DNA of 53,786 bases from an uncultured Asticcacaulis sp. (GTDB taxonomy: Bacteria > Pseudomonadota > Alphaproteobacteria > Caulobacterales > Caulobacteraceae). The stretch is from positions 1-53,786 of the forward strand of contig CAMLIY010000002.1 of assembly GCA_946480125.1 (NCBI GenBank), read 5' to 3'. Below the pieces are notes generated by a model that saw only the letters and a program-made list of their open reading frames with translations, had not been told where the DNA came from and searched no databases. Both the position numbers and the translations under genes were made by a program. How positions within the stretch are numbered: the stretch's first letter is position 1; every line of letters begins with the position of its first letter. This document shows positions 1 to 53,786 of the stretch, one piece after another.

Positions 1-2
1 GC

Positions 3-1766
3 GCTACCCTTACCCTGGCGGCTCTCCTGCTGACCGGTGGCATCGCCCAGGCGGCCACGCCGACCCCGGCCGCCACCTGCGCCAGTCCGTCGGACAAGGC
101 CATGACCACCCTCGTCGCCGATTTCGAGGCCCTGTCAGCGTCACGCGATCCTCTGCGCGAGAGCAGTAACGGCAATCTCGCCGCCTTGGCGCAATGGCCC
201 GATGACAGCACCGCGGCCTTGTCGGCCTATGGCAAGGCGCTGAGCGGCCAGATGGCCCGTCTGAAAGCCATTGCGCCGGCGAGTCTCTGCCCGGAGCAGG
301 CGCTTAACCAGGCCCTGATCAGGGACAGACTGGAACTGGAACTCGACGGTCTTCATTTCGATGAGGCCCGGCTGCCCTTTAATACCGGCGACGGCTTCTA
401 CACCACGCCGGACTATGCCGCCGCCGGCGTCGTCCTGCGCACCGAAGCCGAAGCCCGCGCCTGGATCGCCAAGCTCAAGGCCCTGCCCGCCTTCTATGCC
501 ACCGAAACGGAAAACATGCAGCGCGGCATCGCCACCGGCTTCATGCGACCAAAATTGGTAGCCAGCAAGGCGCTGGTTGTGATGGAGCGTCACGCCGCGC
601 AAGCCGTGGCCGAACACAGCCTGCTTAATCCGCTGAAAAACCTGCCGGACAGCATTCCCGCCGCCACGCGTGCCCAACTGGTTGACGAAGGCACACAGGT
701 TATCGCCACTCAGGTGCGTCCGGCGGAAAACGCCCTCGTCACCTTTTTCAAGACTGACTATGTGCCCAAAGCGCCGGAGAGCATCGCCATCGGTGACCTG
801 CCCGACGGCAAGGCCTATTACCAATACCTGATCCATCGTAATGCCTCGACCGACATGACGCCGGAGGCCATTCACGAACTGGGTCTCAGCGAGGTCAGGC
901 GTATCCGGGCCGAGATGGATGCCGATATCAAGGTCAGTGGCTTTAAGGGCAGCTTCGCCGAATTTCAGACCTTCCTGCTGACCGATCCGCAATTCATCGC
1001 CGCCAGTCCGGAAGACTATTATGAGAAGGTCAGTGGCGTGCTGATCCGCGTTCAAGGTCTGCTGCCGCTCTATTTCCACAATCTGCCGCGCCTGCCCCTG
1101 ACCGTCCACGAGGTCGATCCGCAGCTCAAAAGCTCGTCCTCCGGCTATAATCCGGGCAGCCTGACGCAAGGCGTGCCCGGCACGGTAATCATCAATACCG
1201 ATCACCTCGACCAGAGCCCGACCTCCGGCCTGACCCCCTGGGCGATGCACGAAGGCGTACCTGGCCATCACCTCCAGATCGCTTTGGCGCAGGAAAATGA
1301 CTCGCTACCGAAATTTCGCCGGCGTGACGACATCAATGCCTTTGTCGAGGGCTGGGCGCTTTACAGCGAGCATCTCGGCGTCGAGATGGGCATGTACCGC
1401 ACGCCCTACGAGGATTTCGGCCGCCTGTCACTGGAGATGTGGCGCGCCTGCCGGCTGGTCATCGACACGGGCATGCACATTAAGGGCTGGAGCCGTGACC
1501 AGGCCGTCGCCTGTCTGCGTGACAATACCGGCATGAGCGATCGCTCGATCCAGAACGAGGTCGACCGCTATATCGGCTGGCCGGGTCAGGCGCTGGGCTA
1601 CAAGATCGGCGAAATCCGTATCCGGCAACTGCGCGCCAGGGCGGAAGCCGCGCTGGGGCCGAAATTCGACCTGCGCGACTTCCATGATGAGATATTGAAG
1701 AACGGTCCCCTGCCGCTCGATATCCTGTCACAGCAGGTCGATGACTGGATCAAGAGCGTCCGCTAG
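3..1766 (+). CDS. DUF885 family metallopeptidase-like protein, 5' end outside the window
   Basis: The reading frame is open to the left edge. Before the first internal ATG (102) it encodes a hydrophobic stretch (LTLAALLLTGG) ending in an AQA-type cleavage site, so the true start lies upstream and the protein is exported. The body carries the DUF885 hallmark HEGVPGHHLQ, an HExxH-like zinc-binding helix, followed by EGWALYSEH, the usual third-ligand region. DUF885 proteins are predicted zinc peptidases of the periplasm or outer membrane with poorly known substrates. The last 17 bases overlap the tail of the convergent glycosyltransferase gene, with no room for a terminator. The family call is firm, the substrate is unknown. 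Confidence 0.85.
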   Translation, partial: ATLTLAALLLTGGIAQAATPTPAATCASPSDKAMTTLVADFEALSASRDPLRESSNGNLAALAQWPDDSTAALSAYGKALSGQMARLKAIAPASLCPEQALNQALIRDRLELELDGLHFDEARLPFNTGDGFYTTPDYAAAGVVLRTEAEARAWIAKLKALPAFYATETENMQRGIATGFMRPKLVASKALVVMERHAAQAVAEHSLLNPLKNLPDSIPAATRAQLVDEGTQVIATQVRPAENALVTFFKTDYVPKAPESIAIGDLPDGKAYYQYLIHRNASTDMTPEAIHELGLSEVRRIRAEMDADIKVSGFKGSFAEFQTFLLTDPQFIAASPEDYYEKVSGVLIRVQGLLPLYFHNLPRLPLTVHEVDPQLKSSSSGYNPGSLTQGVPGTVIINTDHLDQSPTSGLTPWAMHEGVPGHHLQIALAQENDSLPKFRRRDDINAFVEGWALYSEHLGVEMGMYRTPYEDFGRLSLEMWRACRLVIDTGMHIKGWSRDQAVACLRDNTGMSDRSIQNEVDRYIGWPGQALGYKIGEIRIRQLRARAEAALGPKFDLRDFHDEILKNGPLPLDILSQQVDDWIKSVR

Positions 1767-4700
1767 TCGTCGCATCCAGGCGGCCGCTGCGTTCCAGCTT
1801 GCCCCAGCCAACGGCCAGGCCGCGGCCAGCGGACATCAGCGCCTTCAGCACGACATAGTACATGATCTGGCGGTAGACGAAGCGTTGTGACAGCAGCCAG
1901 AACACCGGATAACGCTTCTCGCGCGGTTCCAGCCAATAGGCGATGCCGCCGCAGATGGCGTCGATGGCCAGGAAGGTCAGCCAGTAGACGACCATGCGCT
2001 GGAGGTCGCCGCTGGTCTGCGCCCAGCCATGTTGCGACACCTGTACGATTGTGGCGACGATATTGACGATCAGGGCGAAATCGATCAGCGGCGATACCAC
2101 CGAAAAGACGATCTGGAACAACCAGGCCTGCGGCAGACCGATCCAGGCCAGCCCCTTCGGTTTGCCGGTCCGATAAATAGGGCGGTGCTTCCACAGGCAT
2201 TGCAGGGTGCCGAAGGCCCAGCGGAAGCGCTGTTTCATCAGCGCGCCGAAACTTTCCGGCGCCTCGGTCCAGGCCACGGCATCCTGATCATAGGCGACCT
2301 GCCAGCCTTTACGCTGGATGGCGATGGTCAGGTCCTGATCCTCGGCCAGGGTATTGTGGGGATAATTGCCGACATCGGCCAATGCAGAGCGCCGCCACGC
2401 GCCGACGGCGCCCGGCACTACCATCATGGCGCCGAACATGGCCAGCGCGCTACGTTCAAGATTCTGCGAAGTGACATATTCCACCGCCTGCCACTTGGTC
2501 ACCCAGTTGAAGCGGTTTCCGACCTTGGCATTGCCGGCCACAGCGCCGATTTCCGGCCGTACGAACCAGCGCACCAGGCGGGCAATGGTCTCCGGCTCAA
2601 ACTGGGTATCGGCGTCGAGTGCGATGATGATATCGCCTTTCGAGGCGGCGATGCCGTTATTGACCGCATTGGCCTTGCCGGCATTGGCCTGGGTGATCAG
2701 GCGCACCCGTAAATCGTCTGCAAAGGCCCCGGCCACGATCGCGCTGGTATCGTCCTTCGAGCCGTCGTCGATAACGATGACCTCCATGGCCACGCCGACG
2801 CTGGCCAGGACGCGGCGTACCGAGTTTTCGATGACGCGTGCCTCATTATAGGCCGGGATCAGCACACTGACGAAGCTGGCATTGACGAAGGCGGCGACCG
2901 TGCCCGCCTCTTCCGGCTTGTCATCGCCCGGCGGCTCCATATGGTTGCTGAACTCAGCATAGATGGCCAGGCCGGACAGTAAGAGTGCGCGGCCAATCCC
3001 CAGCACGATGGCGATGACGAACAGCCATTTCAGCGCCGCCGCCATCCAGGCCATAAACATGAAGATGCCGATATCGAAACGGACTTCGAGCAGATCCTGG
3101 CCGCTCAGTTGCGGCATGACCTGATCACGCGACAGGCCGACCAGATCGCCGACCGGCACGAACTGGTAGCCTTCCGCCTTCAGTTTCTGGATGATGACCG
3201 GCAGGGCCTTGAGGGTCTGGCTGCGTTCACCGCCGGAATCGTGCATCAGGATGATCTGGCCGGAATGGCAATCGTCGGGGGACTGCTTGCAGGCATCGGA
3301 TTGCTCGCTGGCGACACCATCATGGACACCGTCCAGGGTATTCTGAATGATCTTGTCGACACCCGGCCGCGTCCAGTCCTCGGAATCGACGTGCAGGCCT
3401 ATGTCGGTATATCCCAGCTTCTGAGCTACCAGGGCCGGCACCAGTTCGTCATTGGTCGTCGGCTCGGCATCGCCAAAATAGGGCGCGCGCAAAAGCCGCA
3501 TTGACCGGCCGGTATAGGCCTCGACGACGCGCTGGGTCGAATTCAGTTCGAACCGGATCTGCCAGTCTGGAATTTTCGACATATCCGGATGGGTATAGGA
3601 ATGGTTGCCGATATCATCGCCATCACGCACCATCTGCCGCAGCAGGGCCGGATGGGCGATCGCCTTTTCACCAATGACAAAGAAGGTCGCCGGCACTTTT
3701 TCCTGCGCCAGGATTTTCAGGACTTGCGGCGTCCACCGGGCATCCGGACCATCATCAAAGGTCAGGGCCAGCTTGCCGGGTTTATAACCGGCGCGCCGGA
3801 CAACGAAAGGCGTCGGCAGGGTCTGGTAGGTTTCATTCTGCGCCACGCGCGCCTTGTCATAGGTCACGATACGGCTGCCGGTCTGGGGCGTATCCTCGAT
3901 GTGCACCACCTCGCCATTGCCATAGACCTGATTATCGCCAAGCGCGGTCAGCTTGTTAAGGTCAGGCACAGCATTGGTCTGATAGGCCGCGAACGCCCGC
4001 CAGATGGCCGGGTCTTCCGAACCGAGCCGCCACAGGCCGACACCCGACACATTTGAATCGGCGATCGTCAGCAACTGGTTCCAGGCGCTGACTCCATCGA
4101 GCAGCCAGACCTCATGATGCCGGCCTTCTTCGTCATAGAAGAAGTAGGCATTGCCCGTGACCGGGTCGAACTGGATCGGCGCGGCGGATTCGCGGGCGAT
4201 GCGCCAGGCTTCGGCCACCGTCGTCGGATCGGCCTTCAACTGCCCATTGGGCTGTTTATACCAGTCATAGCCATAATTGCCGATACAGACGATCGCCTTA
4301 TCGAGCGGTACGCTTTTCAATGCCTGGTTCAGTCGGTCATTGAACCAGCCCTGGGCGGCGATGGCGCCGGCCGGATCGACCATGGAATGCTGATCATAAA
4401 TCATCAGGAACAGCTTGTCTGCGGCGCCGGCAAAGGCCTTTAAGTTCCATGACGGACTATCGACCGGCGCGGTCAGAGTCAGTAAATAGCCTTTCGCTGC
4501 AAAGGCGGCACGCGCCTGCTTTACAAAGCTCAGATAGTTGCGCAGGGCCGGATCAGGCAGGGTTTCGAAATCGAGAACCACGCCCTGGGCTTTTTCACGC
4601 TGCACCATGTCAAGTATCTGGCCGATCAGTTTCAGCCGCGCCGCCGGATTGGCCAGAAGGCGCGCCGTATTGACGCCCTGCCACTGACCGCCGGTGATAT

Positions 4701-5163
4701 TCTGCACCATGATCAGCACGGAGGGCCGATGCTGGGCGTTTTGCAGGGTGTAGGTGAACTGATCGTCGGCCAGATAGACGAATTTGTTATCCGGGCCGCC
4801 GACATAGGCCAGTCCCGGAATGACCATGTCGAGATTGTTGACGTGCTTTTGCAGAGAAACCAGAGAGGCATCATCGCCGGTGATATAAAAGCCGGCAAGA
4901 GTCTGCTGAACCTTGGCGGCACCGCCGCGCACACTGAGCGGCCGATGGCGCGGCACCGCATGGTTCAGCACCATGGTCGAAGCGTGGGGCTTGGGATATT
5001 CAAGATGCAGGTCAAGCCCTTCCGGCACCGGCACCATCAGGATGGACGCGATTAGGCCGACGAACAAAACCACTGCGGCCACAATCAGGCTGACCACGCC
5101 GAAAAACGACGCCTTCTTGCGGCGCCCGGTCGGATCATAAAAAATAGGTTTTTGCGTGGGCAT
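1750..5163 (-). CDS. Three-domain GH18-like / NodB deacetylase / GT2 polysaccharide synthase
   Basis: About 1137 residues from the ATG at 5163. I chose this start because it lies 4 bp after the stop of the upstream gene; a start at 5226 would overlap that gene. Order: a membrane anchor (about 20-45), a GH18-like domain (about 80-395, LDFETLP resembling the GH18 catalytic strand), a NodB deacetylase (about 465-670, metal motifs TFDDGPD and NHSYTH), membrane helices (about 695-735), then a GT2 synthase (about 765-1000, DDGSKDD, DADTQ, EDQDLT, QRFRW) with C-terminal membrane helices. The GT2 motifs are of the processive hyaluronan/PgaC type. The layout suggests cytoplasmic polymerisation with periplasmic deacetylation and trimming of an exported amino-sugar polymer. 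The exact polymer is not determinable. Confidence 0.88.
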   Translation of the reverse strand: MPTQKPIFYDPTGRRKKASFFGVVSLIVAAVVLFVGLIASILMVPVPEGLDLHLEYPKPHASTMVLNHAVPRHRPLSVRGGAAKVQQTLAGFYITGDDASLVSLQKHVNNLDMVIPGLAYVGGPDNKFVYLADDQFTYTLQNAQHRPSVLIMVQNITGGQWQGVNTARLLANPAARLKLIGQILDMVQREKAQGVVLDFETLPDPALRNYLSFVKQARAAFAAKGYLLTLTAPVDSPSWNLKAFAGAADKLFLMIYDQHSMVDPAGAIAAQGWFNDRLNQALKSVPLDKAIVCIGNYGYDWYKQPNGQLKADPTTVAEAWRIARESAAPIQFDPVTGNAYFFYDEEGRHHEVWLLDGVSAWNQLLTIADSNVSGVGLWRLGSEDPAIWRAFAAYQTNAVPDLNKLTALGDNQVYGNGEVVHIEDTPQTGSRIVTYDKARVAQNETYQTLPTPFVVRRAGYKPGKLALTFDDGPDARWTPQVLKILAQEKVPATFFVIGEKAIAHPALLRQMVRDGDDIGNHSYTHPDMSKIPDWQIRFELNSTQRVVEAYTGRSMRLLRAPYFGDAEPTTNDELVPALVAQKLGYTDIGLHVDSEDWTRPGVDKIIQNTLDGVHDGVASEQSDACKQSPDDCHSGQIILMHDSGGERSQTLKALPVIIQKLKAEGYQFVPVGDLVGLSRDQVMPQLSGQDLLEVRFDIGIFMFMAWMAAALKWLFVIAIVLGIGRALLLSGLAIYAEFSNHMEPPGDDKPEEAGTVAAFVNASFVSVLIPAYNEARVIENSVRRVLASVGVAMEVIVIDDGSKDDTSAIVAGAFADDLRVRLITQANAGKANAVNNGIAASKGDIIIALDADTQFEPETIARLVRWFVRPEIGAVAGNAKVGNRFNWVTKWQAVEYVTSQNLERSALAMFGAMMVVPGAVGAWRRSALADVGNYPHNTLAEDQDLTIAIQRKGWQVAYDQDAVAWTEAPESFGALMKQRFRWAFGTLQCLWKHRPIYRTGKPKGLAWIGLPQAWLFQIVFSVVSPLIDFALIVNIVATIVQVSQHGWAQTSGDLQRMVVYWLTFLAIDAICGGIAYWLEPREKRYPVFWLLSQRFVYRQIMYYVVLKALMSAGRGLAVGWGKLERSGRLDATTSGRS

Positions 5164-5167
5164 CAAA

Positions 5168-6763
5168 TTATCCGGTATGGGTAAGGTTAAGCGCCTGCCG
5201 GCTCTCCGGCCGGTCAAGTATAGCACGACAAGGCACCAGACGCCCCGGCTGGAAAATGCGAGTCAGATAAGCCTGCATATGTGGTTCCAGATTCGGGCTA
5301 TCGATCTCTTGCCATGGTTCGTTCAGTTTCACCAACCGCCGATCAATCAGGGTGCCGCTGGATAAATAAGTCTGGAAATCCGCAGTCGTGGCGAAAGGCG
5401 TGAAATCGAAATAACACCGTTTTCCTGCCAGACCGTCCAGCTGATGCAGCAGAGCGGCCGGCGTTTCGGGCAGACCGTTTTCCCCTTGCGTGGGCGTCAG
5501 CAGGGTGACGTTCCGGCCATAATAGATTTCGCCAACATTATCGACATTGGCGGAATCCAGCCCCGGCACAGGCAACTGGAAATACACCACGACATCGGCG
5601 GGCGGTCCGGCGCTTTTCAAGGCTGTCAGCGACGTGGCCGGAAACTGAAAGTCATCGAAGGAATCTCCTATTGACTGGATCAGCGCACCGTTATCGGCAT
5701 AGGCGAGGGAAAAGACCGCGGCCGCAGTCATGGCGAGGACCGGCCACAGGGTCGCCGGTCGCGCCATGCCGTCCTGCCGGCGGATATGCACGAACAGTCC
5801 CACCAGACCGGCGATGGTCCATACGACGCCATAACCGATCGTGCGCGTATTGTAGGGATCAAACTGGGTACGGAGGCGCAAGGCAAAGGCCAGGGCCAGA
5901 AAACTCAAACCCGCCAGTGTGATGAATAGGGCTGCCGGTCGCGCCCCCTCTCCCGCCCGCACACGGGACAATTGTCGAACAGAAATGCCCGTCAGCAGGG
6001 CTGCCGCCACCAATACACCCAGCCCGTTGACGCCAAGCGCGATCAGAAACTGTCGGACCAACAGAAGAGACGCTTCCGGCGCCGCCACGCGTGGCATGCC
6101 GGTCGAAAAGCCCGTCAATTCATGATTGAAAACCTGATAGGCAATAAAGGCCAGGCCGGCGATGCAAAAGCACGGAAAGACGCGCAGCGCCGTCTGGCGG
6201 CCGAATGCCGGCCAGACGCAAAGGAACAGCAGAAAAGCGAACGGGCCGAAGACATAACGCGCCGAGCAACCCAGGATCAGGAACCCTGTCAACAGGACGT
6301 AAGACGTCCATTTCGGCTTATCGGCGTGAATCAGCGACAGAGCGAAAACCGTGCCGCAAAAGCAGAACAACAGCAGGTTTTCCGACCAGGTGTACATGCC
6401 GATGATCAGTGTCACCGGATTGAGGACCACCAGCGCCGCCATGAAGACGTGACGTGACGCTTTCAGCACGAACCAGAAACTGGCCGCCAGCAGGATCAGA
6501 TTGGTGATCTTGCTGCTGATCATCATTACGGCGGGGGTAGAAATGGGCGCCGTCAGGGCCAGAATCGCCGGATAACCGCAGGGATAGACGGCGCTGTATT
6601 CCCCATGCAGGCTGCATCCCTGGCCGTGGCGCAGCGCCTGGGCTAGCAGCATGTAATACCAGGAATCGACGCTGATATAGCCTAACAGCACAGCCAGAAC
6701 GGCGAAACCGGCCAGCAGGCCGGTAACGGTGATCAGATAGATGAGCGGGCTATAACGCGGCAT
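5168..6763 (-). CDS. Multi-pass membrane protein, GT-C glycosyltransferase-like
   Basis: 531 residues with about ten hydrophobic segments in the first 400 residues and a soluble C-terminal domain. The first loop contains SVDSWYYMLLAQAL. An acidic residue in that loop is typical of GT-C enzymes that use polyprenyl-phosphate sugars (ArnT/PMT-like). The gene directly precedes the GH18/NodB/GT2 fusion with a 4-bp gap on the same strand, so the two are probably cotranscribed and act in one surface-glycan pathway. No finer family could be assigned by eye. It could also be an uncharacterised polysaccharide membrane protein without transferase activity. Confidence 0.7.
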   Translation of the reverse strand: MPRYSPLIYLITVTGLLAGFAVLAVLLGYISVDSWYYMLLAQALRHGQGCSLHGEYSAVYPCGYPAILALTAPISTPAVMMISSKITNLILLAASFWFVLKASRHVFMAALVVLNPVTLIIGMYTWSENLLLFCFCGTVFALSLIHADKPKWTSYVLLTGFLILGCSARYVFGPFAFLLFLCVWPAFGRQTALRVFPCFCIAGLAFIAYQVFNHELTGFSTGMPRVAAPEASLLLVRQFLIALGVNGLGVLVAAALLTGISVRQLSRVRAGEGARPAALFITLAGLSFLALAFALRLRTQFDPYNTRTIGYGVVWTIAGLVGLFVHIRRQDGMARPATLWPVLAMTAAAVFSLAYADNGALIQSIGDSFDDFQFPATSLTALKSAGPPADVVVYFQLPVPGLDSANVDNVGEIYYGRNVTLLTPTQGENGLPETPAALLHQLDGLAGKRCYFDFTPFATTADFQTYLSSGTLIDRRLVKLNEPWQEIDSPNLEPHMQAYLTRIFQPGRLVPCRAILDRPESRQALNLTHTG

Positions 6764-6919
6764 GTGGTCCTGGCTGAAGGCGTATCCGACCGAAGCGGTC
6801 TGAATAACCGATTGCGGAACCTATACGTCTTCTCCACGGCTGATCCTGCGGGCCAATCCCGAAATATTTACACACAACTTCGCATTGGGCGGATAGCGCA
6901 CTTAAGCGGGCATAGGGTC

Positions 6920-6925
6920 TTGACA
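6920..6925 (+). promoter_or_regulatory. Probable -35 box of the marR efflux operon
   Basis: A consensus TTGACA lies 9 bp before the left arm of the marR palindrome and about 50 bp before the marR start. A poor -10 candidate (TAGTTA, 6943-6948, 17-bp spacing) falls inside the palindrome, so operator occupancy would block polymerase. The -10 assignment is uncertain. Confidence 0.5.
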
Positions 6926-6934
6926 TACAGATAC

Positions 6935-6964
6935 GATTTAATTAGTTAGGCAACTAATTAAATC
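6935..6964. promoter_or_regulatory. Perfect palindromic MarR-type operator
   Basis: Two perfect 13-bp arms, GATTTAATTAGTT (6935-6947) and its exact complement (6952-6964), flank the 4-bp centre AGGC. The site overlaps the probable promoter and ends 1-13 bp before the alternative marR start codons. MarR dimers usually bind such palindromes and repress their own operon, so this is most simply the autorepression site for the marR-efflux operon. Confidence 0.75.
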
Positions 6965-6977
6965 TGTGAACCCATCA

Positions 6978-7421
6978 ATGTCCTTACCCCTGACATCACA
7001 ACGCACCATTACAGCCTTGCTGGCACCTTTGGGGCGCGCCTATCGCAAACAGATTGACCGGGCCTTCCTGAATCTGGGCATTTCGCACACGCTGGGCTTG
7101 CCGGTCATGTTGCTCGGCCGACTGGGAGATGGTGTACGCCAAGGCGCTCTGGTCGAGGCCCTTGGCATTGAACCGCCTTCACTTGTGCCTCTGCTCGATC
7201 AACTGGAACGCGCCGAACTGGTGGAACGCCGGCCCTGCGCCGAGGATAAACGCGCCAAAACCCTGCACCTGACACCGGCCGGCCACGAACTGGCCACATG
7301 CGCCGAAGCCGCCGCTGAAAGTGTGCGCTCGCAATTGCTAGGCGGTCTTTCCGCCGACGACCTGGAAATAACGGCCCGCGTACTGACCCGTTTCCAGTCC
7401 AATATGAACGACAGGGGTTAG
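6978..7421 (+). CDS. MarR family transcriptional regulator
   Basis: About 147 residues from the ATG at 6978; a GTG at 6966 is also possible. Neither has a clear Shine-Dalgarno sequence, so a very short leader is plausible. The winged-helix core is recognisable: a recognition-helix region around GIEPPSLVPLLDQLERAELV followed by the wing with CAEDKRAKTLHLTPAG, a typical MarR DxRxxxxxLT signature. It is first in a tightly packed operon with efflux genes. MarR repressors of such operons usually release DNA on binding an aromatic acid or phenolic, so the operon probably responds to a plant or antimicrobial aromatic. The ligand is not known. Confidence 0.88.
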   Translation: MSLPLTSQRTITALLAPLGRAYRKQIDRAFLNLGISHTLGLPVMLLGRLGDGVRQGALVEALGIEPPSLVPLLDQLERAELVERRPCAEDKRAKTLHLTPAGHELATCAEAAAESVRSQLLGGLSADDLEITARVLTRFQSNMNDRG

Positions 7422-7423
7422 AG

Positions 7424-9397
7424 ATGATCCGTCTGCGTGAGTGGGTATTTTCCGTCAACAGTTTCATAGCGGCAATGCTGGCCCTCTATATTTCACTGAT
7501 CATGGGCCTGGAACGCCCTTTCTGGGCTATGGCGACCGTATATATTGTCAGCCAGCCCATCACCGGTACATTGCGCTCCAAAGCCGCTTTTCGTTTTGGC
7601 GGCACCCTGATCGGCGGCGCCGCAGCTGTCCTTTTGGTGCCATTGATGGCCAATGCCCCCATTCTGTTGACGATCGCCCTGGCACTATGGGTCTGCGCCT
7701 GCCAGTTTCTGTCCCTGCTGGATAGAACGCCGCGCAGCTATCTCTTCATGCTGGCCGGTTATACCGCCGCCCTGATCGGCTTTCCCAGTGTTGATCACCC
7801 CGATCAGATTTTCGCGATTGCCCTTTTGAGAGTGCAGGAAATCGGCGTCGGCGTGCTGTGCGCCAGCTTAATGCACACACTCTTTTTCCCGCGCAGCGTT
7901 TCAGACGTTCTGGAGGCCAAGCTGGCGACCATTTCCAGCGACGCCCAGGCCTGGATTGTCAGCGCCCTAAGCGGCGTTATTTTACCGGCTAATGCGCCAC
8001 AGCGCCGCAGCATTGCCGCCGACATTACCGAACTGCACATACTGTCCACTCATATCCCTTACGACACCGATGCCCAACGTCCGACCCGCGCCGCCCTGGC
8101 GGCTTTGCAGGACAGGCTCATGCTGCTGGTGCCGTTGATTTCCGCCATAGAGGATCGCGTAAAAAGCCTGACAGAAGCCGGTGGCCAAACGGATGACATT
8201 GGCAAGCTGATGGATGGCCTGCGCCAGTGGGTGGAAACCGACGGCCGCAGCGATCCGCACCTCTTGCGAGATCAAATCGCGCGCCTTACTCTTGAAACCC
8301 CGACGCAAGGCTGGTCCAGTCTGTTGACTCACAACCTGTTGGTCCGCCTCGGCGAACTGATCGACCTGCTGCGTCTGTCGCGTGAACTGAGTGACAGCCT
8401 GCGCAGACCCGCTGCCGTCTTAAGCCCGGAAGCGCAAATGCTGGTTGGCCAGCGCATTGCCCGTCCGCTGCATCTTGACTACGGCATGGCCGGACTTTCG
8501 ACCCTGGCCACTTTCGTCGCCATTATCGGCTCATGCCTGTTCTGGATCGTGACCGCCTGGCCGGAAGGCGCCATCGCGCCAATGATTGCCGCCGTTATGT
8601 GCTGCTTCTTCGCCACTTTGGATGATCCGACCACCGCACAACGGGGATTCCTGACCTGGACCGTAGCCGCATTGCCCCTGATCGCGCTTTACCAGTTCGC
8701 CGTCCTGCCAATGGTGCATGGTTTCGTCATGCTGGGTGTGGTGCTGGCCCCGCCGCTTCTGATCATGGGCGGCCTTCTGCCTTTGCCAAAATGGTATAAT
8801 CGCATCATGCCGATGGTAATGGGCTTCGCTACAGGCCTGGCTTTGACCAATACTTTTTCAGCCGATTTCGCCGGCTTCGCCAATGCCAATTTCGCTCAGG
8901 TTGCCGGTGTGGCCGCCGCGATCTACGCCACGCGTCTGTTGCGGGTCGTTGGCCCTCGCACCATCGCCAGCCGCGTTCTTAACGCCGGTTGGCGAGAATT
9001 GGCGAGCCTCGCCGCCGACCGTTCAAAATTGAAGCCTGGTGAATGGACCGGCCTGATGCTCGACCGCATACAGCTTTTGGCGCCACGTCTTTCCGGCGCC
9101 TCGGCCAATGACCGGCTGGCCGCCGCAGACGCTTTGCGTGACCTGCGTACCGGCCTGAACCTGCTTGTGCTGAAAGACATGGAAGACGTGCGCATCACCC
9201 AGCTGCTGCTGGCGATTTCCCAACATTTTACTGCGCTTCAAAAAGGCGATAATCTGAGGCCACCGCCCGCTCTGTGCCACGATATCGATGAGGTCTTGTC
9301 GTCGTCGCGACCCCTGTCCGCGCTTGTGGCCCTGACAGGACTGCGCCGTAACCTGTTTCCAGATGCCGCCCCACCTCGACTTGAGCCCGTCACATGA
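7424..9397 (+). CDS. FUSC/AaeB-like inner-membrane efflux protein
   Basis: 657 residues, starting 2 bp after the marR stop, with GGGGTTAGAG as ribosome binding site. Architecture is that of the FUSC (fusaric acid resistance) / AaeB family: an N-terminal block of membrane helices (about 10-150), a long soluble region (about 160-350), then a second block of helices (about 360-520) and a cytosolic tail. The family exports aromatic carboxylic acids such as p-hydroxybenzoate or fusaric acid, together with a HlyD-type adaptor. The following DUF1656, HlyD-like and outer-membrane factor genes complete a tripartite pump. The substrate is inferred only from family and context. Confidence 0.88.
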   Translation: MIRLREWVFSVNSFIAAMLALYISLIMGLERPFWAMATVYIVSQPITGTLRSKAAFRFGGTLIGGAAAVLLVPLMANAPILLTIALALWVCACQFLSLLDRTPRSYLFMLAGYTAALIGFPSVDHPDQIFAIALLRVQEIGVGVLCASLMHTLFFPRSVSDVLEAKLATISSDAQAWIVSALSGVILPANAPQRRSIAADITELHILSTHIPYDTDAQRPTRAALAALQDRLMLLVPLISAIEDRVKSLTEAGGQTDDIGKLMDGLRQWVETDGRSDPHLLRDQIARLTLETPTQGWSSLLTHNLLVRLGELIDLLRLSRELSDSLRRPAAVLSPEAQMLVGQRIARPLHLDYGMAGLSTLATFVAIIGSCLFWIVTAWPEGAIAPMIAAVMCCFFATLDDPTTAQRGFLTWTVAALPLIALYQFAVLPMVHGFVMLGVVLAPPLLIMGGLLPLPKWYNRIMPMVMGFATGLALTNTFSADFAGFANANFAQVAGVAAAIYATRLLRVVGPRTIASRVLNAGWRELASLAADRSKLKPGEWTGLMLDRIQLLAPRLSGASANDRLAAADALRDLRTGLNLLVLKDMEDVRITQLLLAISQHFTALQKGDNLRPPPALCHDIDEVLSSSRPLSALVALTGLRRNLFPDAAPPRLEPVT

Positions 9398-9597
9398 CCG
9401 AAGAATTAAATATCGCCGGGGTCTATATCCACCCGTTACTTGCCGCCGCCATACTGGCCTTCGCAGCGGCGCGCCTGCTCGAAGGCATTCTGCAAAAACT
9501 CGATGCCTACCGCTGGGTATGGCATCGCGGTCTCTTCGATATCGCCCTGACCGTTATTCTGTGGGGCGGCTTCGCTTATATCCTGACCTTGAACTGA
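9394..9597 (+). CDS. DUF1656 small inner-membrane protein (AaeX-like)
   Basis: 67 residues with two hydrophobic segments (about 10-28 and 44-65). Its ATG overlaps the stop of the FUSC gene (ATGA), implying translational coupling. DUF1656 proteins of this size regularly sit between FUSC/AaeB-like and HlyD/AaeA-like genes, as aaeX does in enterobacteria. They are thought to be accessory membrane subunits of the efflux system, but their role is not established. Confidence 0.85.
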   Translation: MTEELNIAGVYIHPLLAAAILAFAAARLLEGILQKLDAYRWVWHRGLFDIALTVILWGGFAYILTLN

Positions 9598-9609
9598 TGT
9601 GTGTGTTCC

Positions 9610-10488
9610 ATGCCGACTCTCAATAAAAACCTGCTTATCCGCCTGATCCCGACCGTGGTCGTGGTCATCATGGCTGTCTTCGTAGGCCGTGCCTTATGGC
9701 ATCACTACGAAGAAGAACCCTGGACACGCGACGGACGCGTCCGCGCCGATATCGTCCGCATTGCTCCTGATGTTTCCGGTCTGGTCACGCAGGTCGCTGT
9801 GCAGGATAACCAGACCGTCAAGACCGGAGACCTGCTGTTCACCATCGATCGCCCTCGCTATCAGCTGGCCGTTGATCAGGCAAAAGCGGCCCTCGCCGCA
9901 CAGATGCCGGCCATCGCCGAAGCGCGCTCCGAAGCCGCCCGCAATCATGCACTGGGGGATCTGGTCGCTACGGAAATCACCCAGGCCGGTGATGCAAAGG
10001 TGGCGCAATTAACCGCCGCGCTGGCGCAATCGCGCATAGCGGTGGAGACGGCACAGCTCAATCTCGATCGTACGGAGGTGCGCGCACCGATTGACGGCAC
10101 GGTCACCAACCTCAACCTGCGTACCGGGAATTACGCCACATCGGGACATCCGGAATTCGCCATCATCGACCGCAATTCGCTCTATATTGTTGGCTATTTC
10201 GAGGAAACCAAGCTGAAGCATATTACCTTGGGCGATCCGGTACGGGTCCGCCTGATGGGCGATGATAGCTTCATCCAGGGCCATGTCGACAGCATCGCCG
10301 GTGGTATCGATGAACGCGACGGCGGCTCCGGCCAGACCCTGCTCGCCAATGTCAATCCGACCTTCTCCTGGGTCCGCCTCGCCCAGCGCATTCCGGTACG
10401 GGTGCATATCGACAAACTGCCAGCCAATGTCGCCCTGGTCGCGGGCCGCACGGCGACGGTCGAGGTCCTGCCGAAGGGAGCGAAATAA
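9610..10488 (+). CDS. HlyD/AaeA-like periplasmic adaptor of the efflux pump
   Basis: 292 residues from the ATG at 9610; a GTG at 9601 would add three residues. One N-terminal membrane anchor (about 6-28) is followed by a biotinyl-lipoyl-like half (VRIAPDVSGLVTQV), a short alpha-helical hairpin, the second lipoyl half (RAPIDGTVTN) and a beta-barrel domain. This is the EmrA/AaeA form of the membrane fusion protein family, which links the inner-membrane transporter to the outer-membrane channel. The stop codon overlaps the start of the next gene (TAATG), consistent with one polycistron. Confidence 0.9.
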   Translation: MPTLNKNLLIRLIPTVVVVIMAVFVGRALWHHYEEEPWTRDGRVRADIVRIAPDVSGLVTQVAVQDNQTVKTGDLLFTIDRPRYQLAVDQAKAALAAQMPAIAEARSEAARNHALGDLVATEITQAGDAKVAQLTAALAQSRIAVETAQLNLDRTEVRAPIDGTVTNLNLRTGNYATSGHPEFAIIDRNSLYIVGYFEETKLKHITLGDPVRVRLMGDDSFIQGHVDSIAGGIDERDGGSGQTLLANVNPTFSWVRLAQRIPVRVHIDKLPANVALVAGRTATVEVLPKGAK

Positions 10489-11924
10489 TGCGCCCTGTCC
10501 TTATCAGCCTGCTGGCCCTGCCCATCCTGGCCCTGACGGTAGCCGGCTGCGCCACCGCGCCCGTCTATAAACGGGCCGATGACGCCGCAATCAATCGCCC
10601 CGCGGCCAATGCCGCCTTCTTGAATAGCCAGAATGCCGCTTTCGCAACCAATGCCGTGCCCGGTGAATGGTGGCGACTGTATGACGACAATCGCCTGAAT
10701 GGCCTGATCACGGACGCCCTCACCGCCAATACCGACCTGCGCGCCGCTTCGGCCCGTATCGCACGCGCGCGCATCGGCCTCGATGTGGCCAGGGACGATG
10801 CTGGTATACAGACCGAGATCTCTGCCGGCCTGGAATATGGTCAGCCTGCGGCCCAGGAATATCTGCTGCTGGGCGAACACCTGCCAAGCGATTTTCTATA
10901 TAACGCCTCGGCTGGTGTGTCCTATCAGGTCGATCTGGCCGGTCAGGTGAAATCGGCCATTGATGCCGCCCATTCCGATGTCAGCGCCGCGCAGGCCGCA
11001 TACGACGCCGTGCGGGTCAGCGTCGTCGCCGAAACCACGCGCGCCTGGCTGGATACCTGCGCCACCGGTCGGCAGATCGATATCGCCAAGACGGCCCTGG
11101 CGCTTCAGGGCGAGAGCTCCGAACTGACCCGCCGGCTGGTCAGGGCCGGTCGCGGCGGTGTTTCAGATGTCACTCGCTCCAACGGTCAGGAGGCCCAGAC
11201 CCGCGCCGCCCTGCCCGCCCTGCTGGCCGCCCATCAAGCCGCGCTGTACCGGCTGGCGGCCTTGACGGGCCGCGCCCCCGCCGAACTGCCCGCAGATTTA
11301 GGTACCTGCAATACCTTGCCAAAACTGTCACAACCGATTCCGATCGGCGACGGCGACGCCCTGCTGAAGCGCCGCCCGGATGTGCGCGCCCGTGAAGCCG
11401 AACTGAAGGCCGCCACCTCTCGGGCCGGCGTCGCCAATGCCGCGCTTTATCCGCATATCAAACTGGGCGCTTCGATCGGTTCTGTCGGACTGGCCAGCGA
11501 CTTTCTGCGTTACGACACAATGAAATATGGCCTGGGACCGCTGATCAGCTGGGAGTTCCCCAATCGCAAACGAGCCAAGGCCGGCATCGCCGCTGCCGAC
11601 ACCCAGATCGATGAAGCCGAAGCGAAATTCGATGGCGCGGTCCTGACCGCCCTGCGTGAGACCGAAACCGCGCTCAATACCTATGCCCGCGACCTCGACC
11701 AGCGCACCGAACTGCAAGCCGCGCACAACCACGCCGTTCAGGCTTTGTCAGAAACACAAAAGCTGCAAAAGGCCGGACGCGTAGGTATCGCACCCGTTCT
11801 GGACGCCCGCCGTCAGATTGTGCAGACGGATCAAATATTGGCCAATGCGGATGCGAAGGTATCCGCCGATCAGGTTCAGTTATTCCTGGCGCTGGGCGGT
11901 GGCTGGCAGGTTACAATGCCCTGA
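10488..11924 (+). CDS. NodT/OprM-type outer-membrane efflux lipoprotein
   Basis: 478 residues with a lipoprotein leader ending in VAGC (Cys21), so the mature protein is N-acylated. The two internally repeated halves of the TolC/OprM fold are visible, including the GEWWRLYDD region near the N-terminus and the RRPDVRAREAEL motif in the second half, typical of NodT-family outer-membrane factors. It closes the tripartite pump encoded upstream. The stop is 5 bp from the stop of the convergent TonB receptor gene and no terminator hairpin is visible. Confidence 0.92.
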   Translation: MRPVLISLLALPILALTVAGCATAPVYKRADDAAINRPAANAAFLNSQNAAFATNAVPGEWWRLYDDNRLNGLITDALTANTDLRAASARIARARIGLDVARDDAGIQTEISAGLEYGQPAAQEYLLLGEHLPSDFLYNASAGVSYQVDLAGQVKSAIDAAHSDVSAAQAAYDAVRVSVVAETTRAWLDTCATGRQIDIAKTALALQGESSELTRRLVRAGRGGVSDVTRSNGQEAQTRAALPALLAAHQAALYRLAALTGRAPAELPADLGTCNTLPKLSQPIPIGDGDALLKRRPDVRAREAELKAATSRAGVANAALYPHIKLGASIGSVGLASDFLRYDTMKYGLGPLISWEFPNRKRAKAGIAAADTQIDEAEAKFDGAVLTALRETETALNTYARDLDQRTELQAAHNHAVQALSETQKLQKAGRVGIAPVLDARRQIVQTDQILANADAKVSADQVQLFLALGGGWQVTMP

Positions 11925-11929
11925 AGGTT

Positions 11930-14338
11930 CTATTGACCGCCGCCGTCATCGCCGCCACCGAAACCGCCGCCACCGCCACCGCCACGACCACCACCGCCAC
12001 GGCCGCCGCGACCCTGCCATTGGCCGTCCCTGGGCCTGTCACCTGCGGGGCGTTGCGCGGCCACCGGGCCGAAGGTATAGCGCAGGCCCACCATAAAGGT
12101 GGCGCCAAAATCGTAGCGTTCGCTGATCCCCTGGACATTGCTGGTATCTGTAATGGTGCGCGGGGTTTCGCTGCTCAACACATCGCGGCCATTGATATCG
12201 AGCACCAGTTTTTGCGGAATAAGTTGCCGCTGGTAAGACAGGTTAAGCACGGTCGTGCCGGTGACATAACCCTGGGTCGTCAGTTGACGCCCACGGTACT
12301 GCGTGCTGATGACGAAGGAATTACGATTATCCGGCTTGTAGCTTGCCCGTAGTTTGGCACTGGAATTACCGCTCTCGCGGTGAACCGGAAGATGGGTAAT
12401 AAAGTCGGTGGAATCCGAAACGGCATAACCCAACACGCCACTTAGGCTGTAAAAGAACTTTTTCTCGATATTGCCATTGATCGAGGCTTGAAAGCCGGTA
12501 TCTTTGCGCGATCCGGAATTAGCGCTCGTCGTCAGCAACACATCCGGCTGGTTGGGCAGGAAGGTCGATACCTGGGCGAAATTATCCCGCGTCGTCTTGT
12601 AGAACAATGTGCCGGAATAGTTCAGCGCCTGGGTGGTATGGTCGTATTCGACCTCGAAATTTTCGACCTGCTCCGGATCAAGATAGGGATTACCGGAACT
12701 GACATTCTGAGCATCGCCATAGCGTATGAACGGATTAAGCAGATTGGCGCCCGGCCGCACGATCTTGTGGCTGTAGCTGGCCTTGAGGCGATCCTTGTCC
12801 GTCAGGTTGTACATGGCGAACAGGCTGGGGCTCCAGGTGACATAATCGATTTTCGCCTGGATGTCAGAAGTCACCTGATCAAGCACTTCATGCAGGTTTT
12901 CGACTCGCATACCCCCCTGGATACTCAACTTGCCCCAGGCCTTCTGATAGGTGAGATAGGCGGCTGAGATCGTCTGGTCGACATTGAACTGGTTGGTATA
13001 GGTCGGATTGGGTAGCTCAGGCGTGCCTTCGCCATGGTTGAGCGAGCGGTAATTATAGGCATCGCTCTGGGTTCTCTGAATATCCCAGCCCGCCTGTATC
13101 TGGGTATCGTTCTTCATCGGGTGGGTCCAGTCACCGCTGAAATCGTCGATACTGTTACGGTTTGTGTTCGCCGTGGCATAGAGCGACGGGTCGCGTTGCG
13201 GCAGGTGATAAATTTGCTGATAATCGCGGTCATTGGCCTGATCGGACTGGCTGTGCGCCACCTGCATCTTGAAGTCTTCGCCATCCATGCCGGCGCCACG
13301 ATGGTCCCAGGTCAGTTTGGCCCCGGAATTATTGGCATGTCCGCCATTCCCACCCACCTGCGCATTATCGGAGATGATATTACCGGCGGCATCCAGATCA
13401 TTATATTCCGTCGCCGTATAGCCGGATTGGGTACGCCGGGAATAGTTCAGTTCGCCGGTCAGGGTGTCATTATCGGTCAGGTCATAATCGCCGGTGAGAT
13501 TGGCGGATATATTGGTGTTGCGCGTATTGCTGAGATTATCCTGGGTGCTGCGGCGTGTGGCGCCGGTTAGCGGATCGATGCGCGTACGGTCGCTGTATGA
13601 ACCGGACTTGCGGCTGTCATTGCGGATATTCACGCTGCCATTGAGCGTAAGCTTGCCGATATTGGTGCCAGAGCGGAAGCCGATTCCGCTGCGCCCTTCA
13701 TTACCCAGGTTGAGATTGACCGATGTCTTCGGCTTGATGTGGCGACCCTTCTTCAACACCAGATTGATGATGCCACCGCCGGTATCGGAACCGAACGCCG
13801 CCGACGGATTGGTCATGACCTCGATTGAGTCGATATCGTCAGCCGACATGCTTTGCAATTGCGGGCCGCGATTGTCTCCCTGCATCTGGGCGTTGGGCTT
13901 GCCGTTGACATAGACCTGGACATTTGAATTGCCACGGAGCGATACCGTGCCATCGGAATCGACCGTCACAGCGGGGATATTGTTCATGACGTCGCTGGCC
14001 GTGCCGGTGGCGGCATCCGGGTCTTGCGTCACGTCATAGACGTCACGGTCGACCTTGTGCTGGATGGCCGGCTTCTGGGCCGTCACGGTAATGGTGGTGG
14101 TTTCATCACTTCCGGCGCCTTCGGTGCTGCCGGATGACGTGGGCGCGGCATTTGCCACCGGTGCCTGAGTCTGGCCAGCCGGCTTGCCCACGGGCTTCTG
14201 TGCCGGCGGCACGGGTGCCGTTTGCGCATGAGCATATCCGTTCGGCGTCAGGACTGTCAGAATGGCCGCCATACTGACGGCGCTCAAAGACGAGCCATGC
14301 GAAAAGCGGTAACGTGAACGGAAAGGAGGCTGGGTCAT
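11930..14338 (-). CDS. TonB-dependent receptor with a glycine-rich C-terminal tail
   Basis: 802 residues. An export signal (about 1-38, ending AHAQ) is followed by a proline/alanine-rich linker and a plug domain (about 90-215: DVMNNIPAV, VSLRGNSNVQVYVNGKP, DDIDSIEVMTNPSA, GGGIINLVLKKG). A beta barrel of the outer-membrane beta-barrel family then ends at the strand FMVGLRYTFG. About 45 further residues, mostly Gly with Arg and Asp, follow the last strand. This is odd because TonB barrels normally end on an aromatic residue at the final strand. The substrate is unknown. No copy of the TTGATC-N6-GATCAA box lies clearly before this gene, so it may not belong to the pectin regulon. Confidence 0.88.
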   Translation of the reverse strand: MTQPPFRSRYRFSHGSSLSAVSMAAILTVLTPNGYAHAQTAPVPPAQKPVGKPAGQTQAPVANAAPTSSGSTEGAGSDETTTITVTAQKPAIQHKVDRDVYDVTQDPDAATGTASDVMNNIPAVTVDSDGTVSLRGNSNVQVYVNGKPNAQMQGDNRGPQLQSMSADDIDSIEVMTNPSAAFGSDTGGGIINLVLKKGRHIKPKTSVNLNLGNEGRSGIGFRSGTNIGKLTLNGSVNIRNDSRKSGSYSDRTRIDPLTGATRRSTQDNLSNTRNTNISANLTGDYDLTDNDTLTGELNYSRRTQSGYTATEYNDLDAAGNIISDNAQVGGNGGHANNSGAKLTWDHRGAGMDGEDFKMQVAHSQSDQANDRDYQQIYHLPQRDPSLYATANTNRNSIDDFSGDWTHPMKNDTQIQAGWDIQRTQSDAYNYRSLNHGEGTPELPNPTYTNQFNVDQTISAAYLTYQKAWGKLSIQGGMRVENLHEVLDQVTSDIQAKIDYVTWSPSLFAMYNLTDKDRLKASYSHKIVRPGANLLNPFIRYGDAQNVSSGNPYLDPEQVENFEVEYDHTTQALNYSGTLFYKTTRDNFAQVSTFLPNQPDVLLTTSANSGSRKDTGFQASINGNIEKKFFYSLSGVLGYAVSDSTDFITHLPVHRESGNSSAKLRASYKPDNRNSFVISTQYRGRQLTTQGYVTGTTVLNLSYQRQLIPQKLVLDINGRDVLSSETPRTITDTSNVQGISERYDFGATFMVGLRYTFGPVAAQRPAGDRPRDGQWQGRGGRGGGGRGGGGGGGFGGGDDGGGQ

Positions 14339-14554
14339 AGATATGGCCGTTTGATTGAAATTTGTTGATCATGTACGCATTTGACTTCACGCATACCAGA
14401 CTATAATCCGTCGCACTCCCATCGAACTATCGACAAATAAGCATATAGATTTGAGTTTGTTGTAAAAAAGTCGCGGATCTGCGTTCTCTGTCGGGATGGC
14501 GGCATGTTTATCAATACAAAGTAGTGGCACTGACCCGTCATTTTTGCCTATACT

Positions 14555-14572
14555 TTGATCGAAAATGATCAA
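14555..14572. promoter_or_regulatory. Pectin/rhamnose box 1, perfect match
   Basis: TTGATC-GAAAAT-GATCAA, a perfect 6-bp-arm palindrome with a 6-bp spacer, ends 25 bp before the ATG of the sialate-type esterase gene. It is the best copy of a motif repeated before other pectin and rhamnose genes in the window. The position fits a repressor site at the promoter. Confidence 0.65.
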
Positions 14573-14597
14573 TTTAAAACAAGCGGAAACATAGCCC

Positions 14598-16070
14598 ATG
14601 GCCATCAAGCCATACAAAATCACCCTCATCACCGCAGTTGTGGCCTGCCTCGCGCCGGCGGTCGGATACGCAGAGGTTCGCCTCCCTCACATTCTTTCCG
14701 ATCATATGGTGTTGCAAGCAGGCCAGCCCTTGCCGGTCTGGGGCTGGGCAGATCCAGGCGAGACAATCACGGTTCGTTTCGCCAAACAGGTCAGACACAT
14801 CCGTGCCGGCAGTAACGGTCACTGGCAGATTACGCTCACACCCGTTGAGCGATCGGACACGCCCCAGGAAATGAAAGTATCTGGCGCGCATAGTACTTTA
14901 GATGTCAGGGATGTACTGGTCGGCGAAGTCTGGCTGGCCTCCGGACAGTCAAATATGGAAAAGCCGGTCGGCGACCAGCCCGGCCAAAAGCCAACCTTTA
15001 ATGCCGAATCCGAACTGGCCGCCGCCGATCATCCTGATCTGCGCCTCTTCAAGGTTAAGCGCGCACGCAGCGATACGCCGGCCGAGGACGTGGAAGGCGA
15101 ATGGGTGCGCTGCGACCCCACCTCGCTGGAGGCCAGCAAGTTTTCAGCGGCCGGTTACTTTTTTGGCCGCAAACTGCAAGCAAGCCTGGCCACGCCTGTG
15201 GGCATGATCGATTCCACCTGGGGCGGCACGCGTATCGAACTGTGGACGCCTGGCCAGGCCTTTGCCACAGTGCCCACACTGACCGCCTACGCCGAAGCCG
15301 CGAAGACGCCGGGTAAGCAAATTGACGGGACTAAATTGTCCACGCTTTACAATGCCATGGTCGCGCCACTTGTGCCTTACCGGATTAAGGGCCTGATCTG
15401 GTATCAGGGCGAAAGCAACCTGATCGATGTGGTTGACGGTTCTATCTATGCTGACAAGATGACGGCCCTGGTCGATGGCTGGCGGGCTCAGTGGGGCCAG
15501 ATGTTTCCGGTATATTACGTGCAGATCGCCCCCTATCTCTACCACCTGCATTTCAATACAACGGTCGTCTCTTCCCAATCCGAACCAGTCATATGGGAAG
15601 CGCAGTCGGCGGCCCTGCGCCTACCCAAAACCGGCATGGTCGTGACCACGGATCTCGTCGACGACCTGTTCGATATTCATCCGCGCGACAAGAAGACGGT
15701 CGGCGAACGCCTGGCCAATCTGGCCTTGAGCCGTGATTATGGTCAGACGGGTCTGGCGACCTGGGGCCCCGTTTTCGCCGCTGTCCGTTTCGACGCCGAT
15801 AAGGCCATTCTGCGTTTTGATCACGCCCAAGGCCTCACAACCCGAGACAAAAAGACGCCGGACTGGTTTACAATTGCGGGTCCGGATGGCGTCTATTATG
15901 CCGCCAGGGCCACGATCGATGGTGATCGCATCATCGTTTCAAGCCCGCACGTCGCCGCACCGGTGCATGTGCGATTTGCCTGGGACGAAGGCGCACAGCC
16001 CAATCTTATAAATGGCGACGGGCTGCCAGCCTCCCCCTTCCGGACAGATAATCCGTTCGGCGCGCCGTAA
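14598..16070 (+). CDS. Secreted SGNH esterase of the sialate O-acetylesterase family
   Basis: 490 residues with a signal peptide ending VGYA (about residue 25). The N-terminal beta region (LPHILSDHMVLQ, PVWGWADPGE) and the catalytic ASGQSNM motif (Ser118) identify the sialate-O-acetylesterase family. The closing Asp/His region is probably around DIHPRDKK. In pectin loci such enzymes remove O-acetyl groups from glycans before lyases and glycosidases act; sialic acid is an unlikely substrate here. The perfect regulatory box just upstream links it to the rhamnogalacturonan genes. Its stop is 1 bp from the stop of the convergent Sel1-repeat gene. Confidence 0.9.
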   Translation: MAIKPYKITLITAVVACLAPAVGYAEVRLPHILSDHMVLQAGQPLPVWGWADPGETITVRFAKQVRHIRAGSNGHWQITLTPVERSDTPQEMKVSGAHSTLDVRDVLVGEVWLASGQSNMEKPVGDQPGQKPTFNAESELAAADHPDLRLFKVKRARSDTPAEDVEGEWVRCDPTSLEASKFSAAGYFFGRKLQASLATPVGMIDSTWGGTRIELWTPGQAFATVPTLTAYAEAAKTPGKQIDGTKLSTLYNAMVAPLVPYRIKGLIWYQGESNLIDVVDGSIYADKMTALVDGWRAQWGQMFPVYYVQIAPYLYHLHFNTTVVSSQSEPVIWEAQSAALRLPKTGMVVTTDLVDDLFDIHPRDKKTVGERLANLALSRDYGQTGLATWGPVFAAVRFDADKAILRFDHAQGLTTRDKKTPDWFTIAGPDGVYYAARATIDGDRIIVSSPHVAAPVHVRFAWDEGAQPNLINGDGLPASPFRTDNPFGAP

Positions 16071-16071
16071 G

Positions 16072-17619
16072 CTAGCCAACCGCTTTAGGCGCAGGGTTCA
16101 GAATCGCTTCGGCTTTCGCGCGGTCACTGGCAGAAAGTTTTGGTTCAACCGCCGTCGCAGCCGCTGCGGCCTTATCCATACCGGTCTCCTGTGCCAGTTT
16201 CAGCCAGACATAGGCCAGCATCATGTTTTTCTCGCCGCCCTGCCCGTTGGCCAGCATGGCGCCAAGATTGTACATGGCATCCGGCTGCCCCTGCCGGGCG
16301 GCCAGGTCAAACCATTTGCGCGCCATTACCAGATCCTGGCTTACAACTTCGCCAGTATAGAACATAAGACCGATGGCGTCCTCAGCATCGGGTTGCCCCT
16401 TGAGCGCCGCCTCCTTGTAATAAACTACCGCCTTTTGCGCGTCATGCGGCAAAACATCGCCAAGATCGTACATATTACCAACGGCATAGAGCGCGTCGAC
16501 ATGACCGCGCTTCGCTGCCTCCAGTAACCATTGCGCGCCTAGTTTCGAATCTTCCGGGACGCCATCTTCACCACTTAGATAAAGTTCGCCCAAACCGTAC
16601 ATTGACGGGGCATAGCCGGCCGTCGCGGCTTTCTTATAATAAGACAGGGCTTTGGATTTAGCCTTTTCACCCGCATAGCCATATTCATAAATCTGCCCGA
16701 CGGTATGAGTGGCCGGCATATATCCGAAGCTGTCCGCCTTCACATACCAGCGCTTAGCCTCCGCCGCATCTCGCGGTACACCTAAGCCCGTCATATAAAT
16801 CTTGGCAAGGGTCATCGCCGCATCAATGCGCGTATTCATATAGGTCGGATCGTCGGGATTGAAACGCAAAACATCACGGGGCTCGAAACGCGCTTCTGTC
16901 ACCTTGCGTAGCCAGACGATCGCCTGGGATGTATCCCGTTTCGTGCCCATGCCCGCCAGATACATCTTGCCTTCCATCAGGGCGGCGGAATCGTAACCCA
17001 TCTTGCTGTAGGACTTGCGGAACAGGTCCAGAGCCTTGGAATAGTCTCGCGCATCGAAAGCGGCAAAGGCCACTTTCAGCGATGTGTCGGTGCGGGCGAT
17101 ATAGCTGCGACCCGCCGCGAACGCCTTGTCGCCAGGGCCACAAGCGCTACTACCGGCGCCGTCAATTGGCCGGCCATTATTATCCGTGTCCCCTACCTGC
17201 ATTCCGGGCAGGGCATTATGATCAGCAGCGTTTTCCTCTGACGCATTGCCGAACGGCGAATTGTCCTTGAAGCGTACGCCCGCTTCATTGGCGCCGGAAC
17301 TGTCATTCATCGAACCGGCCGTGGTCGAGGTATAGTCGCCATAAAAGGATTTGAGATAATCCTGAACTATCTTCTCATTGGCAGGATCGTAATTGTTCAT
17401 GAAACCGCAGGAATCGGCATCATGGGTTTCGATATGGGTAATGGTTGGATCGCCGCTTTCGCGTTTCTTGCCAAATACGGTCACGGTTTGCGACGTCGTG
17501 TCGTCCGCCGCCAGGTTACTGTCCGGCACGTTTGTTTGTGCTTTACTGACGCCAACGCCCGTCACCGCCATCAGGCACACCAACCCGACCGCCATATGCC
17601 ATCTACGAACCGATACCAT
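16072..17619 (-). CDS. Secreted Sel1-repeat (TPR-like) protein
   Basis: 515 residues with a signal peptide (about 1-28, ending KAQ). Residues 30-170 are low-complexity and unassigned. From about 185 on there is a run of Sel1-like repeats, for example GLGVPRDAAEAKRWY, GYAPSMYGLGELYLSGEDG, GQPDAEDAIGLMFYTGE and GQPDAMYNLGAMLANG. Sel1 repeats form alpha-alpha solenoids for protein-protein contacts. The gene lies 35 bp downstream of the 1269-aa LamG gene on the same strand, so it may be its operon partner. No enzymatic motif is seen. A strong AGGGGG ribosome site supports the start. Confidence 0.85.
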   Translation of the reverse strand: MVSVRRWHMAVGLVCLMAVTGVGVSKAQTNVPDSNLAADDTTSQTVTVFGKKRESGDPTITHIETHDADSCGFMNNYDPANEKIVQDYLKSFYGDYTSTTAGSMNDSSGANEAGVRFKDNSPFGNASEENAADHNALPGMQVGDTDNNGRPIDGAGSSACGPGDKAFAAGRSYIARTDTSLKVAFAAFDARDYSKALDLFRKSYSKMGYDSAALMEGKMYLAGMGTKRDTSQAIVWLRKVTEARFEPRDVLRFNPDDPTYMNTRIDAAMTLAKIYMTGLGVPRDAAEAKRWYVKADSFGYMPATHTVGQIYEYGYAGEKAKSKALSYYKKAATAGYAPSMYGLGELYLSGEDGVPEDSKLGAQWLLEAAKRGHVDALYAVGNMYDLGDVLPHDAQKAVVYYKEAALKGQPDAEDAIGLMFYTGEVVSQDLVMARKWFDLAARQGQPDAMYNLGAMLANGQGGEKNMMLAYVWLKLAQETGMDKAAAAATAVEPKLSASDRAKAEAILNPAPKAVG

Positions 17620-17654
17620 GGGAACCCCCTTTGTTTTTTATAAACGACTAAGTA

Positions 17655-20600
17655 CTACAACCCCGTCCAAGGCACGCTGTTATTATCTTCACTGACTTCA
17701 GCCGGTTCACCTTCAAGCGTCAGGTGCACATGCGTCGCTTTCGTCCGTAGCGCCGCGGACAACATGATCGAGACAGTGGCCGTTTTGGGCGTCAGATCGA
17801 GCGGTGCGGCCAGACCAGGGAAAGGCAGGCTGGCCAGACTGTTGCCTGCCGCGTCCTCTATCAAGACCGTCCCGGCCGGTGTAGGTTTTGCGCCCAGACT
17901 ATGCACAGTAATGGTCAGCTGATTGTCATTCACCGTCAGGTCGGCGGCAGACAGGCCGATATCAGGACGCGTTGACGGATCATCGCCCGCTGTTTTCAGG
18001 GTCATATCGAAATGGACCTGCCGGTGCGGCGGCAGGGTGAGATCAATCGTTCGCCCGCGTTCCAGCCGCACATCACGCGCCTCGCCATCGCCCGTCATAT
18101 GCCACATACCCGCCGCCAGCTGCGCACCTGTCATATGGGCGGTGACGGGCTTATCCGTCAGGTTATAGGCGATAATGCTGAAGGCCCTGGGATCGCCCTT
18201 CGGAATCAGGATGGCGACATTTTCACCATCAACGGGCGCATCACCTGATGAAAAGCGCCAGCTTACCAGATTGCCCGGATAGAAGGCCATGCGCCGGTGC
18301 GCCACGCCGCCGAGTCGGGTGCGTTGCAGCAGATCGCTCGGCACGCTGACGCGATCGACCCACAATTCCGCCGTTGTCAGGACCGGCATCCGCTGGGTGA
18401 CAGCCTCGATTTCCTCACCGTAAAGATCGGCCACTATGGCATTGTCGCCGGTCTGCTGCCACCTGATGAAGCATGCAAACTGCGCGGCCGTGGCGCCGCC
18501 GAGATTACGGTCAATGGCGCCCCCGCCCGCCTTATCGGCGCCATCGGAGATTTTTTGCGCCAGGGCTGCGCCACCCGGCACCTGAGCTAGTACATCCGCA
18601 TTGAGATTACTTAACTCGGACAGATTGCCCGGTAACGCGCCATCTACAGGACGCAGATATTTATCATCGCCGGTCCAGCTATAGGCGGCCCAGAAGTCAT
18701 GGGCGGCGACATCGACCCCGCGACCAGACCCCTTATCGGTCTGCCAGTCGATATTGGCCGGGAAGTTCCAGCCTTTGGCGGTCTGTTCGCCGTGGGCCAG
18801 CCAGCCATCGAGCAGGCCCAGCAGCAGCGCTTTCGTCTGCGGATTACCATTGTAATCGACGAGCAACAGACCTGGATGAGTCACCAGCAGGCTGTCCGGC
18901 TTCTGAGCGCCCAGCCCGTCATCGCGGTCGATATCGCTGCCGGAATAATAGCTCGAAACAAAGTGCAGATGCCCTGCCGGATTGGCTTCAATCAGGCGTG
19001 GATATTCACGCGCCACCGCCATGCCGCGCTCAATGGCTTGCGGATTGCCCCAGTCGATCTGCATCGACTGCGCCACCGCGTTGATCCCCTCCTCATAGGA
19101 ATGCAATTCGTCGGCGCGGATGCGGCTCAAGCCCCCGGTCCACATGCCATTGGCGAAGGTGGCGTCAGTGACCGCCTCTTGTGATTTGATGATCTTCGCC
19201 GGTTCAACGCCCATCAGGGCCAGCGGCACCCACTGGTTGACGAGATCGGTATCATCGGACAGGCCGCCGCCAAATTCGCCATTTTCTAGCTGACGGTTAT
19301 CGATCCACCAGTCCGCGAACTGACGGTAAAGCTTCAGGTCTTCACTCTGGCGAAAGGCCCATAGCGGCACACCCGCCGGCGGTGTCGCTTGTTTGTATGG
19401 CCCATAGGGCTGTTCCGGATTTTTCTCGACCCAGTAAGCGCGCGCATCCTTATTTTCCGGATCGACCCGCAGAACGTCCGAGATATCACGCTCGAACCGG
19501 TCCCACAAAGGATAGAGGCGGATATTGGGTTGTTCCTCGACCAGAAAAGACAGATTATCGCGCGCCTGTTCCAGCCGGTCAGCTATGTGTTCTGGCTTGG
19601 CCGCATCAGCGGATTTGAAGACCAGCCGTACCTGCATGCCGTCCAGTGCTTTTGCGTCAAAACCACCGGATGCGGCGGCGATGGTCAGGTAGATATTGGT
19701 GCCGGCCGGCAGCAAGCGGTCGCGCGTATCGAGCCACAGGGTTCGCGCCTCGCCGGGTTTCACCGAGACATTGACATCCATCAAATCACGGTCGGACCAG
19801 GTCGGGTCCTTGATGCGGAGATTGAGCGGAATCAGACCTTTGTGCGTTGCCGGCAAGTTCAGCGCCGGCAAATCTATAGCGATGCCGTCCAGCCCGGCGT
19901 TGAGATTTTCCCAACCATAGGAGAACCGCGTCGGCGGACTGCCCGGCAGGGGCGAACGGAAATCGCCGGGGATCAGCACATGCACGATCGGCAAAACGGT
20001 CGCGCTGTTACCCGTCTCCGGCCGGCGTGGCGCACCCTTCGGTAGGGCCACCACTTCTGAGCGCTCGGCTGGCAGATAGCGGCCATCGATATGATCGCGC
20101 AAGCCGTCAAGCGCCGGATAGAAGCCGGGATCGGCCTGGGCATCGACCGCATAGCTAAGGGTGGCATAGCCATCAGGCACCACTCCTGCCTGAATATCAT
20201 AGGCGGCTATTTCCTCGATCGGCGCTTCCTGCGCCGTGTTGACGAAGGTGATTTCACCGCCGTGCAACGCGCTTTTCAGGGTATTCGAGGTACGCTCCTG
20301 TCCCTGCGGGCGGCTAAACAGCAGGCCTTGACCGTCCCCGGCCGTGCGCCTGACCTCGCCATAGGCAGGACCGTTGATTTCCACATGGTTCCACGGCTCG
20401 TCCGGCAGAGTGAGCGTGTAGGTCTTGCCGCCGCCTGAATAGACATTCCAGTCCGGCAATTCGAAATAATCATGGCGGCCCGGCAGGCGCGAGCGGTTGT
20501 AGACGCCGGGCCAGGTGGTTTCGCGAATACCGTCGGCGCCCTTGAAATTCTTTTCCTTCAGGTCGCGCGTATTGCTGAATTCGACCTTGCGGATGGCCGT

Positions 20601-21464
20601 GACCGGATCGGACAGATAGAGCGGCGCATCATCCGGCCGGTTCCAGCCATAGCGCATATACCAGTCGTCGCGGACCTTGGGGTTATCAAACAATGCGCTC
20701 TGCTGCGCTGCCTGTGGTATCTGATGCGCCGCCAGCGCCGCAGCATCCGCATCACTCACCATGTGATCGTAGATAAGCAGTTCATCGAGATCGCCGGTAC
20801 GCTTGTAATTATAGAGCGAATGGACCTGCCAGGGCGCGACGATGCGCTGGAATGGCCCAAAGCCCCACAGGCCCTGATCGTACACAGCTTTCGCGGTTTT
20901 TTGCGCCACAAGCTTGCCGTCGATCCACAGCTTGACGCCTTCCGTCTCATCCCAGGCAAAGGTGACATTGACCCATTGATCGGCCGCCGGAATCGTATCC
21001 ATGCGATAGGACACGCGGGTGCGCGCCAGTCCGATATCGGTGACGAAGGCATCAAGACCATGACCGTTCCAGTCGATGCGCAGGAACTGCATGTCCCAGC
21101 TCGTGCCGTCAGCGCTGGCGACGCGGAACAGCGGAAACGGTGTGCGCCCCAAAGGGGTGCGCGGTCGGAAAAAGAAGGAGATCGTGCCGCGCTGGGCATA
21201 GATGTTGCCCGCGGCCGGCCAGGCCAGCGACAAGCCGCCATCGAAGGCCAGACCCTTGCCGGTCACGCCATCGGTTTCGCGCACCGGCGTGGCGAATACC
21301 GGTCCTGCCTCACCTGCGGCCACGTCTGCCTGAAGCCCCTTATCGCCCGATAAAGAAAACAGAAGCCCATCGGCGGGGGCGGCATGGCCGCTGCCTGCGA
21401 ACGCAAAAGCCAGGCCTGACATAACTGTCAGGGTGAGGAGAAGGCGGCGTGAACGCGTCGTCAT
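17655..21464 (-). CDS. Large secreted LamG-domain protein, candidate pectin-active enzyme
   Basis: 1269 residues with a signal peptide ending GHAAP (about 29). Residues about 30-245 form a LamG/concanavalin-like domain (RGTISFFFRPR, WVNVTFAWDE, KLWIDGKLV, DELLIYDH). About 250-640 looks like beta-sandwich modules. About 660-1060 is helix-rich with aromatic and acidic clusters (LWAFRQSEDLKLY, GGLSDDTDLVNQW, HDFWAAYSWTGDDKYL), reminiscent of an (alpha/alpha)-barrel catalytic domain. The end (about 1185-1269) resembles a CARDB module. I do not recognise a named CAZyme family. Size, export and position among rhamnogalacturonan genes suggest a lyase or hydrolase. A heparinase-like fold or a non-catalytic binding protein remains possible. 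Confidence 0.75.
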   Translation of the reverse strand: MTTRSRRLLLTLTVMSGLAFAFAGSGHAAPADGLLFSLSGDKGLQADVAAGEAGPVFATPVRETDGVTGKGLAFDGGLSLAWPAAGNIYAQRGTISFFFRPRTPLGRTPFPLFRVASADGTSWDMQFLRIDWNGHGLDAFVTDIGLARTRVSYRMDTIPAADQWVNVTFAWDETEGVKLWIDGKLVAQKTAKAVYDQGLWGFGPFQRIVAPWQVHSLYNYKRTGDLDELLIYDHMVSDADAAALAAHQIPQAAQQSALFDNPKVRDDWYMRYGWNRPDDAPLYLSDPVTAIRKVEFSNTRDLKEKNFKGADGIRETTWPGVYNRSRLPGRHDYFELPDWNVYSGGGKTYTLTLPDEPWNHVEINGPAYGEVRRTAGDGQGLLFSRPQGQERTSNTLKSALHGGEITFVNTAQEAPIEEIAAYDIQAGVVPDGYATLSYAVDAQADPGFYPALDGLRDHIDGRYLPAERSEVVALPKGAPRRPETGNSATVLPIVHVLIPGDFRSPLPGSPPTRFSYGWENLNAGLDGIAIDLPALNLPATHKGLIPLNLRIKDPTWSDRDLMDVNVSVKPGEARTLWLDTRDRLLPAGTNIYLTIAAASGGFDAKALDGMQVRLVFKSADAAKPEHIADRLEQARDNLSFLVEEQPNIRLYPLWDRFERDISDVLRVDPENKDARAYWVEKNPEQPYGPYKQATPPAGVPLWAFRQSEDLKLYRQFADWWIDNRQLENGEFGGGLSDDTDLVNQWVPLALMGVEPAKIIKSQEAVTDATFANGMWTGGLSRIRADELHSYEEGINAVAQSMQIDWGNPQAIERGMAVAREYPRLIEANPAGHLHFVSSYYSGSDIDRDDGLGAQKPDSLLVTHPGLLLVDYNGNPQTKALLLGLLDGWLAHGEQTAKGWNFPANIDWQTDKGSGRGVDVAAHDFWAAYSWTGDDKYLRPVDGALPGNLSELSNLNADVLAQVPGGAALAQKISDGADKAGGGAIDRNLGGATAAQFACFIRWQQTGDNAIVADLYGEEIEAVTQRMPVLTTAELWVDRVSVPSDLLQRTRLGGVAHRRMAFYPGNLVSWRFSSGDAPVDGENVAILIPKGDPRAFSIIAYNLTDKPVTAHMTGAQLAAGMWHMTGDGEARDVRLERGRTIDLTLPPHRQVHFDMTLKTAGDDPSTRPDIGLSAADLTVNDNQLTITVHSLGAKPTPAGTVLIEDAAGNSLASLPFPGLAAPLDLTPKTATVSIMLSAALRTKATHVHLTLEGEPAEVSEDNNSVPWTGL

Positions 21465-21570
21465 GGCAAATCCTGAACGTTTCCCCGCGCCCGCTCCCCG
21501 TCCGGTGCGCTCTTATTTATCAGTGATGTTTAGCGCAGCCTTGCCAAAGCGCAAGAGGACATCGGCAATT

Positions 21571-21588
21571 TTGGTCAAATTCAATCAC
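21571..21588. promoter_or_regulatory. Weak pectin/rhamnose box between the LamG and GH2 genes
   Basis: TTGGTC-AAATTC-AATCAC matches 9 of 12 arm positions of TTGATC-N6-GATCAA. It lies in the 214-bp divergent region, 107 bp from the LamG start and 90 bp from the GH2 start. It aligns with a similar weak box upstream of the PL26-like gene, and the resemblance continues into a shared ACGCAC element. Confidence 0.35.
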
Positions 21589-21678
21589 ATTTACGCACAA
21601 TGGTGCATATTCGCCTTGCCGATGGCTGGAGCCGTGGTTAAGACTCACCGCAATCATAATTTCACAGGGGTTGGACGA

Positions 21679-24036
21679 ATGCGTAAACTCTGGCTGACAG
21701 GCGCCGCGGCCGCCGTTCTTTTCTGGGCGGGCATGGCAAGCGCCGCTACCGAAAATTTCGACGCCGGCTGGCTGTACCACAAGGGCGATAGCGGGGCCGC
21801 TTCGCAAATCAAGGTGGATGATGCCGGCTGGACCAAGGTCGACCTGCCCAATGACTGGGCAATCAGCGGACCGTTTGACCAGGCCGCGCCCTCTAACGGT
21901 TCCGGCGGCTGGCTGCCGACCGGCGTGGTGTGGTATCGCAAGCATTTCACCCGTCCCGAAAGCCAACGCGTATCCGTGCGCTTCGATGGCGTGATGGAAC
22001 GCTCCGGCGTTTGGATCAATGGCCATCACCTCGGTTTCCGCCCATCGGGCTATACCACTTTCGAATATGACCTGACGCCCTACCTGAAAGACGGCGATAA
22101 CGTCATCTCGGTGCGCGCCGATACCTCTTCCCAGCCGGCGTCGCGCTGGTATGCCGGCGGCGGCATCTATCGCCACGTCCACCTGATCACGCGAAATGAC
22201 ATCCATATCGCCAGCGACGGTGTCTTTATCACCACCCCCACGGTCAGCGCCGAACAGGCCGGTATTGCCCTTGAGGTCAGCACGGAAAATCAATCCGGCT
22301 CGGCGCGTGAGGTTTATGCCGAAGCCACCTTGACCGGCCCGGACGGCAAGATCGCCGCCATGCTCAAAAGCGATCCCATCACCCTTGCCGCCGGTCAGTC
22401 CGGCGATCTGAAGCTGGCGGGCACGCTGGCGCGCCCTCATCTGTGGAACCTCGATGATCCGGCTTTGTACACCGCTCGTCTGCGTATCGTCTCCGGCAAG
22501 GAGACACTCGATGAAACGGCGCAGACCTTCGGCATCCGCGAGGCGCGCTTCGAAGCGGCCTCCGGATTCTGGCTCAATGGCCGCAATCTTAAGCTCAAGG
22601 GCGTGGCCATTCATGCCGATGGCGGCGCTTTCGGTATGGCAGTGCCGCTGTCGGTTTATGAGCGACGCCTGACCATCCTTAAGAGTCTCGGCGTCAACGC
22701 CATCCGCACGGCGCACCATCCGTTCAGTCCGGAATTCCTCGATCTGTGCGACCGCATGGGATTTATCGTTATGGATGAAGCCTTTGATATGTGGACGGTG
22801 GCCAAGAATCCGCAGGACTACCACCAGTTCTTCAGCGACTGGTCGTCTGAGGATGCCGGCGATTTCGTCCGCCGCGACCGCAATCATCCTTCCGTTGTCA
22901 TCTGGTCGATGGGTAATGAAATCCACGACACCCCCGACGCCACCAGCGCCAAGGCGACGCTTGGCCGCCTGCGCGATGTCTTCCATGCCGAAGATCCGTC
23001 GCGGCCTGTCACCCAGGCGTTGTTCCGCCCCAATGTCAGCCATGATTATGATAATGGCCTGGCGGACATGCTCGATGTCGTCGGGCAGAACTACCGCGAA
23101 AATGAACTGGCCAAGGCCCATGCCGATAATCCGCAACGCAAGATCATCGGCACCGAAAACACCAAGGATCGTGGCCCATGGGTGGCGGTGCGCGACAACC
23201 CTGCCTATAGCGGCATGTTCCTGTGGACCGGCATAGATTACCTTGGTGAGGCCGACCGCGCCGGCTGGCCCTATATCTCAAATCCATCCGGCCTGATCGA
23301 TCGGGATGGCGTGATCAAGCCGATCGGACTGGAACGCGCGTCCTGGTGGTCGGAGACGCCAGTTATCGGCATGGCCCGCCGCGTCGCCAGAACCAAGGAC
23401 AATGCCGGGGCCGTCGGCGCCGAAGTCACACAAGCTGCCAGCCGCGCCACGCCCGGCGCCTTCGCTGACTGGACACCCGCCAATACCGAGGCGCACAGCG
23501 AAACGGTTGAGGTCTATTCCAACGCGCCTGAGGCTGAACTCTTTCTGAACGGCAAGTCACTGGGCCGCAAGCCGATCAATGCCGACGCCTCGGCGCGGGT
23601 CTGGACCGTGGATTACGCGCCGGGTACACTCAGGGCCGTGGCCTATAATGCCGCCGGAAAGCAGGTCGCTGAAAACACCCTCCGAACCGCCGGCGCGCCC
23701 GCGGCGGTGCGTCTGGTGGCGGAAACTAAAACCCTGACGCCAGGCTTCGACCATATCGGCTTTGTCCGCGCCGAGGTGGTTGACGCCAAGGGCGTGGTGG
23801 TGCCGAACGCCGCCGTACCGCTTTCGGTGACCGTGGCGGGCGCCGGTCAACTGGCCGCCATGGATAATGGCGACCCGACCGACCACACCGCCTTCGCTTC
23901 GCCGGAACGCAATAGCTGGAACGGCCAGGCTCTGATCATGGTTCGCGCCAAGGACACCCACGGCGCGATCACCGTCACCGCCAGCGCACCGAGTTTGACA
24001 TCCGGCAAGGCCACGTTCACAGCCCAATCAGAATAA
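21679..24036 (+). CDS. Secreted GH2 beta-galactosidase-like glycosidase
   Basis: 785 residues from the ATG at 21679, chosen because it gives a clean signal peptide (MRKLWLTG to MASA) and has AGGGGTTGGA before it. Longer starts add Arg-rich, unlikely sequence. The GH2 domains are in order: a sugar-binding jelly roll (SGGWLPTGVVWYRK, GVWINGHHLG), an immunoglobulin-like domain, a TIM barrel with acid/base Glu414 (WSMGNEIHD) and probable nucleophile Glu493 (IIGTEN), then DUF4982-like and C-terminal beta domains. Closest by eye to periplasmic beta-galactosidases that trim galactan side chains of RG-I. Beta-glucuronidase activity cannot be excluded. An intrinsic terminator follows. Confidence 0.9.
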   Translation: MRKLWLTGAAAAVLFWAGMASAATENFDAGWLYHKGDSGAASQIKVDDAGWTKVDLPNDWAISGPFDQAAPSNGSGGWLPTGVVWYRKHFTRPESQRVSVRFDGVMERSGVWINGHHLGFRPSGYTTFEYDLTPYLKDGDNVISVRADTSSQPASRWYAGGGIYRHVHLITRNDIHIASDGVFITTPTVSAEQAGIALEVSTENQSGSAREVYAEATLTGPDGKIAAMLKSDPITLAAGQSGDLKLAGTLARPHLWNLDDPALYTARLRIVSGKETLDETAQTFGIREARFEAASGFWLNGRNLKLKGVAIHADGGAFGMAVPLSVYERRLTILKSLGVNAIRTAHHPFSPEFLDLCDRMGFIVMDEAFDMWTVAKNPQDYHQFFSDWSSEDAGDFVRRDRNHPSVVIWSMGNEIHDTPDATSAKATLGRLRDVFHAEDPSRPVTQALFRPNVSHDYDNGLADMLDVVGQNYRENELAKAHADNPQRKIIGTENTKDRGPWVAVRDNPAYSGMFLWTGIDYLGEADRAGWPYISNPSGLIDRDGVIKPIGLERASWWSETPVIGMARRVARTKDNAGAVGAEVTQAASRATPGAFADWTPANTEAHSETVEVYSNAPEAELFLNGKSLGRKPINADASARVWTVDYAPGTLRAVAYNAAGKQVAENTLRTAGAPAAVRLVAETKTLTPGFDHIGFVRAEVVDAKGVVVPNAAVPLSVTVAGAGQLAAMDNGDPTDHTAFASPERNSWNGQALIMVRAKDTHGAITVTASAPSLTSGKATFTAQSE

Positions 24037-24066
24037 TCATATTTGCTCAAAAATGCGTTTAATTCT

Positions 24067-24091
24067 TCAATATCGATCATTTTGATATTGA
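24067..24091. promoter_or_regulatory. 25-bp inverted repeat upstream of the epimerase gene
   Basis: Perfect 8-bp arms TCAATATC and GATATTGA flank a 9-bp centre, 31 bp after the GH2 stop. The right half (TGATATTGACG) recurs at 24202-24212, just before the epimerase gene. It could be an operator or a pair of -35-containing promoter elements. The function is not known. Confidence 0.35.
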
Positions 24092-24162
24092 CGATTGTCA
24101 TACTTTTTTATACAAAAGGATCTCCCGCTGTTCTTCGTTCCTCTTTCCCTGAATGGAACATT

Positions 24163-24199
24163 GGCCGTTTTGCCCCTTCCGCAAAACGGCCGCTTTTTT
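24163..24199 (+). terminator. Intrinsic terminator after the GH2 gene
   Basis: An 11-bp perfect stem (GGCCGTTTTGC, 24163-24173, paired with 24181-24191), a 7-nt loop and a run of six T (24194-24199). It separates GH2 from the epimerase gene, which starts 43 bp further on and so needs its own promoter or read-through. Confidence 0.88.
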
Positions 24200-24242
24200 G
24201 CCTGATATTGACGGCGTGCGGTGAAAGGCGTCAAATTCGCTC

Positions 24243-25301
24243 ATGATGCGATTCATTGCTACCGCCTGCCTTGGCTGGCTTGCCCTGACCGGCGCTGTGC
24301 ACGCCCACTGCACGCGTTCGATGTCTGACTTCGGTGTCACGGCATCCGGCGAAAAGGTCCGCGCCTACCGTTTCGAAGATGGCGATCTGGCCGTCACCGT
24401 CCTCAGCCTCGGCGGCATCATTCATGATATCGATGCGCCCGATCGCACCGGCCATCGCGTCAATGTGGTGCGTAACCTCGAAAATCTCGCCGCCTATGAA
24501 CAGCGTGACAATTTTTCCAGCCTGATCGGCCGCTACGCCAATCGCCTGGGCGGCGGCGGCGTCACGCTTGACGGCCAGTTCCATCCCCTGCCCGGCAATG
24601 CGCGGGGCGTCACCATGCACGGCGGCGCGAAAAGCTTCGGCAGCCGCCTATGGTCGGTCATGCCCCTGCGGGATTCCTGCGGCGTCGAGCTGTCTCTGGT
24701 CAGTCCGGATGGCGATAACGGTTTTCCCGGTGCCCTGGGCGTCACCGTGCGCTACACCCTGGTGAAAAATCACCTGACCCTGGCTTACACGGCGCGCACG
24801 ACGAAACCGACCGTTATCACCCTGACACACCATGCCTATTTCAATCTGGCAGGCACCGGAGATATTTACAGCCAGACCCTGCGGCTGAACGCCACCCATC
24901 ACCTGCCGGTCGACCGATCACGCTTGCCAACCGGCGAATTGGCGCCGGTTGAGGGTGCAAAGTACGACTGGAGAAAGCCCCGCCCAATCGGCGATGGCGG
25001 CCGGACGCTCGATGATACCTTCGTGCTGGATGGTAAACAGGCGGCGGTGCTGCATGATCCAAAAAGCGGCCGTACCCTGACCGTCTCGACCACCGAGCCC
25101 GGACTGGTCGTCTATACGGCAAGCGGCTTCGATGGCTCATTGATCGATGCCGATCACCACCCATTGCCGGCCGGCGCCGGTATCGCGCTGGAAACCCAGC
25201 ACTTTCCCGACAGCCCGCATCATGCCGATTTCCCGTCAACCGTCTTGCGTCCCGGCGACACCTGGCAATCGGAAACGCGCTACGATTTCAGCGTCAGATA
25301 G
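24243..25301 (+). CDS. galM: Exported aldose 1-epimerase (mutarotase)
   Basis: 352 residues. An N-terminal hydrophobic leader (MRFIATACLGWLALTGAVHA) implies export, whereas classical GalM is cytoplasmic. Family signatures are seen throughout: LGGIIHDIDAPD, NRLGGGGVTLDG, the catalytic His of VTMHGG, THHAYFNLAG, and the catalytic Glu near the end in ALETQHFPDSPHH. It interconverts alpha and beta anomers of galactose, glucose or arabinose. After GH2, GH35 and GH51 action in the periplasm it would speed supply of the anomer taken up. The last 8 bases overlap the tail of the convergent esterase gene. ATG 24243 or 24246 are both possible. Confidence 0.9.
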   Translation: MMRFIATACLGWLALTGAVHAHCTRSMSDFGVTASGEKVRAYRFEDGDLAVTVLSLGGIIHDIDAPDRTGHRVNVVRNLENLAAYEQRDNFSSLIGRYANRLGGGGVTLDGQFHPLPGNARGVTMHGGAKSFGSRLWSVMPLRDSCGVELSLVSPDGDNGFPGALGVTVRYTLVKNHLTLAYTARTTKPTVITLTHHAYFNLAGTGDIYSQTLRLNATHHLPVDRSRLPTGELAPVEGAKYDWRKPRPIGDGGRTLDDTFVLDGKQAAVLHDPKSGRTLTVSTTEPGLVVYTASGFDGSLIDADHHPLPAGAGIALETQHFPDSPHHADFPSTVLRPGDTWQSETRYDFSVR

Positions 25302-26085
25302 TTTTTGCGGTCATCCATTGCAGCGCCAGATCGGACCAGGCGGCGTGGGTACCTGCCTTTTCGCGCAGGGCGAAGCCGTGCGGTGCCTGGCCAAAAATAT
25401 GGGCGTCGAGGTCCAGACCAGCGTCGCGCGCCGTCAATATGAAGTTAAGCGCGTGTTCAACCGGCACGGATGTGTCATGCAGGGCATAGGCGAGAAAGAC
25501 CGGACAGGCAGGCACACCGTGCGGTTCAGCCCCAATGCCGATCGGCCAGGCGTCATAAAAGGCCTGTTTCTCGACAGGCGGGTAGTCCGGTTTGCCTTTC
25601 GGCGCCTTGTAATCGCGGTGATTGGCATTGATCGGCGCATAGGCGATGATGACGCCCGCCACCTTCACCCGGGACTGACAGGCCAGCGCGCCCGCCAGAT
25701 GACCGCCCGATGACAGGCCCATCAGGAACAGAGGCCCGTCACCGATCTGTTCCAGTGCCGCCAAACCATCCGCAAGCGCGATATCCGCCGGCCAAACACC
25801 GCCCTGACTATCAGAAGCGCCTGGCAGACGATGGATCAGCACATAGGCGCTATAGCCATTGGCATTGAGCCATGCCGCCACCTCGACGCCCTCGCGGTCG
25901 GTCATGAGCTGGAGATAGCCGCCGCCCGCGCAGATCAGCACCCGTCCTTTCGGCTGCACCACATCGAAAGCCCACAATTCGGCGCGGGTGACCTCCGCCA
26001 GCTTGCGGTCGGGCCACGCGCCTTCGAGTGCGTTCGCCCCGCCTTGCGATAGCGCTATAATGCGGGGCGATGGCGCATCCGTCAT
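25294..26085 (-). CDS. Alpha/beta hydrolase, probable carbohydrate esterase
   Basis: 263 residues without a signal peptide, so probably cytoplasmic. The fold is shown by the oxyanion region VLICAGGGYLQL, the nucleophile elbow MGLSSGGH, a probable Asp in YALHDTSVP and the closing His in APHGFAL. This matches the acetyl-xylan-esterase / BD-FAE-like branch of alpha/beta hydrolases, often found with xylan and pectin genes. Its ATG overlaps the stop of the GH51 gene (ATGA), so it is translated with it. It probably removes acetyl or feruloyl groups from imported oligosaccharides, but the substrate is inferred from context. Confidence 0.82.
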   Translation of the reverse strand: MTDAPSPRIIALSQGGANALEGAWPDRKLAEVTRAELWAFDVVQPKGRVLICAGGGYLQLMTDREGVEVAAWLNANGYSAYVLIHRLPGASDSQGGVWPADIALADGLAALEQIGDGPLFLMGLSSGGHLAGALACQSRVKVAGVIIAYAPINANHRDYKAPKGKPDYPPVEKQAFYDAWPIGIGAEPHGVPACPVFLAYALHDTSVPVEHALNFILTARDAGLDLDAHIFGQAPHGFALREKAGTHAAWSDLALQWMTAKTI

Positions 26086-27644
26086 TGCAGGGCCAGCACC
26101 ACGACCGATTTCGCCGGCAAGGTGACAGTCAGCTTGCCGCCAGCGATTTTCGCGCCCTTGAAATCGACCGGCTTTACGGTTGCCGGCTGGCCAATGGCGT
26201 TCATGGCATCCATCTTATCGGCCGTCATCACCTGTCCGGACACCTTCGATACTTTCAGGCCGCCCAGATCAATCGTCAGGTTGACCGCGTCCTTCGGGTC
26301 GATGCCGGCCAGACCGATATAGACCTTGCCATCCTTGCCGCGGGCCGCCGAAAGATTAAACGCCGGCAGGGTCTTGTCGCCCTGGGTGAAGGTCGGTGCC
26401 GTCACGTCGAGCGGCAGTTCAGTCGCGTCCTGGAAGGGCACGTACATCTGGTAGGCGTAATAGGTCGGGGTCAGGGCGATCTTGTCGCCTTCCGTCAGGA
26501 TCATGGCTTGCAGAACATTGATCGTCTGGGCGATGGCCGTCAGCTTGACCCGATCGGCATGGTGATGGAAGATGTTGAAATTGACCGCCGCCAGCACGCC
26601 GTCGCGCAGGGTATTGAGCTGATACAGATGCCCCGGATTGGTGCCGGGCTCCACATCGTACCAGGTACCCCATTCATCGACGAACAGGCCGACGCGCTTC
26701 TTCGGATCATAGGTATCCATGACCGCCGAATGATCGCTGATCAGTTTGTCCATCTTGAGCGTGGCAGCAAAGGTATCGGCCCAGGCCTGGGTGTCGAAGC
26801 CGGTCGAGGCGCCCTTCTTGTCCCACTTGCCGGTCGGCAGGGTGTAGTAATGCAGCGACAGGGCGTCGATCTGCTTGCCGGCGTTCTTCATCACCACGTC
26901 GGTCCAGTTGGTGTCATCCGAATTGGCGCCCGAAGCCACGCGTATGGTCGGATTGTCGTCGCTGCGGTGATAGAATCCGGAATAGCGGCGCAGTTCGTTG
27001 GAATAGAATTCCGGCGTCATCTGGCCGCCACAGCCCCAGGCCTCGTTGCCGAAACCAACGATCGGCGTCTTCCAGGGCTTATCCTGGCCATTCTTGCGGC
27101 GTTCCTGGGCCAGGGTGTCGTCACCCGAAGACGTCATATATTCGATCCATTCGCGCATCTCGGTCGGGTTGGAGGAACCGACATTGATCGAAATGTAAGG
27201 ATCGGCGCCCACCTGTCCGACAAAATCCATGAATTCATGGGTGCCGAAAGCGTTGCTTTCGTCCGAACCGGCCCACCAGTTGTTCTTGCGCACCGGGCGC
27301 TGGTCACGCGGGCCGATGCCATCGCGCCAGTGGTATTCATCGGCGAAACACCCGCCCGGCCAGCGGATAACCGGCACATGGATGGCTTTCAGCGCCGTTA
27401 CCACATCGGTGCGAATACCGCGCACATTGGCTATTTTCGAATCTTCCCCAACCCAGACACCATCATAGATGCCGCGTCCGAGGTGCTCGGAGAACTGACC
27501 GTAGATATAGCGGCTGATCTGCGGTCCCGGCTGGTCGGCATGCAGGCTGCCGGTGGCCGTCAGGGTTTCAGCGAAGGTTTCTGTATGCGCCGAAGCCATA
27601 AGGAGTACGGCGCCGGCGGCGAAGGCGGTGAGGATACGTTTCAT
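26082..27644 (-). CDS. abfA: Secreted GH51 alpha-L-arabinofuranosidase
   Basis: 520 residues with a signal peptide (about 1-25). GH51 signatures are clear: YIYGQFSEHLGRGIYDG near the N-terminus, VIRWPGGCFADEYHW, the acid/base GFGNEAWGCGG (Glu201) and the nucleophile FVDEWGTWYD (Glu324), followed by a C-terminal beta domain. The enzyme releases terminal alpha-L-arabinofuranose from arabinan and arabinogalactan side chains. It is second in a PL26-like / GH51 / esterase operon, 33 bp after the preceding stop. Many GH51 enzymes are cytoplasmic; this one is predicted exported. No arabinose catabolic genes were seen nearby. Confidence 0.95.
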   Translation of the reverse strand: MKRILTAFAAGAVLLMASAHTETFAETLTATGSLHADQPGPQISRYIYGQFSEHLGRGIYDGVWVGEDSKIANVRGIRTDVVTALKAIHVPVIRWPGGCFADEYHWRDGIGPRDQRPVRKNNWWAGSDESNAFGTHEFMDFVGQVGADPYISINVGSSNPTEMREWIEYMTSSGDDTLAQERRKNGQDKPWKTPIVGFGNEAWGCGGQMTPEFYSNELRRYSGFYHRSDDNPTIRVASGANSDDTNWTDVVMKNAGKQIDALSLHYYTLPTGKWDKKGASTGFDTQAWADTFAATLKMDKLISDHSAVMDTYDPKKRVGLFVDEWGTWYDVEPGTNPGHLYQLNTLRDGVLAAVNFNIFHHHADRVKLTAIAQTINVLQAMILTEGDKIALTPTYYAYQMYVPFQDATELPLDVTAPTFTQGDKTLPAFNLSAARGKDGKVYIGLAGIDPKDAVNLTIDLGGLKVSKVSGQVMTADKMDAMNAIGQPATVKPVDFKGAKIAGGKLTVTLPAKSVVVLALQ

Positions 27645-27677
27645 GGACAGCCCTGTTGAATTGTCTGATTATTGTTT

Positions 27678-30413
27678 TCAGGAATTAGCGTATTTCGCGC
27701 CATATGTCTCGACTGAATTACCGATGAGCTGAAGATTTTCGATCGCCGCCAATCCCCATTGCGCCGCGCCATTTGTCGAGATCATCGGATCTTCGTCGAC
27801 CGGATAAAGAACGTCAGGACCATCTATGCGCTTCATCCGGGCTTCTAACTTCGTGCGGAAGCGGCGGTTATCGCCTTCGAGGAATTCTTGCCAGGCCCGC
27901 TCGGCCAGCTTCGGATCGTTCAGCTCGCGCGCCGCATAGGCGGTGATGCGTGAGTGCGCGTCGCGTAAACTGCGGTCCTTCGGGACCACGCCGAGGAAGG
28001 CTTTGATGTCTTCGGGAGAGGCATTGTAATATTTGCAGTAATCGAGCCAGACCTTCTTGTAGGCCGGCGCATCGACCAGGGTCAGCAGTTCCTCGGTGAT
28101 CTCGATAATGCCAAATACGGCGTTGAGGTGCGATACGTCCACCTTGTCGCCGGGGCCGACGAATGTGCCGGTCTTGAGGTCATAGGGCGCGCCGCCGCAG
28201 AACCAGCCATATTTCAGTTTGGCAATCGAATTCATGCCATTGAGAATGCGGTCGCGCCAGCGCGTGTCACCGGTGCGCTCCCACTCGGTCAGCCAGGCAG
28301 CCACGAATGACCCCCATGAGGTGCCGAAACTGCAATCGACCGTACCGGCCACGCGATCGCGTATGCCGATACCGCTGCCGCCGGCCGTGGCCACCTTGCG
28401 TTCGATATAGACGGTCTTGAGGGTTTCATCCGAATGGACGAGATCACGCATCAGATCACCGGTGCGTTCATCGGCCGTCAGGTAATAGTAGAACCGTTTG
28501 AAGGCAGCATTGGAGACGCGCGGCTGCTTGGAGGAATCGGCCCAGTGCTGGACACCGTGACGTGTACCGAAGCCTGTGTACGGTCCCATATGAAGCACAT
28601 CAACCTCGCTGGTATGACGCGTCATTGCTTCTGCCATGCGGAAGACATCAGCGCGGCCGGAACGCAGATAGCCGTACCAGAACATCATGTCCGTCTGGAG
28701 TTCGGAATTGTCCCAGGCGAAGCCGCCGATATCGTAGCGCCAGACATGCCGGTCAGAGTCATAGGTGTGCATGACATCGCCATAACTCCAGAAGCCGTAC
28801 CATTTGCGTTCGTCGATCTGCTTCAGATAATAGTCGAGCTGATAGGTAATATGGTTTTCGATCAGGGCGCGCACAGGCGTCGAGGAATCCGGCAGGCTCC
28901 ATGAGCCGAACAAGCCGTCGACCAGGTGCAGGCGTTCCGGCGTAACCGTCAAGCGCGGCGGCGTCGAGACGACCTTGGCCATGTCGGCGAAGCGCTGGCG
29001 TTCCGGCGTGCCGGCCAGCGCCCACAGGGTCAGCTCGCTGGTGCGGGCGATGCCGTAGGGCTTATTCCAGCCTGGCTCGAAATCCTCATAGGTGAGCAAC
29101 AGGCCATCGTTCTGCTTTTCATAGGTATCCATGCCCCAATCCGGACGCCATGGCCGGATGTCCATGGCAGGCGCATCCGGCGACCACAGCCAGGCGGTCA
29201 GTTCGGCCATGTCAGTGGCGGCGCCACGGATGTCGAGTCGGGTCGGCGCGCGTTGCCAGAAATCCTTCAGTCCCAGCGCAACGCCGCCTTTGGGGCTGCC
29301 GGCGTACATCAGGCCTGAGGCGCGATGGTCGGCGGCGGAGTCGATAAAGGCATGGCCGGGTTCTGTCCGCTTGCGGATGGTGTAGCCGTCCGGCGTTGTT
29401 TGCGCGCAGGTGAAATCGTTCCAATAGGGTGAATTTGGCAGATTGTCGCCGACAGCGGGCGCAATATCCGCTGCGTTGACGGGTTTTCCGGCGATCTGGG
29501 CCTCGCGCGCGACCTTCCCCGGATCGCGGCGCAAGCCGGTCAGCGGACGCACCGCCTCGCCCCAGACGCCATTTTCCTGGCCGGAGAAGCGGATATGGCG
29601 ATTATACAGTTCATCCGCCATCGGCGCCTGCGCCCGCACCGCCAAACCATGAATGAAATCCTTCGTTTCATCACCGTCGAAGATAAAGCTGTGGACGATA
29701 CGCACGGCGTCCGATCCGGCATAGAAATAAAGCCGGACGCTGAACGGCAGCCATTGCCGCGTGCCGTCGCTATGATGACCGTCAAGCTTAATCACCGTGC
29801 GTACCGGACCAGACTGTTCGAGTACGGCGGCGGTGACCTCTCCCTCGAAAGTGGTCTGCCTCAGATCGGGCTGCTCCTCAAGCGAAGCGGCGTTCTGCGT
29901 CAGGGCGGAAAGTGTGACGGCGCCCACGGCGGGTTTACCGGCGCGTGTGGCTGAGGTGATCAACGCCTTGCCGGACTTGGGCACGGTCCAGGTCAGATCG
30001 CCGGCGGTGATTGTGAAGGCCCCCTCCCCCTGTGTGATCGACAAGGGCGATGCCGGTGCAACCGCCTTACCTGGGACTAGCGGATAAGCAGACGGCGCGG
30101 AGGTTTGCGGGCCTACCGCGTGAGCTGACCATTTCAGCGAACCATCTGGCCAATAGGCAGTTGGCCACGATTGCACCGCTATATCGCCCAAGGTGAAAGC
30201 GGCCTTGGCGCTGACCGCGCCACGCGGCCACGGCACACCAAACGTCATGCCTTCGCTGAAAGCCGGCGCGATACGATCGAGCCAGACGGCTTCCGTAGCC
30301 GGCGCGGCCGCATTCGTTTTGGCGGCCGCTTCTGTGGCAATACCGGCTGAGGCGATTAGCCCCATAGCCGCCGTCCGCATCATCAGCCCGCGGCGCGTCA
30401 TGTGAGTATCCAT
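27678..30413 (-). CDS. PL26-like exo-rhamnogalacturonan lyase family protein with Tat leader
   Basis: 911 residues, with AGAGGGACG 7 bp before the ATG. The leader MTRRGLMMRTAAMG carries twin arginines and ends near AAAKT, suggesting Tat export. The body has the look of the exo-rhamnogalacturonan lyase family: an N-terminal beta region (MTFGVPWPRGAV, WPDGSLKWSAHAV) and a central helical region (WSYGDVMHTYDSDRHVWRYD, GFGTRHGVQHW, WLTEWERTGDTRWRDR). PL26 enzymes cleave unsaturated or saturated RG-I oligosaccharides from an end by beta-elimination. I assign the family from overall likeness, not from a computed match, so the PL number is tentative. It leads an operon with GH51 and an esterase. Confidence 0.72.
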   Translation of the reverse strand: MDTHMTRRGLMMRTAAMGLIASAGIATEAAAKTNAAAPATEAVWLDRIAPAFSEGMTFGVPWPRGAVSAKAAFTLGDIAVQSWPTAYWPDGSLKWSAHAVGPQTSAPSAYPLVPGKAVAPASPLSITQGEGAFTITAGDLTWTVPKSGKALITSATRAGKPAVGAVTLSALTQNAASLEEQPDLRQTTFEGEVTAAVLEQSGPVRTVIKLDGHHSDGTRQWLPFSVRLYFYAGSDAVRIVHSFIFDGDETKDFIHGLAVRAQAPMADELYNRHIRFSGQENGVWGEAVRPLTGLRRDPGKVAREAQIAGKPVNAADIAPAVGDNLPNSPYWNDFTCAQTTPDGYTIRKRTEPGHAFIDSAADHRASGLMYAGSPKGGVALGLKDFWQRAPTRLDIRGAATDMAELTAWLWSPDAPAMDIRPWRPDWGMDTYEKQNDGLLLTYEDFEPGWNKPYGIARTSELTLWALAGTPERQRFADMAKVVSTPPRLTVTPERLHLVDGLFGSWSLPDSSTPVRALIENHITYQLDYYLKQIDERKWYGFWSYGDVMHTYDSDRHVWRYDIGGFAWDNSELQTDMMFWYGYLRSGRADVFRMAEAMTRHTSEVDVLHMGPYTGFGTRHGVQHWADSSKQPRVSNAAFKRFYYYLTADERTGDLMRDLVHSDETLKTVYIERKVATAGGSGIGIRDRVAGTVDCSFGTSWGSFVAAWLTEWERTGDTRWRDRILNGMNSIAKLKYGWFCGGAPYDLKTGTFVGPGDKVDVSHLNAVFGIIEITEELLTLVDAPAYKKVWLDYCKYYNASPEDIKAFLGVVPKDRSLRDAHSRITAYAARELNDPKLAERAWQEFLEGDNRRFRTKLEARMKRIDGPDVLYPVDEDPMISTNGAAQWGLAAIENLQLIGNSVETYGAKYANS

Positions 30414-30484
30414 TTGAACGTCCCTCTGTATTTGTTGACTTGAACGCTGCGGAAGGGGGGAGTCCGGCGGCTCAGATAAATTAT

Positions 30485-30502
30485 TTAATCAATTTCTTTC
30501 AT
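30485..30502. promoter_or_regulatory. Very weak pectin/rhamnose box before the PL26-like gene
   Basis: TTAATC-AATTTC-TTTCAT matches only 8 of 12 arm positions of TTGATC-N6-GATCAA. It aligns without gaps with the weak box at 21571-21588, including a following ACGCAC element. It is listed because of that shared extension and its position 72 bp before the start codon. Confidence 0.22.
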
Positions 30503-30533
30503 TTTCACGCACCATTTGTCAATCAACAGGCGC

Positions 30534-30564
30534 AAAAAAACCGCCGTCCTCGAAAGGACGACGG
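30534..30564 (-). terminator. Intrinsic terminator after the 1260-aa TonB receptor gene
   Basis: Read on the minus strand, a 10-bp stem with one G-U pair (30555-30564 with 30541-30550) and a TTCG tetraloop are followed by seven T (30540-30534). It closes the TonB receptor transcript 24 bp after its stop and insulates it from the PL26-like operon. Confidence 0.9.
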
Positions 30565-30588
30565 TTAATTTGTACGCTGTACTGACTT

Positions 30589-33500
30589 TTAGTTACGGTA
30601 GGTCAGGCCAACTTCCCAACGCGCACCGCCGTAGGAGATATTTTCCAGGGTCGGACCACCGTCCGAATAGGTATTATATGGCATGATTTCGCGGTAGGTC
30701 AGCGATCGGCCAATGTTACGGCCCTGGACGAAGACCTCGATATTATCATTGACCTTATAGTTCATCTTCATATCCAGGAAGCCGGTCTTGTCACGGAAGT
30801 TCGTGCCGCCCGGATTGTAGGGCGTACGGATCGTCTGGCCTGAGCACTGCGGGAAGGCGGTCGGATAGTTGTTGAGGGCGTTCGAGCAGGACGAGATGAA
30901 ATCGAAGTAACCAGCCTGGGTTTGCCAGGTCAGACGGGCATTGAAACGACCGTCATCATACCAGAGGGCGGCGTTCTGGGTGAAGGCACGCTGATATTGA
31001 GGCGGATTGTAAGCGCCCGTAATCAAGTCCTGAGTCACCTGGAAGTTGGCCGTGCTCATCTTGGTATAGTTGTAATCAATACCGGTATATTTGAGCAACC
31101 ATGGCAAGGCGGTGAAGGCCATCTTTGTCGAGAACTCAATACCGCGCTGCAAGCCGCCTGGACCATTCACATAGGACGGGACGTTGAAGTCATAATTGGC
31201 ATAGAGCTCCCCTGTCACCGGATCCTTGGCATCGCTGCCGGCGAAGAAAGCGCCGGCCGGCAGGTTGGCCGCAATTGGCTTGCCGGTGATGACATTGTTA
31301 TAGAAGTAGGCGACCGAGATATTGAAATCCTTCGATGGATACCATTCGAGGGACTCGTTGTGATTGATCGCCTTATAGGGCTTCAGTGCCGGGTTACCAA
31401 CGCGGCCCGAGCAGGAATTGGTGCCATCGGCGCCCAAAGTATCATTGATATCCGCATCATTACGTTCGTCGATCGTACAGGTGCCGGAAGGCAGCAAGGC
31501 CGCCGGCGCCGGACGCGAAATCACGTGGCCGGAATAGTAGCGCGCCACCAGCTTGTTCGGGATAACCCACAGATTGAGGTTATAGCTGGGCAGCCAATCC
31601 GTCGTGTGGCTTTCAACAGATGTATTCATGGCGATCGAGCTGGTCGTGACGCTGTTATTATTCAGCACCGGGTCCCAGCCGGGATTGACCGAGGTGTGCG
31701 CCAGTGTAAGGAAGCCGGTCGCATTAACATCCGTCTTGACCACACGGGTGCCCACGTTACCGTTGAATACCATATCATACCAAGGCAATTTCTGCTCGAA
31801 ATCGACCATCAGGTACATCGCGTTCGTCTTTTCATGGAAGGCGAAGTGCGGTTGGGCGTAAGTTTTGCCGTCATTGGCGGTACAGACCTTCATACAGCTA
31901 AAGTCAAAAGTCTGTTCCGGCATCGCGGCGACGATAGTATCGGGATTAATGAGCGGCCATGAGGCCAGGACATCTCCCTTATCCGTATAGTCGCCGAGAT
32001 AGTCGTAACCGCGGCTGTAGAGGCTGCTCTGGATCAGCGAAGCGAGTTGGTCCGGTGTGAAGGTATAGGTGCCTGAGAGCTGGTTGCTCAGGCTGGTGAG
32101 CGCATTGTTATTGGCCCCGACAATCGAGCTTGGCGTATAGCCGTACTGACACGATTGGGTCGAGGTTGCCGTCGGTGCACAGGAACGATAATTAACGGTA
32201 AGGTTCTCGGTCGGCACAACTATCGGCGCAACGTAATTGGCGTCACCCACCACACCGGTGCCTGTCGCGACCGTATAGCCGCCGCCCGACCAGGCATTGC
32301 CGCGGTGATTACGAGCCTGCATACCAAATTGCAGGTCCTGAATGAACGGAATCTTGCCTTCGAAATCGTAGGTCAGGTCGTATTTAAGCTGCTTCTCACC
32401 GTCATCCGACATGACCGGACGCCAGGTAACGTTGAAATTGGTCCCCCATTGCGCGGCCTGAAGCGCTGTATAGGCGGGAGCTGCCGCCTGGTTGGCATTG
32501 GCAACGGCCGAACTGCGACTTGTAACCGAGTTCAGAGCTGCATAAGGCAGGGAGCCGATATCAAGTCCCGCCGGCAGGTCGTAGGTCCACAGGCCGGATG
32601 GTGTAATGTGTGCATCAACCGAGCCATAGGTATAGTTGACCGCGGTGCGTTGTTGCGCGCGCTGGAAAGTCGAGCCTGAATCGCCGTAGAAGAAGTCAAG
32701 CTTGACGTTTTCGTGCTGGTAATGACCACCAATCTGCGCTGCCCATGATGTGACCAGCGTGTGATAATGGATCGCATCGACATTAACATTGGCATCGTTG
32801 AGCGTGAACGAAGTCACGTGATGCGTATCATCGACAACCACATTGGTCATATCGCTTTCGACGCCACATCCAATCGTCGTCTGGGCCGCACCTGCGCCGG
32901 CCACCGTCGGGGCGCAAAGACCGTTGCTGTAAAAGCCATAACCAAGGCCAGTCGCGACAGTGCGCGGCGTAACAGAGCCGTTCGACGTTGCAGCGACCGT
33001 CGGTTGCGAAGAGGCGATATTACAAATTCCCTGGATACAGACCGTACCCTGGTTGTACGCCGGGCTGCCGAGGTTGAGCGTATCATCACGATTATCGACT
33101 GTCCGGTTACGAACATTGCCGGAAACATACAGTGTCAGATCGTCATTGACCCTGTAATCGAAGCGCAATTGCGCCGCCATACGACGCTCGTAGGCCCGTT
33201 TGGAGAAGCTGCGGATCAGCGACGGCGCATAATCGTTCCACTGGTTCAGACAGGTCGCCAATTCATTGGCCTGCTCGGCTTGCGCGGCCTTGCCGTTGTT
33301 GCTGGCGCTGACACCGGAACTCGCTACCGTACCAAGCACATTGCTGCCGGCTGGAACGGCCGCCAGCTGAGCGGTTGTCAGTGACGGAAACGCTGTTAAA
33401 CAGTCCTGCGGGGTCTGTGCCGCCGCCGATTTATTCAGAATGTCGATCGGCGATGCGGAAGCATACAGGGGCGCACCACTCGAATTGAGCACCCGGAAGT

Positions 33501-34371
33501 TGCCGTCAGTCGCCGTCGGATCGACGATCGACGAGTCATAGCTGAAGGTCTTGTCCGCAGATTGATCGAAGTCGGCCAGACGCGACGGGCCGGCATTACC
33601 TGAAGTCTGCGGCTGCTGCGCATCGGCATTCGTCTGGGTTTCCGAATAGCTGATGTTCCCGGTCATGCCGAGGCGGCCATCAAGGAAGCGGCGGGCGAAA
33701 ACAGCGCTCCATTCCGGAGTCCACTGCTTGGATATGGAGTTCATCTGCTGATCGACGGTCAACTGGAAGAACGGCTTCTTGAAATCAAGGCCGGTACGCG
33801 TTTCGATGTGCACGGAGCCGCCCAGGCCACCTTCGGTCATGGCTGCGGTCGAGCCTTTAACCACATCGATGCTCTTGACCATGTCGGCCGGCAATTCACG
33901 CAAGTCGGCGCCACGGCCGCCATCGGCGCTACCGGCCCCGCCGGCGAGCGCACCATTGGTATTGAGCGTGCTCATACCGTCGACGTCAACCAGGGTTGAT
34001 TCCATACCCTGGCCACGGAGCGAGAAACCCTGCCCTTCACCATTATCGCCACGATCCAGCGAAACGCCGGCGATGCGCGAAATGGCTTCATTGACGTTTT
34101 TGTCGGGGAAGTGGCCGATATCTTCGGCGACGATCGAATCGGTGGCCGTCTTGGCCCGCTTCTTGCGATCGATTGACGAACGTTGCGAAGCACGCTGGCC
34201 GGTAACAATGACGAGTGTGGGGTCCGCTGACTGTGGCAGAGCCTGGGGCGTGGCCTGGGTTGTGGTTTCTGTGGTCTGTGCCGAAGCCATGCTGGCGCCG
34301 GCAAACAATGCAACGAGCGCAAACGCGGTTCCATTACGCAAACGACGTGCCTGATGGGATGTCTGTATCAC
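30589..34371 (-). CDS. Large TonB-dependent receptor, probable RG-I oligosaccharide importer
   Basis: 1260 residues from a GTG at 34371, preceded by a strong AGGAGGAATTAAG. An Arg-rich leader and signal peptide (ending ASAQ, about 32) are followed by the plug (about 60-210: DIGHFPDKNVNEAISRIAGV, GFSLRGQGMEST, LVDVDGMSTL, DMVKSIDVVKG) and a long beta barrel ending in WEVGLTYRN. The size and plug are typical of carbohydrate TonB receptors in Caulobacterales and Sphingomonadales. It has its own terminator and a 459-bp upstream region with a good regulatory box. Its place among pectin enzymes makes rhamnogalacturonan or oligogalacturonide uptake across the outer membrane the likely role. Confidence 0.9.
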   Translation of the reverse strand: MIQTSHQARRLRNGTAFALVALFAGASMASAQTTETTTQATPQALPQSADPTLVIVTGQRASQRSSIDRKKRAKTATDSIVAEDIGHFPDKNVNEAISRIAGVSLDRGDNGEGQGFSLRGQGMESTLVDVDGMSTLNTNGALAGGAGSADGGRGADLRELPADMVKSIDVVKGSTAAMTEGGLGGSVHIETRTGLDFKKPFFQLTVDQQMNSISKQWTPEWSAVFARRFLDGRLGMTGNISYSETQTNADAQQPQTSGNAGPSRLADFDQSADKTFSYDSSIVDPTATDGNFRVLNSSGAPLYASASPIDILNKSAAAQTPQDCLTAFPSLTTAQLAAVPAGSNVLGTVASSGVSASNNGKAAQAEQANELATCLNQWNDYAPSLIRSFSKRAYERRMAAQLRFDYRVNDDLTLYVSGNVRNRTVDNRDDTLNLGSPAYNQGTVCIQGICNIASSQPTVAATSNGSVTPRTVATGLGYGFYSNGLCAPTVAGAGAAQTTIGCGVESDMTNVVVDDTHHVTSFTLNDANVNVDAIHYHTLVTSWAAQIGGHYQHENVKLDFFYGDSGSTFQRAQQRTAVNYTYGSVDAHITPSGLWTYDLPAGLDIGSLPYAALNSVTSRSSAVANANQAAAPAYTALQAAQWGTNFNVTWRPVMSDDGEKQLKYDLTYDFEGKIPFIQDLQFGMQARNHRGNAWSGGGYTVATGTGVVGDANYVAPIVVPTENLTVNYRSCAPTATSTQSCQYGYTPSSIVGANNNALTSLSNQLSGTYTFTPDQLASLIQSSLYSRGYDYLGDYTDKGDVLASWPLINPDTIVAAMPEQTFDFSCMKVCTANDGKTYAQPHFAFHEKTNAMYLMVDFEQKLPWYDMVFNGNVGTRVVKTDVNATGFLTLAHTSVNPGWDPVLNNNSVTTSSIAMNTSVESHTTDWLPSYNLNLWVIPNKLVARYYSGHVISRPAPAALLPSGTCTIDERNDADINDTLGADGTNSCSGRVGNPALKPYKAINHNESLEWYPSKDFNISVAYFYNNVITGKPIAANLPAGAFFAGSDAKDPVTGELYANYDFNVPSYVNGPGGLQRGIEFSTKMAFTALPWLLKYTGIDYNYTKMSTANFQVTQDLITGAYNPPQYQRAFTQNAALWYDDGRFNARLTWQTQAGYFDFISSCSNALNNYPTAFPQCSGQTIRTPYNPGGTNFRDKTGFLDMKMNYKVNDNIEVFVQGRNIGRSLTYREIMPYNTYSDGGPTLENISYGGARWEVGLTYRN

Positions 34372-34830
34372 CTTAATTCCTCCTGTGCGGCTTTCGCCGC
34401 CTGACCTAAATCTTGTTTAAACGGGATCTGCGTCCCGGTTTGCACTGCCCCTGCCGCTAACCATGGCCGGATACTTAAAACCTTTACCCTTCAGCCCACC
34501 CTATCTCACGAAAGATATATTGGGCTCGAATAAGTCTATTTGTCTTGATTGATCGTGATGAGTCAAGGCTTGATGCGCGATATTGCGCAATACTTGTCTT
34601 ACAAATGATCAAATTCCTACCCGTACGTTACAAAAAAATCACATAACATCCCAACAGTTAACATTGCGGCCACCGCCCCATAAGGGGCCGAAAGCATCAA
34701 ATTTTACTTAAATATCTGACTTTATTATCTAAAAATAAAATATATAAAAATTATCCGATATTTTGAATTACGTCAGCAATTTGTCGCCATTAACCAGCGC
34801 GCTGCGTAATAATCATATTCAATCAAATCT
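34372..34830. other. 459-bp intergenic region upstream of the TonB receptor
   Basis: This is the only gap above 300 bp. Nearest the receptor it holds the strong ribosome site and an unassigned leader of about 170 bp, then the regulatory box at 34549-34566. Next come a small GCCCC-ATAA-GGGGC hairpin (34675-34688) without a T-run, and an AT-rich stretch (about 34695-34775) unlike the GC-rich surroundings. No ORF with support was seen. No clear -35/-10 pair was assigned. Confidence 0.6.
34549..34566. promoter_or_regulatory. Pectin/rhamnose box upstream of the TonB receptor
   Basis: TTGATC-GTGATG-AGTCAA matches 10 of 12 arm positions. It lies 177 bp upstream of the GTG start and sits inside a longer imperfect palindrome (CTTGA at 34544, TCAAG ending 34567). 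Confidence 0.55.
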
Positions 34831-36180
34831 TCATGCCTTCGCGACGGCTACGGCATAGGTATGGACAGGACCATGCATATTGGAGTGAAAAATAAGCCAT
34901 TTGCCATCGGGTGAAAAGCGCAGGTTCGGCTCCAGCCGATAGTCGTGATCCTTCATATTGACCAGTTTTTCTGACCTCAGCACGCCAGGCCGCACGAGAT
35001 CAGCCGCATTAGGCGCGCTGACGCCGAGATCCTCGATAATCTCCGGGCGGAACAGGTAGATATATTTGCCGTCCGGCGCATGGGCCACCATGTCGGCGTC
35101 GCCTCCATCACCTGCGAACAGAGTGCCATCCTTTGAGACATTGAAATGCACCGACCATTCGTTGCGCTGCATGTGATACCAGATGCGCTTGCCGGTTTTG
35201 AGATCGATATTGGCCAGCCAGAAATCCTCACCGCGCGGCGTCTGCAAATCGTAGAAAAGCTTTGAGCCATCCCAGTTGAAAAACTCATGGCCGGCGATTT
35301 CCATATTCATCGCGCGTTTGTGCATCAATTGCTTGCCCGTACCATCGGTCCGGATCGTCCAGATGCGGTCAACCTCGTGCCACGGACCTTCGTGGCAATA
35401 CATCAGAAGTCCCGGATCGGCCGGCGAGAACTGCATATGGTTCAGCCAGTCGGTGGAATGGACCAGAACCTTGCGCGCGCCGGTCTTTATATCAATGGTG
35501 AAAATGTCCATCGGCACATCGGCGGCCAGGCGCTGCGCCATGCGATATTCCTTGGCGGCGGCGAAGGACATCGGCTTGCCATCGGGACCGATGGCATTAT
35601 AGCCGCCGTCCGTGCCGGCCACTTTGGGCCCCGGTTGCAGCGGCACATCCTTATAGGCATAGGAGCCGACCAAAAGCGTATCATCGGCATTGACGGAGGT
35701 GACGAAACCCTTTTCCACGGCGGCGATTTTCGTCACGGCGCCGGTATTGATGTCGATGGAAAAGACGTCATTCGTCGCCTGAGTCGCATTATCCTTGTCC
35801 GCCGAACGCGGCCGGGCATAGATGACAGCTTTCGATGCGCCGGTCTGAAAGGCGGCGAGATTGCCGGTATACAGAGTCTTTTCCTCAAACGTCTGCATAT
35901 CCACCAGACTGATACCGTCCGGTCGGTTCATCACCATCCATCTGTTGTCCGGCGAATAGGCCGGAAAGTTGAAATAGAGCGACTGGGTATGGTCGGTATT
36001 GGAAAGGCGCACAATGCGATGACCTGTATCAGCATCTATCCAATCGCGCGGCACAGGCCCCATACTTTTCGCCTCTTCAGGTACAGCCTGCGTACTGGTA
36101 GCCGAAAAAATCCCGGCAGAAGCCGCCGTCCCTACCGCGGCGCTTAGAAAATCACGTTTGCTGAAATGGCGTTTGGTCAT
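34831..36180 (-). CDS. PL22 oligogalacturonate lyase family protein with Tat-like leader
   Basis: 449 residues. The seven-bladed propeller of oligogalacturonide lyases is indicated by repeated blade motifs (YSPDNRWMVMNRPDG, FSPDGKWLIFHSN) and by His-rich metal-site strands (CHEGPWHEVDRIWTI, IAGHEFFNWDGSKLFY). The enzyme splits short oligogalacturonides into unsaturated monomers. PL22 is usually cytoplasmic, but here an N-terminal SKRDFLSAA leader with a hydrophobic stretch (about 8-32) suggests Tat export using a Lys-Arg pair. A regulatory box lies 86 bp upstream, so it probably has its own promoter although it follows the lipoprotein genes on the same strand. Confidence 0.88.
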   Translation of the reverse strand: MTKRHFSKRDFLSAAVGTAASAGIFSATSTQAVPEEAKSMGPVPRDWIDADTGHRIVRLSNTDHTQSLYFNFPAYSPDNRWMVMNRPDGISLVDMQTFEEKTLYTGNLAAFQTGASKAVIYARPRSADKDNATQATNDVFSIDINTGAVTKIAAVEKGFVTSVNADDTLLVGSYAYKDVPLQPGPKVAGTDGGYNAIGPDGKPMSFAAAKEYRMAQRLAADVPMDIFTIDIKTGARKVLVHSTDWLNHMQFSPADPGLLMYCHEGPWHEVDRIWTIRTDGTGKQLMHKRAMNMEIAGHEFFNWDGSKLFYDLQTPRGEDFWLANIDLKTGKRIWYHMQRNEWSVHFNVSKDGTLFAGDGGDADMVAHAPDGKYIYLFRPEIIEDLGVSAPNAADLVRPGVLRSEKLVNMKDHDYRLEPNLRFSPDGKWLIFHSNMHGPVHTYAVAVAKA

Positions 36181-36266
36181 AATAGCGATCCCTGCTTGCC
36201 GGCTAATGACGCCGCTTTGATTTAGTGCAGGATAGTCGTATTTTTACCGCTCGCAAATGTTTAATT

Positions 36267-36284
36267 TTGATCGATGGTGATAAA
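36267..36284. promoter_or_regulatory. Pectin/rhamnose box upstream of PL22
   Basis: TTGATC-GATGGT-GATAAA matches 11 of 12 arm positions. It lies 86 bp before the PL22 ATG and just after the end of the second small lipoprotein gene. Confidence 0.6.
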
Positions 36285-36340
36285 ACATTGAGTTCACGAC
36301 GCGCCTTCCTTTGATTAAGAGGGCGATATTGGTCGGGAAT

Positions 36341-36598
36341 CTATTTTGCAGCAGAAGCAGCCCCTTGCCTATCGAGGGCGTGCTGCCGGTCGCTGAGATA
36401 ACTTGACAGCGCGCTACTGCTTTCATCAGACGTCGAACTAGCCGAGGACGTCCAAATAGCCGAATCATGCGGCTGGGCAGGCATGGTATAGGGCGTCCCA
36501 GGCTGGCCGATGCGCTCGATATCGGCGCAGGCGCTCAAGGCTGCGACTACGGCGGCAAAAACCGCGATAATCATGGGTATGCGGGCTGATGATTTCAT
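36341..36598 (-). CDS. Small lipoprotein, copy B of a tandem pair
   Basis: 85 residues, with a type II signal peptide MKSSARIPMI...ALSAC (lipidated Cys24) and then DIERIGQPGTPY, a Ser-rich middle and a charged end. The first 40 residues are nearly identical to the neighbouring copy A. An unusually strong AGGAGGAGGGACAC ribosome site precedes the ATG and is also duplicated. No known domain is recognised. Position in the rhamnose isomerase / DUF1961 / PL22 block suggests an envelope role in pectin use. The duplicated leader and ribosome site argue that it is a real gene. Confidence 0.75.
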   Translation of the reverse strand: MKSSARIPMIIAVFAAVVAALSACADIERIGQPGTPYTMPAQPHDSAIWTSSASSTSDESSSALSSYLSDRQHALDRQGAASAAK

Positions 36599-36665
36599 GT
36601 GTCCCTCCTCCTGATATGTTTTGAATAGGTATTTTGGAAGAATCCGTCACGTTCTCAGAACGCAT

Positions 36666-36716
36666 TCAAGCCAGCTTCAATGCCTCGAAATCGCGGTAAG
36701 CGTCGGTCAAGGATGC
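36666..36716 (-). pseudogene. Remnant of a DUF1961 gene 3' end
   Basis: Directly after the stop of lipoprotein copy A, the minus strand encodes ASLTDAYRDFEALKLA and a stop. This aligns with the C-terminus of the intact DUF1961 protein nearby, APLVAAYNDFEVWKLN and a stop (9 identical residues). The following noncoding bases up to the lipoprotein copy B start also resemble those after the intact gene. It is best read as the truncated leftover of a tandem duplication. Confidence 0.72.
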
Positions 36717-36717
36717 T

Positions 36718-36969
36718 CTACTTTGCACCGAAGGATGCAGCCTTCTGTTGCTGCATCTTTTCCGCAGCGCGGGATTGTTCTTTTATAAAAGACGCAGGTA
36801 AACTGCTGTCTTCGGAGGCCGAATAGACCGAATTAACGGCAACGCCGCTCGGCATGATGTACGGCGTCCCAGGTTGGCCGATGCGGTCGATATCGGCGCA
36901 GGCGCTCAAGGCTGCCACTACGGCGGCAAAAACCGCGATAATCATGGGTGTGCGGGCTGATGATTTCAT
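36718..36969 (-). CDS. Small lipoprotein, copy A of a tandem pair
   Basis: 83 residues, type II signal peptide with lipobox LSAC (Cys24), then DIDRIGQPGTPYIMPSG and an Ala/Gln/Lys-rich end. Strong AGGAGGAGGGACAC ribosome site. It follows the DUF1961 gene by 66 bp on the same strand and is probably cotranscribed with it and the rhamnose isomerase. It is paralogous to copy B, and divergence is concentrated after residue 40. No function can be assigned from the sequence. Confidence 0.75.
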   Translation of the reverse strand: MKSSARTPMIIAVFAAVVAALSACADIDRIGQPGTPYIMPSGVAVNSVYSASEDSSLPASFIKEQSRAAEKMQQQKAASFGAK

Positions 36970-37035
36970 GTGTCCCTCCTCCTGTATTTTTTTAATGCGT
37001 ATTTCGGAAAAATCCGTCGCATCAGGTCATGTAAA

Positions 37036-37770
37036 TCAATTCAGCTTCCAGACCTCGAAATCGTTATAGGCGGCAACCAGCGGCGCCATCTGGCGGAACC
37101 CGACATTACCGGCCGCCGGCCAGTTCTTGCCACCACCGCGCCAGTTCATGACCGGCAGATCATTGATAAAGAAATCGATGCCGGTCGAGCGTTTTTGCAG
37201 ACGTATCTTGTAGGGCAGGGTAGCGTCCGCCACGTCCGGCAATGGATCAGCACCTTGGGCCAGCATTTCAAAGCCCGGCGCCCGTCGCAGGTTACACAGA
37301 TGAAAGGCCCGTTCCGAAGGCCAGCGCCGGCGGAAATAGGCCATTTGCAGCGCCGACACATCCGACTGGGTATATTGATTATAGACCCCGGCGCGCGGCT
37401 TCAGGCGCTTATCGAACAGGGAGCCGGTGCTGCCATCCGGCAGCAGGCCCTGCGCGGCGAAGAACAGAATGCACAAGCCTGGTTCTGCCAGCGGCCAGAA
37501 ATTCCAGCGGAATTCGACATTATCCGGAAAAACTTGCGGACACCAGTAGACGAAGTTCGACGCCTGCCCGTCTGCGGCCGGACGGGCATTACGCAAACGC
37601 ATCCGGCCGGTGTCGAAATCGACCCGCGCTTCGCCTTCCATTACAAACCCCTTCACATCGTCAGGGGTGCGCAGCGGATTAAAATAGAGCCGTTCGCCTA
37701 CGGACTGGGCCACGGCGCGGCCAGCCGTCAGCGCCGCCGCAGCGCCGGCAATAAACAGGCGGCGGTCCAT
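37036..37770 (-). CDS. DUF1961 family protein, YesU-like, with Tat-like leader
   Basis: 244 residues. A leader MDRRLFIAGAAAALTAG ending VAQS has a twin-Arg motif, implying export. The body closely resembles Bacillus subtilis YesU from its rhamnogalacturonan cluster: NPLRTPDDVKGFVMEG, FVYWCPQVFPDN, PGLCILFFAAQG, RAFHLCNLRRAPGF, GADPLPDV and GFRQMAPL. DUF1961 proteins have a concanavalin-like jelly-roll fold and no proven activity; a pectin-binding or lyase-like role is plausible. The start lies 2 bp after the rhamnose isomerase stop, so the two are coupled. A degenerate copy of its 3' end lies downstream. Confidence 0.88.
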   Translation of the reverse strand: MDRRLFIAGAAAALTAGRAVAQSVGERLYFNPLRTPDDVKGFVMEGEARVDFDTGRMRLRNARPAADGQASNFVYWCPQVFPDNVEFRWNFWPLAEPGLCILFFAAQGLLPDGSTGSLFDKRLKPRAGVYNQYTQSDVSALQMAYFRRRWPSERAFHLCNLRRAPGFEMLAQGADPLPDVADATLPYKIRLQKRSTGIDFFINDLPVMNWRGGGKNWPAAGNVGFRQMAPLVAAYNDFEVWKLN

Positions 37771-37772
37771 AT

Positions 37773-39089
37773 CTAAACGATGCCGCCGTGCAGGTAAGGG
37801 TCGAACTTGCGCGTCTCGGCCTTGAGCGCGCGATAGGACGAGGCGCGATAACAGGCGATCGGGTCGATGGCCCCGCCCTTGCGTACCCGCGCCATTGCCA
37901 GGGCCGCCCGCACATCGGTTTCAAACGCCAGACGCAGGCAATTATGCGCCATGATGACATCATTATCGGCCTGATAGGCTTTCAGGGCCTCGCGGTCGAC
38001 GATCAGCGCCTTGGCATAGGCGCCGGCGATGGCCCGCGCCGAATTGAGCAGGCTTTCCATCGGGTCGGTGACATTGTGCGACTGGTCCATCATATAGGCC
38101 GGACGGAAGCGCCCCTTGGCGCGCTGTTCGGCATAGACCAGTTCATTGAAAACCAGAAAGAGCTGGAACGGATTGATCGAGCCGGAATCGAGGTCGTCAT
38201 CGCCATATTTGGAATCGTTGAAATGAAAGCCTCCCAGCTTGCCGAACTGCGCCAGGCGCGCCACGATCATCTCGATATTGACCCCCTGCGCATGGTGGCC
38301 GAGATCGACGAGACACTGGGCCTTTTCGCCCAGGGTCTGCGCGCACAGGATACTGGTGCCCCAATCCTGCACGACCGTGGAATAGAAGGCCGGTTCGAAC
38401 ATCTTGTGCTCGATGAACAGCCGCCAGTCATCCGGCAGGCTGGCGTAAACGATCCGCATCGAGTCGAGATAGCGCTCCAGCGAGTCGGTGAATTCGCTCT
38501 GTCCCGGAAAGTTGGAGCCATCACCCACCCACACGGTCAACGCCTTTGAGCCCAGCTTGCGACCGATCTCAATACATTCGAGGTTATGCTCGATCGCCTG
38601 CTGGCGCGTGGCCGGATGGCTGTGGCTGAGGGAGCCAAACTTGTACGAACGCTTCTGGTCCTTCTGGTCCTGGAAGGTATTGGAATTGATAGCGTCAAAG
38701 CCCAGTCCGTGGGCTTCGGCATATTGGCGCAGGGCGACATAATCATCGGCCTTGTCCCACGGGAAATGCAGCGAGACGCGCGGCGTGAGACCCGCCAGTT
38801 GCTGGACAACGCCGCAATCCTCTATTTTCTCGAAGATATCATTGGGCTCGCCGGCCAGCGGGTAGCGTGAAAAGCGCGTGCCGCCCGTCACCAGCCCCCA
38901 GCTCGGCAGGCCAACTTCAAGCGTCATTATCTTGGCGACAATATCCTCGATATCGAGGCCGATACGGTCAAGCCGGGCTGCCAGCGCGTCATAATCAGCC
39001 AGGTGCGCTTCCATGAGCCGCGCATTGTCACGCGTGATGACATCCTGCGGAATGCCCTGGAGCGTACCGGCGATGGCGACATAACCCAT
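37773..39089 (-). CDS. rhaI: L-rhamnose isomerase (Pseudomonas stutzeri / RhaI type)
   Basis: 438 residues, with a strong AAGGAGGACTGA ribosome site. The TIM-barrel metal ligands of the RhaI-type isomerase are recognisable: IEHKMFEP (Glu), LVDLGHHAQG (Asp and His), GGFHFNDSKYGDDDLD (His, Asp) and YMMDQSHN (Asp). The enzyme converts L-rhamnose to L-rhamnulose in the cytoplasm, the first step of the phosphorylated pathway. It lies 103 bp after the bifunctional aldolase gene and leads into DUF1961 and the lipoproteins. This physically ties sugar catabolism to polysaccharide handling. Confidence 0.94.
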   Translation of the reverse strand: MGYVAIAGTLQGIPQDVITRDNARLMEAHLADYDALAARLDRIGLDIEDIVAKIMTLEVGLPSWGLVTGGTRFSRYPLAGEPNDIFEKIEDCGVVQQLAGLTPRVSLHFPWDKADDYVALRQYAEAHGLGFDAINSNTFQDQKDQKRSYKFGSLSHSHPATRQQAIEHNLECIEIGRKLGSKALTVWVGDGSNFPGQSEFTDSLERYLDSMRIVYASLPDDWRLFIEHKMFEPAFYSTVVQDWGTSILCAQTLGEKAQCLVDLGHHAQGVNIEMIVARLAQFGKLGGFHFNDSKYGDDDLDSGSINPFQLFLVFNELVYAEQRAKGRFRPAYMMDQSHNVTDPMESLLNSARAIAGAYAKALIVDREALKAYQADNDVIMAHNCLRLAFETDVRAALAMARVRKGGAIDPIACYRASSYRALKAETRKFDPYLHGGIV

Positions 39090-39153
39090 TCAGTCCTCCT
39101 TAATCCCCACCGCTTATTTCGGCGCGTTGTCATACTTATTAACCCACAAGCCC

Positions 39154-39171
39154 TGGATTAAGTCAAATCAA
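39154..39171. promoter_or_regulatory. Weak pectin/rhamnose box upstream of rhaI
   Basis: TGGATT-AAGTCA-AATCAA matches 9 of 12 arm positions of the consensus. It lies 64 bp before the rhaI start, in the gap between the aldolase/dehydrogenase gene and rhaI. Confidence 0.33.
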
Positions 39172-39192
39172 CGGATCGTTTTTTGCCGTGTT

Positions 39193-41346
39193 TTAGCGCG
39201 TGAAGGAAGGCGCGTGGCCCGCATCGACATTAAGGATGTTGCCGGTCGACTTGGAGGCTTTTTCGCCCGCCAGGAAAATCACCGCTTCAGCCACATCCTC
39301 AGCCAGCACCGACCGCTTGAGCAGGCTGCGCTTGCGGTAGAATTCCTCCAGCTCATCGACCGGCAGATTATAGGCCGCCGCCCGCTGTGCCCGCCACTCA
39401 CCGGACCAGATGGTCGAGCCTTGCAACACGGCGTCCGGGTTGACGACATTGACGCGGATGCCAAACGGCGCGCCTTCGACGGCGAGGCAACGGGCCAGAT
39501 GCAGTTCGGCGGCCTTGGCGGTTGAATAGGCAGAGGTTTCCGCCGATGCGGACAGAGCGTTTTTCGAAACGACGAAGACAATGGCGCCGCCCATGGCCTT
39601 CATGGCCCGGAACGCTTCTCGCGACGGCAGGAAATATCCCTCGGACAAGACGCGGAAACTCGACTGCCACAGTTCCAGCGAAGTATCGGTAATCGGCGCC
39701 GCCGTGGCATTGCCGGCATTGGCCACCAGTATGTCAATGCCACCGAATGCCTCGACACACGCCTCAAAGGACGCAGAGATGGCGGCCTCGTCACCGACAT
39801 CGGCGATGCAGGCGCGCACCAGGTCAGGACGGAACTGTTGCGACAGCTGACGCCGGACCTCTTCCAGGCGGTCTGCGGCGATATCGGTCAGCATGACGCA
39901 GCCGTCCTGCGCCAGGATCTGCGCCGCCACGGCCCGGCCGATCGCGCCCGCCGCGCCGGTAATATAGGCCACCTTGCCGGCCAGAGGCTTTGCGGGCGGC
40001 TGGCGCCTGAGCTTGGCCTCTTCCAGCGCCCAGTACTCTATGGCGAAGGCCTCGCCTTCATCCAGCGCCTGGTATCGGCCCAGCACGCGTGCGCCGCGGA
40101 TGACGGTCAGGGTATTGCGTACATATTCACCGGCGATACGCGCCGCCGTCCGGTCCGGCGCGAAAGCCAGGGCGCCGGTGTCGCGGATCAGGACAACGAC
40201 CGGATCAGGATCGCGCAAGGCCGGACTGTCGGCAGAACGGCAACGGTCATAATAGGCGCTGTACCGCTGACGATAGGCGTCAACGGCTTCCCTCACATAG
40301 ATTTCGGCGCCCGCGCCCGCCAGCGGTTCCGGGTCGAGGATCAACGGCCATGGCTTGGTGCGCAGGAAATGATCGGGACACGGCGCCCCCAGGGCGGCAT
40401 CGGCCAGATAGTCTGGACGTGACACGAAATCGATCACATCGGTGTCCGTCAGGCGTTCGCACAGCTTAGGCCGCGCCGTGCTTAACAGCGGACGCAGCAA
40501 GGTGGTGGCGCGTGTCAGCAGCGCCGGATTTGCCTGCCCACGGGCCGGCTCGATCAGCCCGGCATTTATGGCCTCGACTGCCTTGGCGATCAGCGACAGG
40601 CTGGTTTCATAACAGTCGCGTGACGTTTCGCCCCAGCAAAACAAACCATGCCCTTCCAGCACCAGACCGCGCCAGTGCGGATTTGCCCGTACCAGTTCTC
40701 CAATGCGCAGGCCGAGATCAAATCCCGGCCGCTGCCAGCCGATCCAGCCGACCTCATCGCCGTAAATGCGTTGCGTCACCGCCTGAGACTGATGCGTGGC
40801 GGCAATAGCGACGACGGCATCCGGGTGCAGGTGATCAACGTGACGATAGGGAATAAAGGCATGCAAAGGCGTATCTATACTGGCCGGACGCGGATTGAGC
40901 CCGAAGGTGCAATGGGGCAGCAGCCCCACCATGTCGTCTTCGGCGTCGCGCCCCTGATAAAGCCCCTCCAGGCCTTTCACGCGGTCGAGATAAAGTGTGG
41001 CGAAACCATCGAGCTTCATCGAACCGAGATCACCGCCCGATCCCTTGACCCACAGCACCGCGACCGGTGCCCCGGTCAGCGGATCGAGATCTTCAAGCTT
41101 TGCCGAGGTATTGCCGCCGCCGAAATTGGTTACGGACAGGTCTGAACCGAGCAGATTTGAGCGGTAAAGCAAACACTCGGCTTCAGATAAATGACGGGCA
41201 ACCGCGTCATCCCAGACCATTTGCGGGCTAGGCAGCCTGACCACGCCCGCATTGGGTGATGGGGACGGAGACGTAGACGCGCCCTGTAAACCATCCATGC
41301 GCTTTTCCTGATTATCCGCCGTCGGAGCATCCTGCGACAAGCTCAT
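39193..41346 (-). CDS. rhaD: Bifunctional rhamnulose-1-phosphate aldolase / short-chain dehydrogenase
   Basis: 717 residues from the ATG at 41346, which has a GGGAG ribosome site; a longer open frame to 41433 is AT-rich and runs into the divergent promoter. The N-terminal class II aldolase domain (about 30-400, with NFGGGNTSAK, WVKGSGGDLG and VDHLHPDAV as zinc-site His region) is fused to an SDR domain (about 445-717) with AYITGAAGAIGRAVA, NAGNATAAP and YSTAKAAE. It cleaves L-rhamnulose 1-phosphate to dihydroxyacetone phosphate and L-lactaldehyde and converts the latter. This fused form is the known RhaD/aldol-ADH type. It is divergent from the rhamnulokinase gene. Confidence 0.93.
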   Translation of the reverse strand: MSLSQDAPTADNQEKRMDGLQGASTSPSPSPNAGVVRLPSPQMVWDDAVARHLSEAECLLYRSNLLGSDLSVTNFGGGNTSAKLEDLDPLTGAPVAVLWVKGSGGDLGSMKLDGFATLYLDRVKGLEGLYQGRDAEDDMVGLLPHCTFGLNPRPASIDTPLHAFIPYRHVDHLHPDAVVAIAATHQSQAVTQRIYGDEVGWIGWQRPGFDLGLRIGELVRANPHWRGLVLEGHGLFCWGETSRDCYETSLSLIAKAVEAINAGLIEPARGQANPALLTRATTLLRPLLSTARPKLCERLTDTDVIDFVSRPDYLADAALGAPCPDHFLRTKPWPLILDPEPLAGAGAEIYVREAVDAYRQRYSAYYDRCRSADSPALRDPDPVVVLIRDTGALAFAPDRTAARIAGEYVRNTLTVIRGARVLGRYQALDEGEAFAIEYWALEEAKLRRQPPAKPLAGKVAYITGAAGAIGRAVAAQILAQDGCVMLTDIAADRLEEVRRQLSQQFRPDLVRACIADVGDEAAISASFEACVEAFGGIDILVANAGNATAAPITDTSLELWQSSFRVLSEGYFLPSREAFRAMKAMGGAIVFVVSKNALSASAETSAYSTAKAAELHLARCLAVEGAPFGIRVNVVNPDAVLQGSTIWSGEWRAQRAAAYNLPVDELEEFYRKRSLLKRSVLAEDVAEAVIFLAGEKASKSTGNILNVDAGHAPSFTR

Positions 41347-41429
41347 TGAAGTCTCCCGGCTTTCGTGATTTAATATGTATGATAAAATATAGTGCTTGAA
41401 AAAGACGATATAGCCTATTTCGCCAAGTT

Positions 41430-41447
41430 TCAATCACTATCGATCAA
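41430..41447. promoter_or_regulatory. Pectin/rhamnose box in the rhaD-rhaK divergent region
   Basis: TCAATC-ACTATC-GATCAA matches 10 of 12 arm positions. It ends 25 bp before the rhamnulokinase ATG, the same distance as box 1 from its gene, and lies 83 bp from the aldolase start. One site could serve both directions. Confidence 0.55.
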
Positions 41448-41472
41448 AAATAAAAACGGCGAATACGCGCTG

Positions 41473-42903
41473 ATGATCAGGGATACGCAGGTGGTACAGG
41501 CACGAAACAGTCAGGCAGGCCCAAACGCCATCGTTTTCGATGTTGGTCGCACACATATCAAGGTCAGCGTCGTTACGTCCGCAGGTGAGGTTCTGGCCGA
41601 AAGACGTATCGCCACGCCAACTCGCCAAACGGCGCTTTATACCGCCATTGACACCGATATGGTGTTCGACTGGCTGCTGCTGCAACTGAAGGGCCTGGCT
41701 TCTTTCGGCATCGACCGCATCATACCTGTGGCCCATGGCGCCGCTTGCGCCTTCCTCGATGAGCATGAACAGCTGGTTCAGCCCGTACAGGACTATGAGT
41801 CGGCCATTCCACCGGCTTTCGCTAAAGCCTATGCCCGCGTCCGGCCGCATTTCGACGAGACCCTCTCGCCTCCCCTGCCAAAGGGCCTGAACCTCGGCGC
41901 TCAGATATTCTGGCACGCCCGTCGCGATCCGCAGATGTTCAGCCGCGTGCGCTGGATATTGCCCTACCCCCAATATTGGGCCTGGCGTCTGAGCGGTGCG
42001 CTGACATGCGAGATTACTTCACTGGGGTGTCATTCGGACCTGTGGTCTCCTGCCTGGGGGGATTTTTCTTCCCTGACACATAATGAAAACTGGGCGGCGC
42101 GTTTTCCCCGCCTGTGCAAGGCCTGGGAGGCAGCGGGCACACTTCGCCCGCACCTGGCGCGTATCACAGGGCTGCCGACAGCCACGCGAGTTTGCGTGGG
42201 GCTGCACGATTCGGGCGCCGCCCTGGCTTCACTGCTCGGCGGCTGGCAAACCGATACCACCTTGCCGGCCCTGCTCTCGACTGGCACATGGTTCATCGCC
42301 ATGGCGCCTGGCGCTTCGCTGCAAGGCCTGCAGGCCGAGCGCGACTGCATGGGCGCCGTCGATGTTTTCGGTCACGCCGTCCCCTGCGCCCGCTTTATGG
42401 GAGGGCGCGCCTTCGAAATGATTACACAAGGTCAGGTCAATCCTGATATCGGCCCGGAAACCCTGGTGGAGGTGATGAGCCAGTCCGCCGTCGCCTTGCC
42501 AAGCTTTCTCGATGCCGGCGGGCCTTATCCAGGTTTGCGGGGTGAAATTCGCGGCCTCAATTCTGATACGCCGTCTACACGTACGGCGCTGGGCACGCTT
42601 TATCAGGCGCTTTTGTCCGTTACCTGCCTCGGCATGATCCAAAGCGGGCGGGCGCTGGTTATGGAAGGCATGGCAGCCACCAATCCCCTGCTGTGCGGAT
42701 TGATTGCCGGTCTGCACGATGGCCCCGTATTATGCAACCCCCAGTCGTCCGGTGTCACCCAGGGCGCCGCCGCGCTGGCCTTCCTGGGCGAACGGCCCAT
42801 GCCGCGCCTTACCCATACGCCCGTTAAGCCCCTGCTCACCGAAGAAATCCGCGCCTATCGTCAGCTGTGGATGGCGGCCATAGATGAAAGTGTCGCGGCC
42901 TGA
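41473..42903 (+). CDS. rhaK: Rhamnulokinase, FGGY family
   Basis: 476 residues from the ATG at 41473. The N-terminal phosphate-binding strand NAIVFDVGRTHIKVSV and the second ATPase-fold domain (GLHDSGAALASLLGG, STGTWFIAM) mark an FGGY sugar kinase. The locus (rhamnose isomerase, rhamnulose-1-phosphate aldolase) identifies the substrate as L-rhamnulose, though the FGGY family alone does not. It acts in the cytoplasm with ATP. It is divergent from the aldolase gene and 134 bp upstream of deoR, which has its own regulatory box. There is no strong ribosome site, so the start is only moderately certain. Confidence 0.87.
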   Translation: MIRDTQVVQARNSQAGPNAIVFDVGRTHIKVSVVTSAGEVLAERRIATPTRQTALYTAIDTDMVFDWLLLQLKGLASFGIDRIIPVAHGAACAFLDEHEQLVQPVQDYESAIPPAFAKAYARVRPHFDETLSPPLPKGLNLGAQIFWHARRDPQMFSRVRWILPYPQYWAWRLSGALTCEITSLGCHSDLWSPAWGDFSSLTHNENWAARFPRLCKAWEAAGTLRPHLARITGLPTATRVCVGLHDSGAALASLLGGWQTDTTLPALLSTGTWFIAMAPGASLQGLQAERDCMGAVDVFGHAVPCARFMGGRAFEMITQGQVNPDIGPETLVEVMSQSAVALPSFLDAGGPYPGLRGEIRGLNSDTPSTRTALGTLYQALLSVTCLGMIQSGRALVMEGMAATNPLLCGLIAGLHDGPVLCNPQSSGVTQGAAALAFLGERPMPRLTHTPVKPLLTEEIRAYRQLWMAAIDESVAA

Positions 42904-42936
42904 TCTCGACAAAGATCCGTTTTGCCCCTATACGAA

Positions 42937-42954
42937 TCGATCACAAGTGATCAT
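42937..42954. promoter_or_regulatory. Pectin/rhamnose box upstream of deoR
   Basis: TCGATC-ACAAGT-GATCAT matches 10 of 12 arm positions and contains the perfect inner palindrome GATCAC-AA-GTGATC. It lies 83 bp before the deoR ATG, as expected for autoregulation. Confidence 0.6.
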
Positions 42955-43037
42955 CACCGTGTGTCCAGTACGCATATCGATACATTTGGACCCAAATTAC
43001 CCGTTACCGTACACGCGGAAGCTCGACAGGACATATC

Positions 43038-43862
43038 ATGCATCTTCAGGATCGCTGGAAACGTATCATCGACGAATTGAACAGCGATCGCGTTACGTCT
43101 GTAGAGGAACTGACCGAACGGCTGGGTGTATCTCCGGCGACCATCCGACGGGATCTGAACGAACTGCACGAACTGGGTCATCTGCTGCGGGTACGGGGCG
43201 GCGCCACGCGCGCCGACAGCACGATCCAGAACCCACGCGCCGGTGACGAACGCCGCAGCGGACTGACCGGGCAATCGGCTTTCGCCGACAGCGTGATCAC
43301 CAACGCAGCCGCCAAACGCGCCATCGCCCGCCTGGCCCTCAGCTATATTACGCCCGGCCTGTCGATGATCATCGATGGCGGCACCACCACCTTCATGATG
43401 GCCTCGATGATGGCCGATGAGCCCTATCATGTCCTGACCACCTCGGTGCCGATCCTGCAATGCCTGTTCGAGCGTCCGCGTATCAAGGTGACGGTGCCGG
43501 GCGGCGAGCTGTTCCGCGACCAGAGCATTATACTCAATCCTTATGATGACGGCATCCTTCAGCATTTCGCGGCCCAGCGCATGTTCATCGGTTGTCAGGC
43601 GCTGACACGAAACGGCCTGTTGCAGACCGATACGTTACTGGTGCAATCGGAGCGCCGGCTGATGGAACGCGCCAGCGAAGTCATCGTCCTGGCTGATTCC
43701 AGCAAGATCGATGCGCCGGCGTCGCTGTCCGTCTGTCCGCTCAAAGAAATCGACGTGCTGATCACCGATGAAAACATCGATCCGACCGCCGTCCGCTGGT
43801 TGAACGCGCACGATATCGAGGTGCGTATCGCCAGGATCGAAGATAATGCCGCCGCGGCTTAA
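43038..43862 (+). CDS. DeoR family regulator, probable rhamnose/pectin regulator
   Basis: 274 residues. The N-terminal helix-turn-helix (about 5-60) includes [25 protein letters not shown], the DeoR signature, followed by the GGATR motif. The rest is the DeoR sugar-phosphate sensor domain ([36 protein letters not shown]). DeoR repressors usually bind phosphorylated sugar intermediates, so rhamnulose 1-phosphate is a reasonable inducer. It is the only pathway regulator in the pectin half of the window, which makes it the prime candidate to read the TTGATC-N6-GATCAA boxes. The tail overlaps rhaM by 4 bp, convergently. Confidence 0.9.
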
Positions 43863-44173
43863 GCCATGTGAAAAACCGGCGTCAGGCTGGTTTGCTGCGG
43901 CGAATTGTCCGGATTAGTCAGCATGATGTCGGCCATGTAGGCCCACCATTTCTTCATGACCGGGTGATCCGGCAAGGCATCCATGCCGTGTGTGTCCGTG
44001 CGCTTCAGTACGCCGAACAGAGTCAGGGTCGTCTCATCGAGAAAGATCGAATAGTCGGACACGCCCGCGTCATGCAGCAGGTCCGACAGTTCTGGCCAGA
44101 TTTCGTCATGACGGCGTTTATATTCAGCCTCGAAGCCGGGCTTGAGCTGCATGGTGAAGGCGATGGTTTCCAT
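43859..44173 (-). CDS. rhaM: L-rhamnose mutarotase
   Basis: 104 residues, the usual RhaM length, without a signal peptide. Family features are the N-terminal [25 protein letters not shown] with the active-site His, then [15 protein letters not shown] and the Trp pair in [12 protein letters not shown]. It interconverts L-rhamnopyranose anomers in the cytoplasm to feed the isomerase. The start is 8 bp after the stop of the rhamnogalacturonan acetylesterase gene, so the two form one short operon controlled from the divergent region at 45.4-45.6 kb. Confidence 0.95.
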
Positions 44174-44181
44174 GTTAAGTC

Positions 44182-45444
44182 CTATTTAACGGGTGTGGGC
44201 TCGGCCTTCTGATCGATCTGGACGCGCATCTGCGGCCAGTCGGCAGGCGTTATGACAAAAGCATGCGGATCGCCTGGCTGTTCCGCAGAGCACGCCGGCA
44301 AATCGGCGGCGGCCGCGATTTTCAGGTCTGGCATCTTCGCCAGATCATGCGCCACAAAACAGGCGATCATATAGGCGCCATAGGCGTTGTGGTGTGTCTT
44401 TTCACGGTTATGATCGGCGAAGGCGAGTGGCGCCAGTTCGGGTCCCAAAGCCTCATAAAACTGAGTGGTCTGCCGTGTGAGATCGATCAACGGCACATTC
44501 AGGCGCGCGGCGGTGGCGCGCACGGCGTCATCATAACCGGCGTGGCTGTTTTCGATCCGCCCCCCTTTGAAAGTGCGGCGCGCCACCGGCGTTACCAGAA
44601 CCGGCAGGCCGCCGCGCTGACGGACATCGGCGACGAAGGCGGCGAGATAGGCCGGATAGCCTTGCTCAGGTGCGGCATAGGTACGCGGCCACTGTTTCTT
44701 TTCGTCATTGTGGCCGAACTGGATCAGCACCACATCGTTGGGCCTGACCTCGCTCATCACCTTGTCCCAGCGCAGCGAGGTCAGGAACGACTTCATCGTT
44801 TCGCCGCTGCGGGCATGATTGGCAACCGACACATCCGGGCCGAGGAAGCGTGGCAGCATCTGGCCCCAGCTGGCATAGTCGCCGCCCACCTGATCGGTAA
44901 CGGTGGAATCTCCCGCCAGCAAAATGCGACGCGCCGTTACGGGCCGAACCGTGAGCGAATCAAACGCGGGTTTTTCACCGGAAACCGTCAGGGTTAACTG
45001 ATCATCCCAATTATAATCGGTGGCGTCGCTGCCGCGCAGTCGCACCTGCGGCGCAGACGGGTCGGTCTCCTGCTGCATCAAGCTTGTGTCGCGGACATTG
45101 ACAGTGAAGGTCAGGGTGCGCGTCTCTCCCGCTTCTAACACAACCGGCCCCGCCATCAGCCGGCGATCCTCGGCCCAGACCGAGGTGCGGCTGGCCTCAT
45201 GCCCCCCCACAGTCAACGACACACGATAATCACCGGGCACGGCGCGCAGCGAGAAGGCGCGCGCGTGACCGGGCAAAGTGACAAAACCATAACCCCGCGC
45301 AGCATTGTAGACCGTATTGGCCTGAACGGTGGCGTCAGTGCCTGAAAAGGTAAAGGTTTGTGCCGAAGCTGGCATTGTGCCGCCTATTATCAGCCCCATG
45401 ACGAGCGCCAGGGATTTGAGATTGCACTGATCGATGTTGATCAA
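44182..45444 (-). CDS. Secreted rhamnogalacturonan acetylesterase (SGNH)
   Basis: 420 residues if the TTG at 45444 is used. This is the only canonical-type start that keeps the Lys before the hydrophobic signal core ([11 protein letters not shown] to ASAQ); the internal ATG at 45399 would leave a leader without positive charge. An N-terminal beta domain (about 30-165) precedes the SGNH hydrolase: [11 protein letters not shown] (Ser180), [16 protein letters not shown] and the closing [13 protein letters not shown]. This is the pattern of CE12-type RGAE/YesT enzymes that deacetylate RG-I. It forms an operon with rhaM. A regulatory box overlaps the first six codons. Confidence 0.88.
45427..45444. 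promoter_or_regulatory. Pectin/rhamnose box in the RGAE / GH43-GH35 divergent region
   Basis: CTGATC-GATGTT-GATCAA matches 11 of 12 arm positions. It covers the presumed TTG start and first codons of the acetylesterase gene and lies 124 bp before the GH43-GH35 start. Binding here could block the start region of one gene and the promoter of the other. Confidence 0.6.
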
Positions 45445-45568
45445 TTTGTGACCGCTCCGTGTGTTTCGAGGCGTAATTTTGATTGATTTTGATATTTTTC
45501 ATTGATATCCCCGTCTGTCAATGGCAAATTCCAGACTGACAATAATAGGAAACAGGGGAGAATTAAGG

Positions 45569-48500
45569 GTGAAAGCAGGTCTGCGCCACTCAATTTGTGC
45601 GAGCGCGGTGGTCCTGACCGCCCTGTCGACAAGCGCATGGGCCAAACCTCAAGCCCACACCCCACCCCCTGCCCAAAACCCGACTCCGCCTGCGACCCAG
45701 AGCGGCGACGCCTTCATGGATACGATGGGCCTGACAAGCCAGAAGGCCGTCACCACCGCTACCGGTGCCCCCCGAATTGCCGTTGCGACCGTGCGCGGCG
45801 AAACCACCTGGCTGATGTCGGCCTTCAATTCGACCTCGGAAAACACTCTCAGCCTGTTTTCGTCCTATGACGGCAAGACCTTCACCTCGCTGGCCTCCGA
45901 AGCTTACACACCACCCTCGGGCCTTTTGCGCGATCCGTCGATCCTCCATGCCGCCGATGGCAATTACTATGTCGTCTATACCACCGGCTGGAGCACGCCC
46001 ACCTTTGGCATTGCCCGCAGTCATGACCTGCGCCATTGGGACCATCTGACGGACATCACGCTCGATATGCCTGGCCTGACAAATAGCTGGGCGCCGGAAT
46101 GGTTTCAGGACACAGACGGCACCGTCTCTGTTGTCATATCCCTGTCGAAAGGCGGCACGAAAGGCCCGTTCACCCCCTATGTCATGACGGCCACCGATGC
46201 CAGCCTGACGCATTTCTCCGCCCCGCAGGCCATGCAGGGTCTGGGCAATAATCATATTGATACCTTCCCCATCAAGATCGGCGACCGCTACATCGTCATC
46301 ACCAAGAACGAGACAACCAAGACCCTGGAGCGCGCCTGGGCCAAGAGCCTGACCGGTCCGTGGACCATCGACCGCACCGGCGACTGGGCCCGCTGGGGTG
46401 ACTGGATCGAAGGTCCCGCCCTGACACCGATCAAGAACGCCGACGGAAAAGACGGCTGGCGGATCTATTTCGACGACTATCGCGGCAAGCGCTACTGGTA
46501 TTCCGACAGTTTCGACGGCCTCGACACCTGGACGCCAAAACAGGAACTGGGTGGCGTCTCCGGCGCGGTGCGCCATTTCACCGTCATCCGTGAAGCCACC
46601 GCCACGGTCGAGGCGGCTATGACACCGGAAGCGAAACCCGCCGCTGTGACGTGGGACCGCCACTCCCTGATGATCGACGGCAAACGCGTCATGATCTGGT
46701 CGGGCGAATTCCAGCCGTTCCGCCTGCCTTCGCCATCGCTGTGGCGCGATGTGCTGCAAAAGATGAAGGCGACCGGCTACAATGCCGTGACGCTTTACAT
46801 CGACTGGGGCTATCATAGTGCCGAGCAAGGCCAGTATGATTTCTCCGGGGTGCGCAATGTCGAGCGCGCCATCCAGATGGCCGAGGACGAAGGGCTTTAC
46901 GTCATTATCCGGCCCGGCCCCTACGTCAATGCCGAGCTGACCATGGGCGGCTTCCCCGGCTGGCTGGCGCGCCAAAAGGCCGTGGCGCGTACCGACGATC
47001 CGGAATACCTGAAAGCCGTCGATGAATGGCAGACCCAGATCGACGCCATCATCGCCCGCCACCAGATCACCACCGGCGGCGGTAAGATTATCGCCTACCA
47101 GATCGAGAACGAGCTGGGCGACACCTCGCCCTCCCGCCAGCGCTATATGCAATACCTGGCCGACAAGGTTCATGCCGACGGCATCACCGTGCCTTTGTTC
47201 CATAACTCCGCCGGCCGCCTGCCCAACTGGACACCGCCCTCATCCACCGCCTCTTTTGCCGTGCCTGGCCCAACCGATCTGTACGCCTTTGACGGTTATC
47301 CCGGTGGCGGCTGCAATGGCACGCGCGAGATCGGCAAGCCGAACCCGGTGCCGAACTGGGGGATGTATGGCGACACCACGCCCGCCAAGGACGGCATCGT
47401 CAAGGCCGGCGCACTGGCCTCGCCCCATACACCGGGCTTTTCCGCCGAGATCGGTGGCGGCTGGTTCGATTTCTGGGGCAGTCAGGGCACTTACGATTGC
47501 ACCTCACAACGGGTCGGTTCTGAATATGTCCGCACCACCTTTGGCTCCAGCCTGATCAACGGCCTGTCGATCCACAGCGTCTATATGGCGTTTGGCGGCA
47601 CCTCATGGGGCTGGCTGCCGGCCAGTGTCGTCTATACCTCCTATGACTATGGCGCGGGTATAGATGAAGCCCGCCGCATCCGCCCGAAGCAGATGACCTT
47701 CAAGCAACTGGGCCAGTTCGTCCAGGCCGCCGAACCGCTTCTGGCCAATCTCGACAAGGGCGCGCTGCTCACCAGCGACAATCCGCGCGTCAAGCTTTAC
47801 CATGATATTGGCGCGGGCGGCGAAGGCGAGCTGATCTTCGCCATCCATGATCCGTCTAACGCCACCACAAACGATACCTTCGGTTTCGACCTGAAAACGC
47901 AGGACGGCAGCTATCACGTCAAAAGCCAGCTTAACGGTCAGGATGGCAAGCTGCTGCTGGCCAATTACCCACTGGAACGCCAGCATCTGGTCTATACGAC
48001 CTCAGATACCCAGACTCATTTCCGTCAGGGCGCACGCGATGTCGCCCTGCTATATGGCCGTGCCGGTGAAGCGGGTGAAACCGTTCTGCGTTATGCCAAA
48101 AAGCCGAAGATCGAAGTATTGAAAGGCGTCGTTTCCAGCGATTATGACGCCAAGACCGGCAACCTGAAGCTCAGCTATACCCACAAAGGTTATAGCCTGA
48201 TCCGCATCAGCGCGCCCGGTCAGGCGCCGCTGCTGTTATTCTTCGCCGATGATGCCACCGCCCAGCAATTCTGGCTCCTCGACACAGCCAAAGGCCGCGT
48301 CCTGGCGCGTTCACAATCCCTCATCCGTTCAGCCAGCTTCGATTCCGCCGATGAACCCGACCTGCTACGCATCAAGGGCGATGTCTCGGCTTCGGATGAC
48401 GGCACAATCGATATTTGGTTTGATCAGCCTGTTGCCGGAATTGACGTCAATGGAGCCGGCCTGGGCCTTGCAAAATCCAATACCGGACTCCACGGCTTCG

Positions 48501-49549
48501 GCATCCAGCTTCCAATTGCGGTCACGCCGCCCGACCTGATGACGCTGAAATGGCAGCGCCGCAACGGTTCTCCCGAAGCCGATCCGGCGTTCGACGACAG
48601 CCAGTGGCGCAAGACGGATGCTACGGTCTCCACCGCCACAAAAGCCACACAGCCGCCAGCCGGTCAGCCTGTGCTCGATATGAGCCAGTACGGTTTCCAT
48701 CATGGCGACGTCTGGTATCGCGGTCATTTCAAGGCCACCGCCAAGCTGGATCACATCGATTTCAACTATGGCGGCGGCGGCGCCGGCATGATGCAGGTCT
48801 GGCTCGACGGCCATTTCCTTGGTCAGGGCGAAATCCCCGCCGGCAAGGCAAGGCCGCAGACCACCGCCAAGGCATCATTCAGCCTGCCCGCGCTAACCGC
48901 CGGCGATCACCTGATCTCTGTCATGGTGCGCAACAATTCTCATAACTGGGATCTGGCCGCCGATGACGAGCACAAGGAAGCCCGCGGCCTGATCAGCGCT
49001 ACGTTCTCAACCCCGACGCCGATCTCGTGGAAGATCCAGGGCAATCGCGGCGGCGAACATATCACCGACCTGGTGCGCGGCCCGATGAACAATGGCGGCC
49101 TCTACGGCGAGCGCGAAGGCTGGTATCTGCCCGCCAAGACATCGGATACCGGCTGGACACAAGCCACCCCGACCGACGCGCCGCCGGCGCCCGGCACCTA
49201 TTGGCTGCGCACGCAAGTGCCGCTCGACCTGCCGAAAGATCACGACGTGCAACTGGCCTTGCAAATCGGCGATCCGGCAAAACCGCAGTCCGATCATGTC
49301 AACCGCGCCCTGATCTTCGTCAATGGCTGGCACATGGGCAATTTCGCCGCCAATATCGGCCCCCAGCACGTCTTCGTCATTCCGCCCGGCATCCTCAACG
49401 CCAATGGCGACAATACCCTTACCCTGGCCGTGACCTCTGACGGCCAGCCGCAAAATGCCCTTGAGCCGGTCAAGCTCGTCGTGCTCGCCAATGTGCGCGG
49501 CGGCGTGCCGGTCACTTCCGTTCCCTCCCCCTCCAGTACCCAGCGTTAA
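45569..49549 (+). CDS. Secreted GH43-like / GH35 beta-galactosidase fusion
   Basis: 1326 residues from the GTG at 45569, chosen for its GGGGAG ribosome site and clean signal peptide (VKAGLRHSICAS to SAWA); an ATG at 45521 lacks both. A Pro-rich linker leads to a five-bladed-propeller GH43-like domain (about 45-350: LRDPSILHAADGNYYVVYTT, SWAPEWFQDTDG, HIDTFPIKIGDRYIV). From about 357 comes a GH35 TIM barrel (MIWSGEFQPFRLP, IIRPGPYVNAE, acid/base QIENELG near 511, likely nucleophile FSAEIGGGW near 625). C-terminal galactose-binding jelly rolls follow. Both activities suit galactan and arabinogalactan side chains of RG-I. The joined pair is unusual. Confidence 0.9.
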   Translation: MKAGLRHSICASAVVLTALSTSAWAKPQAHTPPPAQNPTPPATQSGDAFMDTMGLTSQKAVTTATGAPRIAVATVRGETTWLMSAFNSTSENTLSLFSSYDGKTFTSLASEAYTPPSGLLRDPSILHAADGNYYVVYTTGWSTPTFGIARSHDLRHWDHLTDITLDMPGLTNSWAPEWFQDTDGTVSVVISLSKGGTKGPFTPYVMTATDASLTHFSAPQAMQGLGNNHIDTFPIKIGDRYIVITKNETTKTLERAWAKSLTGPWTIDRTGDWARWGDWIEGPALTPIKNADGKDGWRIYFDDYRGKRYWYSDSFDGLDTWTPKQELGGVSGAVRHFTVIREATATVEAAMTPEAKPAAVTWDRHSLMIDGKRVMIWSGEFQPFRLPSPSLWRDVLQKMKATGYNAVTLYIDWGYHSAEQGQYDFSGVRNVERAIQMAEDEGLYVIIRPGPYVNAELTMGGFPGWLARQKAVARTDDPEYLKAVDEWQTQIDAIIARHQITTGGGKIIAYQIENELGDTSPSRQRYMQYLADKVHADGITVPLFHNSAGRLPNWTPPSSTASFAVPGPTDLYAFDGYPGGGCNGTREIGKPNPVPNWGMYGDTTPAKDGIVKAGALASPHTPGFSAEIGGGWFDFWGSQGTYDCTSQRVGSEYVRTTFGSSLINGLSIHSVYMAFGGTSWGWLPASVVYTSYDYGAGIDEARRIRPKQMTFKQLGQFVQAAEPLLANLDKGALLTSDNPRVKLYHDIGAGGEGELIFAIHDPSNATTNDTFGFDLKTQDGSYHVKSQLNGQDGKLLLANYPLERQHLVYTTSDTQTHFRQGARDVALLYGRAGEAGETVLRYAKKPKIEVLKGVVSSDYDAKTGNLKLSYTHKGYSLIRISAPGQAPLLLFFADDATAQQFWLLDTAKGRVLARSQSLIRSASFDSADEPDLLRIKGDVSASDDGTIDIWFDQPVAGIDVNGAGLGLAKSNTGLHGFGIQLPIAVTPPDLMTLKWQRRNGSPEADPAFDDSQWRKTDATVSTATKATQPPAGQPVLDMSQYGFHHGDVWYRGHFKATAKLDHIDFNYGGGGAGMMQVWLDGHFLGQGEIPAGKARPQTTAKASFSLPALTAGDHLISVMVRNNSHNWDLAADDEHKEARGLISATFSTPTPISWKIQGNRGGEHITDLVRGPMNNGGLYGEREGWYLPAKTSDTGWTQATPTDAPPAPGTYWLRTQVPLDLPKDHDVQLALQIGDPAKPQSDHVNRALIFVNGWHMGNFAANIGPQHVFVIPPGILNANGDNTLTLAVTSDGQPQNALEPVKLVVLANVRGGVPVTSVPSPSSTQR

Positions 49550-49564
49550 GCGCCAAGGCCTTCC

Positions 49565-50728
49565 ATGAACAACCAGATCCTTAAACCCACCGATCCTTTT
49601 CGCCTGCCAGACCTGCTGCGGCACCATACCGCCGGGCTCGACGCCGACCGTAACGACTACCGCACGGCCATTGACCGGCTGATCGACAATCTGGTCAATA
49701 TCGAGGATGAGACCGGCGAATTTCTGCTGCGCCTCGAAGATGGCCGGGTCATCGACACCAAGGGCTGGCACGGTTTTGAATGGACGCAGGGCGTCGGTCT
49801 TTACGGCATGTACAAGCACTGGGAACTGACCGGCGATCCCAAGGCCTGGGATATCATGATCAAATGGTTCGAGGATCGCTTCAAGGAAGGCATGCCGTCG
49901 CGTAATATCAATACGGTGGCGCCCTTCCTGACCCTGGCCTACCTTTATGAGCGCACCGGCAACCGCATGTATCTGCCCTATCTCGATGTCTGGGGCGAGT
50001 GGGTCTATAATGATCTGCCGCGCACCGAAGAGGGTGGCTTCCAGCACATCGTCTATAATTCGGTCAATGATCAGCAATTGTGGGACGACACCCTGATGAT
50101 GTCGGTCCTGCCGCTGGCCAAGATCGGCCTGCTTTTGGGCCGCCCGCACTATGTCGAAGAGGCCAAGCGCCAGTTCCTCATCCACATCAAATACCTGACC
50201 GATCGCAAGACCGGCCTGTGGTTCCATGGCTGGACCTTCGACGGCCGGCACAATTTCGCCGAAGCCCTGTGGGGCCGCGGCAATTCCTGGGTGACGATCG
50301 TCATTCCGGAATTTATCGAACTGCTCAACCTGCCCAAGGACGATGTGCTGCGCACCTTCCTGATCGATACGCTTGAAGCCCAGGTCAAAACCCTGGCCAA
50401 GGTTCAGGCGCCATCGGGCCTGTGGCGTACCATACTCGATGATGAAACCTCCTACGAAGAAGCCGCCGCCTCGGCCGGCTTCGCCTACGGCATCCTGAAA
50501 GCGGTGCGTAAGGGCTATATCTCGCGCGACTATGAAGCCATCGGCGTGCGCGGCGCCAAGGCCGTGCGCGACCATATCTCTGCCGAGGGCGAACTGACCC
50601 AGGTGTCGTTCGGCACGCCGGTGTTCAATTCGATTCAGGAGTATAAGGATATTCCCCTGACCTCGATGCCGTTCGGCCAGGCCATGGCCCTTCTGGCCAT
50701 GGGTGAATTCATGTATCGCTTTATTTAA
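49565..50728 (+). CDS. GH105 unsaturated rhamnogalacturonyl hydrolase
   Basis: 387 residues without a signal peptide, so cytoplasmic, close in length to YteR. The (alpha/alpha)6-barrel motifs GFEWTQGVGLYGMYKHWELTGD, WDDTLMMSVLPLAKIG (general-acid Asp region) and FDGRHNFAEALWGRGNSW match GH105. It hydrates the double bond of the terminal unsaturated galacturonate left by lyases and so frees rhamnose or shorter oligosaccharides. It follows the GH43-GH35 fusion by 15 bp and precedes the importer by 29 bp, giving a galactan-trimming, import and unsaturated-oligosaccharide-cleavage operon. Confidence 0.92.
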   Translation: MNNQILKPTDPFRLPDLLRHHTAGLDADRNDYRTAIDRLIDNLVNIEDETGEFLLRLEDGRVIDTKGWHGFEWTQGVGLYGMYKHWELTGDPKAWDIMIKWFEDRFKEGMPSRNINTVAPFLTLAYLYERTGNRMYLPYLDVWGEWVYNDLPRTEEGGFQHIVYNSVNDQQLWDDTLMMSVLPLAKIGLLLGRPHYVEEAKRQFLIHIKYLTDRKTGLWFHGWTFDGRHNFAEALWGRGNSWVTIVIPEFIELLNLPKDDVLRTFLIDTLEAQVKTLAKVQAPSGLWRTILDDETSYEEAAASAGFAYGILKAVRKGYISRDYEAIGVRGAKAVRDHISAEGELTQVSFGTPVFNSIQEYKDIPLTSMPFGQAMALLAMGEFMYRFI

Positions 50729-50757
50729 ACAGTAAAAAACGCAGGCAGGTAAACGAG

Positions 50758-52341
50758 TTGTCAGATTCATCCAACAAGACCGAAACACGCCCGGAACGCA
50801 AGACGGGGTGGCTGAACTACTGGGGCTGGGGTGCTGGCGATCTGGTCGGCGCCGGCATCACGGCGGTGACGTCCGGGTGGATGATCTATTTCTACACCAC
50901 CTTCTGCGACATCAATATTGCGGATGCCGGCGGCATTTTCGCCATTTCACGCTTCTTCGATGCCTTTACCTGTCCGCTGATCGGCTACATATCCGACAAT
51001 CTGCGCCATACCTGGATCGGGCGCAAAATCGGCCGGCGCAAGATATTCCTGCTGATCGCCATACCGCTGCTGCCGTCGTTCGCCCTGATGTGGGCGTCCG
51101 GGCACACCTTTTACTATTACCTTTTCTCGTACCTGTTCTTTGAACTGATCTATAATTTCGTACTCATTCCGTGGGAAACCCTGCCGGCGGAAATGAGCAA
51201 GAATTATAAGGTGAAGGCCAGCTTCGCCGGCGCGCGTATCTTGTGCGCCCAGGCCTCCGCCGTGCTGGCCTCATATTTACCGACCCTGATCATCAACCAT
51301 CTGGGCAAGGATTCGGCCGGCACCTTCCTGATCAACGGCGCCATCTTCGGCGGACTGGCCTCGCTGGTCATCATCCTGTCGGTCATTTTCACTTGGGAAC
51401 GCCCCTATACTGAAGCGGAAAAGCTGATCCGTCCGGCCCCGCTGAACGCGGCCCGCGCCCTCCTGATCCCTTTAAATATGTTCCGCGATCTGTTCTCGAC
51501 CCTGCGGATTCGCGCCTTCCGCCAGCACCTGGCCATCTATCTCGGCGGCTATATCTCTCAGGATGTTTTCAACGCCGCCTTCGCCATCTTCGTGGCCGCC
51601 GTAATGATGGGGTCCACCCTGATCATCTCACAGATGATGACTACCATGTATATCGTGCAGTTTATCTCGGTCATAATTGCTATCCGCGTCGTCATGAAGG
51701 CCGGTCCAACCCGTGCCTATGCCATGGCCATCACTGCCTTCATCGCCGCCTGCCTGCTGTGCTACGCCTTCTTCCTGCATCGGCCGGCTGGTTTCGGGGA
51801 AGCGATCACGGGCATAGAGCACAATATCTTCGCCGGTTTCGGCCAGGTATCCCCCATCGTGCTGTTCTGGCTGTTCGTGCCGGTCATCCTGGCCGGACTA
51901 GGCCGGGGCACGCTGAATTTCGTGCCGTGGAGCGTCTATAATTACCTGCCCGATGTTGATGAAGCCGTTACCGGTCAGCGACGTGAAGGCATCTTTGCCG
52001 GGGTTATGACACTCGTGCGCAAGCTGTCACAGGCGGCCGCCATCTGGGGGACAAGCACACTGATCGGCATGGGCGGCTATGTCAGCGGTGCGGCCACCCA
52101 GACACCACACGCGCTGCATGTGCTGGTGCTTGTCATGGTCGTCGGGCCGATCGTGGTCATGCTGCTGGGCCTGATTGTGGCGCTGAAGTTCCGCCTGAAC
52201 GGCCGCACACACGCTATCCTGATGGATGAGATCGAACGCCTGCGCGATGGTGCAACATCGGCCGCCACGCCTGAAAGCCAGACAGTCGTTGAAGACCTCA
52301 CCGGCTGGAAATATGCCACGCTTTGGGGGCGCGGGCGTTAG
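50758..52341 (+). CDS. MFS sugar transporter, glycoside-pentoside-hexuronide (GPH) type
   Basis: 527 residues starting with TTG; no ATG or GTG is available before the first membrane helix, and CAGGCAGGT lies just upstream. Twelve hydrophobic segments are visible, with GPH hallmarks early on (WGWGAGDLVGAGI, RFFDAFTCPLIGYISDN, GRRKIFLLIAIPLLPSF). The family symports glycosides or hexuronides with protons or sodium. After GH105 in the operon, the most likely cargo is short unsaturated RG-I oligosaccharides or rhamnose crossing the inner membrane. The stop overlaps that of the convergent GH28 gene by 3 bp. Confidence 0.9.
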   Translation: MSDSSNKTETRPERKTGWLNYWGWGAGDLVGAGITAVTSGWMIYFYTTFCDINIADAGGIFAISRFFDAFTCPLIGYISDNLRHTWIGRKIGRRKIFLLIAIPLLPSFALMWASGHTFYYYLFSYLFFELIYNFVLIPWETLPAEMSKNYKVKASFAGARILCAQASAVLASYLPTLIINHLGKDSAGTFLINGAIFGGLASLVIILSVIFTWERPYTEAEKLIRPAPLNAARALLIPLNMFRDLFSTLRIRAFRQHLAIYLGGYISQDVFNAAFAIFVAAVMMGSTLIISQMMTTMYIVQFISVIIAIRVVMKAGPTRAYAMAITAFIAACLLCYAFFLHRPAGFGEAITGIEHNIFAGFGQVSPIVLFWLFVPVILAGLGRGTLNFVPWSVYNYLPDVDEAVTGQRREGIFAGVMTLVRKLSQAAAIWGTSTLIGMGGYVSGAATQTPHALHVLVLVMVVGPIVVMLLGLIVALKFRLNGRTHAILMDEIERLRDGATSAATPESQTVVEDLTGWKYATLWGRGR

Positions 52342-53753
52342 ACCAGCGTCGCATCCTCGAAGAGCGTTTCAGGCCGCGCGTCAGGCCTAATCGTCCTCGC
52401 ATTGAAATCCTTCAGCGTCAGGCCGCGCACATGCCGCGCCCACAAGCCGTAGGCGGGTGTGCGGCCAAACATGCTCGGTTCAGGATAGGCGTCGGCCAGT
52501 TCCGGCGGCCGTCGTGCCGCATCGGTCGCCGTACCGCCACCGTCATAGACCAGCCGCACGTTTTGCAGCGTCACATCATCGATCGGGTGATCGGGCAGCC
52601 CCATGATCAGGGCCGCATAGTCCGGCAGGATACCCTCGGCCGTTACATCGCGGATAATGACATTGCGGATCGCGCCGGGTACAGCCCCTTCCGGCGCGCG
52701 CAATCGCGCTCCCAGCCGCAGGAAGATCGGCGCCGTGGTGATGTCGCGCATCGTCAGGTTGGAGGCCACCACATCCTCGATCACCCCGCCATCGACGGTT
52801 TCCAGCGCCAGGCCGCGCGAGCGCTCGAAGGTGCAGTGCTCAATGCGGATACGGCGGAAGTCCCCGCTCGATTCGGTGCCGATCTTGATGCGGCCGGTCA
52901 CCCGGTCCCGATCCGGTGAAAAAACCTGTGTGCGCCCACGCGTCCCGTCATGAAGCGTGCCCGCATCAAACCCGCTGACCTGGCAATCCGTGATCACCAC
53001 ATCCTCGGTGGCGCGGGCCTCGCCGAGCGAAAAGCCCGCTTTCAACACGATGGCGTCGTCATTCGGCGTATTGACGCGACAGCCGCGCACAATCACGCGA
53101 CGGCAGCCGTCGATATCGATGCCGTCGCGGTTTGAATCGATCAGCAGGTTCTCGATGGTGAGATCATCGACGCCGGTGGCCAGCACGGCGAAATGGCCGC
53201 CGCGCAAAATAGTGAAATCGCGGAGGCGGACACCGTGCGCCCGGCACAGGGCGATGGCCTTGTTGCCCAGTCCGGCCATCGCCGATACCTCCGGCGACAG
53301 TTCCGCCAGTTCGGCGGCGGACATGCCTTGCATACTGAGTGGAAATTCACCAGCCTGCCTGCGCCAGCGTGACCCCGGCCCTTCCCGCGTCAGGCCGCGT
53401 CCGTCAATCACGCCCGGCCCGGAAATCGACACGTTCTCGACGTCGATGGCATGGATCAAACTGTTGCGCCAATGACTATGGCCAAAATCCTGGTAGAGAT
53501 CGAAGGGGTTCGGCTCGGCGTCCTCATAGCGGCCGTCATGGCGCGCCGGATCAGCGGCTTCCAGCACGCAGCCGGCTTCAAGTGACAAATGAACATGGCT
53601 GCGCAGGGCCAGGGTAAAGCTGAGATAACGGCCGGATGGCAGGACGACAACATCGCCCGGCGTCGCCGCGTCTATCGCCGCCTGTATCGCCCCGGTATCG
53701 AGCGTCCGGCCATCGCCTGCCGCGCCGAAATCACGTACATTCAACACGTTCAC
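52338..53753 (-). CDS. GH28 polygalacturonase / rhamnogalacturonase family protein
   Basis: 471 residues from a GTG at 53753. The frame stays open to the window edge with no clear ribosome site, so the true start may lie outside the window. The right-handed beta-helix begins with NVRDFGAAGDG. GH28 catalytic motifs are visible: NRDGIDIDGC and NTPNDDAIVLK (the Asp pair) and TGRIKIGTES (RIK). No signal peptide is visible from this start, suggesting either a cytoplasmic exo-acting enzyme on imported oligogalacturonides or a missing 5' end. Endo versus exo and homogalacturonan versus RG-I specificity cannot be told by eye. Confidence 0.88.
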   Translation of the reverse strand: MNVLNVRDFGAAGDGRTLDTGAIQAAIDAATPGDVVVLPSGRYLSFTLALRSHVHLSLEAGCVLEAADPARHDGRYEDAEPNPFDLYQDFGHSHWRNSLIHAIDVENVSISGPGVIDGRGLTREGPGSRWRRQAGEFPLSMQGMSAAELAELSPEVSAMAGLGNKAIALCRAHGVRLRDFTILRGGHFAVLATGVDDLTIENLLIDSNRDGIDIDGCRRVIVRGCRVNTPNDDAIVLKAGFSLGEARATEDVVITDCQVSGFDAGTLHDGTRGRTQVFSPDRDRVTGRIKIGTESSGDFRRIRIEHCTFERSRGLALETVDGGVIEDVVASNLTMRDITTAPIFLRLGARLRAPEGAVPGAIRNVIIRDVTAEGILPDYAALIMGLPDHPIDDVTLQNVRLVYDGGGTATDAARRPPELADAYPEPSMFGRTPAYGLWARHVRGLTLKDFNARTIRPDARPETLFEDATLV

Positions 53754-53786
53754 GATGCGGCCAGACGAATACGAAGGGCATAGGCC

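Follow-up and report, generated by a model that had tools for sequence, protein, structure and literature searches.

A candidate direct-repeat operator of the DeoR-family regulator RhaR at rhamnose and rhamnogalacturonan genes of Asticcacaulis

Gene content of the locus and a recurrent intergenic box

The window (the whole stretch of DNA analysed, 53,786 nt) carries a gene for a DeoR-family regulator, deoR, with rhaI, rhaD, rhaK and rhaM close by, and genes for a TonB-dependent receptor, polysaccharide lyases, esterases and glycoside hydrolases (Table 1). For rhaK, a search of NCBIfam found no kinase model above cut-off. The start of the GH2 gene, near 21680, was chosen by eye. An Rfam search of the window gave no match.

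The initial annotation had reported a palindromic box, TTGATC-N6-GATCAA, at six intergenic positions. All six coordinates were found to hold at 10 or more of 12 arm positions, with no mismatch at 14555, one at 36267 and 45427, and two at 34549, 41430 and 42937. In 300 shuffles that kept genic and intergenic blocks apart, only 0.22 intergenic matches were expected (maximum 2), so that the excess is real. The whole window contained nine matches, including three in coding sequence (22762, 25140 and 47542), as compared with 2.14 expected; the earlier estimates of about two chance matches in the window, and far fewer in its intergenic part, were thus borne out. When up to three mismatches were allowed, the excess was slight (27 versus 19.6; 4/100 shuffles reached 27).

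Table 1. Genes and predicted RhaR operators of the window. Bits refer to the foreign or the 17-site matrix where stated.
Feature	Position	Strand	Evidence or remark
SASA-domain esterase	14598..16070	+	PF03629
PcRGLX-type rhamnogalacturonan lyase	27678..30413	-	three PcRGLX domains
TonB-dependent receptor	30589..34371	-	PF07715; TIGR01782 above cut-off
PL22-like oligogalacturonate lyase	34831..36180	-	PF14583
rhaI, L-rhamnose isomerase	37773..39089	-	TIGR02629 above cut-off
rhaD, rhamnulose-1-phosphate aldolase/dehydrogenase fusion	39193..41346	-	NF006189, TIGR02632 above cut-off; start by eye
rhaK, FGGY kinase	41473..42903	+	Pfam FGGY; start by eye
deoR = rhaR, DeoR-family regulator, proposed reader	43038..43862	+	Pfam HTH_DeoR PF08220 2.4e-18, DeoRC PF00455 3.4e-39
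rhaM, L-rhamnose mutarotase	43859..44173	-	TIGR02625 above cut-off
SGNH/GDSL esterase (RGAE-like)	44182..45399	-	PF13472; start by eye
GH43-GH35 two-domain hydrolase	45569..49549	+	PF04616, PF01301; start by eye
Predicted operator before SASA-domain esterase	14554..14575	+	23.0 foreign; 30.7 17-site (training site)
Predicted operator between LamG-domain gene and GH2	21568..21589	-	13.3 foreign; 20.0 17-site
Predicted operator before aldose 1-epimerase	24060..24081	-	16.9 foreign
Weak predicted operator before RGLX-type lyase	30482..30503	-	14.1 foreign; 15.4 17-site
Predicted operator of TonB receptor (434 nt upstream; adjoins PL22 stop)	34806..34827	-	22.6 bits
Predicted operator before PL22	36266..36287	+	15.9 bits; overlapping second register 36256, 13.9 bits
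Predicted operator, divergent rhaD/rhaK promoter	41427..41448	-	22.7 foreign; 30.4 17-site (training site)
Predicted operator of deoR (autoregulation)	42934..42955	-	top window hit of foreign matrix
Predicted operator 1 between RGAE and GH43-GH35	45426..45447	+	20.6 foreign
Predicted operator 2 of GH43-GH35, 52 bp after operator 1	45478..45499	+	18.3 bits

Architecture of the box

A direct repeat of 10 bp, TGATCGAnnnTGATYGA, describes the box better than the inverted repeat first proposed. The pattern TGATYGA-N3-TGATYGA (period 10) had nine intergenic matches at 12 or more of 14 positions, as compared with 0.18 expected (maximum 2 in 300 shuffles). The two readings overlap, because GATC is its own complement. 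Over 19 homologous regions, the palindrome had a median shuffle p of 0.066, and the direct repeat one of 0.003, the lowest value that 300 shuffles allow. The 14-letter direct-repeat pattern was derived from 11 deoR sites of Asticcacaulis and exceeds the palindrome in length. The eight regions outside this derivation are a fairer test, although they were chosen after the matrix scores and the rha-linkage results were known; the direct repeat reached p ≤ 0.014 in 8/8 and the palindrome p ≤ 0.05 in 3/8. The period of 10 lies within the 10-11 bp expected of direct-repeat operators of alphaproteobacterial RhaR.

As an alternative, TTGATC-N6-GATCAA could be a genuine inverted repeat that another dimeric regulator (LacI-, GntR- or CRP/FNR-like) reads, the DeoR protein being a bystander. 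Site 14555 is a perfect palindrome, the six intergenic matches exceed expectation, and the palindrome reached p ≤ 0.05 in 8 of the 19 homologous regions. However, the direct repeat gave the lower p values in both sets of regions, and the box tracks rha-linked DeoR genes (9/9 loci versus 0/5 unlinked, see below), so that we consider this alternative very improbable. The FNR/FixK box is TTGAT-N4-ATCAA, a spacing four bases shorter than that of the arms found here (TTGAT-N8-ATCAA), and an FNR/CRP-type box was rejected on this ground.

Predicted operators in the window and in related genomes

To score the direct repeat, we used a foreign matrix, built from 11 deoR-promoter sites of other Asticcacaulis loci, and a 17-site matrix of mostly other species' sites, which includes 41427 and 14554 as training sites. 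The foreign matrix ranked 42934, 14554, 41427 and 45426 as the four best sites of the window, and gave ten intergenic hits of at least 12 bits against 0.32 expected, overlapping registers counted. Sites in coding DNA scored too (15911, 18.2 bits with the foreign matrix; 1185, 18.5 bits). Five sites that the initial annotation had missed or ranked weak were added (21568, 24060, 30482, 34806 and 45478). Of its three weaker copies, those at 21571 and 30485 could be retained (Table 1), whereas 39154 found no support, scoring below 13 bits with the 17-site matrix. Its box at 34549 was not upheld as that of the TonB receptor, since the nearby 34545 scored 7.6 bits (E 0.49, direct-repeat model); 34806 is far stronger and has counterparts in the same position, between the TonB receptor and PL22, in three relatives (G129, G002 and G124).

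A DeoR protein of 67-91% identity was present in 19/149 genomes of the same family, the closest found being that of G129 (91%). An exact TGAT-N6-TGAT upstream of deoR, and a rhaK homologue just upstream of the same gene, were found in 11/11 Asticcacaulis loci, and the operator lay directly 3' of a TATA-type word in 14/14 deoR promoters inspected. The rhaD/rhaK sites of other Asticcacaulis were weaker (at most one mismatch, in regions of 96-1107 bp), and no site of at least 13 bits was found upstream of rhaK in L005, L009 and L011. Some pectin-gene sites vary between species. Before PL22, G129 has a site of 20.1 bits, G124 one of 18.2 bits and G002 none of at least 13 bits; the RGLX lyase had a 14.9-bit site in G002 and none of at least 13 bits in G129. 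The aldose 1-epimerase gene (GalM) was preceded by sites of 28.5 bits in G002 and 19.1 bits in G129, and the GH2-side site recurred in G129 (15.9 bits). Both twin sites of GH43-GH35 reached at least 13 bits in 5/7 aligned loci, and their spacing of 52-53 bp recurred in G129, G002, L001 and L005. A second conserved palindrome lies in this promoter, at 45500-45523.

Alternatively, control by RhaR might be confined to its own gene and the ancestral rha genes; the boxes at pectin genes would then be weak and of little effect, and another regulator would control these genes. In keeping with this, the PL22, RGLX and 45478 sites are weaker (15-18 bits), two fall below 13 bits in a relative (RGLX in G129, PL22 in G002), and GH43-GH35 has the second palindrome. 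Moreover, rhamnogalacturonide utilisation in Rhizobiales and Erwinia is predicted to be controlled by RhiR, a LacI-family regulator with palindromic operators, in contrast to the direct repeat found at the Asticcacaulis rhamnogalacturonan genes (PMC3870299). However, at several pectin-gene promoters the site is conserved in at least two species, with scores that match those of rha sites (in G002, GalM 28.5 and GH43-GH35 30.6), and PL11-lyase promoters have sites on a contig other than that of deoR, or 30 kb away from it, in three genomes, of which two are closely related. Weighing both sides, we regard control of rha genes alone as unlikely.

The genomes of relatives were scanned in place of the window's own. 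In 75 kb of A. solisilvae, the ten best hits of a matrix of eight window sites preceded GalM, a TonB receptor, RGAE/GH43-GH35 (two), L-rhamnonate dehydratase, rhaD/rhaK, deoR and the RGLX lyase; this test is not fully independent, because the matrix used to pick the eight sites held one A. solisilvae site. In the genome searches, 150 of 266 to 2,059 candidates were scored per genome, and the hit counts are therefore lower bounds. Eleven genomes gave at least 31 hits at E ≤ 1 among the matches scored, including 12 training sites. The 19 untrained hits comprise 15 in front of rhamnose, rhamnogalacturonan, glycoside-hydrolase or TonB-receptor genes, three inside coding sequence and one before a beta-propeller gene. 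These are not independent events, because some of the genomes seem closely related (G003/G004/G006, G009/G011 and G005/G007); kinship may merge the two GH2 hits into one, as well as two of three PL11 hits and two of five TonB-receptor hits. The L-rhamnonate dehydratase promoter had a site in two relatives. For nine further near-DeoR genomes, site context was examined in G129 and G124. As a control, the first 20 listed family genomes without a DeoR match, which are smaller than the Asticcacaulis genomes and differ in composition, gave at least 10 hits at E ≤ 1 and zero at E ≤ 0.05 among the matches scored.

Among the matches scored at E ≤ 5, six genomes with distant RhaRs had 0-2 sites, 4/6 near deoR, and nine genomes with near RhaRs had 3-7, an apparent case of regulon growth. 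G030 gave zero hits among the matches scored, yet its rhaD/rhaK region has a 22.2-bit site. Simple pattern counts at one mismatch in the 11 genomes (109 for the N3 spacer, 70 for N4, 317 for N2) were rejected as a measure of the regulon, the spacing controls showing mostly background. Exact matches numbered 11 for N3, 3 for N4 and at least 10 for N2 among the matches listed; these alone do not decide, and only contexts tell. CTAG-like words are rare in bacteria, and a backwards-pattern control was not relied on, because the reversed pattern contains such words.

Rhamnose-linked regulators of other orders and a proposed regulon

The operator was found at 9/9 rha-linked DeoR (RhaR) loci of Rhizobiales, Rhodobacterales and Sphingomonadales, including R. 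leguminosarum rhaR, and at 0/5 DeoR loci without rhamnose linkage, which points to an operator of a known kind, that of alphaproteobacterial RhaR. One unlinked locus reached 13.7 bits (19/1000 shuffles). Intact rha clusters with DeoRs of 35-42% identity had a site in the rhaD, rhaK or deoR promoter in 5/5 cases (18.5-27.0 bits). No site was found at L180, a truncated contig (best 10.6 bits), or at a rhaD locus of Aminobacter whose DeoR is 31% identical. In a DeoR tree, the rha-linked proteins did not all group firmly, with deep forks open and long branches flagged. A short AT-rich promoter word recurring by chance and kept by descent, not function, would fit the many background matches at one mismatch; it is hardly credible given nine intergenic matches against 0.18 expected, and given that at 31-42% regulator identity the box is present only with a rha-linked regulator and not with that of the 31% type.

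In R. leguminosarum (rhaRSTPQUK/rhaDI), the DeoR-family RhaR is encoded beside rhaD and rhaI and is 39.6% identical to the window protein. The rhaD/rhaR intergenic region contains the same direct repeat twice (24.3 and 23.2 bits), and 0/1000 shuffles of the 198-bp region reached the best score. This RhaR is described as a negative regulator, and the kinase gene rhaK as not needed for full induction (PMC9025865); by analogy, rhamnulose 1-phosphate, the effector suggested initially, would fit poorly. In 2013, Rodionova et al. described motifs with this architecture for RhaR of the DeoR family, and they report that RhaR of Thermotogales co-regulates rhamnose oligosaccharide genes (PMC3870299). 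Their main text names neither Asticcacaulis nor Caulobacter and gives no operator letters of this kind, the Rhizobiales motif being presented as a logo in a figure; the likeness is to the architecture as described. The box, which the initial annotation did not recognise from any described regulon, thus has counterparts both in this description and at R. leguminosarum rhaR.

Taken together, we propose, with a probability of about 0.86, that the DeoR-family repressor RhaR uses the box as its operator, a direct repeat through which rha and rhamnogalacturonan targets would be switched together. The initial suggestion of a pectin-rhamnose regulon is supported by the foreign matrix, the A. solisilvae and genome scans and the rha linkage, and the adjacent DeoR protein, with its own operator in 11/11 loci, is the likely reader and probably autoregulated. 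With half-sites one helical turn apart, RhaR would, without rhamnose, sit on or just past the -10 region of its target promoters and block transcription, and an early product of rhamnose uptake, probably rhamnose or rhamnulose, would release it. From the positions of the sites, the targets may comprise rhaD/rhaK, rhaR, the RGAE/GH43-GH35 pair, PL22, the RGLX lyase, the TonB receptor, the aldose epimerase, GH2 and the SASA esterase, so that the degradation of rhamnogalacturonan I would be switched on and off along with the utilisation of its rhamnose. The TonB-receptor site, 434 nt upstream, is far for core-promoter repression.

In R. leguminosarum, the described targets of RhaR are operons of rhamnose catabolism and an ABC transporter, whereas the Asticcacaulis sites reach polysaccharide depolymerisation and TonB receptors. 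What is new in Asticcacaulis is this predicted reach of the operator, over rhaD/rhaK, deoR, rhamnogalacturonan lyases, esterases, GH2, GH43-GH35, TonB receptors and, in two relatives, L-rhamnonate dehydratase. At even odds, what began as a local rhamnose repressor now acts here as the master switch for degrading rhamnogalacturonan I; the operator would have passed from rha promoters to many more, some of them distant in the genome (PL11 lyases, TonB receptors), and even to the second, oxidative pathway for rhamnose (L-rhamnonate dehydratase), and at GH43-GH35 a phased operator pair, five helical turns apart, would act with a second putative regulator reading CATTGA-N12-TCAATG. Among the papers listed in full-text literature searches, none described such a regulon in Asticcacaulis, and nothing was listed for Asticcacaulis together with rhamnogalacturonan. 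The analysis provides a candidate operator and target list for pectin use in this genus, and ties a repressor with rhizobial genetics to one direct-repeat operator over four alphaproteobacterial orders. Within the same genus, a 42% identical DeoR paralogue on A. excentricus plasmid pASEM-1 (L171) adjoins TonB-receptor genes; its upstream region has no RhaR operator (4.7 bits) and contains a different element, an inverted repeat of 15 bp.

Rhamnogalacturonan cluster and its intergenic boxes

The predicted genes mark the window as a cluster for rhamnogalacturonan-I utilisation in an Asticcacaulis-like bacterium. Pfam and NCBIfam assignments gave a SASA esterase, GH2, aldose epimerase, alpha-L-arabinofuranosidase, PcRGLX-type lyase, TonB receptor, PL22, DUF1961, the genes rhaI, rhaD, rhaK, DeoR and rhaM, an RGAE-like esterase, GH43-GH35, GH88, an MFS/GPH-type symporter and GH28. 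Between PL22 and DUF1961 lies a tandem pair of small, similar reading frames that look lipoprotein-like by eye. A large protein combines GH18-like, polysaccharide deacetylase and GT2 domains; the adjoining 531-aa reading frame had no Pfam match, and no link of either to the regulon was seen. Orthologues of DeoR turned up at 11 Asticcacaulis loci (70-81% identity) and, among 149 genomes of the family, in 19 (67-91%), the two sets overlapping in part.

The initial annotation had proposed a recurrent TTGATC-N6-GATCAA box read by DeoR, and all six of its intergenic boxes were found in place. Matches to at least 10 of 12 arm positions numbered nine in the window, six of them intergenic, against chance levels of 2.14 in total and 0.22 intergenic (maximum 2; 300 block-wise shuffles); the intergenic excess is real. 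Under a matrix built from 11 foreign deoR sites, four boxes were the best four sites in the window; of the other two, 36267 scored 9.3 bits and 34549 was absent among the 32 matches listed.

Coordinates of boxes, operators and neighbouring features (ranks, counted after the best four, and bits: matrix from 11 foreign deoR sites)
Sequence	Position	Feature	Matrix result
Window	14555	box	among best four (14554)
Window	34549	box	absent among 32 matches listed
Window	36267	box	9.3 bits
Window	41430	box	among best four (41427)
Window	42937	box	among best four (42934)
Window	45427	box	among best four (45426)
Window	15911	coding site	first after best four
Window	24060	site	second
Window	30482	site	third
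Window	45468/45478	site	fourth
Window	36256	site	fifth
Window	21568	site	sixth
Window	34806	site	seventh
Window	34371-34827	TonB-receptor operator to start codon	
Window	43038-43862 (+)	deoR	
Window	45500-45523	CATTGA-N12-TCAATG	
Window	36340-36970	tandem reading frames	
Window	1750-6763	large protein	
A. solisilvae	32164	site at rhaM position	
A. solisilvae (G002), contig 11	46593-46625	L-rhamnonate dehydratase operator	
G129, contig 2	near 138652	L-rhamnonate dehydratase operator	
A. excentricus plasmid (L171)	8939-8984	15-bp inverted repeat	

Architecture of the proposed operator

The conserved element 5' of deoR in 11 other loci is close to TGATCGATNNTGATYGATTC, with TGAT-N6-TGAT exact in 11 of 11 Asticcacaulis loci; the operator alignment comprised these 11 deoR sites and six further sites. 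Since GATC is self-complementary, a TGATCGA direct repeat can look like TTGATC-N6-GATCAA. Both architectures were examined in 19 homologous regions, namely the 11 Asticcacaulis deoR promoters, from which the direct-repeat pattern was derived, and eight hand-chosen others. The direct repeat was at the shuffle floor in 17 of the 19, whereas the palindrome showed a median p of 0.066, with p ≤ 0.05 in eight. In the eight regions outside the derivation, the direct repeat reached p ≤ 0.014 in all and the palindrome p ≤ 0.05 in three. Window matches to at least 12 of 14 direct-repeat positions numbered 12, nine being intergenic as against 0.18 expected. The direct repeat fits better than the inverted repeat. 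Overall, the regulon is judged real, and its operator appears to have been misread.

In PMC3870299, DeoR-family RhaR motifs are two imperfect direct repeats with a 10-11 bp period, and Rhizobiales rhamnogalacturonide genes are assigned to LacI-family RhiR; its main text does not mention Asticcacaulis or Caulobacter. A literature search for Asticcacaulis with rhamnogalacturonan found no paper in the library searched. What is new here is the enlarged predicted regulon; the RhaR type itself is already known.

Predicted operators in relatives and at other DeoR loci

In the opposite test, a matrix from eight window sites was applied to a 75-kb stretch of an A. solisilvae contig. The ten best matches precede GalM, TonB receptor, RGAE/GH43-GH35 (two sites), rhaD/rhaK, deoR, RGLX lyase and L-rhamnonate dehydratase; a 14.5-bit site 5' of a SASA-like gene ranked lower, and the site at the rhaM position is probably coding. 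G129, the closest genome found, has sites at LamG/GH2, GalM, TonB receptor, PL22, rhaD/rhaK, deoR and L-rhamnonate dehydratase, and two at RGAE/GH43-GH35, 52 bp apart. Sites of at least 13 bits were absent 5' of RGLX in G129, of PL22 in A. solisilvae and of rhaK in loci L005, L009 and L011. With operators at L-rhamnonate dehydratase (NCBIfam name), the oxidative rhamnose pathway may also be under this repressor in these relatives. In both, this gene lies past GH28, the point where the window stops. The TonB-receptor operator is 434 nt from the start codon in the window and 527 nt in G129; in A. solisilvae it is 606 nt from the alignment start at residue 54, perhaps 450 from the true start. This long leader had no Rfam match in a search of the window.

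A sequence-only model of 17 sites, run on 11 genomes with 150 candidates scored in each, gave 31 matches at E ≤ 1 (12 training sites, 19 untrained), representing fewer independent cases than the counts suggest, as the genomes are partly close kin. Fifteen untrained matches precede relevant genes: RGAE/GH43-GH35 (2), PL22 (1), GalM (1), PL11 rhamnogalacturonan lyase (3), GH2 (2), L-rhamnonate dehydratase (1) and TonB receptors (5; one site between rhaI and receptor). The last are weaker evidence, because generic TonB receptors are frequent in such genomes. The remaining four comprised three coding sites and one 5' of a beta-propeller gene. Two untrained matches reached E ≤ 0.05. In 20 control family genomes lacking a DeoR match at 1e-40, 10 matches had E ≤ 1, but no match there reached E ≤ 0.05. 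Exact matches with the N3 spacing numbered 11, spread over 10 of the 11 genomes (nine deoR promoters, RGAE/GH43-GH35 in A. solisilvae and a TonB-receptor promoter in G007). Raw one-mismatch counts (N3 109, N4 70, N2 317) did not tell signal from background and were discarded as a regulon measure.

Fifteen DeoR loci, hand-chosen from the matches listed among 270 records, were also scanned, using the rhaD/rhaK gap for two sphingomonads. The operator was present in 9/9 rha-linked loci of Rhizobiales, Rhodobacterales and Sphingomonadales (18.7-28.3 bits, reached by at most 4 of 1000 shuffles) and in 0/5 without a rhamnose link (maximum 13.7 bits, 19 of 1000 shuffles); one rhaD locus of Aminobacter, where the DeoR is 31% identical, gave 8.6 bits. 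The R. leguminosarum homologue (39.6% identity), found among plasmid records, belongs to the classical rha locus as its regulator gene, and the rhaD/rhaR intergenic region there holds the operator twice (24.3 and 23.2 bits). Among distant family members with 35-42% DeoRs, all five intact clusters had a 22-29-bit site in the stretch scanned and one of 18.5-27.0 bits in a promoter of rhaD, rhaK or deoR, while no site was present on a truncated contig. Six such genomes gave 0, 1, 1, 2, 1 and 1 matches at E ≤ 5, lying within about 10 kb of deoR in G016, G051, G128 and G053; both in G054 were on contigs other than its deoR contig. At the same E ≤ 5, near-DeoR genomes gave 3-7 (nine genomes) or 3-11 (eleven), and the 20 controls 0-4. 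These counts, from 150 scored candidates per genome, suggest that the regulon grew in Asticcacaulis.

An A. excentricus plasmid encodes a DeoR paralogue, and upstream of it lies a perfect 15-bp inverted repeat, AATCTGGATCATTAT/ATAATGATCCAGATT, a candidate operator of different architecture. Searched as 12 bp, both arms occur in L137 and L138 and one in L139, loci holding 48-49% DeoR paralogues.

Promoter layout and likely mode of regulation

In 14 deoR promoters, the operator lies directly 3' of a TATA-type word (CTAT 9, TTAT 3, GTAT 2), with TCGACA about 17 bases further 5' in nine. Binding right after this word would be a repressor position and, according to PMC9025865, R. leguminosarum RhaR acts as a negative regulator, so the likely mode is repression that a signal derived from rhamnose lifts. 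PMC9025865 also reports full induction in R. leguminosarum without a need for rhaK, which speaks against rhamnulose 1-phosphate, suggested earlier as the effector.

The twin GH43-GH35 operators, 52-53 bp apart, both reach 13 bits in five of seven aligned loci (window, G129, G002, L001, L005) and the first alone does so in L009 and L011; as this spacing equals five helical turns, the two sites may be bound cooperatively or joined by a loop. Directly 3' of the second operator, the exact palindrome CATTGA-N12-TCAATG, with N12 letters varying between loci, occurs once per locus in all nine loci tested that hold GH43-GH35 (those seven, L099 and L182); a second regulator probably binds there.
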